41,065 bases of DNA from an uncultured Prevotellaceae bacterium. GTDB taxonomy: Bacteria > Bacteroidota > Bacteroidia > Bacteroidales > UBA932. The notes below the pieces were generated by a model. The model saw only the letters and a list, made by a program, of their open reading frames with translations, made no database searches and was not told the DNA's origin. Where the stretch lies: NCBI GenBank assembly GCA_900314395.1, contig OMVB01000075.1, positions 1 through 41,065 of the forward strand. The letters are read 5' to 3'. The translations under genes were made by a program, and so were the position numbers. Of this stretch, positions 1 through 41,065 are shown piece after piece (position 1 is the stretch's first letter; each line of letters opens with the position of its first letter).

Positions 1-55
1 AACGAGAGAGAGAAATCGGGGAAATCAAAACAAACGCCTTGGAATGTTGCGTCCG
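1..55. repeat. left copy of 55-bp terminal direct repeat
   Basis: The first 55 bases are identical to bases 41011-41065. A perfect repeat of exactly 55 bp is what a de Bruijn assembler with k=55 leaves at the ends of a circular contig. The tail-fibre reading frame continues across the join when one copy is removed, so I read this as an assembly overlap and not as a packaged terminal repeat. The true unit length would be about 41,010 bp. Confidence 0.9.
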
Positions 56-500
56 TAGGGACGTTCCCTGTGAACTCTGTGTAATTCTCCTGAATAACCC
101 TCAATCCCCCACTGAAATCCGCACTTCCGTTCAGCGTATTCACGCCTGTTGCTAATGTATTAGACGCGTAGACAAAGGGAGCATCCAGCAACTCCTGAAT
201 CTTCCCCTTGAGGGTTGCGTTATCGTCCAGCGAAGATTGAAGGACTTCGGCAAGATAACTACTTGTACCGCCTGCCTGACAACGCATGAACGCAACAGGA
301 AGGTATTTGTTCGTCTTAATCCGTGCGGTTATTGCGTCCGGAACGAAGACTCTGAACCTCTTTGCATAGTTATCGATTGCGGATTTAATTCCGCCAGACT
401 TGACTATATTGTTACTATCCTCCGTAGGGACGTTATCAATCCCTGCGATTCTCCTGTCGTGGATGTCTTCATAGATGTTGCCTATCTTAATTCTGTCCAT
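1..500 (-). CDS. receptor-binding / tail-fibre protein, N-terminal part (continues at 41010)
   Basis: Starts at ATG 500-498 and stays open to base 1, then continues in the same frame at 41010 down to the stop at 39588 once the 55-bp overlap is collapsed. The full product is 640 residues. The N-terminus carries a segment like NVPTEDSNNIVKSGG followed by GIKSAID, a pattern I associate with the N-terminal, virion-attaching part of Bacteroides phage and prophage tail fibres. The distal part therefore probably contacts the host surface. It is preceded by the 562-1773 structural gene and followed by the lysis cassette. Frame continuity is seen directly; the adsorption role is inferred from position and the N-terminal motif. 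Confidence 0.8.
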   Translation of the reverse strand, partial: MDRIKIGNIYEDIHDRRIAGIDNVPTEDSNNIVKSGGIKSAIDNYAKRFRVFVPDAITARIKTNKYLPVAFMRCQAGGTSSYLAEVLQSSLDDNATLKGKIQELLDAPFVYASNTLATGVNTLNGSADFSGGLRVIQENYTEFTGNVPTDATFQGVCFDFPDFSLS

Positions 501-531
501 AGTTGTAATTGTTTTGATTAATTAGCAAGCA

Positions 532-552
532 AAGGGGGTATCAATCCCCCTT
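532..552 (-). terminator. hairpin between fibre genes
   Basis: A 7-bp perfect stem (aaggggg at 532-538, ccccctt at 546-552, 7-base loop) lies in the 61-bp gap between the 562-1773 gene and the fibre start at 500. On the minus strand it is not followed by a clear U run, so it may be a weak terminator or an RNA-stability hairpin. Confidence 0.4.
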
Positions 553-561
553 GCCCGAAGT

Positions 562-1773
562 TTAGGATACTGACACGGAAAGGTCGTTGTAGAGGGCCAC
601 TCTCTTCTCGTCCTTTGTCACTGTGATAGTCTGGGCGGCAGCGGTGGCGGCTCCCAGCTGGGTAAGGGCAATCACTTCGTCAAGGACATCGAACTCTACG
701 GCTACGGAGCTGATGCCGTCTACCAACTCGACAACGCCATCCCCGGCGGATACGCCCTTCTGGAGACCATAGGTCGGCTGAACTCCCAAATTAACATCAT
801 TGACAGGATATGCGTAAGAAGGAGTGCCGAGGCCCGTCATTACGGCATCGCCGCCGCCGTTGTCTGCAACTGCGCCTGTTGCAAACTCCTTGTTCTCCGT
901 AGTAATCAATGACGCATCGATAGGTGTTCCAAGTGATACCTTCGATGCCTGAATAGGAGTGCCGAGGGTAGGGGCAGAACCGTTGCCTCCGCTGATAATC
1001 AGAACGCCCTCATCCGCGCCTTTTCCCATGGCGAAGCTCCAGTCGCTCGCAGCTCCTACACTGGTCACATTGGGGATATTGACACTCTGATTCCCTGTTA
1101 CGTTAGGAATCTGCACGTCACTCTTGCTGGCTACGCCTGTGACTGCGCCCTTCTCAAGCTTCTTTGTCACGCCGGGGTAACTCTTGATAACAGTCTCCCT
1201 GCTTGTAACACTTACAACGCCGTTCCGCTTGAGGACGACACCGATGTTCGCTACCGAAGGGGTAACGGTTCCCTTGAAGGTGGTGTCCGCTCCTGCTACC
1301 CTCTTTGTGGAATGAGGTGCGAATGAAACAGCACTGTTCGCATTGGCAAAGGCAGTGTCCGCTCCGAGCACCTGCGCCCCTTCCCCTTTGTTGAGGATGA
1401 CGTTATCCTTATACGCAAGGTCGCCGAGGTCTGACAGGTTCAGCCGGGTGTCACCAATCTTCTCCCATCGCTTCTCGCCTACATCGCCAATGGCTACGTA
1501 TTCGTCATAGTGGTCGCCTTCGCCTACCTGTGTGGGGGAATACACAAGGTAGAAGGTAAGAGGCTCCGCAGTATTCGCGGACTTCGTTCCTGTGTACTCT
1601 GTCTCCTGATAGGTTATTTTCACGCCAGCAGGGATATTCGCTACGACAGGCTCTCCGCTGCCATCCCAACAGATAGCGAACTGCAAACCACCTGCAAGTA
1701 TCTGTCTCGCATAGCGGTCTTCTATTTCATAGACTGCTCCATTGGGGAACTTGATTTTATACATTGATTCCAT
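562..1773 (-). CDS. tail-associated structural protein (fibre/tip), unknown family
   Basis: 403 residues. The N-terminus (KIKFPNGAVYEIEDRYAR) is followed by a long low-complexity stretch rich in G, V, T, A and S (about residues 120-370) with recurrent short motifs such as LGTPI and IPNVT. Such repetitive beta-rich composition is usual in phage fibre or tip proteins. It lies between the 147-residue fibre-type protein upstream and the receptor-binding gene downstream, all on the minus strand. Start could be Met1 or Met4, since both are present in MESMYK. No enzymatic motif is visible. The structural role is inferred from location and composition, not from a recognised domain. Confidence 0.65.
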   Translation of the reverse strand: MESMYKIKFPNGAVYEIEDRYARQILAGGLQFAICWDGSGEPVVANIPAGVKITYQETEYTGTKSANTAEPLTFYLVYSPTQVGEGDHYDEYVAIGDVGEKRWEKIGDTRLNLSDLGDLAYKDNVILNKGEGAQVLGADTAFANANSAVSFAPHSTKRVAGADTTFKGTVTPSVANIGVVLKRNGVVSVTSRETVIKSYPGVTKKLEKGAVTGVASKSDVQIPNVTGNQSVNIPNVTSVGAASDWSFAMGKGADEGVLIISGGNGSAPTLGTPIQASKVSLGTPIDASLITTENKEFATGAVADNGGGDAVMTGLGTPSYAYPVNDVNLGVQPTYGLQKGVSAGDGVVELVDGISSVAVEFDVLDEVIALTQLGAATAAAQTITVTKDEKRVALYNDLSVSVS

Positions 1774-1791
1774 AGTGTATGAGTTTTTGAG

Positions 1792-2235
1792 TTAATTCCG
1801 GGTAAATTCAAGGATTCCCTCCGCTGCTGCCTCCTCATTGATATTGAGCTTGTTATCCCAGTGCTCCTTCTCATCGAGGTTGGTGTGGATGTTGGAATCC
1901 CTCTCATGCGCAAGCAATGCGCTATTCTTAGCAATGTCGACCTCGTACCAATTCCATGACAGGTCATAGAACGCAATATATACGCGCCCCTCTGTTACGG
2001 TATGGTTGCCGAGATAGACATATTGGCCGTCCGTCAGAACGAGATAACAGATTCTTGCATCAGGGAGTCCCGGATTCGTGTCGGGACTTGCAACGCCCAT
2101 GAACTGATACCCCTGTCCGAGTGTGTTCGTCAGCGCAAGCAGAACCTCCTGAAGAACTGGCCCTGTAATCTCCTGTCGCCCATTCTCCTTGATGCTCTGC
2201 TCAATCGCTATTCGTAGATTATTGTAATTTGCCAT
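1792..2235 (-). CDS. small tail-fibre-type structural protein
   Basis: 147 residues. The segment GYQFMGVASPDTNPG followed by a Y-x-V-LTDGQYVYLG stretch matches a pattern I recall from tail proteins of Bacteroides prophages, where the N-terminus (here with ITGPVLQEVLLALTN) is helical and the rest is a beta-rich carbohydrate-like or trimerisation module. It sits 18 bp upstream of the 562-1773 gene and 13 bp downstream of the 389-residue tip protein, consistent with a tail-tip/fibre transcription unit. The exact function is not known. The recognition is from memory of the family, so treat it as moderate. Confidence 0.65.
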   Translation of the reverse strand: MANYNNLRIAIEQSIKENGRQEITGPVLQEVLLALTNTLGQGYQFMGVASPDTNPGLPDARICYLVLTDGQYVYLGNHTVTEGRVYIAFYDLSWNWYEVDIAKNSALLAHERDSNIHTNLDEKEHWDNKLNINEEAAAEGILEFTRN

Positions 2236-2248
2236 GATATTTTGATGT

Positions 2249-3418
2249 TTAATTTCTGATAATTCCTACTCCTGTCTTCTTGGCTACCGTTGCCGTATCG
2301 AACTCCGCATCTACACTCGCAAGGTCTCCGTTCCCCTCCCATTCGGGAGTAATCAAGAATGAATCCGCATTGTATTCGCCACCCTTGTAAGTAATCTGCA
2401 CATGGTCGCTTAGCCGTATCAGGCGCATTACGTCCAATAGATATTCCGGTGCCCAGAAGGAGAACCGATACCGCTTCTCGCTGATTTGCTTTGTCGGGAA
2501 GAAATAGCCGTCTCGCTCCTGTCCTTCCTCTGTAAATACGTATTCGGGTTTAGCCAAATCAGATTGCAGGTAAAGCCGATTGCGGAATCCTGCCTGATAA
2601 ACGATAACGCCGGCATCCATCACGAAGTCCTCCTCGTCCCACCACTCTATCTTGAGATAAGGGTCAATGACATCGACAACGGTAAAGACGTCCGAATACC
2701 AAGTGTTCACGCCGTCCGTTATCCTCATGTAATACTGACCGATAGGAACGGATGGGATAACCTCCGCATTCCCGCTATAGACAAGAACGTCATAAGGCGT
2801 ACCGTCTGCCGTTGTCCGCTGGTAGGTCCGTATTGCTCCGCGCACCGCTTGCGTCAGGCCGCTTACTGCTACCTGTGTTCCGTCTGCCGCAAAGAGGTCT
2901 ACCTGTGTAATGGCAGGGGATTCCCCTGTCTCCATGGCGTAACTCTCCGCCGCATTGAGGTAGACGCGCCGCTGACCTACGGCTATCTCTATATACCCTG
3001 ACCACGACCCCGCGCTTATCGGATTGAGGCTCCGTGACCGCTGGCCCTGGGCTGTGAATATCGCCCCCATGACCGCGTTATCCGCATATGCGGCAGGAAC
3101 ACTCGGCATGCCATTGACGTACAACCGCTGGGTCTGCGCAGTCGGGAAGTCAAACTCTACTACCTGCATGTCCATATCGGGGACATTCTCCAGCGATGAA
3201 GAATAGTCATAGTCCCCCTTCTTGATATATGCGCCAATTATCTTATTGCTCGGCTGAACGGGGGAGAGGCCGTGCGCACGCATTATCTGGAAAGGGGGAA
3301 TACGACCTTTCGGTGTATACAGAGGATACTGCTTACCGTACACCCACCAATGGCGTGCGTTCTGCTCATCGATGCTGCCATAGAACGGCAATACTGACAG
3401 GTTGTTATTCGGTATCAT
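2249..3418 (-). CDS. tail tip / baseplate protein
   Basis: 389 residues, starting 14 bp inside the end of the upstream 721-residue protein, which suggests translational coupling. It contains segments typical of beta-sandwich tip proteins (PIGQYYMRITDGVNTWYSDVF near the middle; IEWWDEEDFVMDAGVIVY) but no catalytic motif. Downstream come two fibre-type proteins and then the receptor-binding protein. Position between the tape-measure/tail-tip genes and the fibres argues for a baseplate or distal-tail component. The family is seen in Bacteroides phages, but I cannot name a Pfam domain with confidence. Confidence 0.65.
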   Translation of the reverse strand: MIPNNNLSVLPFYGSIDEQNARHWWVYGKQYPLYTPKGRIPPFQIMRAHGLSPVQPSNKIIGAYIKKGDYDYSSSLENVPDMDMQVVEFDFPTAQTQRLYVNGMPSVPAAYADNAVMGAIFTAQGQRSRSLNPISAGSWSGYIEIAVGQRRVYLNAAESYAMETGESPAITQVDLFAADGTQVAVSGLTQAVRGAIRTYQRTTADGTPYDVLVYSGNAEVIPSVPIGQYYMRITDGVNTWYSDVFTVVDVIDPYLKIEWWDEEDFVMDAGVIVYQAGFRNRLYLQSDLAKPEYVFTEEGQERDGYFFPTKQISEKRYRFSFWAPEYLLDVMRLIRLSDHVQITYKGGEYNADSFLITPEWEGNGDLASVDAEFDTATVAKKTGVGIIRN

Positions 3419-5570
3419 ATAGCAATTCCACTTCTGTATTTAGGCTGGACAAATCTAAGGATATTTTCTCGATTTTCCCATTTCCTAAATCTGTCGTAAT
3501 TAATTTATTAATATCAAGACCCTCTTTATAAGGGAATTTCACCTTCTGACGGCGGAGCTTCTTCACTGCATACGCATTCCTGTTCACGCCATTGTAGCGG
3601 AAATCGGGCGCGTCCAAATCCCAAAGATAATACACCAGAGTATAGATATTGGCGCAATAGGCGTTCTGAATAGTAAACGTGTTGCTCCCTACTTGTATCG
3701 TCTCGAAAGGCAACACGTAGTCCTCTCCTTGCTCGATAGGCTGCATCAGTACGAAGCCGTCTTTGCTTATCTCTTGCGGGGAAATTAAGATGAAATCAAA
3801 ATCACTTGTGAATTGGTCTACCGTTACCTCGTTGATATTGCTCTCATCGACCCATGGATTGAGTATCTCAATCGGGTAGCCCTCGAACGGCTCACTGACG
3901 GAATCCATCCATCCGAACTGATAACGGCCCACGGTATCGGGCTTGTCATAAGACCATTGCTTCTGTCCGTCCTGCCAATTACGTCCGTTCCGGGGATTAC
4001 GGTAGTTGCGCAAGTCAAAACCGATGCCGGCCTGTGCGCTGTAACTCCCACCGTTATTGATATACTTGATATGCTCAAGACGGAGCCGCCCCGCGCTGTC
4101 AATCCACCAATAGACACGATAGACCTTTTTAAGCATGTCAAAAATCGTCCGTAGCGACACTTTCGCGCTCTGGGCAGGCTGGTCATAGTTGCTATTGATA
4201 ACGTTCGATTTCGGGGCAATTACGGGCTTCGCGCTGATGCCGTACGCAATCGGATTACTACCGAACAGGATAGCGGAGTATTCCGTTGTTTCTTCAATGC
4301 TGACGGCCGTTCCTGTTGTCTCTTTCAATAACACCTTCAAGACCGCTGCCAGCGGGTAGGCGTTACGCAAGTAATAGTTCTGCCTCAAGGCTTCCTCCAT
4401 TGCCAGCAAGGTTGCGTCATTGACTTGGAACCATACCGACATGCGCCCCCATGTCGTGCGCGCTACCGGAACGAGTATCTTTCCACCTACCGATGGGTTA
4501 ATATAGTATCGCCCAGGCTTGTACATTCCCCACTTTGTAGGGGAACTCTGTAACAAGGGGCTTATTACTATGGCATCGGGATACTCCAGCGGCATGCAAC
4601 GTTTGTAGTTACGGTTATTCTCCACTAAGTCCGTAGCGGGGATAGGATAGGTCTTCTCTCCGTTCAGCGTCTCGCTATCTGTCAGTATGCGCATATAGAT
4701 TCCTGTGTCTACGGTAGAGATAGTAACCGTCAGGCCCTGTGTACTTGGGCTTGCTCCTTTGAGTACCATGTTCTGCGGAGGGTCGGAATTATACTTCACA
4801 CCTGTATATGTTACAACCCCATTTGAAAGAATGGAGTATCTGTACTTATTCTCATACTGGTCAAAGGTATGCTCCATTGTGAGAATCATGTTCGCCCCGG
4901 CGGCTTCATACAAGGTGTAGTTCTGTGTCGGGGAAACGGGCGCATCGCCGACAAATGCCTGCTCCGTCCCTACGTTGGTAACGGCGGTAATCGTTCGGAA
5001 ATTCACATTCCGCTTGAAATGATAAGTCTCCCGCAGCTTGCTGTCGCTGCTCTCGCTATCGCAGTCTGTCTCCCAATACATCCCCCCTAAGGCACACCCG
5101 ATAACGGTTCGCCCGGCGGTGTATATCTGCACGACTGGCCGCTTTGCAAATCGGACGCGTCTAATCTCCGGGCCGAGCTTGAGGATATCGTACTCCGCGC
5201 TTATCTTCTTGAGTATTGCGGAATACTCATCTATCGGGGTGGGGCTTACCTCAACGGTGCGACTATCCGCGTCTACCTCGCAGTCCGTCAGCCAGAACTC
5301 CCCACGCCACAGCTCATCTGTCACTGCGCCCTGCTGGCGTTTCATGATTACCGTTGCCGAGCGCGACAGGGTAAGATTCTCCAGCAACCAGTCGTACTCA
5401 CTGCCATAGATTGTGAGCTTGCCGCTAAGCTTCCTTCTGAAAAAGGCTTCCCCGCTCTCCTTTTCCCAATTCAGGGAAAGGTTAGCGGGATAGTTCGGGT
5501 GTATCTCCTGTTCGGCCCTTAGCGTGCCGGATTGCCATACCTGCAACTGAAATATATACTTATTGTTCAT
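3405..5570 (-). CDS. tail tip protein (Tal/baseplate-like)
   Basis: 721 residues, the first gene after the tape measure protein (4-bp gap), which is where distal tail and tail-associated proteins are usually encoded. The N-terminal 110 residues (FQLQVWQSG ... ELWRGEFWLTDCEVDADSRTVEV) resemble the beta-barrel entry of tail tip proteins; later parts contain several Trp/Tyr-rich stretches. No peptidoglycan hydrolase motif is visible. The 3' end overlaps the next gene by 14 bp. Function is inferred from synteny. Confidence 0.65.
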   Translation of the reverse strand: MNNKYIFQLQVWQSGTLRAEQEIHPNYPANLSLNWEKESGEAFFRRKLSGKLTIYGSEYDWLLENLTLSRSATVIMKRQQGAVTDELWRGEFWLTDCEVDADSRTVEVSPTPIDEYSAILKKISAEYDILKLGPEIRRVRFAKRPVVQIYTAGRTVIGCALGGMYWETDCDSESSDSKLRETYHFKRNVNFRTITAVTNVGTEQAFVGDAPVSPTQNYTLYEAAGANMILTMEHTFDQYENKYRYSILSNGVVTYTGVKYNSDPPQNMVLKGASPSTQGLTVTISTVDTGIYMRILTDSETLNGEKTYPIPATDLVENNRNYKRCMPLEYPDAIVISPLLQSSPTKWGMYKPGRYYINPSVGGKILVPVARTTWGRMSVWFQVNDATLLAMEEALRQNYYLRNAYPLAAVLKVLLKETTGTAVSIEETTEYSAILFGSNPIAYGISAKPVIAPKSNVINSNYDQPAQSAKVSLRTIFDMLKKVYRVYWWIDSAGRLRLEHIKYINNGGSYSAQAGIGFDLRNYRNPRNGRNWQDGQKQWSYDKPDTVGRYQFGWMDSVSEPFEGYPIEILNPWVDESNINEVTVDQFTSDFDFILISPQEISKDGFVLMQPIEQGEDYVLPFETIQVGSNTFTIQNAYCANIYTLVYYLWDLDAPDFRYNGVNRNAYAVKKLRRQKVKFPYKEGLDINKLITTDLGNGKIEKISLDLSSLNTEVELLYDTE

Positions 5571-5574
5571 AACC

Positions 5575-8500
5575 CTAATTTATTAGTTTCCTTGTGAGGT
5601 TCTTATATTGGATAACAATCGCACCCTGTTCGATATTCCTTTGCGTCTCGCCTTGCTTGCGTATCGCATGGACATCCCCTTCAAGGCGGCTGATGTTCGC
5701 CCCTGCGAGGGTAACACTCGCCCCGCCGTACTTCTCTGCGAAGCTGCCGTCATTGAAAGAACGGATAACATCGGGAATGACATTGCGGAATCGCTTGGAG
5801 TTGCGCTTGTTGATGACAGCGAAGAACTCCCCGCCCTCCGCACGCCTGCGCGTTCCATCGGGCTTTGTCCCAAGGTCGATGTCATGACCGCTTGCATGGC
5901 TTCCCCCCTGAAGGAGTTCCACTGTTCCCTCTCCGTATTCTTCGGACTTCTCATTCGCCCGCGATACCTGCGCCGCCTTAATCTTCGCGGCAGCGAAACT
6001 TCCCCACATCAAAGCGATAGCCGCAATAGCTGCACCCACGCCAAAGGGGCCGAGGGAACTGAACGACTTCCAGATATTAGCCGTTGCCGTTGTCAGCGAG
6101 CTGGCTTGAGTGGCTGAATCGAGAAGCATCTGCGCACGTTGCATCTTCTGTTGCTGGCGCAGGGCGCGCTCCTGATTGCGCTTCGCAAGCTCATACTCCT
6201 TCTGCGCAGTCTCTACGTCATTGGCGTATCCGTTTGCACGAGCCTCCAACTGCGCATCCAAGACGGCCTTCGCTGCGTCTACCTGCTTATCCGCCGCCTG
6301 AACGGCTTTCTGTGCGAGCTGGTCGTAACTGTCCATGAGCGAATTGATACTATCCTGCACAGAACCCATTGCGGTATTGAGGGCCGACTGCTGCTCCTCG
6401 TTGATATTGATGCCGAGGAGTTCAAACATATTGTTATACGACATGCTCTTGGCCTTCTGTTCGAGGACCTTGATAGTGGCGAGGATTCCGTTAACCTCCG
6501 TCTCTGTCAGTCTCCTTGCCGAAGTCTTATTGAGTTCAAGAATCAGTTTCAGGCGGGCAATCTCCTGCTTGATAGACAACTGCTCCTTCTTGCGAGCGTT
6601 GGCGTTCATCAGCTCCAGCTCCGTCTGTTCCAGCTCCTGCTGGGAGTTAAGCACAGCCTCCGCCCGTTTCTTTGCGAGGTCATACGTCGCCTTCATAACG
6701 AGGGTGTCATACTTCTTGTTGATTGCCTCGGTGCTCTGTCGGCGGTCTTGTGCAAGCTGTGCATTCTGCGCCAGCTCAATCTCCCTCTGTTTGTTCAGCC
6801 GCTTGACAGTAAGGTCTATCTCCTCATCGCTCCCCTCCTGCACCGCTTCAAGCTGCAAGGCTATGCCCTTTTCCTGTGCGGACAGGATGCCCTCCTGGAT
6901 GCGAGCTTCGAGCCTCTCCCTCTCTACGCGGTAGTTCTCTCCGAGCTGTTCAATCTGCGCATAGAGTGCGTTGGTCTCATCGACAGATAGGTTCGTCTCC
7001 GTCCGCAGACGCGTCTGAAGGTCTTCAATCCTTCGGGCATAGGACACCTCCAGTTCCCTGCGCTCCTTGTCGTCCCCTTCTGCCATGGCAGCGAGACGCA
7101 AGTCTTCCAACTCGCGAGTCAATGCCAATACCTTTGCCTGATGCGCGAAGAAGATTTCTTCTTGCCGCCGGGTACTCTGTTGAACGAGAATGTCAATTTG
7201 CTCATACAGGGCCTTACGCGCAGTAAGTGTCAAGTCTGTTTCCGTCTGCAAGCGGTAACGCAAGTCCGCAATCTGCTTCGTGTATTGCGCCTCCGCCTGC
7301 TTGCGCTCTCGCTCATAGCCGTCACGGAGCAAGGAAAGGCGCATCATCATTGTCGATGCAACCGTATCGCGCTCTGTCTTCGCCCTCTGCTGGTCTTCGC
7401 GCTTGCGCTGCGCTTCAAGACGCGCCCGCTCCGCTGCGATGTCGTCCCCCTCAACCTGCAACTCCGTCCCAATCTGTATTTTCCTGTTCGTCAGGTTGAT
7501 TTGAGACTGTATGTAGTCAATGGCTTTGTCGATGTCCATCTTTGAAATGTTCTTGCCATCGACTGTTATGTTGTACGCCTTCTTTGCCCCTTCGGCCTTC
7601 GCCTTTTCAAGATTGAGAAGGTCGTCCGTCAGGGAAATAACAGCGGCTTTGTTCAATCCAAGTTGGTTGAGTTCCTCTGCGAAGTATCCACGCCTGCGAT
7701 TGAAGGCCTTTGAGCGGAATTGCAGAAGTTCGTCTTCTTTCTTGCGAATCTCATCAACGGAAGCCCCCTGCGCCTTCATGATGTCGATTTCGACTTGGAT
7801 ATTCTGCTGCACTTTGATTGCCCCTTCATTGAGGTATGTCACATACTTCTCTTGTAACTCCAAGCCGCGCTCCATGACGTTGTTTAGCTCCGTCTGTTTC
7901 TTGACCGCCTTGTCTGCTCCGTTCGTAAACAGGAATAACGCCCCCACTACGCTAATCAGGGCCGTTGCTAACAAGATATACGGATTGGCCTTTGCAACAA
8001 TATTGAACGCCTTCTGCGCCACCGTTGCACCTACCGTTGCCTCCGTGCCTTTGATTTTGATGAGCCGCTCGTAAGCTTCGGCCTTTGCAAGTGCCATCAT
8101 CTGAATCTTTGACACTCCGAGCATGAGGGCCGACTGATGCTGAAGCGCATTCTGAACAGCCGTCAGTCCGTTGGTAATGGCAATCGTTGCCTGGAGCTTC
8201 TTCTGCGCCTCCTGCACGTCTTCGCTCTTACCGCCAAAGAGGGTCATCGCTCCTGTCAGGGCAGTGAATCCTCCGCCGGCAGCGGTAATCCCCGACATGA
8301 CACTATTGAGTGCCGAGGTATCGGACGCCATGTTCTTGACCTCCGCCTGCGCATCCATGAACGCGTCCTTAAGCTCCGCGGCCCTCTGTGCTATCTTCGC
8401 GTATTCCGCAGTGTTCTCGCGCCCTTCCATGCGCATCTGAACCATTTCCTGCGTCAGCTCCATAACCTGCTGGCGAAGGCCCTTCGTTGCTATGGTATAA

Positions 8501-9030
8501 TCTCCCACGCTAAGCTGATGTTTCCCTGTCGCTTCCTGAAGGCGTTTCATTTCCTCGTAAATCGCATGCGTCTCCGCCTCCAGCTTACGCCCCTCCACCG
8601 TTGCTGAACGTTGCTCTGCGCTTAGCGCATTAAGACGGATTTTATTAAGACGATACTGGGCCGACAGGCGGTTGTAACTTCCCTCCACACTATTCTGAAT
8701 CTGACTGACAAGCTTATCAATCTGATTCGATTCTTTCTTCGCCGCATTAAGGGCCACAAGGCGTTCCCGCTCCAGCCAAATCTCCGAAGATAGGTCTCTG
8801 TACTCCTTGACAAGCTTATCGGACTGCTCCATGGACTGCTCAATCTGCTTGCGCTGCTCCTCTGTTGCCCCTCCGACACTACGGATTGCCGCCTTCTGCT
8901 CCTGCGCAGACTGCACTATCTTCGCCTTCTCGGCATCATATACGCGCCCTAATTCCTTCAACTGCTCGATAAGGTCAGTAATGCTGCTATCGGGCCGCAC
9001 CAAGTCACTATATTTTATCGGGTTCTCCAT
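5575..9030 (-). CDS. tail tape measure protein
   Basis: 1151 residues, the longest gene in the window and in the right place between connector and tail-tip genes. The protein is strongly coiled-coil over most of its length (Lys/Glu/Gln/Arg-rich, about residues 20-235 and 390-990), with two hydrophobic segments near residues 349-368 and about 993-1016 that are typical of tape measure proteins, which set tail length and are ejected with the DNA. There is an internal repeat: about 33 residues containing RLQTETDLT recur downstream as RLRTETNLS with the same LYxQI ending. It has its own promoter module just upstream (9046-9136). Tail length cannot be calculated reliably from this alone, but the size implies a long tail. 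Confidence 0.9.
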   Translation of the reverse strand: MENPIKYSDLVRPDSSITDLIEQLKELGRVYDAEKAKIVQSAQEQKAAIRSVGGATEEQRKQIEQSMEQSDKLVKEYRDLSSEIWLERERLVALNAAKKESNQIDKLVSQIQNSVEGSYNRLSAQYRLNKIRLNALSAEQRSATVEGRKLEAETHAIYEEMKRLQEATGKHQLSVGDYTIATKGLRQQVMELTQEMVQMRMEGRENTAEYAKIAQRAAELKDAFMDAQAEVKNMASDTSALNSVMSGITAAGGGFTALTGAMTLFGGKSEDVQEAQKKLQATIAITNGLTAVQNALQHQSALMLGVSKIQMMALAKAEAYERLIKIKGTEATVGATVAQKAFNIVAKANPYILLATALISVVGALFLFTNGADKAVKKQTELNNVMERGLELQEKYVTYLNEGAIKVQQNIQVEIDIMKAQGASVDEIRKKEDELLQFRSKAFNRRRGYFAEELNQLGLNKAAVISLTDDLLNLEKAKAEGAKKAYNITVDGKNISKMDIDKAIDYIQSQINLTNRKIQIGTELQVEGDDIAAERARLEAQRKREDQQRAKTERDTVASTMMMRLSLLRDGYERERKQAEAQYTKQIADLRYRLQTETDLTLTARKALYEQIDILVQQSTRRQEEIFFAHQAKVLALTRELEDLRLAAMAEGDDKERRELEVSYARRIEDLQTRLRTETNLSVDETNALYAQIEQLGENYRVERERLEARIQEGILSAQEKGIALQLEAVQEGSDEEIDLTVKRLNKQREIELAQNAQLAQDRRQSTEAINKKYDTLVMKATYDLAKKRAEAVLNSQQELEQTELELMNANARKKEQLSIKQEIARLKLILELNKTSARRLTETEVNGILATIKVLEQKAKSMSYNNMFELLGININEEQQSALNTAMGSVQDSINSLMDSYDQLAQKAVQAADKQVDAAKAVLDAQLEARANGYANDVETAQKEYELAKRNQERALRQQQKMQRAQMLLDSATQASSLTTATANIWKSFSSLGPFGVGAAIAAIALMWGSFAAAKIKAAQVSRANEKSEEYGEGTVELLQGGSHASGHDIDLGTKPDGTRRRAEGGEFFAVINKRNSKRFRNVIPDVIRSFNDGSFAEKYGGASVTLAGANISRLEGDVHAIRKQGETQRNIEQGAIVIQYKNLTRKLIN

Positions 9031-9045
9031 CTTTTTTTATTTTTT

Positions 9046-9136
9046 CAAAAAATCCGTTTTAAAGCCACTTTCGTAGCAAGCTAAGTAATTTATCGTCCAA
9101 GGGGGCAAAGTGCCGAATTCGGGCCGTTTCTGCGCG
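9046..9136 (-). promoter_or_regulatory. dispersed promoter-leader module, copy A (drives tape measure)
   Basis: Minus-strand reading shows a -33 TTTG (caaa at 9106-9109), the conserved CGATAAATTA spacer, and a degenerate -7 TAGCTTG at 9077-9083 (spacing about 22). It is preceded by the conserved upstream block (GCGCAGAAACGGCCC) and followed by the AAAGT-N6-TTTAAAA leader block. The same architecture recurs at 11.5, 18.3, 20.5, 26.1, 31.05 and 37.7 kb. Expected transcription start is about 9070, giving a short leader before the tape-measure ATG at 9030. Confidence 0.6.
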
Positions 9137-9144
9137 AAATAGGG

Positions 9145-9900
9145 CTATTTGCGCGCCTTCTGCTTCTTTGCCCGGCTTTGCAGGTATTCAAATGCGTTGT
9201 AGAACTCTGCAACCGTCTTCGTCTTCGCGTCTATCCCCAGCTGCTCCCCAAGTATCAGGCAAAGGGTCTCAAACCGCTTGTCATACTGCACGTCCAGCCC
9301 CTCGCTGCCTGTGTATAGTTTCGGTTTCACGTACAAAAGCACCTTGATTGTCAAGTCCTCTGCATCCGCTTCGGGGTCTTCCACCCCCTGTATGATGCCG
9401 TCAAGGAGCTTCTCGGTGCGCCGCTTCAGTAAGTCATAATACTCTTTCTCTACTCCGTCATTGAACAGGGCGGGGAAATACAGACTTATCTCATCGGTTA
9501 TTTTTTTTTTGACGTCCGAGAGACCTCCGTCCATCTCGTCCGCCGGCGCATCACTTAACAGGGCCAGTATCTCATCCGTTTCCGCGTCCCCTATCTCCGC
9601 AAACTCCCTGCCGTCTACCCTGCGCACGAGGGCCGCGAATGCCCGATGCCTTGGAGTAATGCCGTTTTGGATAAAATAGACGCTAAGGCGCAGATTCTCC
9701 AGCTCCTTGGAGGCATTGTCCTTATCCCCGGAAAGAATGTAATGCCGCGCCCGCTCCAGCTTGCTGTCAAAAGCGGCCAAGTCCCCGCCGAGGCCCGCAT
9801 CCAACAGCATCATCTTCTGGTATCTATGAAAACGCACGATAGGGAGTTTCTCTATCGTGTCATACAATTCCACTTCGTGTTTTCCAACTTTGACTACCAT
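9145..9900 (-). CDS. unknown protein upstream of tape measure (possible tail assembly factor)
   Basis: I place the start at ATG 9900 (MVVKVGKHEVELYD), giving 251 residues. This ATG overlaps the stop of the upstream membrane-protein gene (ATGGTAG), a typical coupling arrangement, whereas the longer open frame would overlap it by over 100 bp. The protein is acidic and mostly helical, with no motif I recognise. In siphoviruses the slot directly before the tape measure usually holds tail assembly chaperones, so that is a reasonable guess, but I see no programmed frameshift site and cannot support it further. Confidence 0.6.
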   Translation of the reverse strand: MVVKVGKHEVELYDTIEKLPIVRFHRYQKMMLLDAGLGGDLAAFDSKLERARHYILSGDKDNASKELENLRLSVYFIQNGITPRHRAFAALVRRVDGREFAEIGDAETDEILALLSDAPADEMDGGLSDVKKKITDEISLYFPALFNDGVEKEYYDLLKRRTEKLLDGIIQGVEDPEADAEDLTIKVLLYVKPKLYTGSEGLDVQYDKRFETLCLILGEQLGIDAKTKTVAEFYNAFEYLQSRAKKQKARK

Positions 9901-10154
9901 AGGCGTACCGCAACAATCGAAGCCATAGGCGCACAGAGCGCAATCCTGTAATCCCAGCAACAAAGGGCGAGCACCACGGCAATCAACAGGCAAGTCCACC
10001 ACGTAGCGCAGAAGTTACAGCAAAGGGCATTATAGATTATATCGCTCTTTGCGTGCATCTGTGCCCAATTCAGCACCCCGCTCTTTGAACAGGCCGCAAG
10101 CACGAAGGCCGCTGCCAATGCCACAACGGCAATCCAACAGATTATATCAAGCAT
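9894..10154 (-). CDS. small cysteine-rich membrane protein
   Basis: 86 residues with an N-terminal transmembrane segment (about 3-20), a central polar stretch, and a second hydrophobic block (about 55-80). The central motif CCNFCATWW resembles the C-x-x-C-x-x-W signature of DUF1360-like small membrane proteins; that family link is tentative. The gene overlaps the next upstream gene by 13 bp and the downstream gene by 7 bp, so it is part of a tightly coupled set. Membrane proteins are unexpected between connector and tape-measure genes. A holin or superinfection-exclusion role is possible but not shown. Confidence 0.65.
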   Translation of the reverse strand: MLDIICWIAVVALAAAFVLAACSKSGVLNWAQMHAKSDIIYNALCCNFCATWWTCLLIAVVLALCCWDYRIALCAPMASIVAVRLW

Positions 10155-10393
10155 ACCCCAATCGTGTAAATGATTCCTATCAAGTCACAGACCGCGTCAT
10201 GGAGTTCAATCGTCCCATGTCCGCTGTAATCCCAGGCGCCTTTCCCTACGGATACGGCTACTTGAGCAACGACAACAAGCCACAAGGGCGCACCCCATAC
10301 GGCTAATGTAAGACCGACGGCAATGACCGCCAGTATATGCAGGAGGCCGTCCGTGCGAACCCACTGCCAAAGCTTGTTAATTAAATCTCGCAT
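10142..10393 (-). CDS. small YfiM/VanZ-like membrane protein
   Basis: 83 residues with two to three hydrophobic segments (about 16-50 and 66-82). The stretch GKGAWDYSGHGTIELHD followed by AVCDLIG resembles the K-x-x-x-D ... G-x-G ... D-x-x-x-D-x-x-G pattern of YfiM (DUF2279)/VanZ-like small membrane proteins. It overlaps both neighbours by 13 bp. In Bacteroides phages such proteins recur, but I know no proven function. Together with the following cysteine-rich membrane protein it forms a two-gene membrane pair inside the morphogenesis operon. Confidence 0.6.
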   Translation of the reverse strand: MRDLINKLWQWVRTDGLLHILAVIAVGLTLAVWGAPLWLVVVAQVAVSVGKGAWDYSGHGTIELHDAVCDLIGIIYTIGVCLI

Positions 10394-10968
10394 AGTTCAT
10401 TGTATTTTAATGTTCCCTCAAATCGGAATCCCCCAAAGGGATGAATGAGAAACTGATTGTCCACCTCATCGATTGTGAATCCCCGGTATATATTCTGCGC
10501 CTGCTCGTAGACGGCAGTCACCTCGAATCGTCCGTCACGAAGCCGCCAGCTTGTACGGTTTCCCAGCACACCAAGAATCTGCGCCTTGAGGTATTCGGTA
10601 TTGCGGTTATCCGCTTCGCCGTACACCCTGCGGAGGTCAAACCACACTACAAGAGAAGCGGGGCTGGTAATGGTACGTATCCCCGGCCCTGTCTCTATGC
10701 GCTGGGGGTCGTCGATAACAAAGAATGAGAAGTTCCCAATCTTTGAATCAGGCAACATGTCGAGGTAGTCATTCGCGCCGTCAACCTTCCAGTCCCCTGC
10801 ATACACGCTCGGACGGACGTAGCGCTTCCCCTGCTGAACGCTCGTTACGCGCTCGGCTCGCCCGAAGGCGTAATCAAGCCAGTCAAGATGAGACGCAAGG
10901 CCCTTCTGAATCTCTCCAAGAACCCTGTCAAGCATGACGGCTCCGCTGATTATCGGTGTTCTATTCAT
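10381..10968 (-). CDS. head-tail connector / tail completion-like protein
   Basis: 195 residues, overlapping the upstream 169-residue gene by 8 bp and the downstream membrane gene by 13 bp. Alternating beta-type segments (VVWFDLRRVYG, FEVTAVYEQAQNIYRG, DNQFLIHPFGGFRFEG) resemble tail-completion or tail-terminator proteins, which sit between the connector and tail genes. No catalytic residues are evident. Assignment rests on gene order (portal, scaffold, capsid, connectors, then tape measure), so it is an inference. Confidence 0.55.
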   Translation of the reverse strand: MNRTPIISGAVMLDRVLGEIQKGLASHLDWLDYAFGRAERVTSVQQGKRYVRPSVYAGDWKVDGANDYLDMLPDSKIGNFSFFVIDDPQRIETGPGIRTITSPASLVVWFDLRRVYGEADNRNTEYLKAQILGVLGNRTSWRLRDGRFEVTAVYEQAQNIYRGFTIDEVDNQFLIHPFGGFRFEGTLKYNELCEI

Positions 10969-11470
10969 AAAGTATATTTCGTATTTCGTTAAACAATTCC
11001 GTCATCACTCCCCGCTCCCTAAGCAAAACGCCCCATTTTTCATCCGACAGGCCGAATCTATCCGCCCCGTACTTCGCCATGATGCCGCTTGCATACGCGC
11101 TCCCCGCCACTATCGCAAGCCCCGTCGGCATGAAATGCACGTCAAGCTCTGAATGGAACTTCCCGTTGATGTACAGGTTCGGGGCATCGGGGTTTCTCTG
11201 CACCTCATACGGATAACTCAAGTCGAGCTTCCATGCCGCGTACTTCTTCGCTGTCTCCGCGCTACGGAAATATCCCGAAGGCTTGAGGTCTTCCGTATAG
11301 TAGGGCCGCAAGTCGTTCCCCGCGTTATCCTTTCCTTCAAGGAGCTGAATCCGCTGGAGTTCGAGAATATCATCGCGCCTGTCTGCCATAAGCGGAGCAA
11401 AGATAGTTCCCTGCTCCAGCTCATCTCGCAGCCTCTCGGCCCGGCGTGTAAGTGCATCTATGATGTCCAT
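10961..11470 (-). CDS. putative head-tail connector / virion morphogenesis protein
   Basis: 169 residues, first gene of a four- or five-gene overlapping set driven by promoter module B at 11485-11575. The N-terminus is helical (DALTRRAERLRDELEQG), followed by a mixed region (LQRIQLLEGKDNAGNDLRPYY) and a C-terminal helix. The segment in which a short helix is followed by G-D-N-x-G-N-D-L is reminiscent of small minor head / HK97 gp10-type completion proteins, but the match is weak. It lies in the usual position of neck proteins after the capsid genes. Confidence 0.5.
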   Translation of the reverse strand: MDIIDALTRRAERLRDELEQGTIFAPLMADRRDDILELQRIQLLEGKDNAGNDLRPYYTEDLKPSGYFRSAETAKKYAAWKLDLSYPYEVQRNPDAPNLYINGKFHSELDVHFMPTGLAIVAGSAYASGIMAKYGADRFGLSDEKWGVLLRERGVMTELFNEIRNILYE

Positions 11471-11484
11471 CGCTCGTTTAAGGC

Positions 11485-11575
11485 CCTTTTTCTTCGTTTT
11501 AACGGGGTTTCCGCATCAAAGGTAAGTAATTTATCGCCCAATGCCAAAAACCCCGCCAAATCGAATTTTCTGAAA
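11485..11575 (-). promoter_or_regulatory. dispersed promoter-leader module, copy B (connector operon)
   Basis: Best-formed late copy. On the minus strand a TTTG -33 (caaa at 11545-11548) is 20 bp from a perfect TACCTTTG -7 (11517-11524), with GGGCGATAAATTA in the spacer. The leader carries the shared CCCCGTTAAAACGAAG block. It lies between the stop of the 466-residue gene (11578) and the ATG at 11470; predicted start of transcription is about 11510. Confidence 0.75.
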
Positions 11576-11577
11576 AA

Positions 11578-12978
11578 TTAAACGTGGGAGTATGCCACTC
11601 CGTTATTGTTGCACTGCAAGCAAATCCGGTCAAGGCCCTGGGTGTCGATGCGGAGGGCCTTATACGCCTGTTGCAAGTCATACGCAAGCCCTGTCGGACG
11701 GCCCTGTGCCACTCCGTCAATCTCGTACAGCAACTCCTCGCGTGTCGCGTTCATCTGATTGCGGTTTACCCTTACATCGGGATTCATCGCAATAGTCCGC
11801 AGAACGTTGGCCGCTACCTGCTTCTGAAGGACATTGGCGAAGATATGCCGCTGGGAAATAAGGAAGTCCGTCAGGTCGCATCCTATTGATACCTCAAGGT
11901 TGATTCCGTAGTTGCACGTCTGCGTGTACATCAGACGCCCTGTGTCAAAAAGGGCCGGGGCTTCCGCGAACCCCTCATCGACATTGACACAGAACGGAGA
12001 AATCTGAAGGTATTTCGTTATCTGCTTCCAACTCTCCAGCGCATAACCCAGGCAGGTAGCGCACGGCTCCTTGCTCCAGTCCTTCGTTACGCTAAGGGCG
12101 CGCATCCCGAAGGGAAGGGCATTCTGGTCGTAACACAAGTACCACGCCCCGCCTGCATCGGTGTTCTCGCCCTTGTATGGAAGGTAGACCTCCTCTTTGG
12201 GAGTAAACCACTGGAACGCGCCACTGGTGTTCGTGTATTCAAGAACAATAGTCCGTATCGGCTCTACCTGTGAGGAGTGGAACAGATACAGAGTAATCTC
12301 GCCGACTGCCCCGCGCATCTGAAGGCCAATGCGCTCTATCTTCGTGGTTACGCCCATGGCACGGACGGGGACTATCTCAAGACCAACAAGCCGCCCCGAT
12401 GGCTGAACGAAACTCTCCAGCCGGGCCGCATTGTCAAACAGCGCACGCCGCTCCAAGAGGGAACGCGTCTCGCGGGCCTGCATCTTCCCTGTCAGGAAGT
12501 TCTGCACCGTTGTATTGATTCCGTTGATGGTAAGCCGGCGCACATAGTCGGACATCATGTTGTAAAGTACCCAATCATCGTCCGCGGCTTTGAAGAAATC
12601 TTCGTTGTAGTCTTCGTTATAGTCTCCGCCCCTTGTGATTGCGGCATTGTAGTCGTTGTTGTAGTCCGCATTGAAATCAGTAATATGCGGCTCGCTCCCC
12701 TTGTTTGCCCTCTTGGCTATCCATATCTTGCCACCGTGCTGCACCTTATCCCCTCGCCGATATATCCTAACGATACTCCACTGCGGATAGCGGTACATGT
12801 AGTCATCGGGCATGATATTGCGGATGTTCTCAAGAGTAAGGAGGGGATGCGCCCCTTGATACGTCAGACCGCTTTCGCTCTTGCACAATTCTTCATCAAT
12901 CTGATTCTGCGGGTCGTAGTTTTGCTCCCAACCTACGAGTGGAAGGAAAGCCTCTTGAATATCGCTAAGTCTTACCAT
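11578..12978 (-). CDS. phage structural protein of unknown role (neck/collar region)
   Basis: 466 residues beginning MVRLSDIQEAFLPLVGWEQ, a sequence start I associate with conserved but unnamed proteins of Bacteroides prophages. Residues 101-129 contain a short repeat of D-Y-N units (FNADYNNDYN, GDYNEDYNED) interrupted by a short linker. The middle section is beta-rich, the C-terminus helical. It follows the major capsid gene after an intrinsic terminator (12993-13025), so its level is probably set below that of the capsid protein. A role in the neck, collar or as a head fibre is possible; none is demonstrated. Confidence 0.65.
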   Translation of the reverse strand: MVRLSDIQEAFLPLVGWEQNYDPQNQIDEELCKSESGLTYQGAHPLLTLENIRNIMPDDYMYRYPQWSIVRIYRRGDKVQHGGKIWIAKRANKGSEPHITDFNADYNNDYNAAITRGGDYNEDYNEDFFKAADDDWVLYNMMSDYVRRLTINGINTTVQNFLTGKMQARETRSLLERRALFDNAARLESFVQPSGRLVGLEIVPVRAMGVTTKIERIGLQMRGAVGEITLYLFHSSQVEPIRTIVLEYTNTSGAFQWFTPKEEVYLPYKGENTDAGGAWYLCYDQNALPFGMRALSVTKDWSKEPCATCLGYALESWKQITKYLQISPFCVNVDEGFAEAPALFDTGRLMYTQTCNYGINLEVSIGCDLTDFLISQRHIFANVLQKQVAANVLRTIAMNPDVRVNRNQMNATREELLYEIDGVAQGRPTGLAYDLQQAYKALRIDTQGLDRICLQCNNNGVAYSHV

Positions 12979-12992
12979 GGTTCTTTGTAATT

Positions 12993-13025
12993 AAAAAAGG
13001 GCGGGGCATATAACGCCCTGCCCCT
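12993..13025 (-). terminator. intrinsic terminator after major capsid gene
   Basis: Minus-strand RNA forms a GC-rich stem of nine positions with one mismatch (arms 12999-13007 and 13015-13023, 7-base loop) followed directly by six U residues (12993-12998). It lies 21 bp after the capsid stop and 15 bp before the next ATG, so read-through would attenuate expression of the downstream gene relative to the capsid protein. Confidence 0.85.
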
Positions 13026-13045
13026 TTGATAGTAATATCTGCCGC

Positions 13046-14161
13046 TTAGGCTACGGTCTTGGTGTTCACGGGATTGTCCTCGCTGTTCACTACCTCGACA
13101 GGCTGCGCGAAAGGATTTGCACTGCCCGGAGCGGCAATCTCGACTTTGATAATCGGGTTTGCAACTGTATCGGGTGCGGAGTTGTATGCTACCACGAAGG
13201 CAACATCTACGCTGAATCCGAAGTACTCCTTAACTGCGCAAGTGATGTCAACACTTGCCGCGCCTGCGATAGCGGACTGGTCGCCTACCAGTGTATAGTA
13301 GTGATAGCCGATAGGGAGGTTGATGTAAGGAAGGCGGGTAACACCCCACTCATGGAAGTTGGCAACTGTTCCCCTGAGGGCCTCGCGGTCTACGCGGGTA
13401 AGAACACCAACGTTTCCGTCCTCAACTACGAAAGCACTTGCAAACTTGCCAGTCTCGTTCACGAGATTGTTGGTATAGTGGAATACCTTGTTTGCGTACT
13501 CAAGACGCTTGTTCACGTCATTGTAGATGTCGTGCTGCGCCATTTTAAGGATTGTGGAGTCGATACCTGCATTTCCGATGACATGGAGTGTTCCGGGGTA
13601 GTCGTTTGCCCTCATGATTGCGTCCATGTCGGAGAGCCACTCCATGCGGGCATTCCAAGGAACCTCAACTACATTCGCGGTAACGGTGTAGTAGAGCTTA
13701 TCAGTGAAGACCTGTGTCTTGTTTGCCTCCAGCGCGGCGATTGCACCCTGGTCGAGAGCGGTTGCGAGCGCACGAGTGATTTTCTCCATCTTGCGGGCGA
13801 AGTCGTGGTCGTAACTGATTTCGTTGTTCATGTACAGGCTCGGCACCATAGTGAAGCCGACTGCGAAAGTGGCCCATGTTACGGTATAGAGCGCAGAGGT
13901 ATTCTCATCGTCTGCGATTGTGCAGCTGCGGACGTTGGAGACGGTTACGTTCCCGTCAAAGTTGATAACAGGCACCTGAACGGTATTGCCCATGGAGGCG
14001 AATGCTCTGTCTATCAGTTCCTGATTAAGGATTGAGCCGGGGGCATTGGTCTGCTCGATGAAGAAATCGAGTGCTCCGTACTCACGGGGGCGAGCCATGT
14101 TGCGGTCAAACTCCGGGTTGCTTACCCTCCAATTCTGCAATCTTGTTTCAATAAGTGACAT
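13046..14161 (-). CDS. major capsid protein
   Basis: 371 residues, directly downstream of the scaffold-like gene and followed by a strong terminator, the usual setting of the most highly expressed virion gene. The sequence has the character of a HK97-fold shell protein: N-terminal arm, then alternating alpha/beta segments, for example YTVTWATFAVGFTMVPS, a helix with ALATALDQGAIAALEANKT, and a beta-rich C-terminal third (VDITCAVKEYFGFSVDVAF). No motif proves the fold. The call is from gene order (portal, scaffold, capsid), length and composition. Confidence 0.8.
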   Translation of the reverse strand: MSLIETRLQNWRVSNPEFDRNMARPREYGALDFFIEQTNAPGSILNQELIDRAFASMGNTVQVPVINFDGNVTVSNVRSCTIADDENTSALYTVTWATFAVGFTMVPSLYMNNEISYDHDFARKMEKITRALATALDQGAIAALEANKTQVFTDKLYYTVTANVVEVPWNARMEWLSDMDAIMRANDYPGTLHVIGNAGIDSTILKMAQHDIYNDVNKRLEYANKVFHYTNNLVNETGKFASAFVVEDGNVGVLTRVDREALRGTVANFHEWGVTRLPYINLPIGYHYYTLVGDQSAIAGAASVDITCAVKEYFGFSVDVAFVVAYNSAPDTVANPIIKVEIAAPGSANPFAQPVEVVNSEDNPVNTKTVA

Positions 14162-14212
14162 GATTAATAATGTTTTGTGGAGCCAACCCTTTAGCCCCCG
14201 ATTAATAATGAT

Positions 14213-15154
14213 TTATTTGAGCGGCAGCGCGGCGACATTATTGTCTTTCCACGCAGCATCGTACTGCTCTTGATACTTGTTGCTGCCAACAGTCAGCCCC
14301 ATCGAAAGAAGGGCCTTCTTGAGCATGTCGCTAGCTTCTACCTGCGTGCGCGCACCGGAAAGGTCAATCGAACCGCCCTCGGTCTTAATGGGCTGCGCCA
14401 GCGGAGTTCCTGTGCCTATCTGCTTACGGCCCGTATCGAGTACGCCCATAGTCGTAAGCTCTTTGGCTACCAGCTCCGTTGCTGTGTACGGCTTGAGGTT
14501 GGTGTCAGGGTTGCGCATTACCGCTCCGTTCTGCATGAAGGCGAGAACCTTCCCGCCGTTTCCGTCGTCGATGTATTCGGGATTCATCCCCTTGACCTTC
14601 TCGATGGCCTGACGGAGAATTACAGAAGTGACCGATTCGGGGAAGGCGGACTTGAATTTCAGACCGACAGTTGCACGGCTCATCTCGTTGTCGAGCTTGA
14701 CATCGAAAAGGGCTTTCTCATGGCTCGCCTTCTCTGTGTCAAACTGCGCCTTCAATTCGGTGTACTGGCGAGTGACGTTTTCGAGGTCAGTCTTGGCCTG
14801 TGCCAGCTGCTTCTTCGTCTCCGCGTCTGCGCCACCTTTGGCAACAACTCCTTCAAGTCGTTCCTTCTCCTTTGTCAGTACGGCTACCTGCGAAGTAAGG
14901 TCATCCACGGATGCGGCCTTCGCTTTCATTTCGCCAATTACCCTCTTGGCGTAGTCGTAGGTCTTCTCCGTGCCGTTCTTGGCTATTCCGCTGGCCTCTT
15001 GGATGTCGTTATCCAGTCCGCCGTAGATTTCGCCAATCCTTGTGCCGATAACCGATGCTTCATCGTTCTTTGACATCTCCGTCAATGCGCTTACCTGCTC
15101 ATCAGTAAGCCCTGCGAGCGTTGCGTTTGCTCTGATTAATTCTGCTGTTAGCAT
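14213..15154 (-). CDS. capsid scaffolding-like protein
   Basis: 313 residues. Residues about 85-165 form a long charged coiled coil (LTSQVAVLTKEKERLEGVV, KKQLAQAKTDLENVTRQY), followed by a less helical C-terminus with LSMGLTVGSNKYQEQY. This organisation, and the location immediately upstream of the major capsid gene, fits phage scaffolding proteins (GP20-like), which template procapsid assembly and leave before packaging. No protease motif is seen. The 50-bp gap to the capsid ATG contains two copies of GATTAATAAT. Confidence 0.75.
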   Translation of the reverse strand: MLTAELIRANATLAGLTDEQVSALTEMSKNDEASVIGTRIGEIYGGLDNDIQEASGIAKNGTEKTYDYAKRVIGEMKAKAASVDDLTSQVAVLTKEKERLEGVVAKGGADAETKKQLAQAKTDLENVTRQYTELKAQFDTEKASHEKALFDVKLDNEMSRATVGLKFKSAFPESVTSVILRQAIEKVKGMNPEYIDDGNGGKVLAFMQNGAVMRNPDTNLKPYTATELVAKELTTMGVLDTGRKQIGTGTPLAQPIKTEGGSIDLSGARTQVEASDMLKKALLSMGLTVGSNKYQEQYDAAWKDNNVAALPLK

Positions 15155-15190
15155 AAATCTTTCCCTTTGATTTGATTGTTATGCCCTCTC

Positions 15191-15619
15191 TTATTCGGCT
15201 TTAGGCTCTGCCGGTTTCTCCTCATCCTTCGGGGCTTCGGGTGCCTTCGGGGCCTTCTGTCCACCCTTCGGGGCTGCAAGTCTCCTTGCTACCTCCTCAT
15301 CGACAGCCTTCTTGAAAGCCTCATCCTTCGCCTTCTGCTCCTGCTCCGCCTTCTCTTTCGCTGCGTTCTCCGCCTCGCTGGCCTTCTTGGCAAGATATTC
15401 GCCAGGGTTATGCAAGATTGTTACGGTGTAACCCTGTTTGAGAAGATTATCGTAGATAAACTGCTCAAAGGCTTTACGTCCGAACTTCTGCACACGCGGC
15501 TCGGATAACTTCTGCCCGGTCTTCTGATTGAAAGCCTTAACCTCAATCAGACAGTGATAGTAAAGTTCCTCGCCCTTCGGGACTTTGTAATTGGCGGGAG
15601 TGAGTTTTGATAAATCCAT
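15191..15619 (-). CDS. unknown virion-region protein with Ala/Lys/Glu-Pro tail
   Basis: 142 residues. The N-terminal 80 residues look globular (YYHCLIEVKAFNQKTGQKLSE, FIYDNLLKQGYTVTILHNP). The rest is a highly charged helix rich in K, E and A followed by a Pro/Lys/Ala/Glu-rich tail, likely extended or disordered. It lies between portal and scaffold genes with short gaps. It may be a scaffold accessory or minor head component. Not recognised beyond its recurrence in related gut phages. Confidence 0.55.
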   Translation of the reverse strand: MDLSKLTPANYKVPKGEELYYHCLIEVKAFNQKTGQKLSEPRVQKFGRKAFEQFIYDNLLKQGYTVTILHNPGEYLAKKASEAENAAKEKAEQEQKAKDEAFKKAVDEEVARRLAAPKGGQKAPKAPEAPKDEEKPAEPKAE

Positions 15620-15636
15620 AATGGTTGTTTATTAAG

Positions 15637-17382
15637 TTATTCCGAATTGAGAGTAGGTGCCATCTCGCTGGCATACTTGCTCAACTCGGCCTGAATGGTC
15701 TTAATCTTACTCTCGTAGGGTATCTCACTGCCGAAAGTAAGAACGTTTGCCTGTTCCCTCTCGAACCTGCGGATAAACGATGAGAAATTGGTCTTGATGA
15801 TTACATCCGTACGACTCGCAAGACCCTCCTTGTAAAGCTCGATGACTTCCGCCCTTGTTGAGTGGCGCATCGGCTCCAGTTCCGCAAGAATCAGCATCCT
15901 GCGCATCTGTTCAGGGTTGCTCCTGTTCTCCGTCTCGATGATGTTGTTTTGCAATAAATCCAACTCCGCCTCGCTCGCTCCTGCTTCCTTCGCGTCCTTG
16001 TACCGCTTGCGCAGCTCATCAGGTGTACTAAGATAGAACTCCGTACCGTAGTTGATGCTTACGGAAATGAAGTCTCCAGCATACCGAAGTCGGCAAATGG
16101 TAGACTCTACCCATTCCTGCGCTGATTCAAATCCAATCTTCGTTCTGTTGAGTACCGTTGTGACACTCTCGAAGTTTGCGCGCACCTGCTGCTCATTGAA
16201 GGCATCGCGGTCTGTGACAATCTCATTCTGGCCGACTACTGCGGTAATGATTTCATCTTTCAGGCGCTTCTCCTCATCGACGTTGTAGTCAAGCGCGTCG
16301 CGGTCTACGGTAAGCATCTGCACCGGGTTACGAAGGTCTGGGACTTCTGCTCCCGGCTCCGTACTAGGTACAGGAATCTCCACGAAAGAGCCTGCACCGA
16401 CAACCCTCTTGCCGCACTTCGGGCAACGCATCAGCGCGCCCGCACGGTCTATCCTGTAATGGCCCTGCTTATCACGAAGGAATCCTCCGTCACAGTAGTC
16501 GCCATTTTCTTCATTACTGAAGTTGCACCGCTGCTGATACCCCGACAGGATAGGATACGCCCCGTAGAGGTCGAGCTGCCGCTTGCTGATATGGAAAAAC
16601 TCAAACCAGTCGAGGCTCTCCAGTTCCGAAGACAGGGGGCTTTCCTTGACGTCAGGCGTTTCGAGGGACAGGGGCTTATTCCAGAAGAATCGGGCCGGGC
16701 AATAGCCGAGGTCGTGGGGGGATTCCCACTCCGGTTCTCCATTCAAAAGGCCCTGGCTCTTATCTTCCTTCCATGCCCTGTAAGTAGCATCATCCAAGGC
16801 AATGATTCGGCCCCCTCGGCGGAAGATAATATAATCCATCTGCCCTGTCTCCGCATCGGCCTTGAAGTCGATTACATCGGTAATCGGAAGCCAGTAGAAG
16901 TATGGAGCCGGCCTGTCCCCCACCTGCTCACGCGGCATATCGACAATCAGGACGGAGTTAATCTCCATTTTGAAAAACTCCCACCCTTTCGTCTTCCACA
17001 CCTGCGGCTCATTGAGTACCGCCGTCCTGTACTCCTCCCAGTCCTCGCGCTCCTCTGTGCTTACGAACTGATAGTTATACGATGCGTTGCGCCCGTCAAA
17101 AATGCGGCTTAGTTTGTCGAAGATTACCCCTGTTATCTCATTCGTCTTGATTGGATAACGGAACATCGCCTTGAACTGCACGAACTTATCATGAGGTAAA
17201 AGGTTTTCCGCCATCGCAAAGAATTGCGAAAGCGGTTGATTAAGGTACGCGGCTGAATAGGGAGTTACCCTCTTGACGGTATGGAACTGAATCCTGCTCT
17301 GATGCAGGCGCGCCAACGTCAGGGTTTCCTTACTTCTGCACTCGCTCGCCTTTCTTCTCAGTTGTTCTACGCTGTAAGGCAT
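15637..17382 (-). CDS. portal protein with a zinc-ribbon-like insertion
   Basis: 581 residues, the size and location (after the terminases, before scaffold and capsid) expected of the dodecameric portal through which DNA enters. N-terminal and central parts have the mixed alpha/beta and long-helix character of portals (for example EKRLKDEIITAVVGQNEIVTDRDAFN before a helical stem). Unusually, residues about 280-325 hold four cysteines, C286, C297, C320 and C323, the last pair as CPKCGK, spaced like a zinc ribbon. The insertion lies before the long C-terminal helical part. Start Met17382 overlaps the upstream 64-residue gene by 53 bp. Confidence 0.8.
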   Translation of the reverse strand: MPYSVEQLRRKASECRSKETLTLARLHQSRIQFHTVKRVTPYSAAYLNQPLSQFFAMAENLLPHDKFVQFKAMFRYPIKTNEITGVIFDKLSRIFDGRNASYNYQFVSTEEREDWEEYRTAVLNEPQVWKTKGWEFFKMEINSVLIVDMPREQVGDRPAPYFYWLPITDVIDFKADAETGQMDYIIFRRGGRIIALDDATYRAWKEDKSQGLLNGEPEWESPHDLGYCPARFFWNKPLSLETPDVKESPLSSELESLDWFEFFHISKRQLDLYGAYPILSGYQQRCNFSNEENGDYCDGGFLRDKQGHYRIDRAGALMRCPKCGKRVVGAGSFVEIPVPSTEPGAEVPDLRNPVQMLTVDRDALDYNVDEEKRLKDEIITAVVGQNEIVTDRDAFNEQQVRANFESVTTVLNRTKIGFESAQEWVESTICRLRYAGDFISVSINYGTEFYLSTPDELRKRYKDAKEAGASEAELDLLQNNIIETENRSNPEQMRRMLILAELEPMRHSTRAEVIELYKEGLASRTDVIIKTNFSSFIRRFEREQANVLTFGSEIPYESKIKTIQAELSKYASEMAPTLNSE

Positions 17383-17524
17383 TGTTTACAAACTCATAGG
17401 GTGAATCTTTCGGCAGACTCCACTGCGGGTTCTTCATCCTCAAAAGGCTTTCCGCTTCGGCTACGGTAAACTCCTGTCTACCCAGAATGCTCTCCAGTGC
17501 TACGGTTGTTACTTTTGCGTTCAT
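17330..17524 (-). CDS. small protein upstream of portal, unknown
   Basis: 64 residues if started at ATG 17524 (MNAKVTTVALESILG); an earlier Met five codons upstream would lie nearly against the previous stop. Charged C-terminus with RRTTEKKGE. The short helical body with SLLRMKNPQWSLPKDSPYEF suggests a small helical domain. It overlaps the start of the portal gene by 53 bp, implying translational coupling. No recognised family; it could be a minor head component. Confidence 0.55.
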   Translation of the reverse strand: MNAKVTTVALESILGRQEFTVAEAESLLRMKNPQWSLPKDSPYEFVNNALQRRTTEKKGERVQK

Positions 17525-17541
17525 CTTCAAGCCCTCCAAGT

Positions 17542-18177
17542 TTACGCGGGAATAAGGTCTGTCAGGGGGTTGAAGTCAGTGGGTGTCACGATGTCCAGCT
17601 TATCGGAATAGCCGGGAGCATAATTCCACTGAATGGCGTTGCTGTCCTTCGCATCGTAGTTGCCATGGATTTTGTCGCCGATGAACAGGCCGCGAATGGG
17701 AATAGGATACCACGCGTTCCCAATCTTAAGTCCTTCGATATTGCCGTTTTCGTCAAACAGGAAGACACCGAGGTTCCCTGCCTGCGACTCGCACATGAGG
17801 GGCTTCATCGTTGCGATAACGGCCTGCGGTACGGAACGGTACTGCGCTGTGAACTGAACACTCTCCGAGCCGAGCACCTCTGCAATGCCGCCGAGGTCAT
17901 CGTTCCCGCCTCCGCTCATACGCGCATCTCCGCCACCGTCTGCGGGATTATACACGTACGGAGATACAACTACCTTTGTGGAATCGGTCTTTGCAAGAGC
18001 GGCCTGCCACTTCGCAAGCACCTTAATATCCGCATCGGTAAACGAGTTCTTACTTGTGCCGTTCATCAGGCGCATGAAGGCAACCTTCTGAATCTGTCCG
18101 AAATTTTCAGGACACTGAACTGCGGGAATGGTCGGAAGAGCTGCCGCAGCGGGGCACTGACATACAAGACTTGACAT
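17542..18177 (-). CDS. probable phage structural protein
   Basis: I choose ATG 18177, giving 211 residues and a start MSSLVCQCPAAAALPTIPAV; the open frame extends 34 codons upstream, but that segment is promoter and leader. The motif CPENFGQIQKVAF is one I associate with a virion protein family of Bacteroides prophages. The rest is mixed, with a Gly/Asp-rich stretch (NPADGGGDARMSGGG). It lies between the large terminase and portal genes and has its own promoter (18240-18267). A decoration, neck or tail role is possible; gene order does not decide. Confidence 0.6.
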   Translation of the reverse strand: MSSLVCQCPAAAALPTIPAVQCPENFGQIQKVAFMRLMNGTSKNSFTDADIKVLAKWQAALAKTDSTKVVVSPYVYNPADGGGDARMSGGGNDDLGGIAEVLGSESVQFTAQYRSVPQAVIATMKPLMCESQAGNLGVFLFDENGNIEGLKIGNAWYPIPIRGLFIGDKIHGNYDAKDSNAIQWNYAPGYSDKLDIVTPTDFNPLTDLIPA

Positions 18178-18239
18178 GATAATTTTCTTTTTTGTGATTA
18201 AACTTATATCGTCCCGGCCTTCCCTTTGCCGTTCAGATG

Positions 18240-18345
18240 CAAAGATAGTTATTTTTTTAAAAAACAAGTAAATTCGCACGTTTTGTTAAATTACGTATAA
18301 TTTACCGCCCGACACCCCAAAGTCCCGCCAAATCGCCTGAAAATG
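18240..18345 (-). promoter_or_regulatory. promoter plus decayed module copy C
   Basis: The functional-looking part is TATCTTTG on the minus strand (18240-18247) with a TTG 17 bp upstream (18265-18267), a slightly short spacing. Further upstream (about 18281-18345) lies a copy of the dispersed module: the block GCGATTTGGCGGGACTTTG, then a variant GCGGTAAATTA spacer. Its own -7 is degraded to TAATTTAA. The 170-bp gap between the terminase stop and ATG 18177 is explained by these elements. Confidence 0.6.
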
Positions 18346-18349
18346 GCCT

Positions 18350-19891
18350 TTAATGGACTACTACACCCACGGAGCCGATATTGTACGGCGCAGTGTTGCC
18401 GTCTGCAAGCTCTTTCTCGTAGATGCCCGTCAGGCAGTCCTCGATGTCGTCATGGGTGTTTGCGGTAAATGCCCGAAGAAATCCCGACAGATGTTTATGC
18501 GCCGCAGGGTAACGCGTCTCCCAGCCTATCGGCATGATGATTTGCGTATTGACAAACGGTGCGGACGTAGTGATGCGCGCCTCCTTGTTTGCCCCTTGAT
18601 AGAAAAGATGACACAGCGCACGGACGCGCTTGCTTACCGTCTTCCCGAACTGACTGCCGCCGTTGTTGGATTCTATCCACGCCTTCTGCACCCGGTTCGC
18701 GTTTATCTGCATCGGTACGGTCTCCGAGGTTATCTCTGTGTTCTCTTGAGTGAATATAATATCCGTCACAAGCGCAAACAGGAGCGGCTCAAATCTATTC
18801 TTCTTGGCGTTCCACAGCTGCTGCCCGCTCTTATAGATGTCATAACTGATAGAACACAGGAAGTCATCCCCCTCATCCGCTACGTCAATATAACACCCAC
18901 TACGGACGTATGCCCCCCAATCGGCTTTGTTTACCCATACCTTGAACGGCTGGTACAGCTTGCTCTCCGCATTGCCGGGGTTGCCCTGATACAGACACTC
19001 AAAACCTACGGCATCTATCTTCCTTAATTCCTCCAAGCGTTCAAGGCTATGGCGAGCGGGCCACAGGGCCTCCCCTTCCTGCCTGCCGTCTATCTCCGTA
19101 GGCTCCCCGCGCTTGATTGCTTCATAGTTCACAAGTACCCAGCTGTTCCCCGCATTGTCCAAGTCCGCCCATGTCTTCGCCTCAATGACTTTCTCCGTCT
19201 CAAGAATCTTACCGATTATATCGTCGGGGTGCCAGCGCGTGAAGACGATGAGCTGTTGGCTGTCATTGTGCAGTCGGCTCTGCGCTACCTTTGTAAACCA
19301 ATCCCACGCGCCGGCCCTGATGACAGGACTCCCCGCCTCTTGCGCATCTTTGTAGAGGTCGTCCATTATCATCACATCAACCGTCTTGGAGGTAAGAGCA
19401 CCGCCACGGCCTACAACCCTAAGCCCTCCAACATGGCCCACCATTTCAAAGACATTACTGTTGCGCAGATAGTTCGTAGATACCGTTACTACATTTGAGC
19501 CATTAAGGAAACTGTCAGGGAAGATTCCCCGGTATTCGGGAGTGTCAATAATGCGCTGCACGTCCCTGTTGAAGTCACAGGCGATTGTACTTGCATACGA
19601 ACAGATACATATCTTCAAATCGGGATTCTGTCCGAGCATGAACGCAGGAAGATAGCGGCTGCTTATCTCGCTCTTTCCATGCTGGGGCGGTGCTTGGATT
19701 ATCAGCTTCTTTATCTCCCCACGCGCAAACTTATCAATGACCCTCATGTAAGACCGATGGAAATCCGTTACTTGATAGTTGGATTTCATATACTGCACGA
19801 AGTACAATATATTTCGCCTTGACGCCTCCTGCCAAAAAAGCCCCGGCGCACTTGCAAGGGCTTTCATGATTCTTATCTGTTCGTTGTTCAT
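18350..19891 (-). CDS. terL: terminase large subunit
   Basis: 513 residues, normal for TerL, the motor that translocates and cuts DNA at the portal. The ATPase Walker A is APPQHGKSE (about residues 67-75), Walker B VMIMDD (173-178), and a coupling-type motif LIVFTRWHP (214-222). The C-terminal nuclease domain shows ISYDIYKSG, AWIESNNGG and a final HDDIEDCLTG acidic site. It follows the small terminase subunit by about 35 bp and precedes the structural genes. Whether packaging is by headful or cohesive ends cannot be read here. Confidence 0.95.
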   Translation of the reverse strand: MNNEQIRIMKALASAPGLFWQEASRRNILYFVQYMKSNYQVTDFHRSYMRVIDKFARGEIKKLIIQAPPQHGKSEISSRYLPAFMLGQNPDLKICICSYASTIACDFNRDVQRIIDTPEYRGIFPDSFLNGSNVVTVSTNYLRNSNVFEMVGHVGGLRVVGRGGALTSKTVDVMIMDDLYKDAQEAGSPVIRAGAWDWFTKVAQSRLHNDSQQLIVFTRWHPDDIIGKILETEKVIEAKTWADLDNAGNSWVLVNYEAIKRGEPTEIDGRQEGEALWPARHSLERLEELRKIDAVGFECLYQGNPGNAESKLYQPFKVWVNKADWGAYVRSGCYIDVADEGDDFLCSISYDIYKSGQQLWNAKKNRFEPLLFALVTDIIFTQENTEITSETVPMQINANRVQKAWIESNNGGSQFGKTVSKRVRALCHLFYQGANKEARITTSAPFVNTQIIMPIGWETRYPAAHKHLSGFLRAFTANTHDDIEDCLTGIYEKELADGNTAPYNIGSVGVVVH

Positions 19892-19926
19892 CCTTCCCTT
19901 TGATTAAACAATCCGCATTGTGCGCC

Positions 19927-20478
19927 TTAGGCTTTCCCTCCGAGGGCCTCGATTACCTGTGCGAGCAACTCATCAGGTATGCCCGCCAGCGATACCTCAT
20001 TCCGGGCGTCCGTCTCTACCTTCCCGCTCAACTCCTGCTCTACCCTGTTCTTCCAGTTCTCCGGGTCCCTGTTACACAAAGTGAAGATTACCGCCGTAGC
20101 GTTCGGGAGTATCTTCTTGTGTGTCGTTGTCTGCCGCTTGATTCGCGGATTTGTGGGATTCCTTGGGTCAGGCTCATACTCGATTTTGACTTCCTCATAC
20201 TCCTGCCCAAGAATCAATGTCTTCAAGCTCCGCTTCGCGTCATTGAGCATATCCGTCATCTCCCAATCATGGAACCGCTTTTCGGCACTTTTAACAGCCT
20301 CCGAAAACTCCGCCTTGCTTTGCATCCACTCATAGAAAGTCGATTCGCTTATCCCTGCCTTCTTTGCTGCATCGCAGTAATAGCTTCCGCTACTGATTGC
20401 ATCTACAATGGTTCTCACCCTTTCGGGGTTATACTTAGCCTTCCGCCCGGCGTTGCTCTTTTTGTCTTTGTCTGCCAT
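19927..20478 (-). CDS. terS: terminase small subunit
   Basis: 183 residues. The N-terminal part (about 10-60) is a homeodomain-like helix-turn-helix: GRKAKYNPERVRTIVDAI followed by DAAKKAGISESTFYEWM, as in phBC6A51-type small terminases that recognise the packaging site. The rest is helical with a charged middle and a C-terminal oligomerisation-type stretch. It is immediately upstream of TerL and is preceded by promoter module D (20500-20586). Confidence 0.9.
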   Translation of the reverse strand: MADKDKKSNAGRKAKYNPERVRTIVDAISSGSYYCDAAKKAGISESTFYEWMQSKAEFSEAVKSAEKRFHDWEMTDMLNDAKRSLKTLILGQEYEEVKIEYEPDPRNPTNPRIKRQTTTHKKILPNATAVIFTLCNRDPENWKNRVEQELSGKVETDARNEVSLAGIPDELLAQVIEALGGKA

Positions 20479-20499
20479 GGTGTGTAGTTATTTTTGTGA

Positions 20500-20586
20500 A
20501 ATCTTTGATTTAACGCACTTTTGATGCAAAGGTATATAATTTATCGGATAAACCCCAAAGTCGCGGAATTTGGGCGGTTTTATGCC
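20500..20586 (-). promoter_or_regulatory. dispersed promoter-leader module, copy D (terminase operon)
   Basis: On the minus strand a TTTG -33 (20556-20559) is separated by 21 bp from a perfect TACCTTTG -7 (20527-20534), with CCGATAAATTATA between them. The leader carries AAAAGTGCGTTAAATC and then AAAGATTT; the upstream side carries a GCATAAAACCGCCC block. It lies in the 124-bp gap between the SAM-synthetase-like gene and the small terminase. Confidence 0.8.
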
Positions 20587-20602
20587 GTTTCCCGGCAAGC
20601 TG

Positions 20603-21391
20603 CTATATTAGTCCCCATTCGGCGAACTTCTCAAACCCTCCAAGGCGTTGAATGAAGGCGCGTGCGCTTTCTACGATTTCCCTGTAAGGGATGCCGGCTA
20701 TTTCTCTATCCCCGATGCCGCAAGAAAGTTCAACAGGTTTTCCGCTCCGCTGCGCAAGGATATGAGCGTATATATTCACAGATACATCCGCTTTACTGAG
20801 GTCTTTACCGTGCAGCCCTCCGCCTGTGACCGCATCGCCCATGTCCGAACCCAGTTTGCGATTCGTCGCCCCGGTGTCCACGTTTGTCCCTCCAGTCCAG
20901 TCTCCGAGGGGGTTCACATCTGCCTCATGTCCCACGATGGGCAACAAGTCTTGATATGTTGCATGGCTTTGACATACGATATACCTGTCATCCGTGAGGA
21001 TATATTTCCCGTCATAGGGGAAAGCCTTGTACATCCTCCTTGCGTGCGCAGCTAACCTGCGTTGCTCGTCTGTTATCGGCATGCCCCTGAAAATGCCATT
21101 ATCCCCGCAACGGATTCCTTCCGCCTGATTCTTTGCCAAGTGCGCATCTTGTTGCACGACTTGCAAGTCTAAGTGCATTTCCTCCCCGGCAATACGGTCT
21201 ACGATAGGCTTTACCGCATCGGGGCTAAGGGGAACGGATGATTCTGCAATAATATGGCAGTTGCCGTGCCCGATTAATACTTCCACCGCGATACGCGGGT
21301 TCTCTTGCTTTGTATAAGCCAAATCAACGATAGCACCTGCTATCCTGTCCGCAACCTTATCAGGATGCGAGGGGTTTACTTTTTCAAACAT
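20603..21391 (-). CDS. metK: phage SAM synthetase (MetK)-like protein, shortened
   Basis: 262 residues against about 380-400 in cellular MetK, which makes S-adenosylmethionine from ATP and methionine. Family landmarks visible: SHPDKVADRI near residues 8-17 (the HPDK ATP-binding site), GDNGIFRG at 96-103, TGATNRKLGSD at 173-183 and GGGLHGKDLSKAD at 190-202, corresponding to the GxTGRK and GGxxGKDxxKVD regions of MetK. The central part is reduced. It is the third gene of an operon with a ParB-like protein and a D12 adenine methyltransferase, so feeding methylation of DNA with SAM is the obvious reading. Activity of the shortened form is not shown by sequence. Confidence 0.8.
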   Translation of the reverse strand: MFEKVNPSHPDKVADRIAGAIVDLAYTKQENPRIAVEVLIGHGNCHIIAESSVPLSPDAVKPIVDRIAGEEMHLDLQVVQQDAHLAKNQAEGIRCGDNGIFRGMPITDEQRRLAAHARRMYKAFPYDGKYILTDDRYIVCQSHATYQDLLPIVGHEADVNPLGDWTGGTNVDTGATNRKLGSDMGDAVTGGGLHGKDLSKADVSVNIYAHILAQRSGKPVELSCGIGDREIAGIPYREIVESARAFIQRLGGFEKFAEWGLI

Positions 21392-21395
21392 ATAT

Positions 21396-22553
21396 TTACT
21401 TCTTTGGACGTTTTACAAATAACTTCTCCCACACCACTCCCTCAGTCCCTTTGCTTGACATTCTGCTTACCGTCTTGATTGACTTCACGCAAAGGAATCG
21501 GTCAGCAGGCATTGAATACTCGCTGATATATACAGGCACGTTCAAGCTCTCTACCCAATCGTAGAATGCCTCATGGTCAAAGTCGGAGTTATTGTAGTTC
21601 GCCTTCCCCTTGTATGGAGGGTCGCAGTAGACTACATCACCGGGCCTTATCTCAATGCCGCGATAGTCGCCGATGCGGGATTCCAGACTTTGCAGACTTT
21701 CCAGTCTTTCCAGACTTTCCAGACTTTGCAGACTCTGCAGTCTTTCCAGACTTTGCAGTCTTTGCAGACTCTGCAGACTCTGCAGCAGACTCTGCAGACC
21801 GTAGATGCTCTCATAACTCTCCGGGAGTGGCATGAAGGTCTGCATTATTTCATAGTATTCTTTTGTAGGAAATGCCCATTGGCTCTTTCCGAAGTAGTGT
21901 CCGGCCATTTGCGTACCGAGCCGCCGCTGCACCTCTGCCTGTGTTAGTCCTGAAGCCTTAAGGGCGCGGAGTAGGTACTGCCGGAGTTCTTCTTCATTGC
22001 GCTTTATCTTACCCTGCAAGTTAGCCACCAGCTTGTCGTATTCTAACGAGGACTTCCATACGTTCTGAAGATACCAGCGCACATATTTCTCCTTGTACTC
22101 CGCGTGGTGATTGATGATGTCTTGCCGGCTTCCGTCTGTGATTATGCCAAACTCGCGCATCGGCGCAGGGTCTTTCCATACCAACAAGGCGTGCAGTGCG
22201 TGCTTCCACGGCTCAACCTCGCGGCTATACAGATAGTCATTCCCATTATTTCCGAAACTCCAAACGAAGCGCACATAGGCGTCGGAGTCTTTCTGGGCAG
22301 CGAAGTCCTCGCGGGAAATCCAGCGAGTTTCATTGTTGTATTTCCCGTCAATTGCATCCTTGAACAATTGCGGCAAGTCAACCACATCATTGGCAAGGTA
22401 AGACTGCCAGCGGCCAGAGAGAATAGCCGCGTGTGTCATAGCGCAACCGCCTGCGAACACATCCACAAAGCGATTGCCGGGCGGTAGCAGCCTTATGAGT
22501 TCCGCCGCCACTTTGCTCTTGGAGCCTTGATATGGCAATCCGAAGTTTATCAT
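21396..22553 (-). CDS. D12-class DNA adenine methyltransferase with repeat insertion
   Basis: 385 residues. N-terminal YQGSKSK (8-14) and FVDVFAGGCAMT (29-40, the SAM-binding motif I) and YCDPPYKG (309-316, the catalytic DPPY motif IV) define a Dam/D12-type N6-adenine methyltransferase. A helix-turn-helix-like stretch (SGLTQAEVQRRLG, 201-213) lies in the target-recognition region. Residues 253-292 are a run of L-Q/E-S/R triplets encoded by a 9-bp DNA repeat, placed just before motif IV. It is 5 bp upstream of the metK-like gene and 1 bp after the ParB-like gene. The target sequence is unknown. Confidence 0.9.
   Translation of the reverse strand: MINFGLPYQGSKSKVAAELIRLLPPGNRFVDVFAGGCAMTHAAILSGRWQSYLANDVVDLPQLFKDAIDGKYNNETRWISREDFAAQKDSDAYVRFVWSFGNNGNDYLYSREVEPWKHALHALLVWKDPAPMREFGIITDGSRQDIINHHAEYKEKYVRWYLQNVWKSSLEYDKLVANLQGKIKRNEEELRQYLLRALKASGLTQAEVQRRLGTQMAGHYFGKSQWAFPTKEYYEIMQTFMPLPESYESIYGLQSLLQSLQSLQRLQSLERLQSLQSLESLERLESLQSLESRIGDYRGIEIRPGDVVYCDPPYKGKANYNNSDFDHEAFYDWVESLNVPVYISEYSMPADRFLCVKSIKTVSRMSSKGTEGVVWEKLFVKRPKK
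21681..21802 (-). repeat. in-frame 9-bp minisatellite inside methyltransferase
   Basis: About 13 imperfect copies of a 9-bp unit (minus strand, e.g. CTGCAGAGT or CTGGAAAGT) coding for L-(Q/E)-(S/R), with one extra CTG. Because the unit is three codons, copy-number change alters length without changing frame. The variation between CAG, CAA and GAA in the second codon suggests several expansion rounds. Confidence 0.95.
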
Positions 22554-22554
22554 A

Positions 22555-23112
22555 TTAAATTACACTTGCAGAATAGCCCCTCTGCTGCATTTCGTCAAGA
22601 AGGGCAAACTGTTCCTCTGAAGTGGGCACCTCAATACGCAGTGCGTAAGTGAAATCCCCGGTTTCTATATCATCAGGCCCGGCGGCACGGCTTCCTGATT
22701 CGCGTTCTGATATTCCGTTAGTCAGTGGTGGAAAATTGGACATCTCCCACTTTGGAGCATTCCACTTCGCAAGAAGTTCGTTAGGCCATTGCTTCAAGAG
22801 GTCTTCATCCCACTTTCCCGAATGGGTGTTATCGTTAATAAGAATGAAGTCTTCCTGCTCCTCTGTAAGCCCATGAAACAAGATAGAAGGGGCTTTCTCC
22901 ATACCGAGGTATCGGGCCGCTTCGCTCCTGCGCTCTCCGCCAATGATTACGTTTTCCCCGGTGCGGTCACTCAGCAAGATTGGTCGGGCTTCGAAAAATT
23001 CGGGGTTCTGTGCGATGCTCTCCGCCAGGGCTTCAATTCCCCCGTCTACGGCTTTTCTTGGATTCTTGGGATTTGGCTTCATGTCAGCCAACGGACGATA
23101 TACTATTTCCAT
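22555..23112 (-). CDS. ParB-like / sulfiredoxin-fold domain protein
   Basis: 185 residues from ATG 23112 (MEIVYRPLADMKPNPKNPRK); an upstream in-frame Met lies inside the terminator/promoter and is rejected. The N-terminal 70 residues match the ParB N-terminal domain: NPKNPRK, then IEALAESIAQN, and the nucleotide-pocket segment VIIGGERRSEAARYLGM. In phages this domain is commonly found next to or fused to DNA methyltransferases. No HTH of true ParB is seen. It heads the ParB / methyltransferase / MetK operon under the promoter at 23134-23165. Confidence 0.85.
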   Translation of the reverse strand: MEIVYRPLADMKPNPKNPRKAVDGGIEALAESIAQNPEFFEARPILLSDRTGENVIIGGERRSEAARYLGMEKAPSILFHGLTEEQEDFILINDNTHSGKWDEDLLKQWPNELLAKWNAPKWEMSNFPPLTNGISERESGSRAAGPDDIETGDFTYALRIEVPTSEEQFALLDEMQQRGYSASVI

Positions 23113-23133
23113 ACTCTGTGAATTTAATTTCCG

Positions 23134-23165
23134 CAAATATAATCGGAACCTATGTAAAAAGCAAA
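23134..23165 (-). promoter_or_regulatory. promoter of the methylation operon
   Basis: Minus-strand TTTG (caaa at 23162-23165) is 20 bp from TATATTTG (23134-23141), matching the Bacteroidales TTTG-N19-21-TAnnTTTG consensus. The -33 box lies inside the U-tract of the preceding terminator. Leader length is about 15-20 nt before ATG 23112. Confidence 0.75.
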
Positions 23166-23194
23166 AACCCCCGCGCACTCACTGCGAAGGGGTT
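23162..23194 (-). terminator. intrinsic terminator downstream of tRNA-like element
   Basis: The minus-strand RNA has AACCCC pairing with GGGGTT and an inner CGCA/TGCG stem with a 5-base loop and small internal loop, followed by five U residues, one C, and five more U. It would end transcripts from the tRNA-like element and insulate the methylation operon promoter. Confidence 0.75.
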
Positions 23195-23241
23195 CCATAA
23201 AAATAATCCAAACAAATATGAAAAACTATTCACAACTTTTG

Positions 23242-23302
23242 CGGGAACGGGAAGGCTCGAACTTCCACCTCTCATTGCTTGTGCTGCTTACACTACGCCC
23301 CC
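23242..23302 (-). ncRNA. tRNA-like element without room for an anticodon arm
   Basis: On the minus strand the 61 nt show a 7-bp acceptor-type pairing (GGGGGCG at 23302-23296 with CGTTCCC at 23249-23243, two G-U pairs), then TA, a D-arm-like GTGTAAGCAGCAC, and a perfect T-arm (GGAAG, loop TTCGAGC, CTTCC; 23250-23266), ending in G-CAA. Only 14 nt separate D and T arms, against about 22 in a normal tRNA, so a standard anticodon stem-loop cannot form, and the D-loop lacks the GG pair. It has its own promoter and terminator. It could be a decayed tRNA or a functional tRNA mimic. Confidence 0.5.
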
Positions 23303-23322
23303 CCATGAGGATAACTGCGACA

Positions 23323-23353
23323 CAAAGGTAAATCATTTTTTCTTATCGCGCAA
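23323..23353 (-). promoter_or_regulatory. promoter of the tRNA-like element
   Basis: Minus-strand TTG (23351-23353) with 20-bp spacing to TACCTTTG (23323-23330). The spacer begins CGCGATAA, echoing the dispersed module. Expected start is about 23315, a dozen bases before the acceptor-like stem. The promoter overlaps the 3' end of the small membrane-protein gene. Confidence 0.65.
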
Positions 23354-23455
23354 GTTTCTCCGTCCTGCATAAATTACGGCCAGCCATATCGCCAGCGTTA
23401 CGGCCACGAGGGCAAAAAGCCCAAAGCCCGCCAATGCTAAGCATATCCAAATCAT
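23333..23455 (-). CDS. 40-residue single-pass membrane protein
   Basis: MIWICLALAGFGLFALVAV begins a hydrophobic helix of about 27 residues ending at IYAGRRNLRDKKK, a positively charged tail that predicts the C-terminus inside the cell. The ATG overlaps the stop of the upstream GNAT gene as ATGA (23452-23455), good support for a real coupled gene. Function is unknown; small phage membrane proteins often act in exclusion or lysis control. Confidence 0.65.
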   Translation of the reverse strand: MIWICLALAGFGLFALVAVTLAIWLAVIYAGRRNLRDKKK

Positions 23456-23793
23456 GGCCGCATCATTTTTGTCATCCGAACTACCGGCCCCTCATCCTTA
23501 ATTTCTTGAAAACCGAATTTCTCGTAGAACCCCAACAGGAAAGGCTCTTTCTTTGCAGAAAGGTCTATGCGAAAGATAACGCGGCTCTGCTTGCAGTATT
23601 TTATGCACTCGCGCATCAGGGCCGTTGCTACCCCTTTACGTCTGATTTCCGGCACAACACTTAGGCCCGACAGGAAACAGACTCCGGGGTTTTCATTCTC
23701 AAACGACAGAGTTACCGCTGCGCGCCCCTGTTTGGCGGTTATCAGGATAGATACACCCCAATCCCACTGATTACAATGTTTAATTGTTTTCAT
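23452..23793 (-). CDS. GNAT-family N-acetyltransferase
   Basis: 113 residues. The acetyl-CoA binding motif A is clear: LSVVPEIRRKGVATALM (about residues 44-60, R/Q-x-x-G-x-A type), and a C-terminal FYEKFGF (89-95) is typical motif B. The fold is near-minimal but complete. The substrate cannot be read. In phages such enzymes may modify host proteins or toxins. It is followed with ATGA overlap by the 40-residue membrane protein and preceded by the 48-residue gene. Confidence 0.85.
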   Translation of the reverse strand: MKTIKHCNQWDWGVSILITAKQGRAAVTLSFENENPGVCFLSGLSVVPEIRRKGVATALMRECIKYCKQSRVIFRIDLSAKKEPFLLGFYEKFGFQEIKDEGPVVRMTKMMRP

Positions 23794-23835
23794 TTTCTTT
23801 CTCTTTTAGGCTTTGCCCCTTTTTATCTGGTACTT

Positions 23836-23982
23836 TCATTTGTTCTCCTCCTTGATATTTTTTATGAGATACAACGCTAATTCAATCGCTTTCAAATAGC
23901 CCTTTCGATAGTCGTTGTTGGCTGGTAGAATGTTGTGCCGTTCATCCTCTAAACGGGATATTACACTTTCTTTGGTTCTCAT
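23836..23982 (-). CDS. 48-residue helical protein, unknown
   Basis: Starts MRTKESVISRLEDERHN and ends KNIKEENK; about half of it is one charged amphipathic helix with GYLKAIELALYLIKN. It lies between the GNAT gene and the 267-residue gene with small gaps. Similar mini-proteins occur in Bacteroides phage accessory blocks. No function is inferred. Confidence 0.55.
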   Translation of the reverse strand: MRTKESVISRLEDERHNILPANNDYRKGYLKAIELALYLIKNIKEENK

Positions 23983-24002
23983 ATTATTCCTCCTTTCTTG
24001 CG

Positions 24003-24806
24003 TTAATCCATTGTTGCTTTTGGAAGATTATCATACCACTGCCTTGCTACATTAGGATACTGATAGAACAGCCTTGCCATAAACGCCATTGCGCCTTTTA
24101 TTGATACGATTTCGGGATGCTTATATCTTTCCTGGAAAGTCTTTATCTTCTCGGTGAATTTCTCCAACTCCACCTCCGGCTGCTCCTGCTGGAGATACTT
24201 ACACAATCTATCTGCTGCTTCTTGTGGTGTATGTCCGTCCCATTCATCAGCAGTCTCTTTTTCAGGAACTTTGAATAAATCCCAATCTTTCAACTCATAG
24301 TGATTGGAGATTTGTCCAGTCGGAAGATTAGCCATAACGATGAACCAACCACCCCCAAAGCATTCTTCTCCAGTATGATGCCGCTTGCTCTTATGAACCC
24401 ATTTTTTCGGGAGGAGATTGAAGAATGCTGCATTGTAGAGCATCCGGTAATAGTAAAGTTCGTTGAAGGTATGATAACCGTCTGATACTTCACCCATATC
24501 TCGCTCCTCCTGGAGAGACTTCAATAACTCTTCCTTTACCAAAGCAACAAGTATTTCCGCTACATCTCGTTCCCATCCCTCAAGATTTCCTGCACCGAAA
24601 ACCTTCTCAACGATATTATCATACTGCGGGAAGCGAGGTTTCTGCTGGAGAGAGTCGATGATTTTAATGATATCTGTGTATCCAGCATCAATCCCGAATA
24701 AAAATTCTTTACCGATTGAGCCACCCCTCTTCAGCAATTCTTTGTTTTTCTTGTCAAGCCGTTTTATCTCGGCAATCAGTTTGTTTGCGTCAATAATGTT
24801 TTCCAT
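24003..24806 (-). CDS. WDGHT-motif phage accessory protein
   Basis: 267 residues. The central part contains SDGYHTFNELYYYR, later HHTGEECFGGGWFIVM, a Q-I-S-x-H-Y stretch and EWDGHTPQEAADRL. This arrangement (GYHTF ... GGWFI ... Q-I-S-x-H-Y ... WDGHT) is a recurring but unnamed family in phages and prophages of Gram-negatives and Bacteroidetes. N- and C-terminal parts are helical and look like separate modules shared with other accessory proteins here. No catalytic residues are established; binding or regulation is possible. Confidence 0.6.
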   Translation of the reverse strand: MENIIDANKLIAEIKRLDKKNKELLKRGGSIGKEFLFGIDAGYTDIIKIIDSLQQKPRFPQYDNIVEKVFGAGNLEGWERDVAEILVALVKEELLKSLQEERDMGEVSDGYHTFNELYYYRMLYNAAFFNLLPKKWVHKSKRHHTGEECFGGGWFIVMANLPTGQISNHYELKDWDLFKVPEKETADEWDGHTPQEAADRLCKYLQQEQPEVELEKFTEKIKTFQERYKHPEIVSIKGAMAFMARLFYQYPNVARQWYDNLPKATMD

Positions 24807-24814
24807 ATTATCCT

Positions 24815-25012
24815 CTATTTTTTTCTGATTATCAAATCCACTTCTATACGCGTATTATCAGGGCGCAGGTCTGGAAACATATTATTTTCCAAAAGTATAT
24901 ATTCATCCGCTACGCCTGGGCCATGGGGCACCGTCAAAATAACCTGTCCGCCAATATCTCTTTCTACCCAGCCTTTTATTTTAAGGCACCAGTCGGTCTT
25001 GTTCTTTTTCAT
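24815..25012 (-). CDS. small protein, unknown
   Basis: 65 residues beginning MKKNKTDWCLKIKGWVERD. It has a beta-type pattern (VILTVPHGPG, RIEVDLIIRKK), suggesting a small barrel or sheet domain. Eight bp separate it from the downstream 267-residue gene and 3 bp from the upstream gene. No family recognised. Confidence 0.5.
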   Translation of the reverse strand: MKKNKTDWCLKIKGWVERDIGGQVILTVPHGPGVADEYILLENNMFPDLRPDNTRIEVDLIIRKK

Positions 25013-25015
25013 AAA

Positions 25016-25222
25016 CTAAAATGTATCTGGTTGATTAATATAAGTTTCATATTGGGCAACTGCATTTTCGGCATCCTCCCTACTTAAATAAGCATTTTGA
25101 AATCTTCTCTTATCTCTCTTGGAGTTTGCAGCATATCTACCTCGGTCATCCCTATCTTTCTTGGCGATGATATGACAAGGGATAACTTCGTGTTTATGTA
25201 CCGCCCAAAATACTTGTCTCAT
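25016..25222 (-). CDS. small basic protein, unknown
   Basis: 68 residues, with a basic stretch AANSKRDKRRFQ in the middle and a helical end (SREDAENAVAQYETY). The pattern of a short beta start (FWAVHKHEVIPCHIIAKKD) and one helix could be a nucleic-acid-binding mini domain, but there is no diagnostic motif. It follows the 273-residue gene by 3 bp. Confidence 0.5.
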   Translation of the reverse strand: MRQVFWAVHKHEVIPCHIIAKKDRDDRGRYAANSKRDKRRFQNAYLSREDAENAVAQYETYINQPDTF

Positions 25223-25225
25223 AGG

Positions 25226-26047
25226 CTATAACTTTTTGAGGTCGTTGTAAAGTGATTTGATTGCTTTGTCGCCAGTTGGCGGGACACCACTGTTTCCACT
25301 ATACCAAGCAAGGGCTTCCATCTGCACCTCGCTGGGTTTCCAATGAGGCTGAGGGCGGAGGGATTTGAGCCTATTTTCAAGCCAAGTCACCATCTTGTTA
25401 TTAGTTTCTCTTCCGCCATGAGATTCCTCGCACAGAGTTGCTATAATGCAGTTTAACATCCCCTCATCTTCTTTGTTCCATTCTGTGTGTCTTTTTCTCC
25501 ATCTTTCTACAAATAAGGTATTCTCTGGAAGATGAACTGTAGTTGCCTTTTCATCATCTATGAAACAGCAACGGAATCCACCATTGCTTTCACGCATGAT
25601 TACTGCATTCTTGCCATGATATTTATGGGCTGGCTGAAGTTCAGAAGGAGCATTTATCCAACAAGGGATAAGGCCCATGAATGTTTTGCCAATAGAGTAT
25701 TGCTCTGCGGGCTTCTGCTCCTTCTGCCTTTCGAGGTAGGCAATCAGTTTTTCTTTAGTTATGTCATCTCCTCTGTACTTTATACCATACTTATCACAAG
25801 CACCTTTTACTATGTGAATCAATGTTTTCCTTATCCTCTCATCCTCGCTCTCCGGCTTTTCTTCGGCTTCGGAAGAATCGATGAAGGAAAGAATCTGTTG
25901 ACATGTCTTCTGTTTCACTCTTTCAATAAGTTCATAAGTATTAAATCCCTGATTTTCAAAATCCTGTAAGCCTTCTTGACTTTTTCCTATAAGCCGTTCA
26001 ATCTCGGCCCTTATTTTCTCGATTTGTGTTTTCTCAATCTGTGTCAT
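25226..26047 (-). CDS. modular accessory protein of Bacteroides phages (unknown role)
   Basis: 273 residues with modules that recur in Bacteroides phages and prophages: an N-terminal coiled coil (RAEIERLIGKSQEGLQD), an ESEDERIRKTLI module followed by EKLIAYLERQKEQKP, a beta-rich centre (KNAVIMRESNGGFRCCFID), and a C-terminal WNKEDEGMLNCII ... WLENRLKSLRPQP ... WKPSEVQMEAL module. These pieces are known to be shuffled between phage genes. No enzymatic function is evident. It is the first gene downstream of promoter module E. Confidence 0.6.
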   Translation of the reverse strand: MTQIEKTQIEKIRAEIERLIGKSQEGLQDFENQGFNTYELIERVKQKTCQQILSFIDSSEAEEKPESEDERIRKTLIHIVKGACDKYGIKYRGDDITKEKLIAYLERQKEQKPAEQYSIGKTFMGLIPCWINAPSELQPAHKYHGKNAVIMRESNGGFRCCFIDDEKATTVHLPENTLFVERWRKRHTEWNKEDEGMLNCIIATLCEESHGGRETNNKMVTWLENRLKSLRPQPHWKPSEVQMEALAWYSGNSGVPPTGDKAIKSLYNDLKKL

Positions 26048-26065
26048 AATTAGTTATTTTCTTAA

Positions 26066-26152
26066 AATTTCCTTTTAACGCACTTTTGCGCTTTGGGGTA
26101 AGGGTTTATCATCTCCGCTGCTAAGGCGCGAATTTGAGGGGTTTATGCGCTA
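26066..26152 (-). promoter_or_regulatory. dispersed promoter-leader module, copy E
   Basis: It keeps the outer blocks of the module (upstream GCGCATAAACCCCTC and AATTCGCG; downstream GCAAAAGTGCGTTAAA). The spacer is altered (GATGATAAACCC) and the -7 reads TACCCCAAAG, so it matches the TAnnTTTG consensus only at TAnn. It fills the gap between the 96-residue gene and ATG 26047. Promoter activity is uncertain; the sequence homology to the other copies is clear. Confidence 0.5.
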
Positions 26153-26440
26153 AATACAACCATTCTCGCAATAATCCATATAATCAGCCCTTTCTTCCGC
26201 TGCCTTGTCTGCATATGCTTCGTCAAGATGCCGCTCCATGATGTAGTCCTCTATCGCTTCCATGAGTTCATCCGTCCTGTCCGCCTCATCCTTGAAATCC
26301 CATTCCAAGTACTGCATCCCCGAACCCCGCTCATCCGTACTCCACTCAAAGGACATCACTATTTCAATCTCCGCCTTACTGGCTGTAATGCCCAGCTCGC
26401 TAGTCTGTATCTTTACGACCTCCTCGTAGTACTCTCCCAC
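26150..26440 (-). CDS. small acidic protein, unknown
   Basis: 96 residues, strongly acidic (many D and E), with a beta start (VVKIQTSELGI, AEIEIVMSFEW) and a helical second half (ELMEAIEDYIMERHLDEAY). Acidic small phage proteins of this type are often DNA mimics, but nothing here shows that. It lies 4 bp after the 135-residue gene. Confidence 0.5.
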   Translation of the reverse strand: MGEYYEEVVKIQTSELGITASKAEIEIVMSFEWSTDERGSGMQYLEWDFKDEADRTDELMEAIEDYIMERHLDEAYADKAAEERADYMDYCENGCI

Positions 26441-26444
26441 GGCC

Positions 26445-26852
26445 TTATCCTCCTATCTTCTTGAATCCGCACAGAACCCGCTGCCCACCTTTGAAACCTA
26501 TGAACCGCGGCCTGTCTTCTGTCTCATCGGAAAGGAAGAATTTCACATCGTCCCCCTCTACGATAACCCCCTGTTCCTGCTCCAACCACATAGCCCGCTC
26601 GTATTCGATGCCGGCCCTGAACATAGCCTGACAAAAAGCCAAAACCTCCGAGCGCGTTGCAACATCTTTCAATGTCGGCTCGATTTTGCCCATGAACAAG
26701 GCCGTAAACGCATCGCCCTCCGTCTGGGCATACATTTCCCCGCTTGCATCGCTACGTAAGGAAATAAGGGCTTTTTTGAGCGATTCTGCAACTCCCTCCG
26801 ATACGAGGGGAAGCAGCTGCTCCAAATTCTTGATTGTCTCTTGTGTTTTCAT
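26445..26852 (-). CDS. unknown accessory protein with DET-P-G-x-K-x-G motif
   Basis: 135 residues. The N-terminal half is helical (IKNLEQLLPLVSEGVAESL); the C-terminal 35 residues end in LSDETEDRPRFIGFKGGQRV then LCGFKKIGG. A closely similar end (VNDETRNNPPLVGYKPGKKV) occurs in the 182-residue protein at 27055-27603, so the two share a C-terminal module. No function known. Confidence 0.5.
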   Translation of the reverse strand: MKTQETIKNLEQLLPLVSEGVAESLKKALISLRSDASGEMYAQTEGDAFTALFMGKIEPTLKDVATRSEVLAFCQAMFRAGIEYERAMWLEQEQGVIVEGDDVKFFLSDETEDRPRFIGFKGGQRVLCGFKKIGG

Positions 26853-26891
26853 ACTGTTAGTTTTTTAACTTGTAGATTACTGATTCATCCC

Positions 26892-27065
26892 TCAAAACTT
26901 TTTCTGCGGGCATTCCGCGACATCTATCAGATTCTTCCCGCCAGCCGCGTTGCAGAAGCGGTGCGTCGTGTAGTTGCGCTTGGGGTCCAGCTTGATTTCC
27001 TTGAAGGGGCAGCGCTCGCAATACTGGAGCATCGCCTTGACCTTCTTCCATTCGTCAGTCTTCAT
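26892..27065 (-). CDS. 57-residue cysteine-rich (zinc-finger-like) protein
   Basis: Start at ATG 27065 (MKTDEWKKVKAMLQ), overlapping the upstream gene stop by 11 bp. Cysteines occur as YCERCPF, then HRFCNAAGG, then AECPQ, so a Cys4 or Cys3His zinc site is plausible. The pattern of a CxxC pair, an NAAGG turn and a final Cys is unusual; no named domain fits. Confidence 0.55.
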   Translation of the reverse strand: MKTDEWKKVKAMLQYCERCPFKEIKLDPKRNYTTHRFCNAAGGKNLIDVAECPQKKF

Positions 27066-27603
27066 CTTCGTACATTTTAGCAAATTCCTCCGCCGTGTCT
27101 TGGTATAGGTCCCAGCGCAAGACCTTTTTCCCTGGCTTGTAGCCGACAAGAGGAGGGTTATTTCTTGTTTCATCATTGACAAGACGCACGGAGTCCATCT
27201 CCTTGCCGGTGCACCACAGCTTTTCAAGGAGCTGGTTCATCTGCTTTTCCTTGACAAGCGCAATCGGGTAGCCCTCCCACCGCTCCACTTTGTCATACGC
27301 CTCGTCATAGTAGCGCATCAGGTGGCCGATGATGACAAATTCGTGCGTAGTCTTGACAACCCCGGTAATGATGTAGTAGTCCTCGCAGTCTTCATCATAG
27401 CCAGAATCGGAAGCCAAGCGCCCGTCATAGAGAATCTTGTCGCACCGCTCCGGGTCGTAGTTGGAAATAATGCGGCCTATCAGTTCCGCAGGATTCTCCG
27501 GGTACAGATACCGCACACCGTATTTGATTTCTTCTCTCATTTCTCGTATTTTTTGCATCTGCGCAAGAATGCGCTCTGTAATCATTTCATAAACGTTTGC
27601 CAT
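27055..27603 (-). CDS. unknown accessory protein
   Basis: 182 residues. The N-terminus is a basic helix (ERILAQMQKIREMREEIKYG); the middle is beta-rich with many acidic residues around SGYDEDCEDYYIITGVV; the C-terminus holds the module NDETRNNPPLVGYKPGKKV also seen at the end of the 135-residue neighbour (26445-26852). The leader before its ATG shares short text (ggttattattaa) with the leader of the second 54-residue paralogue. Confidence 0.5.
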   Translation of the reverse strand: MANVYEMITERILAQMQKIREMREEIKYGVRYLYPENPAELIGRIISNYDPERCDKILYDGRLASDSGYDEDCEDYYIITGVVKTTHEFVIIGHLMRYYDEAYDKVERWEGYPIALVKEKQMNQLLEKLWCTGKEMDSVRLVNDETRNNPPLVGYKPGKKVLRWDLYQDTAEEFAKMYEDED

Positions 27604-27647
27604 AATTGTTTGGATTTGGGTTATTATTAAAGGCTGTTTTATCTTGG

Positions 27648-27812
27648 TTAATCTTCAAAAGGTTGTATATCATAGAGTTTGTAAGGCAGGTTCTCAATCC
27701 TTATGGCTGAACGTGCCTCTTTTTCTGCGGCCTTCTTGTTCTTTGCGTCAATCGCACGCATTACAGTTCTGTCGGTTCCGGGTTCTCCGTAAAAGATAAT
27801 GTAAGTTTTCAT
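27648..27812 (-). CDS. 54-residue protein, paralogue copy 1
   Basis: Begins MKTYIIFYGEPGTDRTVMRA and ends YDIQPFED. It differs from copy 2 (28512-28676) at only a few residues (A/T at position 20, F/L near the end). It is a small alpha/beta peptide with AKNKKAAEKEARSAI as its helix. Its promoter (27836-27866) and leader are near-identical to those of the 59-residue gene at 28727-28906. No function recognised. Confidence 0.7.
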   Translation of the reverse strand: MKTYIIFYGEPGTDRTVMRAIDAKNKKAAEKEARSAIRIENLPYKLYDIQPFED

Positions 27813-27835
27813 ATCGTTTGTTGTTTTTGTTGTTG

Positions 27836-27866
27836 CAAAGATACAAACAATTTTTGTATTTACAAA
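27836..27866 (-). promoter_or_regulatory. canonical Bacteroidales promoter, copy 1
   Basis: Minus-strand TTTG (caaa 27863-27866), exactly 19 bp, then TATCTTTG (27836-27843). Spacer and flanks are near-identical to 28930-28960 and 37533-37563. It drives the 54-residue copy 1 gene. Confidence 0.85.
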
Positions 27867-28030
27867 TTTTTTTTAACTTTTTTGATTTTTTTGCATTTTT
27901 TCTCATTCTCGGCCCTGTAGTAAATGAAAGGGCGGAACCTCACGGCTGCGCCCTTTCCTCTCCAAAAACAAACGATAATGATAGAATTCCCCCTGATGGG
28001 GGCAATGTTGCAAGAGGTGCAACAATCTTT
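27867..28030. other. non-coding stretch with three hairpins
   Basis: The 218-bp gap between ATG 27812 and the stop at 28031 contains the promoter above, an A/T-rich tract (27867-27905), a 9-bp perfect stem (gaaagggcg 27926-27934 with cgccctttc 27949-27957), a short ccccctgatggggg stem (27984-27997), and a palindrome gttgca-agagg-tgcaac (28007-28023) 8 bp after the end of the small membrane gene. The hairpins lie on the outgoing minus-strand transcript of the upstream genes and may act as terminators or RNA processing sites; none has a clean U-tract. Confidence 0.5.
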
Positions 28031-28141
28031 CTAATATCCCCCCAGAACAAGCTCAAGTATTACCGCCGAGCCGATTCCTGCGATTGCGCCTAAGATGTAT
28101 ATCGGCATCATTTCTGCAAAGTGTTTCCGTATCTTGCTCAT
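28031..28141 (-). CDS. 36-residue single-pass membrane protein
   Basis: MSKIRKHFAEMMPIYILGAI opens a short basic N-terminus and one hydrophobic helix (IYILGAIAGIGSAVILELVL). The ATG overlaps the upstream stop as ATGA (28138-28141), strong evidence that this very short frame is translated. Function unknown. Confidence 0.6.
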   Translation of the reverse strand: MSKIRKHFAEMMPIYILGAIAGIGSAVILELVLGGY

Positions 28142-28491
28142 AGAACGTCCTCCTGTAACTTTTTGCGAAGCTCTGCGCTCCTTTTTTCCAAGGTCGCCAG
28201 CTCCTTCTCGATAGCAACCTTCTTGGTGTAATTCTTAATGAAAGCCCCTGCATCTTTGAAAAGGGCATTTATTTTGTCTATACGCGTCACTATACAATCT
28301 CTTTCCGATAGCGAATTACCCCATTCTTGCTCATTATTATAAATGAAATCCTGATATGGTTTTTCGTAAAAATATATCTTTACTCCCCTGTCATTTACGG
28401 TAAATATCATACCGATATTTTTCTCATTAGCAATTTTCTCAAGGTCGTCCGCCTGAATAAAAAGGTCTTTAAGTGTGATGATTTTTTTCAT
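28138..28491 (-). CDS. unknown protein with C-terminal coiled coil
   Basis: 117 residues, starting MKKIITLKDLFIQADDLEK. A beta/alpha mixed first half (IGMIFTVNDRGVKIYFYEK) is followed by a charged coiled coil (KKVAIEKELATLEKRSAEL). It is coupled to the 36-residue membrane gene by ATGA overlap. No family recognised. Confidence 0.55.
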   Translation of the reverse strand: MKKIITLKDLFIQADDLEKIANEKNIGMIFTVNDRGVKIYFYEKPYQDFIYNNEQEWGNSLSERDCIVTRIDKINALFKDAGAFIKNYTKKVAIEKELATLEKRSAELRKKLQEDVL

Positions 28492-28511
28492 ATTCGTCTG
28501 TTTTATCTGGG

Positions 28512-28676
28512 TTAATCTTCTAAAGGTTGTATATCATAGAGTTTGTATGGCAGGTTCTCAATCCTTATGGCTGAACGTGCCTCTTTCTCTGCAGCCTTCT
28601 TGTTCTTTGCGTCAATCGTGCGCATTACAGTTCTGTCGGTTCCTGGTTCTCCGTAAAAGATAATGTAAGTTTTCAT
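28512..28676 (-). CDS. 54-residue protein, paralogue copy 2
   Basis: Begins MKTYIIFYGEPGTDRTVMRT and ends YDIQPLED. Nearly identical to copy 1 (27648-27812) at DNA level from the ATG through the stop. Here the leader (catattcgtctgtttta) matches the leader of the 117-residue gene, not that of copy 1, so the duplication exchanged the coding unit between different leaders. The longer open frame extending to 28748 is leader and hairpin, not coding. Confidence 0.7.
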   Translation of the reverse strand: MKTYIIFYGEPGTDRTVMRTIDAKNKKAAEKEARSAIRIENLPYKLYDIQPLED

Positions 28677-28705
28677 ATTCGTCTGTTTTATTTGGTTATT
28701 ATTAA

Positions 28706-28719
28706 GCCCCCGAAGGGGC
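28706..28719 (-). terminator. small UUCG-loop hairpin
   Basis: On the minus strand GCCCC-TTCG-GGGGC lies 8 bp after the stop of the 59-residue gene, followed by TTAATAATAACC and no real U run. It may be a weak terminator or protect the 3' end of the upstream message. Confidence 0.45.
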
Positions 28720-28726
28720 CTTGGTT

Positions 28727-28906
28727 CTATGCTTCTACAAACTTGCAATAATCAGTGGCATCCAAATTAAAGAAATCGGCCTTTGCCCTGCGAATCTTTG
28801 CGCGTCTGCGATTCTCTTTTTCTTCTGCGCTCTCTGCGTTGAGGGCCTTATTGAACATTGCTAAAAGCTCTGAATCTGAAATTGTGCAGTAATTTGTGTT
28901 TTTCAT
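28727..28906 (-). CDS. 59-residue basic helical protein, unknown
   Basis: Starts MKNTNYCTISDSELLAMFNK. The central part is a basic helix (EEKENRRRAKIRRAKADFF), and the C-terminus DATDYCKFVEA is acidic. The distribution would suit a nucleic-acid- or RNA-polymerase-binding peptide, but that is conjecture. It is the first gene after the second canonical promoter (28930-28960). Confidence 0.6.
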   Translation of the reverse strand: MKNTNYCTISDSELLAMFNKALNAESAEEKENRRRAKIRRAKADFFNLDATDYCKFVEA

Positions 28907-28929
28907 ATCGTTTGTTGTTTTTGTTGTTG

Positions 28930-28960
28930 CAAAGATACAAACTATTTTTGTATTTGCAAA
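28930..28960 (-). promoter_or_regulatory. canonical Bacteroidales promoter, copy 2
   Basis: Minus-strand TTTG (28957-28960), 19 bp, TATCTTTG (28930-28937). Identical in design, and nearly in sequence over about 85 bp including the leader down to the ATG, to copy 1 at 27836-27866. It drives the small-gene block downstream of the terminator at 29001-29023. Confidence 0.85.
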
Positions 28961-29000
28961 CTTTTTTTTAACTTTTTTTGATTTTTTTTAAAAATCTTCA

Positions 29001-29023
29001 AAAAAAAGGGGCCGAAGCCCCTT
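29001..29023 (-). terminator. strong intrinsic terminator ending the replication operon
   Basis: The minus strand has GGGGC-TTCG-GCCCC extended by AA/TT pairs (arms within 29006-29023), followed by at least seven U residues (29001-29007). It lies 12 bp after the stop of the 175-residue gene and upstream of the next promoter, so it marks a transcription-unit boundary. Confidence 0.9.
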
Positions 29024-29034
29024 GCAATAATACA

Positions 29035-29562
29035 TTATTTCCGTTCATACAATTCTTCAAAGGCTTTCCGCGCCATAACGTTGAAGTGATTCTCATCTAC
29101 ATAGACAATATATTCCCCTTCGTAGGCGTGCGAGAATACCATGCCGTATTGATTCAGGAATGTCACCTTCTCTCCGTCCCATTCCCCTCCACCGACAAAG
29201 GAAAGCACCCGCTCGATATTATTCCCCCGAACCTGCACCGCCGTTATCTCTTGCAGCCTTCGGCAGTACACCTCCCCGCCGTCCCTGTCTTTCTTGCGGA
29301 GGAGCATTGCCTGCGCCTCGCCCTGTTCATCATAATTAACCACAGCAACAAGAGTCCCATCCTGCGGAGATTCTATCTTTACAAGCCTATCACCCAGTCG
29401 CCCCCTGATAGCATCGGCCAAAGCCTTGAATACCTTCTCCTCCAGCTCCGTGGCGTTTATTAATATCGAGTACGTATCCTTCTGGAACGTTACCCTGCTG
29501 TCCCTGTCTGTAATACTCCTAATCATCAAGAGTAATTCACTATCCGTTGCGCTTAGTTTCAT
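29035..29562 (-). CDS. unknown protein, last gene of the replication block
   Basis: I use ATG 29562 (MKLSATDSELLLMIRSITD), 175 residues; an earlier Met 16 codons upstream would lengthen the overlap with the preceding gene from 23 to 71 bp. Alternating beta segments (TLVAVVNYDEQG, EGEYIVYVDENHF) suggest a compact alpha/beta fold. No motif recognised. It is followed immediately by the strong terminator. Confidence 0.55.
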   Translation of the reverse strand: MKLSATDSELLLMIRSITDRDSRVTFQKDTYSILINATELEEKVFKALADAIRGRLGDRLVKIESPQDGTLVAVVNYDEQGEAQAMLLRKKDRDGGEVYCRRLQEITAVQVRGNNIERVLSFVGGGEWDGEKVTFLNQYGMVFSHAYEGEYIVYVDENHFNVMARKAFEELYERK

Positions 29563-30052
29563 GGTTGATTTTTCTTTGAATTTCCTCCCACCCTTTTTTA
29601 TCCATTTCAACGACCTGTGGGTAGGCCGTCAGGAAGTCCATATATACCTGTTCCAGCCGCATTCCTTCCCTGCATTTATAGGGGATTTCTATCAACCTGC
29701 GAGGGTTGCGGAAGCGGTAGGCGTATTTCTTCATGTACTTTTCCCTGTCTTTCGGGAGAATCCCCAGTTCTGCCCATTCTTCATCCGTCAGTTGTGCAGG
29801 GTTCACTATCTGATACAGTTCCACCCAGCCACAGACAACTCCGCATTCCCTTCCCTCTATCGGCGGGGATTCCAGACTGCATACAAGAACATCCCCCCGG
29901 TACTTTACCGTCCGGCTCATGAAGACCACAGAACGTGCCGCCTTCCAACGTAGCGCGCTGACTTGCTCAATCCCTCTGGTAAGCAAGTCCGCCAGCGGCT
30001 GCGCTACGCCCCATGTCATCACTTTCTTAAGCATATCAGAACGGGAAGTCAT
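29540..30052 (-). CDS. ASCH-domain (PUA-like) protein
   Basis: 170 residues. The N-terminal half matches the ASCH layout: a W-x-x-x-x-P/L-ADLLTRGIEQVSALRW stretch (the G-x-x-x-V-E/S-x-R type helix), then KYRGDVLVCSLESPP (the RG-x-hydrophobic-x-hydrophobic strand) and GVVCGWVELYQI. ASCH domains bind RNA or modified nucleotides. The C-terminus with KKYAYRFRNPRRLIEIP is basic. It overlaps the SSB gene by 17 bp, placing it in the replication operon. Confidence 0.7.
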   Translation of the reverse strand: MTSRSDMLKKVMTWGVAQPLADLLTRGIEQVSALRWKAARSVVFMSRTVKYRGDVLVCSLESPPIEGRECGVVCGWVELYQIVNPAQLTDEEWAELGILPKDREKYMKKYAYRFRNPRRLIEIPYKCREGMRLEQVYMDFLTAYPQVVEMDKKGWEEIQRKINHETKRNG

Positions 30053-30407
30053 TAGAAGGGTCTGCCGGGGCTGCTTCTTTCTTCGAGATAAGGAACCGCA
30101 CTTCCTTCGCTATTATTTCCGTAACGGTTCGGGTTTCCCCTGCCTGTGTCTGATAGGTGCGGTTCTCGATGCTCCCCTCTACGCATAACAGGTCGCCTTT
30201 CTTGACGTATTTCTCTACGTTCTCCGCCAACTTTGAAAACTTCACTACTACGCGGTGCCATGTAGTAACAGCCTCCGCAACCGTTCCGTCCCTCTTTGTA
30301 TATCCCTTCTCTGTTGTCGCAAGAGAGAAATGCGCTTTCTTGCCGTCGTCAAAAGTCTTGACAACTGGGTTTTCCCCCACCCTGCCTATTAATATAACCT
30401 TATTCAT
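30036..30407 (-). CDS. ssb: single-stranded DNA-binding protein
   Basis: 123 residues with a clear OB-fold SSB: MNKVILIGRVGENPVVK at the start, FSLATTEKGYTKRDG, TTWHRVVVKFSKLAENV, YVKKGDLLCVEGSIENRTYQ. The C-terminus ends SNDFPF, the acidic-aromatic tail that recruits replication and repair proteins. It coats single strands during phage replication and recombination. It overlaps the HNH gene upstream by 8 bp and the ASCH gene downstream. Confidence 0.95.
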   Translation of the reverse strand: MNKVILIGRVGENPVVKTFDDGKKAHFSLATTEKGYTKRDGTVAEAVTTWHRVVVKFSKLAENVEKYVKKGDLLCVEGSIENRTYQTQAGETRTVTEIIAKEVRFLISKKEAAPADPSNDFPF

Positions 30408-30807
30408 AACCTAAGTACTCTTTTTTTAATTTGCTGATTGTCTTTTCATTCTTCGGATAAATTCGCATCCCTTCGCGGTTGCCATTCTCCCACGTAGAAT
30501 GACAACCGTGGCAAAGGATATTCACGTTCCTTGCATCATGGGCCATTTCGGGATATGCCCCCCGGCTAAGGATATGCGACACGTACACGGCGGAGTACCC
30601 CCGAAGCGGACGCCCGCATTCTTCGCACAGATGCGGCCTGTGCTCCCAGCACCAACGATAGAACCGAGCGTTCGTCTGGGGGCCGTGCCCCTTTCCAAAG
30701 AACTGCTCCTGTATTTCCCTGCGAATGCGCGGTGCCAGCTCCCACTCCATGAGGGGTTGCCGCCCAGCCTTTACCGCTGCATCGTATTCTTCCTTACTTG
30801 TTATCAT
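30400..30807 (-). CDS. HNH endonuclease
   Basis: 135 residues. A zinc-binding CEECGRPL (C61, C64) pairs with a second knuckle LCHGCHSTW (C99, C102), and the catalytic part reads YVSHILSRG ... H90 ... NVNILCHGCH, with H78 and N94/N96 as the HNH residues. Its place between SSB and a small gene in the replication block, far from the terminases, points to recombination or DNA processing and away from packaging. Confidence 0.85.
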   Translation of the reverse strand: MITSKEEYDAAVKAGRQPLMEWELAPRIRREIQEQFFGKGHGPQTNARFYRWCWEHRPHLCEECGRPLRGYSAVYVSHILSRGAYPEMAHDARNVNILCHGCHSTWENGNREGMRIYPKNEKTISKLKKEYLGYE

Positions 30808-30994
30808 TCGGCTCCGGGGTTATTTTCAAAACACTTACACCGACTTCTACCAAAGTAACGACGTCTTCCATAATCTTCTGCCGCTCGATGGGGACATCTT
30901 CTTTTCCTTGGATTTCTTTGCTCCAGGCCTTGACAACCTCCACTACCTTATGAGGGGGGAAGTTGAACGTAATAACTTCTTTTTTCTTTTCCAT
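30794..30994 (-). CDS. small charged protein, unknown
   Basis: 66 residues, start MEKKKEVITFNFPPHKVVEV. One beta segment and two amphipathic helices (VVKAWSKEIQGKED, KIMEDVVTLVEVGVSVLKI). It overlaps the HNH gene start by 14 bp. It is the last small gene before promoter module F. No family recognised. Confidence 0.5.
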   Translation of the reverse strand: MEKKKEVITFNFPPHKVVEVVKAWSKEIQGKEDVPIERQKIMEDVVTLVEVGVSVLKITPEPNDNK

Positions 30995-31019
30995 ATACTT
31001 AACTTTTTAGTTAATTTTT

Positions 31020-31109
31020 CAAAATCTTTGATTTAACGGGACTTTCGCGCAAAGGTATATAATTTATCGTTCCGCCTCGTCCGCGCTGAAATAGGGCCGT
31101 TTCTGCGCG
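31020..31109 (-). promoter_or_regulatory. dispersed promoter-leader module, copy F
   Basis: Perfect TACCTTTG -7 (31050-31057) with ACGATAAATTATA directly upstream, the CCCGTTAAATCAAAGATTTT leader downstream, and GCGCAGAAACGGCCC at the far upstream side. The -33 TTTG is not present at the expected spacing, so an activator or the conserved spacer may substitute. It precedes the 66-residue gene, HNH and SSB. Confidence 0.7.
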
Positions 31110-31113
31110 ATTC

Positions 31114-31512
31114 TCAAACAGCATCGGCATCTTCTAACACAAGATACAGATTCTCCGCGGCGAACTGCTTTGTAAAGTCTATAAGCTCCGACATCTCACA
31201 CTTTCCCATATCGGACACAGACAGGAGGCCGTCTTCCTGCTGACAGGCGGGACACTGGCTCCGTATCCACTCATCCGTCTCCGCCTTCGTCTTGCGCTCT
31301 CCGAGGTCGTACAGGGCCAGTTGAACACGCGGGACGATATAACCGAAGTAATACCCTCGCATCGCTGCCGTAGTCCCTCGCGGCTCCGCCTGTATGCTTA
31401 TGATAAGGCGGTTCCCGATGTTCTCTTTTAGGTAGGCATCCAGCTCCCCCCGGTACATTGCGAGAGTTCCATCCTTTGCAACAATCGCAGATAGTTTCAG
31501 TGTCCGGTTCAT
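31114..31512 (-). CDS. putative recombination-associated protein (NinB-like? weak)
   Basis: 132 residues. The segment LIISIQAEPRGTTAAMRGYYFGYIVPRVQLAL, broken by a helix, resembles the R-S-x-x-Q-N-x-Y-Y-W/F-G-x-V-x-P pattern of small phage recombination or DNA-binding proteins such as NinB relatives. A CPAC pair follows at about 87-90. It lies two genes downstream of a RuvC-like resolvase (31914-32432). The family link is weak; the recombination context is solid. Confidence 0.45.
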   Translation of the reverse strand: MNRTLKLSAIVAKDGTLAMYRGELDAYLKENIGNRLIISIQAEPRGTTAAMRGYYFGYIVPRVQLALYDLGERKTKAETDEWIRSQCPACQQEDGLLSVSDMGKCEMSELIDFTKQFAAENLYLVLEDADAV

Positions 31513-31513
31513 A

Positions 31514-31924
31514 TTAGTTTGCGGGTTTAATTCCGAACTCCTCCGCTACTTCGGGATGTTCAGCCACTACGAATTGTACCATAGTAAGATTATACGCCTG
31601 CCCTCCCAGCTGCTCAATATACAGCCGTTCCTCTGATGACCTGCGGCTCTGCTTACCTATTACAGCGAGATATTCTTCTTTGAATTGCTCGGCAGTGTGT
31701 TCCATAAACTTCTGAATCGGATGCGTGGGAAGATGATATTTCCCCGGATTGAACGCCGTTGTAATACGCGCCGACTTCTCCGCCAGCTTGCGCTCTGTTA
31801 CCTGTTGATTCAACAGAGCCTTGAGGTTCTGCAGAAATTCGGGAGTGTCGCAAATCTCCCCTACCGTCTTTCCTTGCAGGGCCTTGGTCTCCCTGACCGC
31901 TTTAAGTGCTTTCTTACTTAACAT
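31514..31924 (-). CDS. unknown protein in recombination block
   Basis: 136 residues, mostly helical, with a basic N-terminus (MLSKKALKAVRETKALQGK). A central THPIQKFMEHTAEQFKEEY segment has two His and several acidic residues, but no known metal-site pattern. It overlaps the RuvC-like gene by 11 bp and is followed one base later by the 132-residue gene. Confidence 0.5.
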   Translation of the reverse strand: MLSKKALKAVRETKALQGKTVGEICDTPEFLQNLKALLNQQVTERKLAEKSARITTAFNPGKYHLPTHPIQKFMEHTAEQFKEEYLAVIGKQSRRSSEERLYIEQLGGQAYNLTMVQFVVAEHPEVAEEFGIKPAN

Positions 31925-32432
31925 AGTCTTGATTGATTAATCTATTTCTTTGAACGAGTGGCAGCTGACTAAGCACCCAGCGGAGTTCCTTCTGGACTGC
32001 TTGCATGCCGAATGTCATAATACACAGCGCATCCGCATTCCACAAGGTTACTTTTATATACGGATATTGCGCTGCCGCCCAGGACTGAAACATCTTCTTC
32101 CGCTCGGCCTTTTCTCCTACCCCTTTCGGGAAACCGAGATGATTCTGCCACCGCTGGGGATGCGTCAGAACATAGGGGATGTCACTCACTTCAAGGGCCG
32201 CTTTTATTTGCTCGAAATTCGCGAGCATCTTCTTAATCCCGAACATCTTGCCCCCCACCAAATCCGTAGGCCGTGCAGATAACCGCTCAACGAAAATAAT
32301 AGGATTCTCAAAACGACGCACAAGCGCAGCAAGCTCCGACACCTTTGTCGGCATCTTATAAACACTCGCAACTCCTGCGTCCATTACCGCAATCCCGCCG
32401 GCCTTGCCGGGGTCTATCCCTATGATTGTCAT
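31914..32432 (-). CDS. RuvC-like Holliday junction resolvase
   Basis: 172 residues, RNase H-fold: IIGIDPGKAGGIAV at the start with catalytic D7, IIFVERLSARP with E49, and a late acidic helix around NADALCIM with D134. The order DPG-x-x-G, E, D-A matches RuvC and phage resolvases that cut branched DNA before packaging. It overlaps its neighbours by 4 and 11 bp. Phage-type members often lack a basal host-like DNA-binding insertion, as here. Confidence 0.85.
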   Translation of the reverse strand: MTIIGIDPGKAGGIAVMDAGVASVYKMPTKVSELAALVRRFENPIIFVERLSARPTDLVGGKMFGIKKMLANFEQIKAALEVSDIPYVLTHPQRWQNHLGFPKGVGEKAERKKMFQSWAAAQYPYIKVTLWNADALCIMTFGMQAVQKELRWVLSQLPLVQRNRLINQDYVK

Positions 32433-33250
32433 TTCACTAACGATTCTATCTCTATTCCCTGCTTGATTACCGCGTCAAATCCTGCCATTATTGAGGCCCT
32501 CCGTCGGGAAGAATACTTCTCATATAACTTGTTCTCCGTGCGCCTTGAATAAAAGGCTGCAACATCTTGCATGACTTCATCGTTGGACTCCCGCTCTACT
32601 ACGGGCGCATACCCTTTCAGGAATCCAAGGAATAGTATCTCCGCAGCGGGGCTGCAATCGGGGAGCCTGTGCGTTGCCTGATACTCTTTGAACGCCCCAA
32701 GGAAGTCCTCTACGATGGCGGTATGGTACATCTTCTCATCTTCTTCGTTTCGAGGGGCCGAGGACTTCGGGAGCATCTCGCGCACCCTGCTCACTATCTC
32801 CAACCGATACTTCCTGTACGCCCCAAGGATGCGGCATATATAGTCTACCGTAAACTGCTGATAATGCCCTGTGTCCGCCGTGCCGTCAGAACGCTTCGGG
32901 AGGAAGCCGTCCAACTCTCCAGCAATGAGCATCGAGAACGCTACCTTGATGTCTTTCACGGTGAAATGCTCATAGTATATCTCCATAATATCCGCAAGGC
33001 GCGTCACAAGGTAGGCGTCTTCATTGACATTGTTCCCCCAGGCCCTGTATCCAACATCTTTTGCCACGCCCGCAATTACTGGCATTAAGTCCTTGCATAA
33101 CTCTTTATTACTGCCGTACTCGCAGATTCTTTTCTCGATAGATGCAAGATACACCGCCTTCTCCTTTGCCGGAATCCTTTCGAGTACGCCGCTGTTATGC
33201 GCAATCGTCAGCCGCTGCTCCGCCGACATTCTAACTACTATTCCGCTCAT
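32429..33250 (-). CDS. replication-associated protein, unknown (possible helicase loader)
   Basis: 273 residues, helical. Segments LADIMEIYYEHFTVKDIKVAFSM and YICRILGAYRKYR resemble proteins that follow the replication initiator in Bacteroides phages; a helicase loader or primosome accessory role would fit the position, but no ATPase motif is present. It overlaps the initiator-like gene by 4 bp and the RuvC-like gene by 4 bp. Confidence 0.5.
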   Translation of the reverse strand: MSGIVVRMSAEQRLTIAHNSGVLERIPAKEKAVYLASIEKRICEYGSNKELCKDLMPVIAGVAKDVGYRAWGNNVNEDAYLVTRLADIMEIYYEHFTVKDIKVAFSMLIAGELDGFLPKRSDGTADTGHYQQFTVDYICRILGAYRKYRLEIVSRVREMLPKSSAPRNEEDEKMYHTAIVEDFLGAFKEYQATHRLPDCSPAAEILFLGFLKGYAPVVERESNDEVMQDVAAFYSRRTENKLYEKYSSRRRASIMAGFDAVIKQGIEIESLVK

Positions 33251-34038
33251 GGTCTTTTATTTAAAAATGCTTCAATCGCCGTGTCCCTTATCTGGTCTAG
33301 ATACGCGCTGTTATTAATGCGCTTCACTTTCCCTGCTTGTACATCCTTCCTTATCCAATCCCTAATAGTTGCAATCCATCCCCTGTTGGTGCGCTTCTTA
33401 TTCTTCGTGTCGCTCCAATCGCTGACACTCCAGAAGTAAGCCCCGATGTCCACCCCCTCCAGCTCCTTCTGCGGATAAACCTTGCGGAGCTGCTCGATGT
33501 CCAATTCTCCATCTTTAACACATTCCGCATATAGTTTGGAATTTGCAAATAGTGTCATGGTTTCTTTCTTCTTATCTTCATCAGAAAAGAGTGTCGCGGG
33601 GGTTTCCGATTCTTCGGAAACTACTATACTACTAATATCTTTATTTATATCTGTATTATTATCTGGTATTGGTCTGCTGGTTTCATCGTTTCCATTTTGC
33701 GAAATCAACAAATGGAGATTCAGATTATTTAAAATGGAAATGAAGGAATCGGTAAAAGCATACCACATCGTTCTGTCATAGGCCGACTGATTGAAATTCC
33801 CTGTAACTAAAACATCTTTCTTAATTAAAGACTGGAGTATCCTGCGAATCTGCCCGGCACTCCAATAAGGAAAGAGTTTCGCAAAGGCGTCAACGGTGTT
33901 ATATGTCCAATAACGGCCCTCATAGAAGAACTTCCTATTCGCTTCATTCTTGCGAATCCAGAATGCGAAGTTCTCAATCAGAATAGCCTCATCCACTCCA
34001 TAAAGAGCTGCGATTTCAGTATTAAAAGAATGATTCAT
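33247..34038 (-). CDS. replication initiator / DnaD-like winged-helix protein
   Basis: 263 residues. The N-terminal 100 residues form a winged-helix pattern typical of phage replication initiators: EIAALYGVDEAILIENFAFW, then GRYWTYNTVDAFAKLFPYWS and a recognition-type helix IRRILQSLIKKDVL. The middle (110-165) is low-complexity and flexible (ISILNNLNLHLLIS to KKKETMTLF). The C-terminus (RTNRGWIATIRDWIRKDV) resembles DnaD/DnaB-loading domains. It has a promoter at 34147-34177 and starts the replication sub-operon. The origin is not visible. Confidence 0.65.
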   Translation of the reverse strand: MNHSFNTEIAALYGVDEAILIENFAFWIRKNEANRKFFYEGRYWTYNTVDAFAKLFPYWSAGQIRRILQSLIKKDVLVTGNFNQSAYDRTMWYAFTDSFISILNNLNLHLLISQNGNDETSRPIPDNNTDINKDISSIVVSEESETPATLFSDEDKKKETMTLFANSKLYAECVKDGELDIEQLRKVYPQKELEGVDIGAYFWSVSDWSDTKNKKRTNRGWIATIRDWIRKDVQAGKVKRINNSAYLDQIRDTAIEAFLNKRP

Positions 34039-34146
34039 TTCTTAAAAAAAAGCCCCCATATTTCAATTTACTCTGGCACAGCAAATCTACTTTATAGGGG
34101 TTTTCTATATATCCTATTGATTGGTGCCAGCAACCATTTTTCGATG

Positions 34147-34177
34147 CAAATATAGTTGTTATTCTTGTAATAGCAAA
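34147..34177 (-). promoter_or_regulatory. promoter of the replication sub-operon
   Basis: Minus-strand TTTG (caaa 34174-34177), 19-bp spacing, TATATTTG (34147-34154). It overlaps the last few codons of the 244-residue gene and gives a leader of about 100 nt before ATG 34038, including A-rich and short inverted sequence. Confidence 0.75.
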
Positions 34178-34893
34178 CTCTTTCCGTCTACGGGTTTAAG
34201 TAATTCGCGCATTTCTTCAAACCGCTGGTCGTTTGCGGTAAGGCTGATGACAGGATAACGGCTCGTAACGCCGGGCTTGTTACTCTTGGCAAACTTAACC
34301 GCAAGGTCAAAGACCGTCCCTGTTACCGTCTTACGCATCGCCTGTACTGCATCGAAACTCTCCCTGATATTGCGGACGCTGCTGGCCGCTCCCTTTGTAG
34401 TAAGCTGCCATACACCCACAATCCCACGTACCGCCGGAATGATAAACCGCATCGTCAGGGTAATATCCCAGCCGTTATCGTTCTCATCCTTCGGCTTTCG
34501 GGGATACCGCGCAGCAAGACGCTCCATTATATCGGGGTGCTCCGCTGCGGAGTACTCAACGTATTTCTTACCGTTCCATACTTGGAACACCTGTCCGTCC
34601 CCCGATGCCACCAGCGCACCGCTTCCGTCTCGCAACTCGTACCTCTCATTGCAGACCTTTTCGGGGTCATCATCTGGGAAGATAACCTGAATAACTCTCG
34701 GCTTTCCCTCGCAGCTTTCAAATGCCTTCTCAAAGGCCGGGGCATATACGCCCCTCGCCTTGAAGTAATCCAACGCCACCGGGTATTCCTTCCCGTTCTG
34801 GCTTAACCTCTTTTCTCCGATACCGATGCGGCCTATTTCGGGGAGTTCGAGAATGCTTTCATTTGTGTTTGGCCGCAGTATTCTTCCGCTCAT
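34159..34893 (-). CDS. Gp3/RDF-like phage protein (uncertain)
   Basis: 244 residues. The opening IGRIGIGEKRLSQNGKEYP, then YFKARGVYAPAFEKAFE and RVIQVIFPDDDPEKVCNERY, then ELRDGSGALVASGDGQVF, follow the layout of Gp3-like recombination-directionality-factor-type proteins that in many phages serve as early single-strand-binding or recombination factors. With no integrase here, a directionality role is unlikely. The other reading is a general early protein. Confidence 0.45.
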   Translation of the reverse strand: MSGRILRPNTNESILELPEIGRIGIGEKRLSQNGKEYPVALDYFKARGVYAPAFEKAFESCEGKPRVIQVIFPDDDPEKVCNERYELRDGSGALVASGDGQVFQVWNGKKYVEYSAAEHPDIMERLAARYPRKPKDENDNGWDITLTMRFIIPAVRGIVGVWQLTTKGAASSVRNIRESFDAVQAMRKTVTGTVFDLAVKFAKSNKPGVTSRYPVISLTANDQRFEEMRELLKPVDGKSLLLQE

Positions 34894-34910
34894 GGTTATT
34901 TAGTATTTGA

Positions 34911-35609
34911 TTAGAAATTAAGGTTATATTGAATTTTCTCGCCCACCTTGCCCACCTTAGTGAGTTCGTGGTTGAACTTGTAGTTTTGATTCCGCACCTT
35001 GACTACGACCGACCAAAGTTCGTCCTCCGACAGGTCCTTGAGCCTGCGCCATTCTTCATCTACAAGAGCACGCACTGCCTCGTAGCCGTTGTAAGCCCTT
35101 GTATCGCCACCAAAGAGGCCGGCATCAAACCGGCGGTAGAACTCCGGAAAAATCCTTTCGGAAACTTTATGCCGCATCTTTCCGTCCTTGCGCTTCTGAA
35201 TCTCCTCATCCGACAGAAGGCGTGCCACCTCTTTAAACATGGCGAGGAGTTCTTCGCGCTCCACGGTGATAGGATAACGCTCACACTTCCCGTCATTATA
35301 CCACTTGCCGGGGATTTTATTGTTCCCGCTGATTGCGTTCCAAAGCGGCATACATACAGTCCCGTCAGTCCTGTCTCCCTGCCAATAGATGTCGATTGAA
35401 ACCCTGCCCTCGGAGTTGAGGTGGATGCCCTCGATGCCGTGCGACCAATTGTAGTTGTCGTGGACATATTCCCTGCCGAAAGAAATAGTCCTCCAGCCGT
35501 AATTCTCGCCCCAAGCGAACTCTTTGGTCGAAAGAATTTCCTTCATTACCGATGCGGCCTTATCGAGATTGCCGCTTGTCAGTACCTTTATGTATTCTGC
35601 TGCGCTCAT
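34911..35609 (-). CDS. unknown early-region protein
   Basis: 232 residues. The first half is beta-rich with YGWRTISFGREYVHD and SIDIYWQGDRTDGTVCMPLW; the second half is helical and basic (LLSDEEIQKRKDGKMRHKV, LVDEEWRRLKDLSEDELWSVV). It lies between the exonuclease and the Gp3-like protein. No known motif. Early recombination partner is a guess from neighbours only. Confidence 0.5.
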   Translation of the reverse strand: MSAAEYIKVLTSGNLDKAASVMKEILSTKEFAWGENYGWRTISFGREYVHDNYNWSHGIEGIHLNSEGRVSIDIYWQGDRTDGTVCMPLWNAISGNNKIPGKWYNDGKCERYPITVEREELLAMFKEVARLLSDEEIQKRKDGKMRHKVSERIFPEFYRRFDAGLFGGDTRAYNGYEAVRALVDEEWRRLKDLSEDELWSVVVKVRNQNYKFNHELTKVGKVGEKIQYNLNF

Positions 35610-35611
35610 AG

Positions 35612-36664
35612 TTATTTACTCGTTTTCTTTGATTTAACAGGGGTTTCGTCTGCAAATAAGGGTTTTATCGGCTCATCCTCATCCGCGCCGTCTAAGGGCT
35701 TATTTTCGCCCATTTTGACAAGCTCGGCAAGAGTCATCTCCGTAATCACTTTTGAAGTATCAAAATTATCGAGGTCTATTTCTCCCCTGATAACGGAAAG
35801 CCCATCGGGGCGGGATTCGTCTTCAATCCGTGCCAGTGCCAACAGGGCCGGCAACTTCTCAACGGCCTTGCTCCCAGTTTGGTCTTTGAGGTTGTACGTG
35901 GGTTCCTTCCGCCAGTCCTTCGGGCTGAAATTGAAAACGCGCTCGGCTGGATTATCGGGGAAAGTGTAATCCCACATTTCTTTATACAGATGCAGCTGAA
36001 GCTCGTGCTCCTCCCAAAACCCCTTGCGTCCGCTCTTGAAGTCCACGATAGCCGTCACGTCTTTCCCCTTAATCGTCATCACGCATGGCATATCCAAACA
36101 ACCTGCATACCTGCGGTCGGGATGTACAAGGCTTATCTCAATAGCCAGCGGACGGACATTGTAGTCTTTGATAAACTGCGCAAAAGAGAGGACATCCTTG
36201 CGGAGTTTGTTCACGTTGTCATTGAAGAACCCTTCGGGAAGGTGGTTCTCTTCCATAAACCTGCGCATCGTCAGGGGAACGAGGTCGAAGTTATACTTCC
36301 GACTGATAATGAGCTTCTCGAACTCCATATGCATCAACGTACCATAATACGCAGCGAGGTCTCGCTTTTCAAGGGCCTGCTCTTTGCCGTTGTCGAGCAT
36401 CCAGTCAATGAGCTGCGGACTGGTAGGCATAACGTTGCGTAGGAGTGTCGTTACACTTGGATAAAATACGGCTTCCCCTCCTTCCTCAAATCGGTAGTAG
36501 TAACGGTATCCTTCTGAATCCAATCTGTAAACGCGGTAAGGAGGGAGCCGCAGTGCATGCTCATCGAAGAAAACGGCTTTCATTTCTTCGATTGTGAAAC
36601 CGGGAGCAACCTCAACGCCCTGGGCCTTGTCTGCTCCGTCATTCTTAATTCTCTCTTTAATCAT
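35612..36664 (-). CDS. PD-(D/E)XK (RecB/Cas4-like) exonuclease
   Basis: 350 residues. The nuclease core is readable: H112 in GTLMHMEFEKL, D191 in YAGCLDMPCVM, VDFKSGRKG at 207-215 (D208, K210), and the QLHLYKE helix at 223-229. These are the RecB-type motifs I, II, III and QxxxY. N-terminal residues 40-90 are a variable cap, and the C-terminal 100 residues are flexible and acidic. It would process DNA ends for recombination with SSB and RuvC-like proteins encoded further along. No Walker helicase is fused. Confidence 0.85.
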   Translation of the reverse strand: MIKERIKNDGADKAQGVEVAPGFTIEEMKAVFFDEHALRLPPYRVYRLDSEGYRYYYRFEEGGEAVFYPSVTTLLRNVMPTSPQLIDWMLDNGKEQALEKRDLAAYYGTLMHMEFEKLIISRKYNFDLVPLTMRRFMEENHLPEGFFNDNVNKLRKDVLSFAQFIKDYNVRPLAIEISLVHPDRRYAGCLDMPCVMTIKGKDVTAIVDFKSGRKGFWEEHELQLHLYKEMWDYTFPDNPAERVFNFSPKDWRKEPTYNLKDQTGSKAVEKLPALLALARIEDESRPDGLSVIRGEIDLDNFDTSKVITEMTLAELVKMGENKPLDGADEDEPIKPLFADETPVKSKKTSK

Positions 36665-36684
36665 AATATATTACTGTTAATTGG

Positions 36685-36909
36685 TTAGTCAATGCCCAGC
36701 AGGAAGTCCGCGCTGCATCCGCACTCCTCGCAGATTATCTTTATCCATTGAGGGGGAATGTACTTTGTCCTGCCCATGCAAAGATTAGACATGTTGATTT
36801 TTGCCGCATGAACAGAACTGTCAGGCCATATCCTTTGAGCGAGCTGCGTCTTCGTAATCTTGCGCCCTGAGGTCTTAGCCGCTGTAATTGCTTCTTTGAT
36901 TCTTAACAT
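36685..36909 (-). CDS. XRE-type HTH regulator
   Basis: 74 residues: ITKTQLAQRIWPDSSV followed by KINMSNLCMGRTKYIPP and IIKIICEECGCSADFLLGID type helices, i.e. a complete Cro/C1-like helix-turn-helix with the family-typical ending SADFLLGID. It is the only clear transcription regulator in the window and is placed near the control region, so it may act on the dispersed modules. No partner repressor or antirepressor is seen. Confidence 0.85.
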   Translation of the reverse strand: MLRIKEAITAAKTSGRKITKTQLAQRIWPDSSVHAAKINMSNLCMGRTKYIPPQWIKIICEECGCSADFLLGID

Positions 36910-36921
36910 ACATTTATCATT

Positions 36922-37266
36922 TTAGAAAATATCATCATAACAGTTATCATCAATGAGAAGGCACCTGCAAAACGCCTCAACTATCCTGTCTGGGATAAAG
37001 GGGAGTCCGAACAGGCCCTGAAACAAGACGTTTATCTTGCAGAGCATTTCCCAGCCGCTGGCCCCTTCGCTGATTACGTCCTTAACAGTGTAGCCACACA
37101 CTCCGCACTCGTTAATCTGCGCCTGCATTTCTTCGCTTACGGCCATGACAGGCTCAAGGGCTGCACCGAACTTCTCTGAAAGGGAGAGCATCGTCTGCCC
37201 CACCTTGCTCCCTTCGGGAAGAAACGCAAACACTTCCCGGAAATCATCATTAATAAATAGTCTCAT
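36922..37266 (-). CDS. unknown early protein
   Basis: 114 residues from ATG 37266 (MRLFINDDFREVFAFLPEG). The longer frame is rejected because it would run through the upstream stop region. It contains an ECGVCGY pair and a late CRCLLIDDNCYDD cluster, so several cysteines might bind metal. Helical core (QTMLSLSEKFGAALEPVMA). No family recognised. Confidence 0.5.
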   Translation of the reverse strand: MRLFINDDFREVFAFLPEGSKVGQTMLSLSEKFGAALEPVMAVSEEMQAQINECGVCGYTVKDVISEGASGWEMLCKINVLFQGLFGLPFIPDRIVEAFCRCLLIDDNCYDDIF

Positions 37267-37277
37267 AATATCCTGTT

Positions 37278-37511
37278 CTAATAATAATAGAAACTTACTT
37301 TGATACCCCTGCGGAGCTTGCAAATAACCTTGTCTTCGCAAGAATTGAATGCCCTGTCAAGAAGCCTGTTCGTCAGTCCTGCATCTCCAATGTATTCAAG
37401 CATCCCCTTAACTCCTACGAGGGTGTTTACCTTGCTCCCGTTGAAAATCCCACTGACTTTGATTTTGAGATTATGGTTAATCTCGCGTGTTGTGTACTTA
37501 AGTGTTTCCAT
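37278..37511 (-). CDS. small early protein, first gene after control region
   Basis: 77 residues from ATG 37511 (METLKYTTREINHNLKIKV), chosen because it follows the canonical promoter at 37533-37563 with a leader of the usual length. Basic overall, with the C-terminus KVICKLRRGIKVSFYYY. Being the first early gene it could be a host-takeover factor. That is inference. Confidence 0.55.
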   Translation of the reverse strand: METLKYTTREINHNLKIKVSGIFNGSKVNTLVGVKGMLEYIGDAGLTNRLLDRAFNSCEDKVICKLRRGIKVSFYYY

Positions 37512-37532
37512 ATCGTTTGTTTTTTTACGTTG

Positions 37533-37563
37533 CAAAGATACAAATAATTTTTGTATTTACAAA
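37533..37563 (-). promoter_or_regulatory. canonical Bacteroidales promoter, copy 3 (early operon)
   Basis: Minus-strand TTTG (37560-37563), 19 bp, TATCTTTG (37533-37540). It has the same spacer text as copies at 27836 and 28930. It is the only promoter directly in front of the early/recombination genes that shows both boxes perfectly. Confidence 0.85.
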
Positions 37564-37634
37564 CTTTTTTGAAAGAAATTTAATATCTCCATCTTTTCAG
37601 CATCGGGCAGGAAACCTCCGATTTGCCCTTATTT

Positions 37635-37729
37635 CGCTAAAATCTTCGTTTTGGCGCGACTTTGCATTAAAGGCGAGTAATTATATACCCCGAACCCATT
37701 CTCGCGATTTTAGAGGGGTTTTTGTGCGT
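37635..37729 (-). promoter_or_regulatory. dispersed promoter-leader module, copy G (divergent spacer)
   Basis: It shares the outer blocks with the other modules: upstream GCACAAAAACCCCTC and downstream GCAAAGTCGCGC, then AACGAAGATTTT. The inner part is changed (GTATATAATTACTCGCCTTTA), so -7 function is doubtful. It lies in the control region between lysis and early genes, immediately before a plus-strand promoter-like signal. Confidence 0.5.
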
Positions 37730-37734
37730 TTCTC

Positions 37735-37764
37735 TTGTTATTCCAATTCTTTTGACTACCTTTG
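37735..37764 (+). promoter_or_regulatory. plus-strand promoter-like signal
   Basis: TTG (37735-37737), 19 bp, TACCTTTG (37757-37764) on the plus strand: the only well-formed signal reading rightwards outside minus-strand genes. No convincing plus-strand gene follows; it would transcribe about 140 bp with strong hairpins and then run antisense to the spanin gene. Confidence 0.45.
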
Positions 37765-37843
37765 CACTTAAACTCATAATATATTACTGGTTTCTTGAAC
37801 GCGGTGCCGCTGGGGTGTTAAGCCCCGGCGGTTCTGTATATAG

Positions 37844-37877
37844 AAAAATCCGCCCGTGTTTCACAACAGAGGCGGAT
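37844..37877 (-). terminator. intrinsic terminator of the lysis operon
   Basis: On the minus strand ATCCGCC (37877-37871) pairs with GGCGGAT (37854-37848), with an inner TGTT/AACA pairing, then UUUUU. It lies 39 bp after the spanin-like stop and separates the lysis operon from the early region. Confidence 0.85.
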
Positions 37878-37915
37878 TACCTGAACAAACTATGTCTAAC
37901 TCCAATGCAAATATA

Positions 37916-38530
37916 CTACTTTTCAATAAGAATATGCTCAAACCCTAATATCTTATTGTGAGGATTCCTGCTAACGATGTCCACTTTCCGGCTTTTTACC
38001 TTGTTTGTTTTCCATAGGAACCCCAAAAACCTCTTATATTTCACCGTTTCGGCAATCAGAATGGAATCCCTGCACCTCATCTGCCCTTCAAAGGCGGTGT
38101 CTGTGTAGACCCCACTGAAGTCATACCAAGCATCCCCGCAGGAGACGGCCTTTGCTGGCACCTCAACGGAATCGACAATGACGATTGTATCACGAGGGAT
38201 GGCCCTCAACCGGGCAATCAACTCACTTTGGGCGGTTGTAACCGCTTGCAGGGAGCCGTTCTTGGCCTTCAGCGAGCGAATCAGGCGCGCATCTTCGGCC
38301 CGGAACCGCTCATATTCCGCCAAATTAAGCCGCAGCGCGTCTATTTGGGCGGCATTGAGGCTGTCTCGCGTTTGATAGGTCGTAACGTTGCTCAAAAGGG
38401 CTTCTGTGTTGCTCTTATAGCGGTCTTTCTCCGCCCTTAGGGCCTTGTTAATGCGGTATTGGATGAAAACAACGGACATCAAGACGATAACCGCGAAGGC
38501 ATAGGCCCCATATATCTTCAAATTTCTCAT
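37916..38530 (-). CDS. spanin-like (Rz-type) membrane coiled-coil protein
   Basis: 204 residues. One N-terminal transmembrane segment (about 8-24), then a long helix with many E/K/R/A residues, interrupted by VVDSVEVPAKAV and a Cys pair (SCGDAW, MRCRDS). This is the architecture of inner-membrane spanins and of DUF6549-like proteins in Bacteroides phages, which help disrupt the outer membrane at lysis. It overlaps the membrane metalloprotease-like gene by 4 bp. The spanin role is inferred. Confidence 0.6.
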   Translation of the reverse strand: MRNLKIYGAYAFAVIVLMSVVFIQYRINKALRAEKDRYKSNTEALLSNVTTYQTRDSLNAAQIDALRLNLAEYERFRAEDARLIRSLKAKNGSLQAVTTAQSELIARLRAIPRDTIVIVDSVEVPAKAVSCGDAWYDFSGVYTDTAFEGQMRCRDSILIAETVKYKRFLGFLWKTNKVKSRKVDIVSRNPHNKILGFEHILIEK

Positions 38531-38922
38531 AATTCAACCCCTCCAAGGGCATTTGCCCACTTTTCAGTATAGAACCAGTAATAATCTTGCGTTGTATGGA
38601 CGCGGCAGTATAGATTCCACAAGCCGGAGGGCAACCCGATTACAAGCAAATACAACGGCCCAAGGATAAGGGACTGAAGGGTATGTCCGTACTCATGGCG
38701 CAAGCGCGGTTCTGTCTCCGAACCGAAATAAATGAAGATGAAAGTGCCGAGCGATACGTTAAGAAAGGGGATTTCAACAAACGCCACGCGTGCAGACCTG
38801 TACGTAGTCGCGGCAACGGTTTTCGGTAGGACAAACAAAGCAATCAACAAGCCGAGCAACAGCTGGGGGAGCTGCCATGCCACCACCAGAGCGGTGAAAA
38901 TGAATCTGTAAACTTCTTTCAT
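38527..38922 (-). CDS. membrane protein with HExxH metalloprotease motif
   Basis: I use ATG 38922 (131 residues); the longer frame crosses a terminator/promoter. Two hydrophobic segments (about 8-34 and 56-68) flank a variable loop; then RHEYGHTLQS gives HEYGH at 76-80, a zinc-protease HExxH signature, followed by a third hydrophobic stretch and YTEKWANALGG with E120, which could serve as the third zinc ligand (pattern E-x-x-A-x-x-x-G-G). It is expressed from its own promoter (38942-38973) with the spanin-like gene. Its presence beside the endolysin suggests a lysis or surface role; that is inference. Confidence 0.65.
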   Translation of the reverse strand: MKEVYRFIFTALVVAWQLPQLLLGLLIALFVLPKTVAATTYRSARVAFVEIPFLNVSLGTFIFIYFGSETEPRLRHEYGHTLQSLILGPLYLLVIGLPSGLWNLYCRVHTTQDYYWFYTEKWANALGGVEL

Positions 38923-38941
38923 AGTGTTGTGATATTTTCTG

Positions 38942-38973
38942 CAAATATAGAAAAAAGAACGCACCTCCGACAA
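38942..38973 (-). promoter_or_regulatory. promoter embedded in endolysin terminator
   Basis: Minus-strand TTG (38971-38973), 21 bp, TATATTTG (38942-38949). The -33 box lies in the loop of the terminator hairpin and the U-tract abuts the -7, so termination of the endolysin message and initiation of the metalloprotease/spanin message share the same bases. Confidence 0.6.
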
Positions 38974-38982
38974 GGTGCGCTC
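38948..38982 (-). terminator. intrinsic terminator after endolysin
   Basis: On the minus strand GCGCACCT pairs with AGGTGCGT (arms within 38960-38980), then TTCTTTTTTC. It lies a few bases after the endolysin stop at 38988 and overlaps the promoter just described. Confidence 0.8.
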
Positions 38983-38987
38983 TCCGA

Positions 38988-39356
38988 TCAGTAGTAATGC
39001 CACATGACGTTCTGCGTCAAACTGGGAGAATTGTCCGCATGGACATAGGTCTTTCCGATTCCGATTCTCCTGAATCCAACATCAAGAAGGGCCTTGACAA
39101 CCTTCATGCGGTTGGCGTTGGAGTTACACCGAATATCAACGGCATGGCCAGTCGTATGTGCGCTTAGACCGCTGCGCCCTTTGCTCTTTTCATAAGGGAC
39201 GGAACGATATGCGCTGTTCAGCACAAACGGAATCCCTGCACGTTCTCTTGCCGCATCGAGCATATCCAAGAGGGATTGCTGCATGTCTTGCATCGAACAG
39301 GAAGGAACGCACCGCTTGAACTCCCCTTCGGAAAAATACTTTGCACTATTCGCCAT
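38988..39356 (-). CDS. M15-type endolysin (peptidoglycan peptidase)
   Basis: 122 residues. The M15 zinc site is clear: SAYRS at 48-52, SAHTTGHAVDI with H67 and D74, and YVHAD with H106. This is the compact Peptidase_M15_3/DD-carboxypeptidase-like family, often used as phage endolysin, cleaving peptide cross-links in the wall. It overlaps the holin-like gene by 11 bp and is followed by a terminator. No separate wall-binding domain and no signal peptide, so export would depend on the holin. Confidence 0.9.
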   Translation of the reverse strand: MANSAKYFSEGEFKRCVPSCSMQDMQQSLLDMLDAARERAGIPFVLNSAYRSVPYEKSKGRSGLSAHTTGHAVDIRCNSNANRMKVVKALLDVGFRRIGIGKTYVHADNSPSLTQNVMWHYY

Positions 39357-39585
39357 CTTTATCTTTCAGTTCACGTTTAATTTTCTCAACCTTGCGGTTA
39401 CCTGCATAATTGATTCCAAGGATAGCCCCGACGAGCGTGCAAATCTCTCCGAAGGCCGTAAGCACGGAGGCGTGTATCTCCCCCGTGGGGGAAACACAGA
39501 AGCCCGCCACCAACAAGCCGCATCCGAATACGATTAGGATGCAAGCAAGGTAAAACTCATATATGGAAGGTATTGAGGTTTGCAT
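39346..39585 (-). CDS. holin-like membrane protein
   Basis: 79 residues. Two hydrophobic helices (about 8-28 and 40-60) separated by a short loop with PTGE, and a charged C-terminus (RKVEKIKRELKDKDGE). This size, topology and position right before the endolysin are typical of holins. It starts 3 bp after the receptor-binding gene stop and overlaps the endolysin gene. No family is definable from sequence alone. Confidence 0.75.
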   Translation of the reverse strand: MQTSIPSIYEFYLACILIVFGCGLLVAGFCVSPTGEIHASVLTAFGEICTLVGAILGINYAGNRKVEKIKRELKDKDGE

Positions 39586-39587
39586 GG

Positions 39588-41065
39588 CTAATACTCGGCT
39601 TCCATAATCCCGTATGTCACCCTGCCATCATCAACGAAGGCGAATATAATTACTAATTCCGCGGAATTTACTTCCGGTTGGTTGCTGGGGTTAAGCCCTG
39701 TTTCGATAATACCATAAGCTTTCAGGACTTTTGGGTTCATGGCTCTTCCATACCTCTGATTGAGGTAGTGATCAACAAATCCCCATATCCAATCTTTCCA
39801 CTTATCATAATCAAAAACATTAACAGGATACATGACATCAAAGAAACCCCCTTTAGATACTATACATGTTGGATTTATAAAATTCTCCGGTAGCTCATCT
39901 CCAACATGGGTATCCTCGCCTCCAGAATATACGTAAGCCCTGTAGGGACGGAAGGAATACGTATTATTCGAATACCTTATCTGCATATAACAAACTTCTC
40001 CACTATTGGGTAATACTGCTATCCGTCCGAAAGAGGAAAGAGTATAACAGGAAAGAATTTTACTTATCTTGTATTCTCCGGCTTGTCGTTCTATAAAATC
40101 ATCAAAAGCTCCAGAGCAAAGAGCATGAGCAAATGGAATAATAGTGCCGGGTAGAGCCGTGCCTTCGTTTGCCGTGATGGAAAATAGGTCATTTATCATG
40201 AAATGCCTACCCGAAGGAAGTATCCAGCATGCCGCATAAGAAGAACCATGAAGGAAGAAGAAGACATCTACCCCCAGCGCATCGACACGGAAGGTCGCCC
40301 ACTGGATATTGCTCCCCTGTCGGCCGCTGAAAAACATATAGTTCTGCGCAGCGACACTTAGGCTGATATAGGCATCATCCGGGTCGAACTCCATTCCGCC
40401 TACCTTTCGGCCGCGGATATTCTCATCTGCCGTGCTATTCCGTCCGTAGGTAATAGAATCCGAGCCGATTATCTTGAGCACCTGCGCACGGATGGCGGCA
40501 TAGGTGTTGGACACTCCGAGCATTTCTGCGAGGGTGGCATTCGTACCGCCTGTGCCTACCTCTTGATAGTGTACAGGGAGTATTCCCGACCAGAGCGAGG
40601 TAACAACCGCCGAGGGGAACTTAACGCCCGGAGGAGTAACCACTGGAGCATCGAGGCCCTCGAATTTATAGTTGGAGCCATTGTCCTGCGAGGATAACTC
40701 CCATATTCTGCCATCAAAGGAATACGGTAGACGGATACTCCGCACGCCATTGTCGGAATCATTGTTGCAGCCGATAATCTTGTACTGCTCAACGATGTCA
40801 GGAGACATAACATAGTCTCCACTGCCCGAAAGCGACACGTAGAGAATATCATCGAAGTTCCCGGCAAGGAGGTCCACTCCATACTGATAGAGGGAATCGC
40901 CAATATTATCCCCCATGAACTCGCCGGCAATAAGCCGACTTCTCATAAGGAAGTGGCGTCCTTTCGGAAGGAACATACAACCGCAAGAACCCTGCGCTCC
41001 GTCTATAAAGAACGAGAGAGAGAAATCGGGGAAATCAAAACAAACGCCTTGGAATGTTGCGTCCG
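39588..41065 (-). CDS. receptor-binding / tail-fibre protein, C-terminal part (joins 1-500)
   Basis: The C-terminal part of the 640-residue protein begun at base 500. Two similar blocks are visible: one with FFIDGAQ ... LPKGRHFLM (GRHF at full-length residues 184-187) and one with FFLHGSS ... LPSGRHFMI (434-437), each followed by a G-x-FDD and a G-x-Y pattern. The spacing is 250 residues, so an internal duplication is likely. The end (GRAMNPKVLKAYGIIETGLNP, then FVDDGRVTYGIMEAEY) is probably the distal tip. It precedes the holin-like gene by 2 bp. Role in host recognition is inferred. Confidence 0.75.
   Translation of the reverse strand, partial: DATFQGVCFDFPDFSLSFFIDGAQGSCGCMFLPKGRHFLMRSRLIAGEFMGDNIGDSLYQYGVDLLAGNFDDILYVSLSGSGDYVMSPDIVEQYKIIGCNNDSDNGVRSIRLPYSFDGRIWELSSQDNGSNYKFEGLDAPVVTPPGVKFPSAVVTSLWSGILPVHYQEVGTGGTNATLAEMLGVSNTYAAIRAQVLKIIGSDSITYGRNSTADENIRGRKVGGMEFDPDDAYISLSVAAQNYMFFSGRQGSNIQWATFRVDALGVDVFFFLHGSSYAACWILPSGRHFMINDLFSITANEGTALPGTIIPFAHALCSGAFDDFIERQAGEYKISKILSCYTLSSFGRIAVLPNSGEVCYMQIRYSNNTYSFRPYRAYVYSGGEDTHVGDELPENFINPTCIVSKGGFFDVMYPVNVFDYDKWKDWIWGFVDHYLNQRYGRAMNPKVLKAYGIIETGLNPSNQPEVNSAELVIIFAFVDDGRVTYGIMEAEY
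41011..41065. repeat. right copy of 55-bp terminal direct repeat
   Basis: Identical to bases 1-55. See the left copy for the interpretation as an assembly overlap of a circular genome. Confidence 0.9.

Follow-up and report, generated by a model that had tools for sequence, protein, structure and literature searches.

A DNA element of 105-120 bp was found in eight copies bordering the gene blocks of a phage in the window, the whole 41,065-nucleotide contig from an uncultured Prevotellaceae bacterium that was analyzed here, and its conserved unit is an AATT-centred imperfect palindrome with a AAAATAAC end, in which AT-rich and GC-rich DNA alternates every ~9.7 bp. Such phasing is as expected of wrapped DNA, and the element looks built for wrapping around a protein. 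We regard it as a candidate gyrase-type wrapping site, with a rough probability of 0.4 judged from sequence comparisons. The copies and related features are collected in Table 1.

Table 1. Element copies, host-type -7 motifs and the candidate binding protein in the window
Feature	Position	Strand	Remarks
Copy A	9034..9147	-	upstream of tape-measure gene; centre ~9090; central -7 decayed (TAGCTTGC)
Copy B	11474..11582	+	centre ~11526; reads against its minus-strand operon (inverted); strong hairpin
Copy C	18245..18359	-	between terL and phrog_8193 head gene; centre ~18303
Copy D	20484..20596	-	upstream of terminase small subunit; centre ~20541; CRISPR protospacer
Copy E	26049..26161	-	upstream of gene 26047..25226; no -7
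Copy F	31007..31117	-	upstream of gene 30994..30794; centre ~31064
Copy G	37628..37733	-	border of late genes and early region; predicted centre ~37682
Copy H	35601..35718	-	overlaps exonuclease gene 3′ end; upstream of gene 35609..34911; centre ~35665
Host-type -7 TACCTTTG	11517..11524	-	perfect; inside copy B, on gene strand
Host-type -7 TACCTTTG	20527..20534	-	perfect; inside copy D
Host-type -7 TACCTTTG	31050..31057	-	perfect; inside copy F
Host-type -7 TATCTTTG	18240..18247	-	directly after AAAATAAC end of copy C
XRE/HTH-like protein, 74 aa	36685..36909	-	label from the initial annotation; candidate binder

The initial annotation had described seven recurring copies as a promoter-leader module, and the family was indeed present at all seven places, far above chance. 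In a leave-one-out nhmmer analysis of the window, 6/7 held-out copies were recovered at E <= 7e-6, the exception being copy C, which gave short matches only (E 0.15 for the gene strand, 0.061 for the opposite one). The seven copies scored 40-65 bits with a sequence-only model of 30 modules, seven of which come from the window itself. A weaker eighth copy at ~35.65 kb (copy H), missed by the annotation, was reported by all seven leave-one-out profiles at 11-28 bits; it is the weakest copy, with 18.2 bits in the 30-module model and <8 bits with the relatives' profile. The GCGCAnAAAC block that had been assigned to the upstream side was clear in A, E and F and nearly matched in G, but was not clear in B, C and D. 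The sequence CGATAAATTA occurs exactly in copies A, B, D and F, and with up to two mismatches it is at chance level in the window (36 versus 41 expected). TACCTTTG was found nine times in the window against 1.0 expected, with only three of the nine inside elements, and these bare motifs on their own are weak evidence for the family.

To describe the family beyond the window, a profile was built on one strand and then rebuilt without regard to orientation. The alignment and profile search that had been proposed for the seven intervals and related phages recovered the family in the latter, where it sits at corresponding gene borders; shuffled DNA gave no matches. Whole relatives carry 3-10 elements each. 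In the host assembly, profile R1 gave 10 matches at E <= 0.01, all within the phage contig, and 60 related genomes searched under stricter filters yielded one weak match (E 9.9e-4); a host origin of the element was rejected on both grounds. No description of the element appeared among the search results for open PMC papers.

Bacteroidota primary-sigma promoters carry a TAnnTTTG -7. The perfect -7 motifs claimed at 11.5, 20.5 and 31.05 kb are there exactly, so a central host-type -7 is carried by 3/8 window copies (B, D and F), and none was found in A, E, G or H or at the centre of C. The decay of the -7 that had been proposed for C, E and G is thus correct for their centres, but the motif is decayed in A too and copy C has its own -7 just after the element. 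Of 152 sites, just 9, including three window copies, had a TAnnTTTG starting 0-9 bp past the centre. Further out, at +50..59 relative to the centre, it was observed at 37 sites against 1.0 expected, and 34 of these 37 belong to class C, which places C copies directly in front of a host -7; no TAnnTTTG was found just after A-class copies. The TAnnTTTG -7 is therefore not part of the conserved unit, and local promoters form a separate layer, with a host-type -7 within three copies (B, D and F) and another immediately downstream of C. In relatives the -7 is mostly missing from the centre while arms, AATT centre and AAAATAAC end are retained, which bears out the suggestions that the outer blocks matter in their own right and are conserved beyond what sigma recognition needs.

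The orientation of the copies was also considered. As a correction to the initial annotation, copy B reads on the plus strand, inverted with respect to its operon, and in a recount by position 28/30 sites at position B were inverted; one more inverted site, in L084, falls at position A. Of the 11 positional classes, 10 were mainly co-oriented with transcription (p 0.012). In relatives, coding sequence overlaps with three kinds of copies (H, F and post-RuvC), and in such overlaps synonymous codons were frozen (90% versus 59% and 49%). The flippable orientation at B together with these frozen synonymous sites argues for a function at the DNA level. A role as mRNA leader, which had been offered for the outer blocks, or as ribosome-binding block was rejected on account of the inversion at position B and the retention of AAAATAAC where no start codon follows, as in the G and pre-XRE copies, which have no gene start directly after the element; C copies moreover lie upstream of their -7, and the coding overlaps likewise do not fit a leader. 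The initial annotation, seven promoters for host sigma that share a conserved leader, is an unlikely description: the perfect motifs in B, D and F speak for it, but the absence of a -7 from most copies, and from the centre in most relatives, the inversion at B, the coding overlaps and the retention of AAAATAAC without a gene start speak against it. The core CGATAAATTAYNTACCTTTG also lends this view something, as exact matches were found in 9 stretches across 257 Gb of bacterial genome sequence against 3.7 expected, and two of the seven matches listed (L204 and L208) lie, as we read them, just before tRNA genes. As a phage-specific motif CGATAAATTAYNTACCTTTG was not supported, with one other viral contig and nine genome stretches versus 3.7 by chance.

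The flanks consist of alternating AT-rich and GC-rich blocks with a spacing of ~9.7 bp, a pattern that extends for ~58 bp to the left and right of the centre; the phasing is weaker at the centre and fades beyond ~60 bp. At 123 non-coding sites, the helical AT/GC power at 9.5-10 bp was ~6 times that of AT-matched random DNA. The median periodicity was 2.45 in elements and 0.53 in 239 module-free intergenic stretches, whose 95th percentile was exceeded by 72/84 element sites. One period held per element, 9.65-9.75 bp in every class group tested, with 9.7 bp over the full element and 9.55-10.35 for single arms. When the window was scanned for AT/GC alone, with a template made without window sites, its top eight loci were its eight copies, and the same eight were returned by a further phased-template scan. 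Periodicity taken free of phase was not specific, since a module-free window locus at 38.3 kb reached 3.71 whereas copy F had only 1.46, and in the relative PDS1, a phage of Parabacteroides distasonis, four other loci outscored its element (1718-1806).

On the gyrase-type reading, each copy, a 105-120 bp element at the edge of a transcription unit, would be built to wrap around a protein, perhaps host DNA gyrase. The cleavage segment would lie at the palindrome centre and the flanks would be wrapped, an arrangement known from the strong gyrase sites of Mu and pSC101; the copies would then serve as topological sinks or as boundaries that separate phage operons. The helical AT/GC phasing on either side of a central segment that marks strong gyrase sites was found in the element, which we also compared with characterized sites. 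The pSC101 locus at 4740, which we take to be the likely partition region reported to bind gyrase, lies between traD and rep; it was the plasmid's top match to the phased template, its strongest periodicity (4740/4741, period 9.75) and the best match of the characterized sites tried. At the annotated gyrase cut of Mu, both arms were in phase with the elements to ~0.5-0.7 bp, with a period of 9.95. The cut ranked 1 of 7804 within 4 kb (2 with longer templates), but the match stood out less once the entire genome was ranked and base-composition bias removed: z was a moderate 3.1, with rank 48 of 73,154 positions (134 for the arms only; locus rank 32). Templates rolled in phase matched Mu equally well, which counts against the gyrase reading. 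A candidate site in phage Ab30 matched weakly and an Sp18-like prophage moderately, and nucleotide profiles of the element gave no match to the Mu or pSC101 gyrase sites. A pBR322-type gyrase site, presumably at 990, gave no match in the phased-template or periodicity scan. Its position has been given as 991 (PMC12324340).

The E. coli gyrase motif, which may not be that of the Bacteroidota host, is described as 47-36-47 bp (PMC6379681, in part), and the phasing of the element is alike in being weak at the centre and fading beyond ~60 bp. Its 9.7-bp period may count against gyrase, which shows 10-11 bp; the overall values at pSC101 and Mu were 9.75 and 9.95. Strong gyrase sites such as the Mu SGS and the pSC101 partition locus resemble the element in their ~110-130 bp, their phased AT/GC flanks and their phage- or plasmid-borne nature, but they occur singly, compared with 8 copies in the window and 3-10 in whole relatives. 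The element further differs in its sharp conserved blocks, its period and its lack of base-level homology, and its binding by gyrase is a prediction.

Degenerate gyrase motifs explain neither the sharp AAAATAAC end nor the co-orientation of 10 of the 11 classes, and these features would suit an operator. It is possible that a phage-encoded regulator, best represented by the 74-aa XRE/HTH-like protein (without a Pfam match), binds the element cooperatively and bends it, so that early promoters (G, pre-XRE) are repressed and late ones (C, A, D) activated. The AATT centre and AAAATAAC end would be its sequence-specific blocks; C copies directly precede a host -7, in the genomes inspected, the G and pre-XRE copies precede early promoter cassettes, and XRE was present in 19/19 other genomes compared, the pre-XRE copies suggesting autoregulation. 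However, XRE is also encoded by B40-8, BF695P3 and G019, in which no element reached at least 14 bits, and the co-occurrence is confounded by descent. A 74-aa Cro-like protein alone does not explain 110 bp of phasing, and neither the A-class copies, lacking TAnnTTTG just after the element, nor the inverted B fit well. We favor the gyrase-type site over such an operator, binding by either protein being a prediction.

Recombination and RNA structure were weighed as well. A replication or recombination site, serving as annealing or exchange point for the exonuclease and Gp3-like pair, appears very unlikely. The pair was present in 16/16 other genomes with the element (a count including TCUEAP2 on a 9.8-bit site) and in 0/3 without, but this co-occurrence follows phylogeny; alignment ends fell near elements in 193 of 2993 cases against 160 expected, an enrichment of only 1.2-fold that weakly favors the cassette exchange at outer blocks suggested at the outset. 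An RNA hairpin acting as terminator or RNase III-type processing site is the least credible of the alternatives. Inverted (class B) sites fold strongly (n=10, mean z -3.4), window copy B reaching -27.2 kcal/mol (z -4.35), and arms were matched within class B (z -7.7), here meaning all 29 inverted sites in the arm-pairing and downstream-context analyses preceding the recount, and within class C (z -4.4). The other 74 sites were barely above control (mean z -0.9 versus -0.36), and arms from the same genome paired no better than swapped ones (z -1.0 overall, +3.1 for non-B sites). A stable, site-specific fold was clear for class B only, and a general hairpin or processing site was rejected.

Two viral systems offer partial parallels. 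The class I intergenic repeats of halovirus HF2 (58 bp, promoter-active; PMC8707807, in part) are likewise dispersed and intergenic, with genus-conserved positions and identity blocks between variable parts; however, they belong to a haloarchaeal virus and their promoter activity was shown, whereas most copies here have no promoter and some lie in coding sequence. The operators and stoperators of mycobacteriophage L5, 13-bp asymmetric sites of the lysogeny repressor (PMC9283540, in part), are similarly numerous, located at promoters and in short intergenic gaps, with orientation tied to transcription. A stoperator system was rejected, as the element is ~110 bp and partly palindromic with one position inverted, and PDS1 is described as lytic and without lysogeny genes in the part of the source consulted (PMC10773633).

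The element is a sensitive marker of the phage family even without the wrapping reading. Its analysis corrects a promoter-leader annotation and reveals selection at the nucleotide level within phage protein genes. One copy of this repeated element, copy D, is matched by a host CRISPR spacer with 1 mismatch. Tentatively, genomes of this Bacteroidota siphophage family may each possess as many as ten sites dedicated to gyrase wrapping, located at many of the operon boundaries and in part within coding sequence. Through them, host gyrase or some other wrapping protein would be recruited and the phage transcription units insulated topologically, a distributed version of the single strong gyrase site of Mu. 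If wrapping is true, the predicted gyrase cut positions would be testable to the base, and non-transposing phages would keep the topology of their DNA controlled by sequence where operons meet.

The repeat is real: a deeply conserved DNA element, in eight copies in the phage of the window. All seven copies described in the initial annotation were present, and leave-one-out profiles regained 6/7 of the held-out copies at E <= 7e-6; for copy C, short matches only were obtained (E 0.15; 0.061 on the opposite strand). An eighth site, termed H, was reported by every one of the seven profiles with 11-28 bits, and a sequence-only model of 30 modules, 7 of them taken from the window itself, gave 40-65 bits for the seven copies but 18.2 bits for the eighth. 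The bare motifs were weak evidence of a repeat family, because TACCTTTG lay mostly outside the modules (9 occurrences in the window against 1.0 expected, 3 of them inside modules) and near-matches to CGATAAATTA were at chance level.

Coordinates of the copies and associated features (window positions unless stated otherwise)
Feature	Coordinates	Strand	Location
Copies A, C, D	~9.1, ~18.3, ~20.5 kb	minus	
Copies E, F, G	~26.1, ~31.05, ~37.7 kb	minus	
Copy B (hairpin)	11495-11582	plus	
Site H	~35.6-35.7 kb		
Target of CRISPR spacer	20502-20531		copy D
CRISPR array	G000:C30:36014-36770 (L126/L058)		same assembly
Early-type promoter cassettes	27843, 28937, 37540	minus	before small early genes
Exonuclease and Gp3-like gene	34159-34893 and 35612-36664		
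XRE protein	36685-36909	minus	
Periodic module-less locus	38.2-38.45 kb, peak at 38343		inside or near gene 38530..37916
Terminal overlap	1-55 = 41011-41065		window ends
Class F overlap			end of upstream gene
Post-RuvC overlap			start of small gene
Class H overlap			end of exonuclease
Reversed A and B copies, locus L084	12886-12969 and 17394-17470		L084
Repeats of phage B40-8 (L159)	23-122, 16722-16821, 18932-19031, 32498-32597		B40-8

The window was identified as the 41,065-bp IMG/VR record IMGVR_UViG_2799112702_000002, contig C122 within the 2.30-Mb assembly, and as a tailed phage by PHROG matches (terminase, portal, head and tape-measure genes). Its genome is most likely circular with 41,010 bp, because the ends share a 55-bp direct overlap. 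The portal protein was 61-63% identical to those of Parabacteroides phage PDS1, Bacteroides phages C1_85S2P and BKO1-3 and Alistipes phage AS73P1, and 59-70% in 65 other IMG/VR loci returned by the portal query; no integrase was found among the window proteins scanned. The exonuclease and the Gp3-like gene (recombination directionality factor-like, PF18897) co-occurred with modules in 16/16 other genomes; neither turned up in the 3 genomes without modules.

The profile search of related phages proposed in the initial annotation did find the family in relatives. The 7-copy profile gave 82 matches of at least 12 bits in 36/94 dereplicated loci and none in one dinucleotide-shuffled copy, and a one-strand iterated profile, trained on such matches, gave 119 sense matches of at least 14 bits in 43/95 sequences (the window included) and 0 in shuffled DNA. 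The comparison took in 7 named phages as well as 12 whole relatives; 11/12 of the relatives carried 3-10 sites each (at least 14 bits), at matching places: the late-to-early border, before XRE, the exonuclease end, after RuvC, NinB-to-HNH, terL-to-head gene, before the tail gene and before the tape measure. PDS1, C1_85S2P, AS73P1 and BKO1-3 carried two sites each, TCUEAP2 a single weak one (9.8 bits), and the compared genome G019, B40-8 and BF695P3 none that reached 14 bits. A separate promoter-leader family of ~100-bp repeats is present in four copies in phage B40-8, and ~100-bp repeats also occur in BF695P3 and TCUEAP2.

In the host assembly, to which the phage contig also belongs, a CRISPR array with a 36-nt repeat and 11 spacers contained one spacer matching copy D at 29/30 bases, with copy F differing at 7. 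This spacer was the sole module match beyond the phage contig in nucleotide searches (E below 1e-3), whose other matches were non-module stretches, early promoter cassettes among them; the module model likewise found no other copy over the assembly at E <= 0.01. A further spacer of the array is similar to the beginning of the gene at 26852 (7 mismatches in an ungapped comparison).

Orientation was counted for 152 sites of at least 14 bits in 44 sequences. Sites were co-oriented with transcription at position A (30/31) and at all remaining positions (91/91), and inverted at position B (28/30, the window 11.5-kb copy among these); 10 of 11 positional classes were mainly co-oriented (sign test p 0.012). 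The AAAATAAC end therefore cannot be a general ribosome-binding or leader block. Locus L084 shows the reverse arrangement, its B-position copy running with transcription and its A-position copy being inverted. Antisense matches of at least 12 bits coincided with sense modules in 77/78 cases; part of them were the inverted B sites, and the remainder reveal a partly palindromic element.

A host-type TAnnTTTG box started 50-59 bp past the centre in 37/152 sites, 34 of them class C, where it immediately follows AAAATAAC, and 0-9 bp past it in only 9/152, of which copies B, D and F of the window make up three; the expectation was 1.0 for each bin. Among A-class sites only that of BKO1-3 had a box in either bin. 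Host promoters are therefore attachments on some copies and not the core of the element. A second dispersed family, of early-type promoter cassettes (TTTG-19-TATCTTTG plus a common leader), was also seen, some of which match host contigs.

Exceptional RNA folding was confined to the inverted sites (mean z -3.4, n=10; other sites -0.9, n=74; random 87-mers -0.36). Same-site arms paired no better than arms swapped within a genome, whether all sites (z -1.0) or non-B sites (z +3.1) were taken; within classes, pairing was better than swapped for B (z -7.7) and C (z -4.4). Shared half-sites thus account for the dyad, to which B adds a true hairpin. In copy B and the relatives' inverted sites this hairpin is strong, and its arms remain matched from one relative to the next; copy B may in addition act as a terminator or as a processing site.

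Selection acts on the element at the DNA level, as seen in relatives, where three classes overlap genes. Identical codons at conserved amino acids amounted to 1637/1817 inside against 10,891/18,306 outside for class F (120 pairs), 210/234 against 305/617 for post-RuvC (21 pairs, genome G002 entered in another reading frame) and 51/51 against 417/729 for the exonuclease (3 pairs), the window, PDS1 and C1_85S2P being left out. Peptide conservation cannot explain the sequence match, because by our own reading the exonuclease copies use a frame different from that of the F and post-RuvC copies. A peptide like KAPQIEN..KIT is common to two different proteins of relatives at the F and post-RuvC sites, since the DNA element passes through both genes.

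The AT/GC spectrum at 9.5-10 bp was ~6x the AT-matched background (123 non-coding sites). Median periodicity was 2.45 in 84 whole-genome sites versus 0.53 in 239 module-free intergenic stretches, with 72/84 sites above the intergenic 95th percentile. The period was 9.7 bp (bootstrap 9.70-9.75; 9.65-9.75 in each class group tested), and phasing reached ~58 bp per side, weaker at the centre. With an AT/GC template excluding the window, its top eight loci were its eight copies, as again with five window copies in the template; phase-free periodicity was less specific, with 1.46 at copy F against 3.71 at the module-less 38.3-kb locus, where a ~10-bp AT/GC periodicity is strong. Such phasing has the look of DNA wrapped on a protein surface, and a wrapping design is well supported.

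As to the partner, published work describes a gyrase motif in which periodic flanks of 47 bp surround a centre of 36 bp (PMC6379681) and a 10-11 bp GC periodicity near the cleavage sites of gyrases of three species (PMC12324340). Known sites were scanned with a template built on 116 non-coding modules. In pSC101 the top-scoring position among 18,246 was 4740-4743, between traD and rep, which we take from gene context to be inside the partition locus; it was also the plasmid's strongest phase-free periodicity (3.45, next 2.15; period 9.75). The title of Wahle and Kornberg (1988), as cited in PMC4982056, names this partition locus a specific gyrase site. At the annotated Mu cut (17879/17880), both arms were in phase with the modules to ~0.5-0.7 bp; the composition-sensitive score ranked it 1 in 4 kb but 68 of 73,236 genome-wide, with genome-wide ranks of 48 without composition and 134 with arms only, and by locus it came fourth within 4 kb, falling below the top six when arms only were scored. 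A Mu-like prophage peaked 15 bp past gene G, fifth or sixth in 4.4 kb, Mu's own cut lying 20 bp past gene G. The pBR322-type site, at position 990, gave no template signal (z 0.9), the Ab30 candidate site was weak (z 2.1-2.3), and neither the Mu cut nor position 4740 of pSC101 showed a base-level profile match. Taken together, the known-site tests lend moderate support to gyrase.

A phage regulator is the slightly less probable partner. The candidate binder, XRE, has homologues of 38-54% identity in 19/19 other genomes compared and was present in 15/20 IMG/VR records searched. Three of the genomes with homologues lack modules, so XRE is on these data a possible binder. Host gyrase, at a probability of about 0.4, is tentatively put forward as the protein on which this DNA element would be wrapped.
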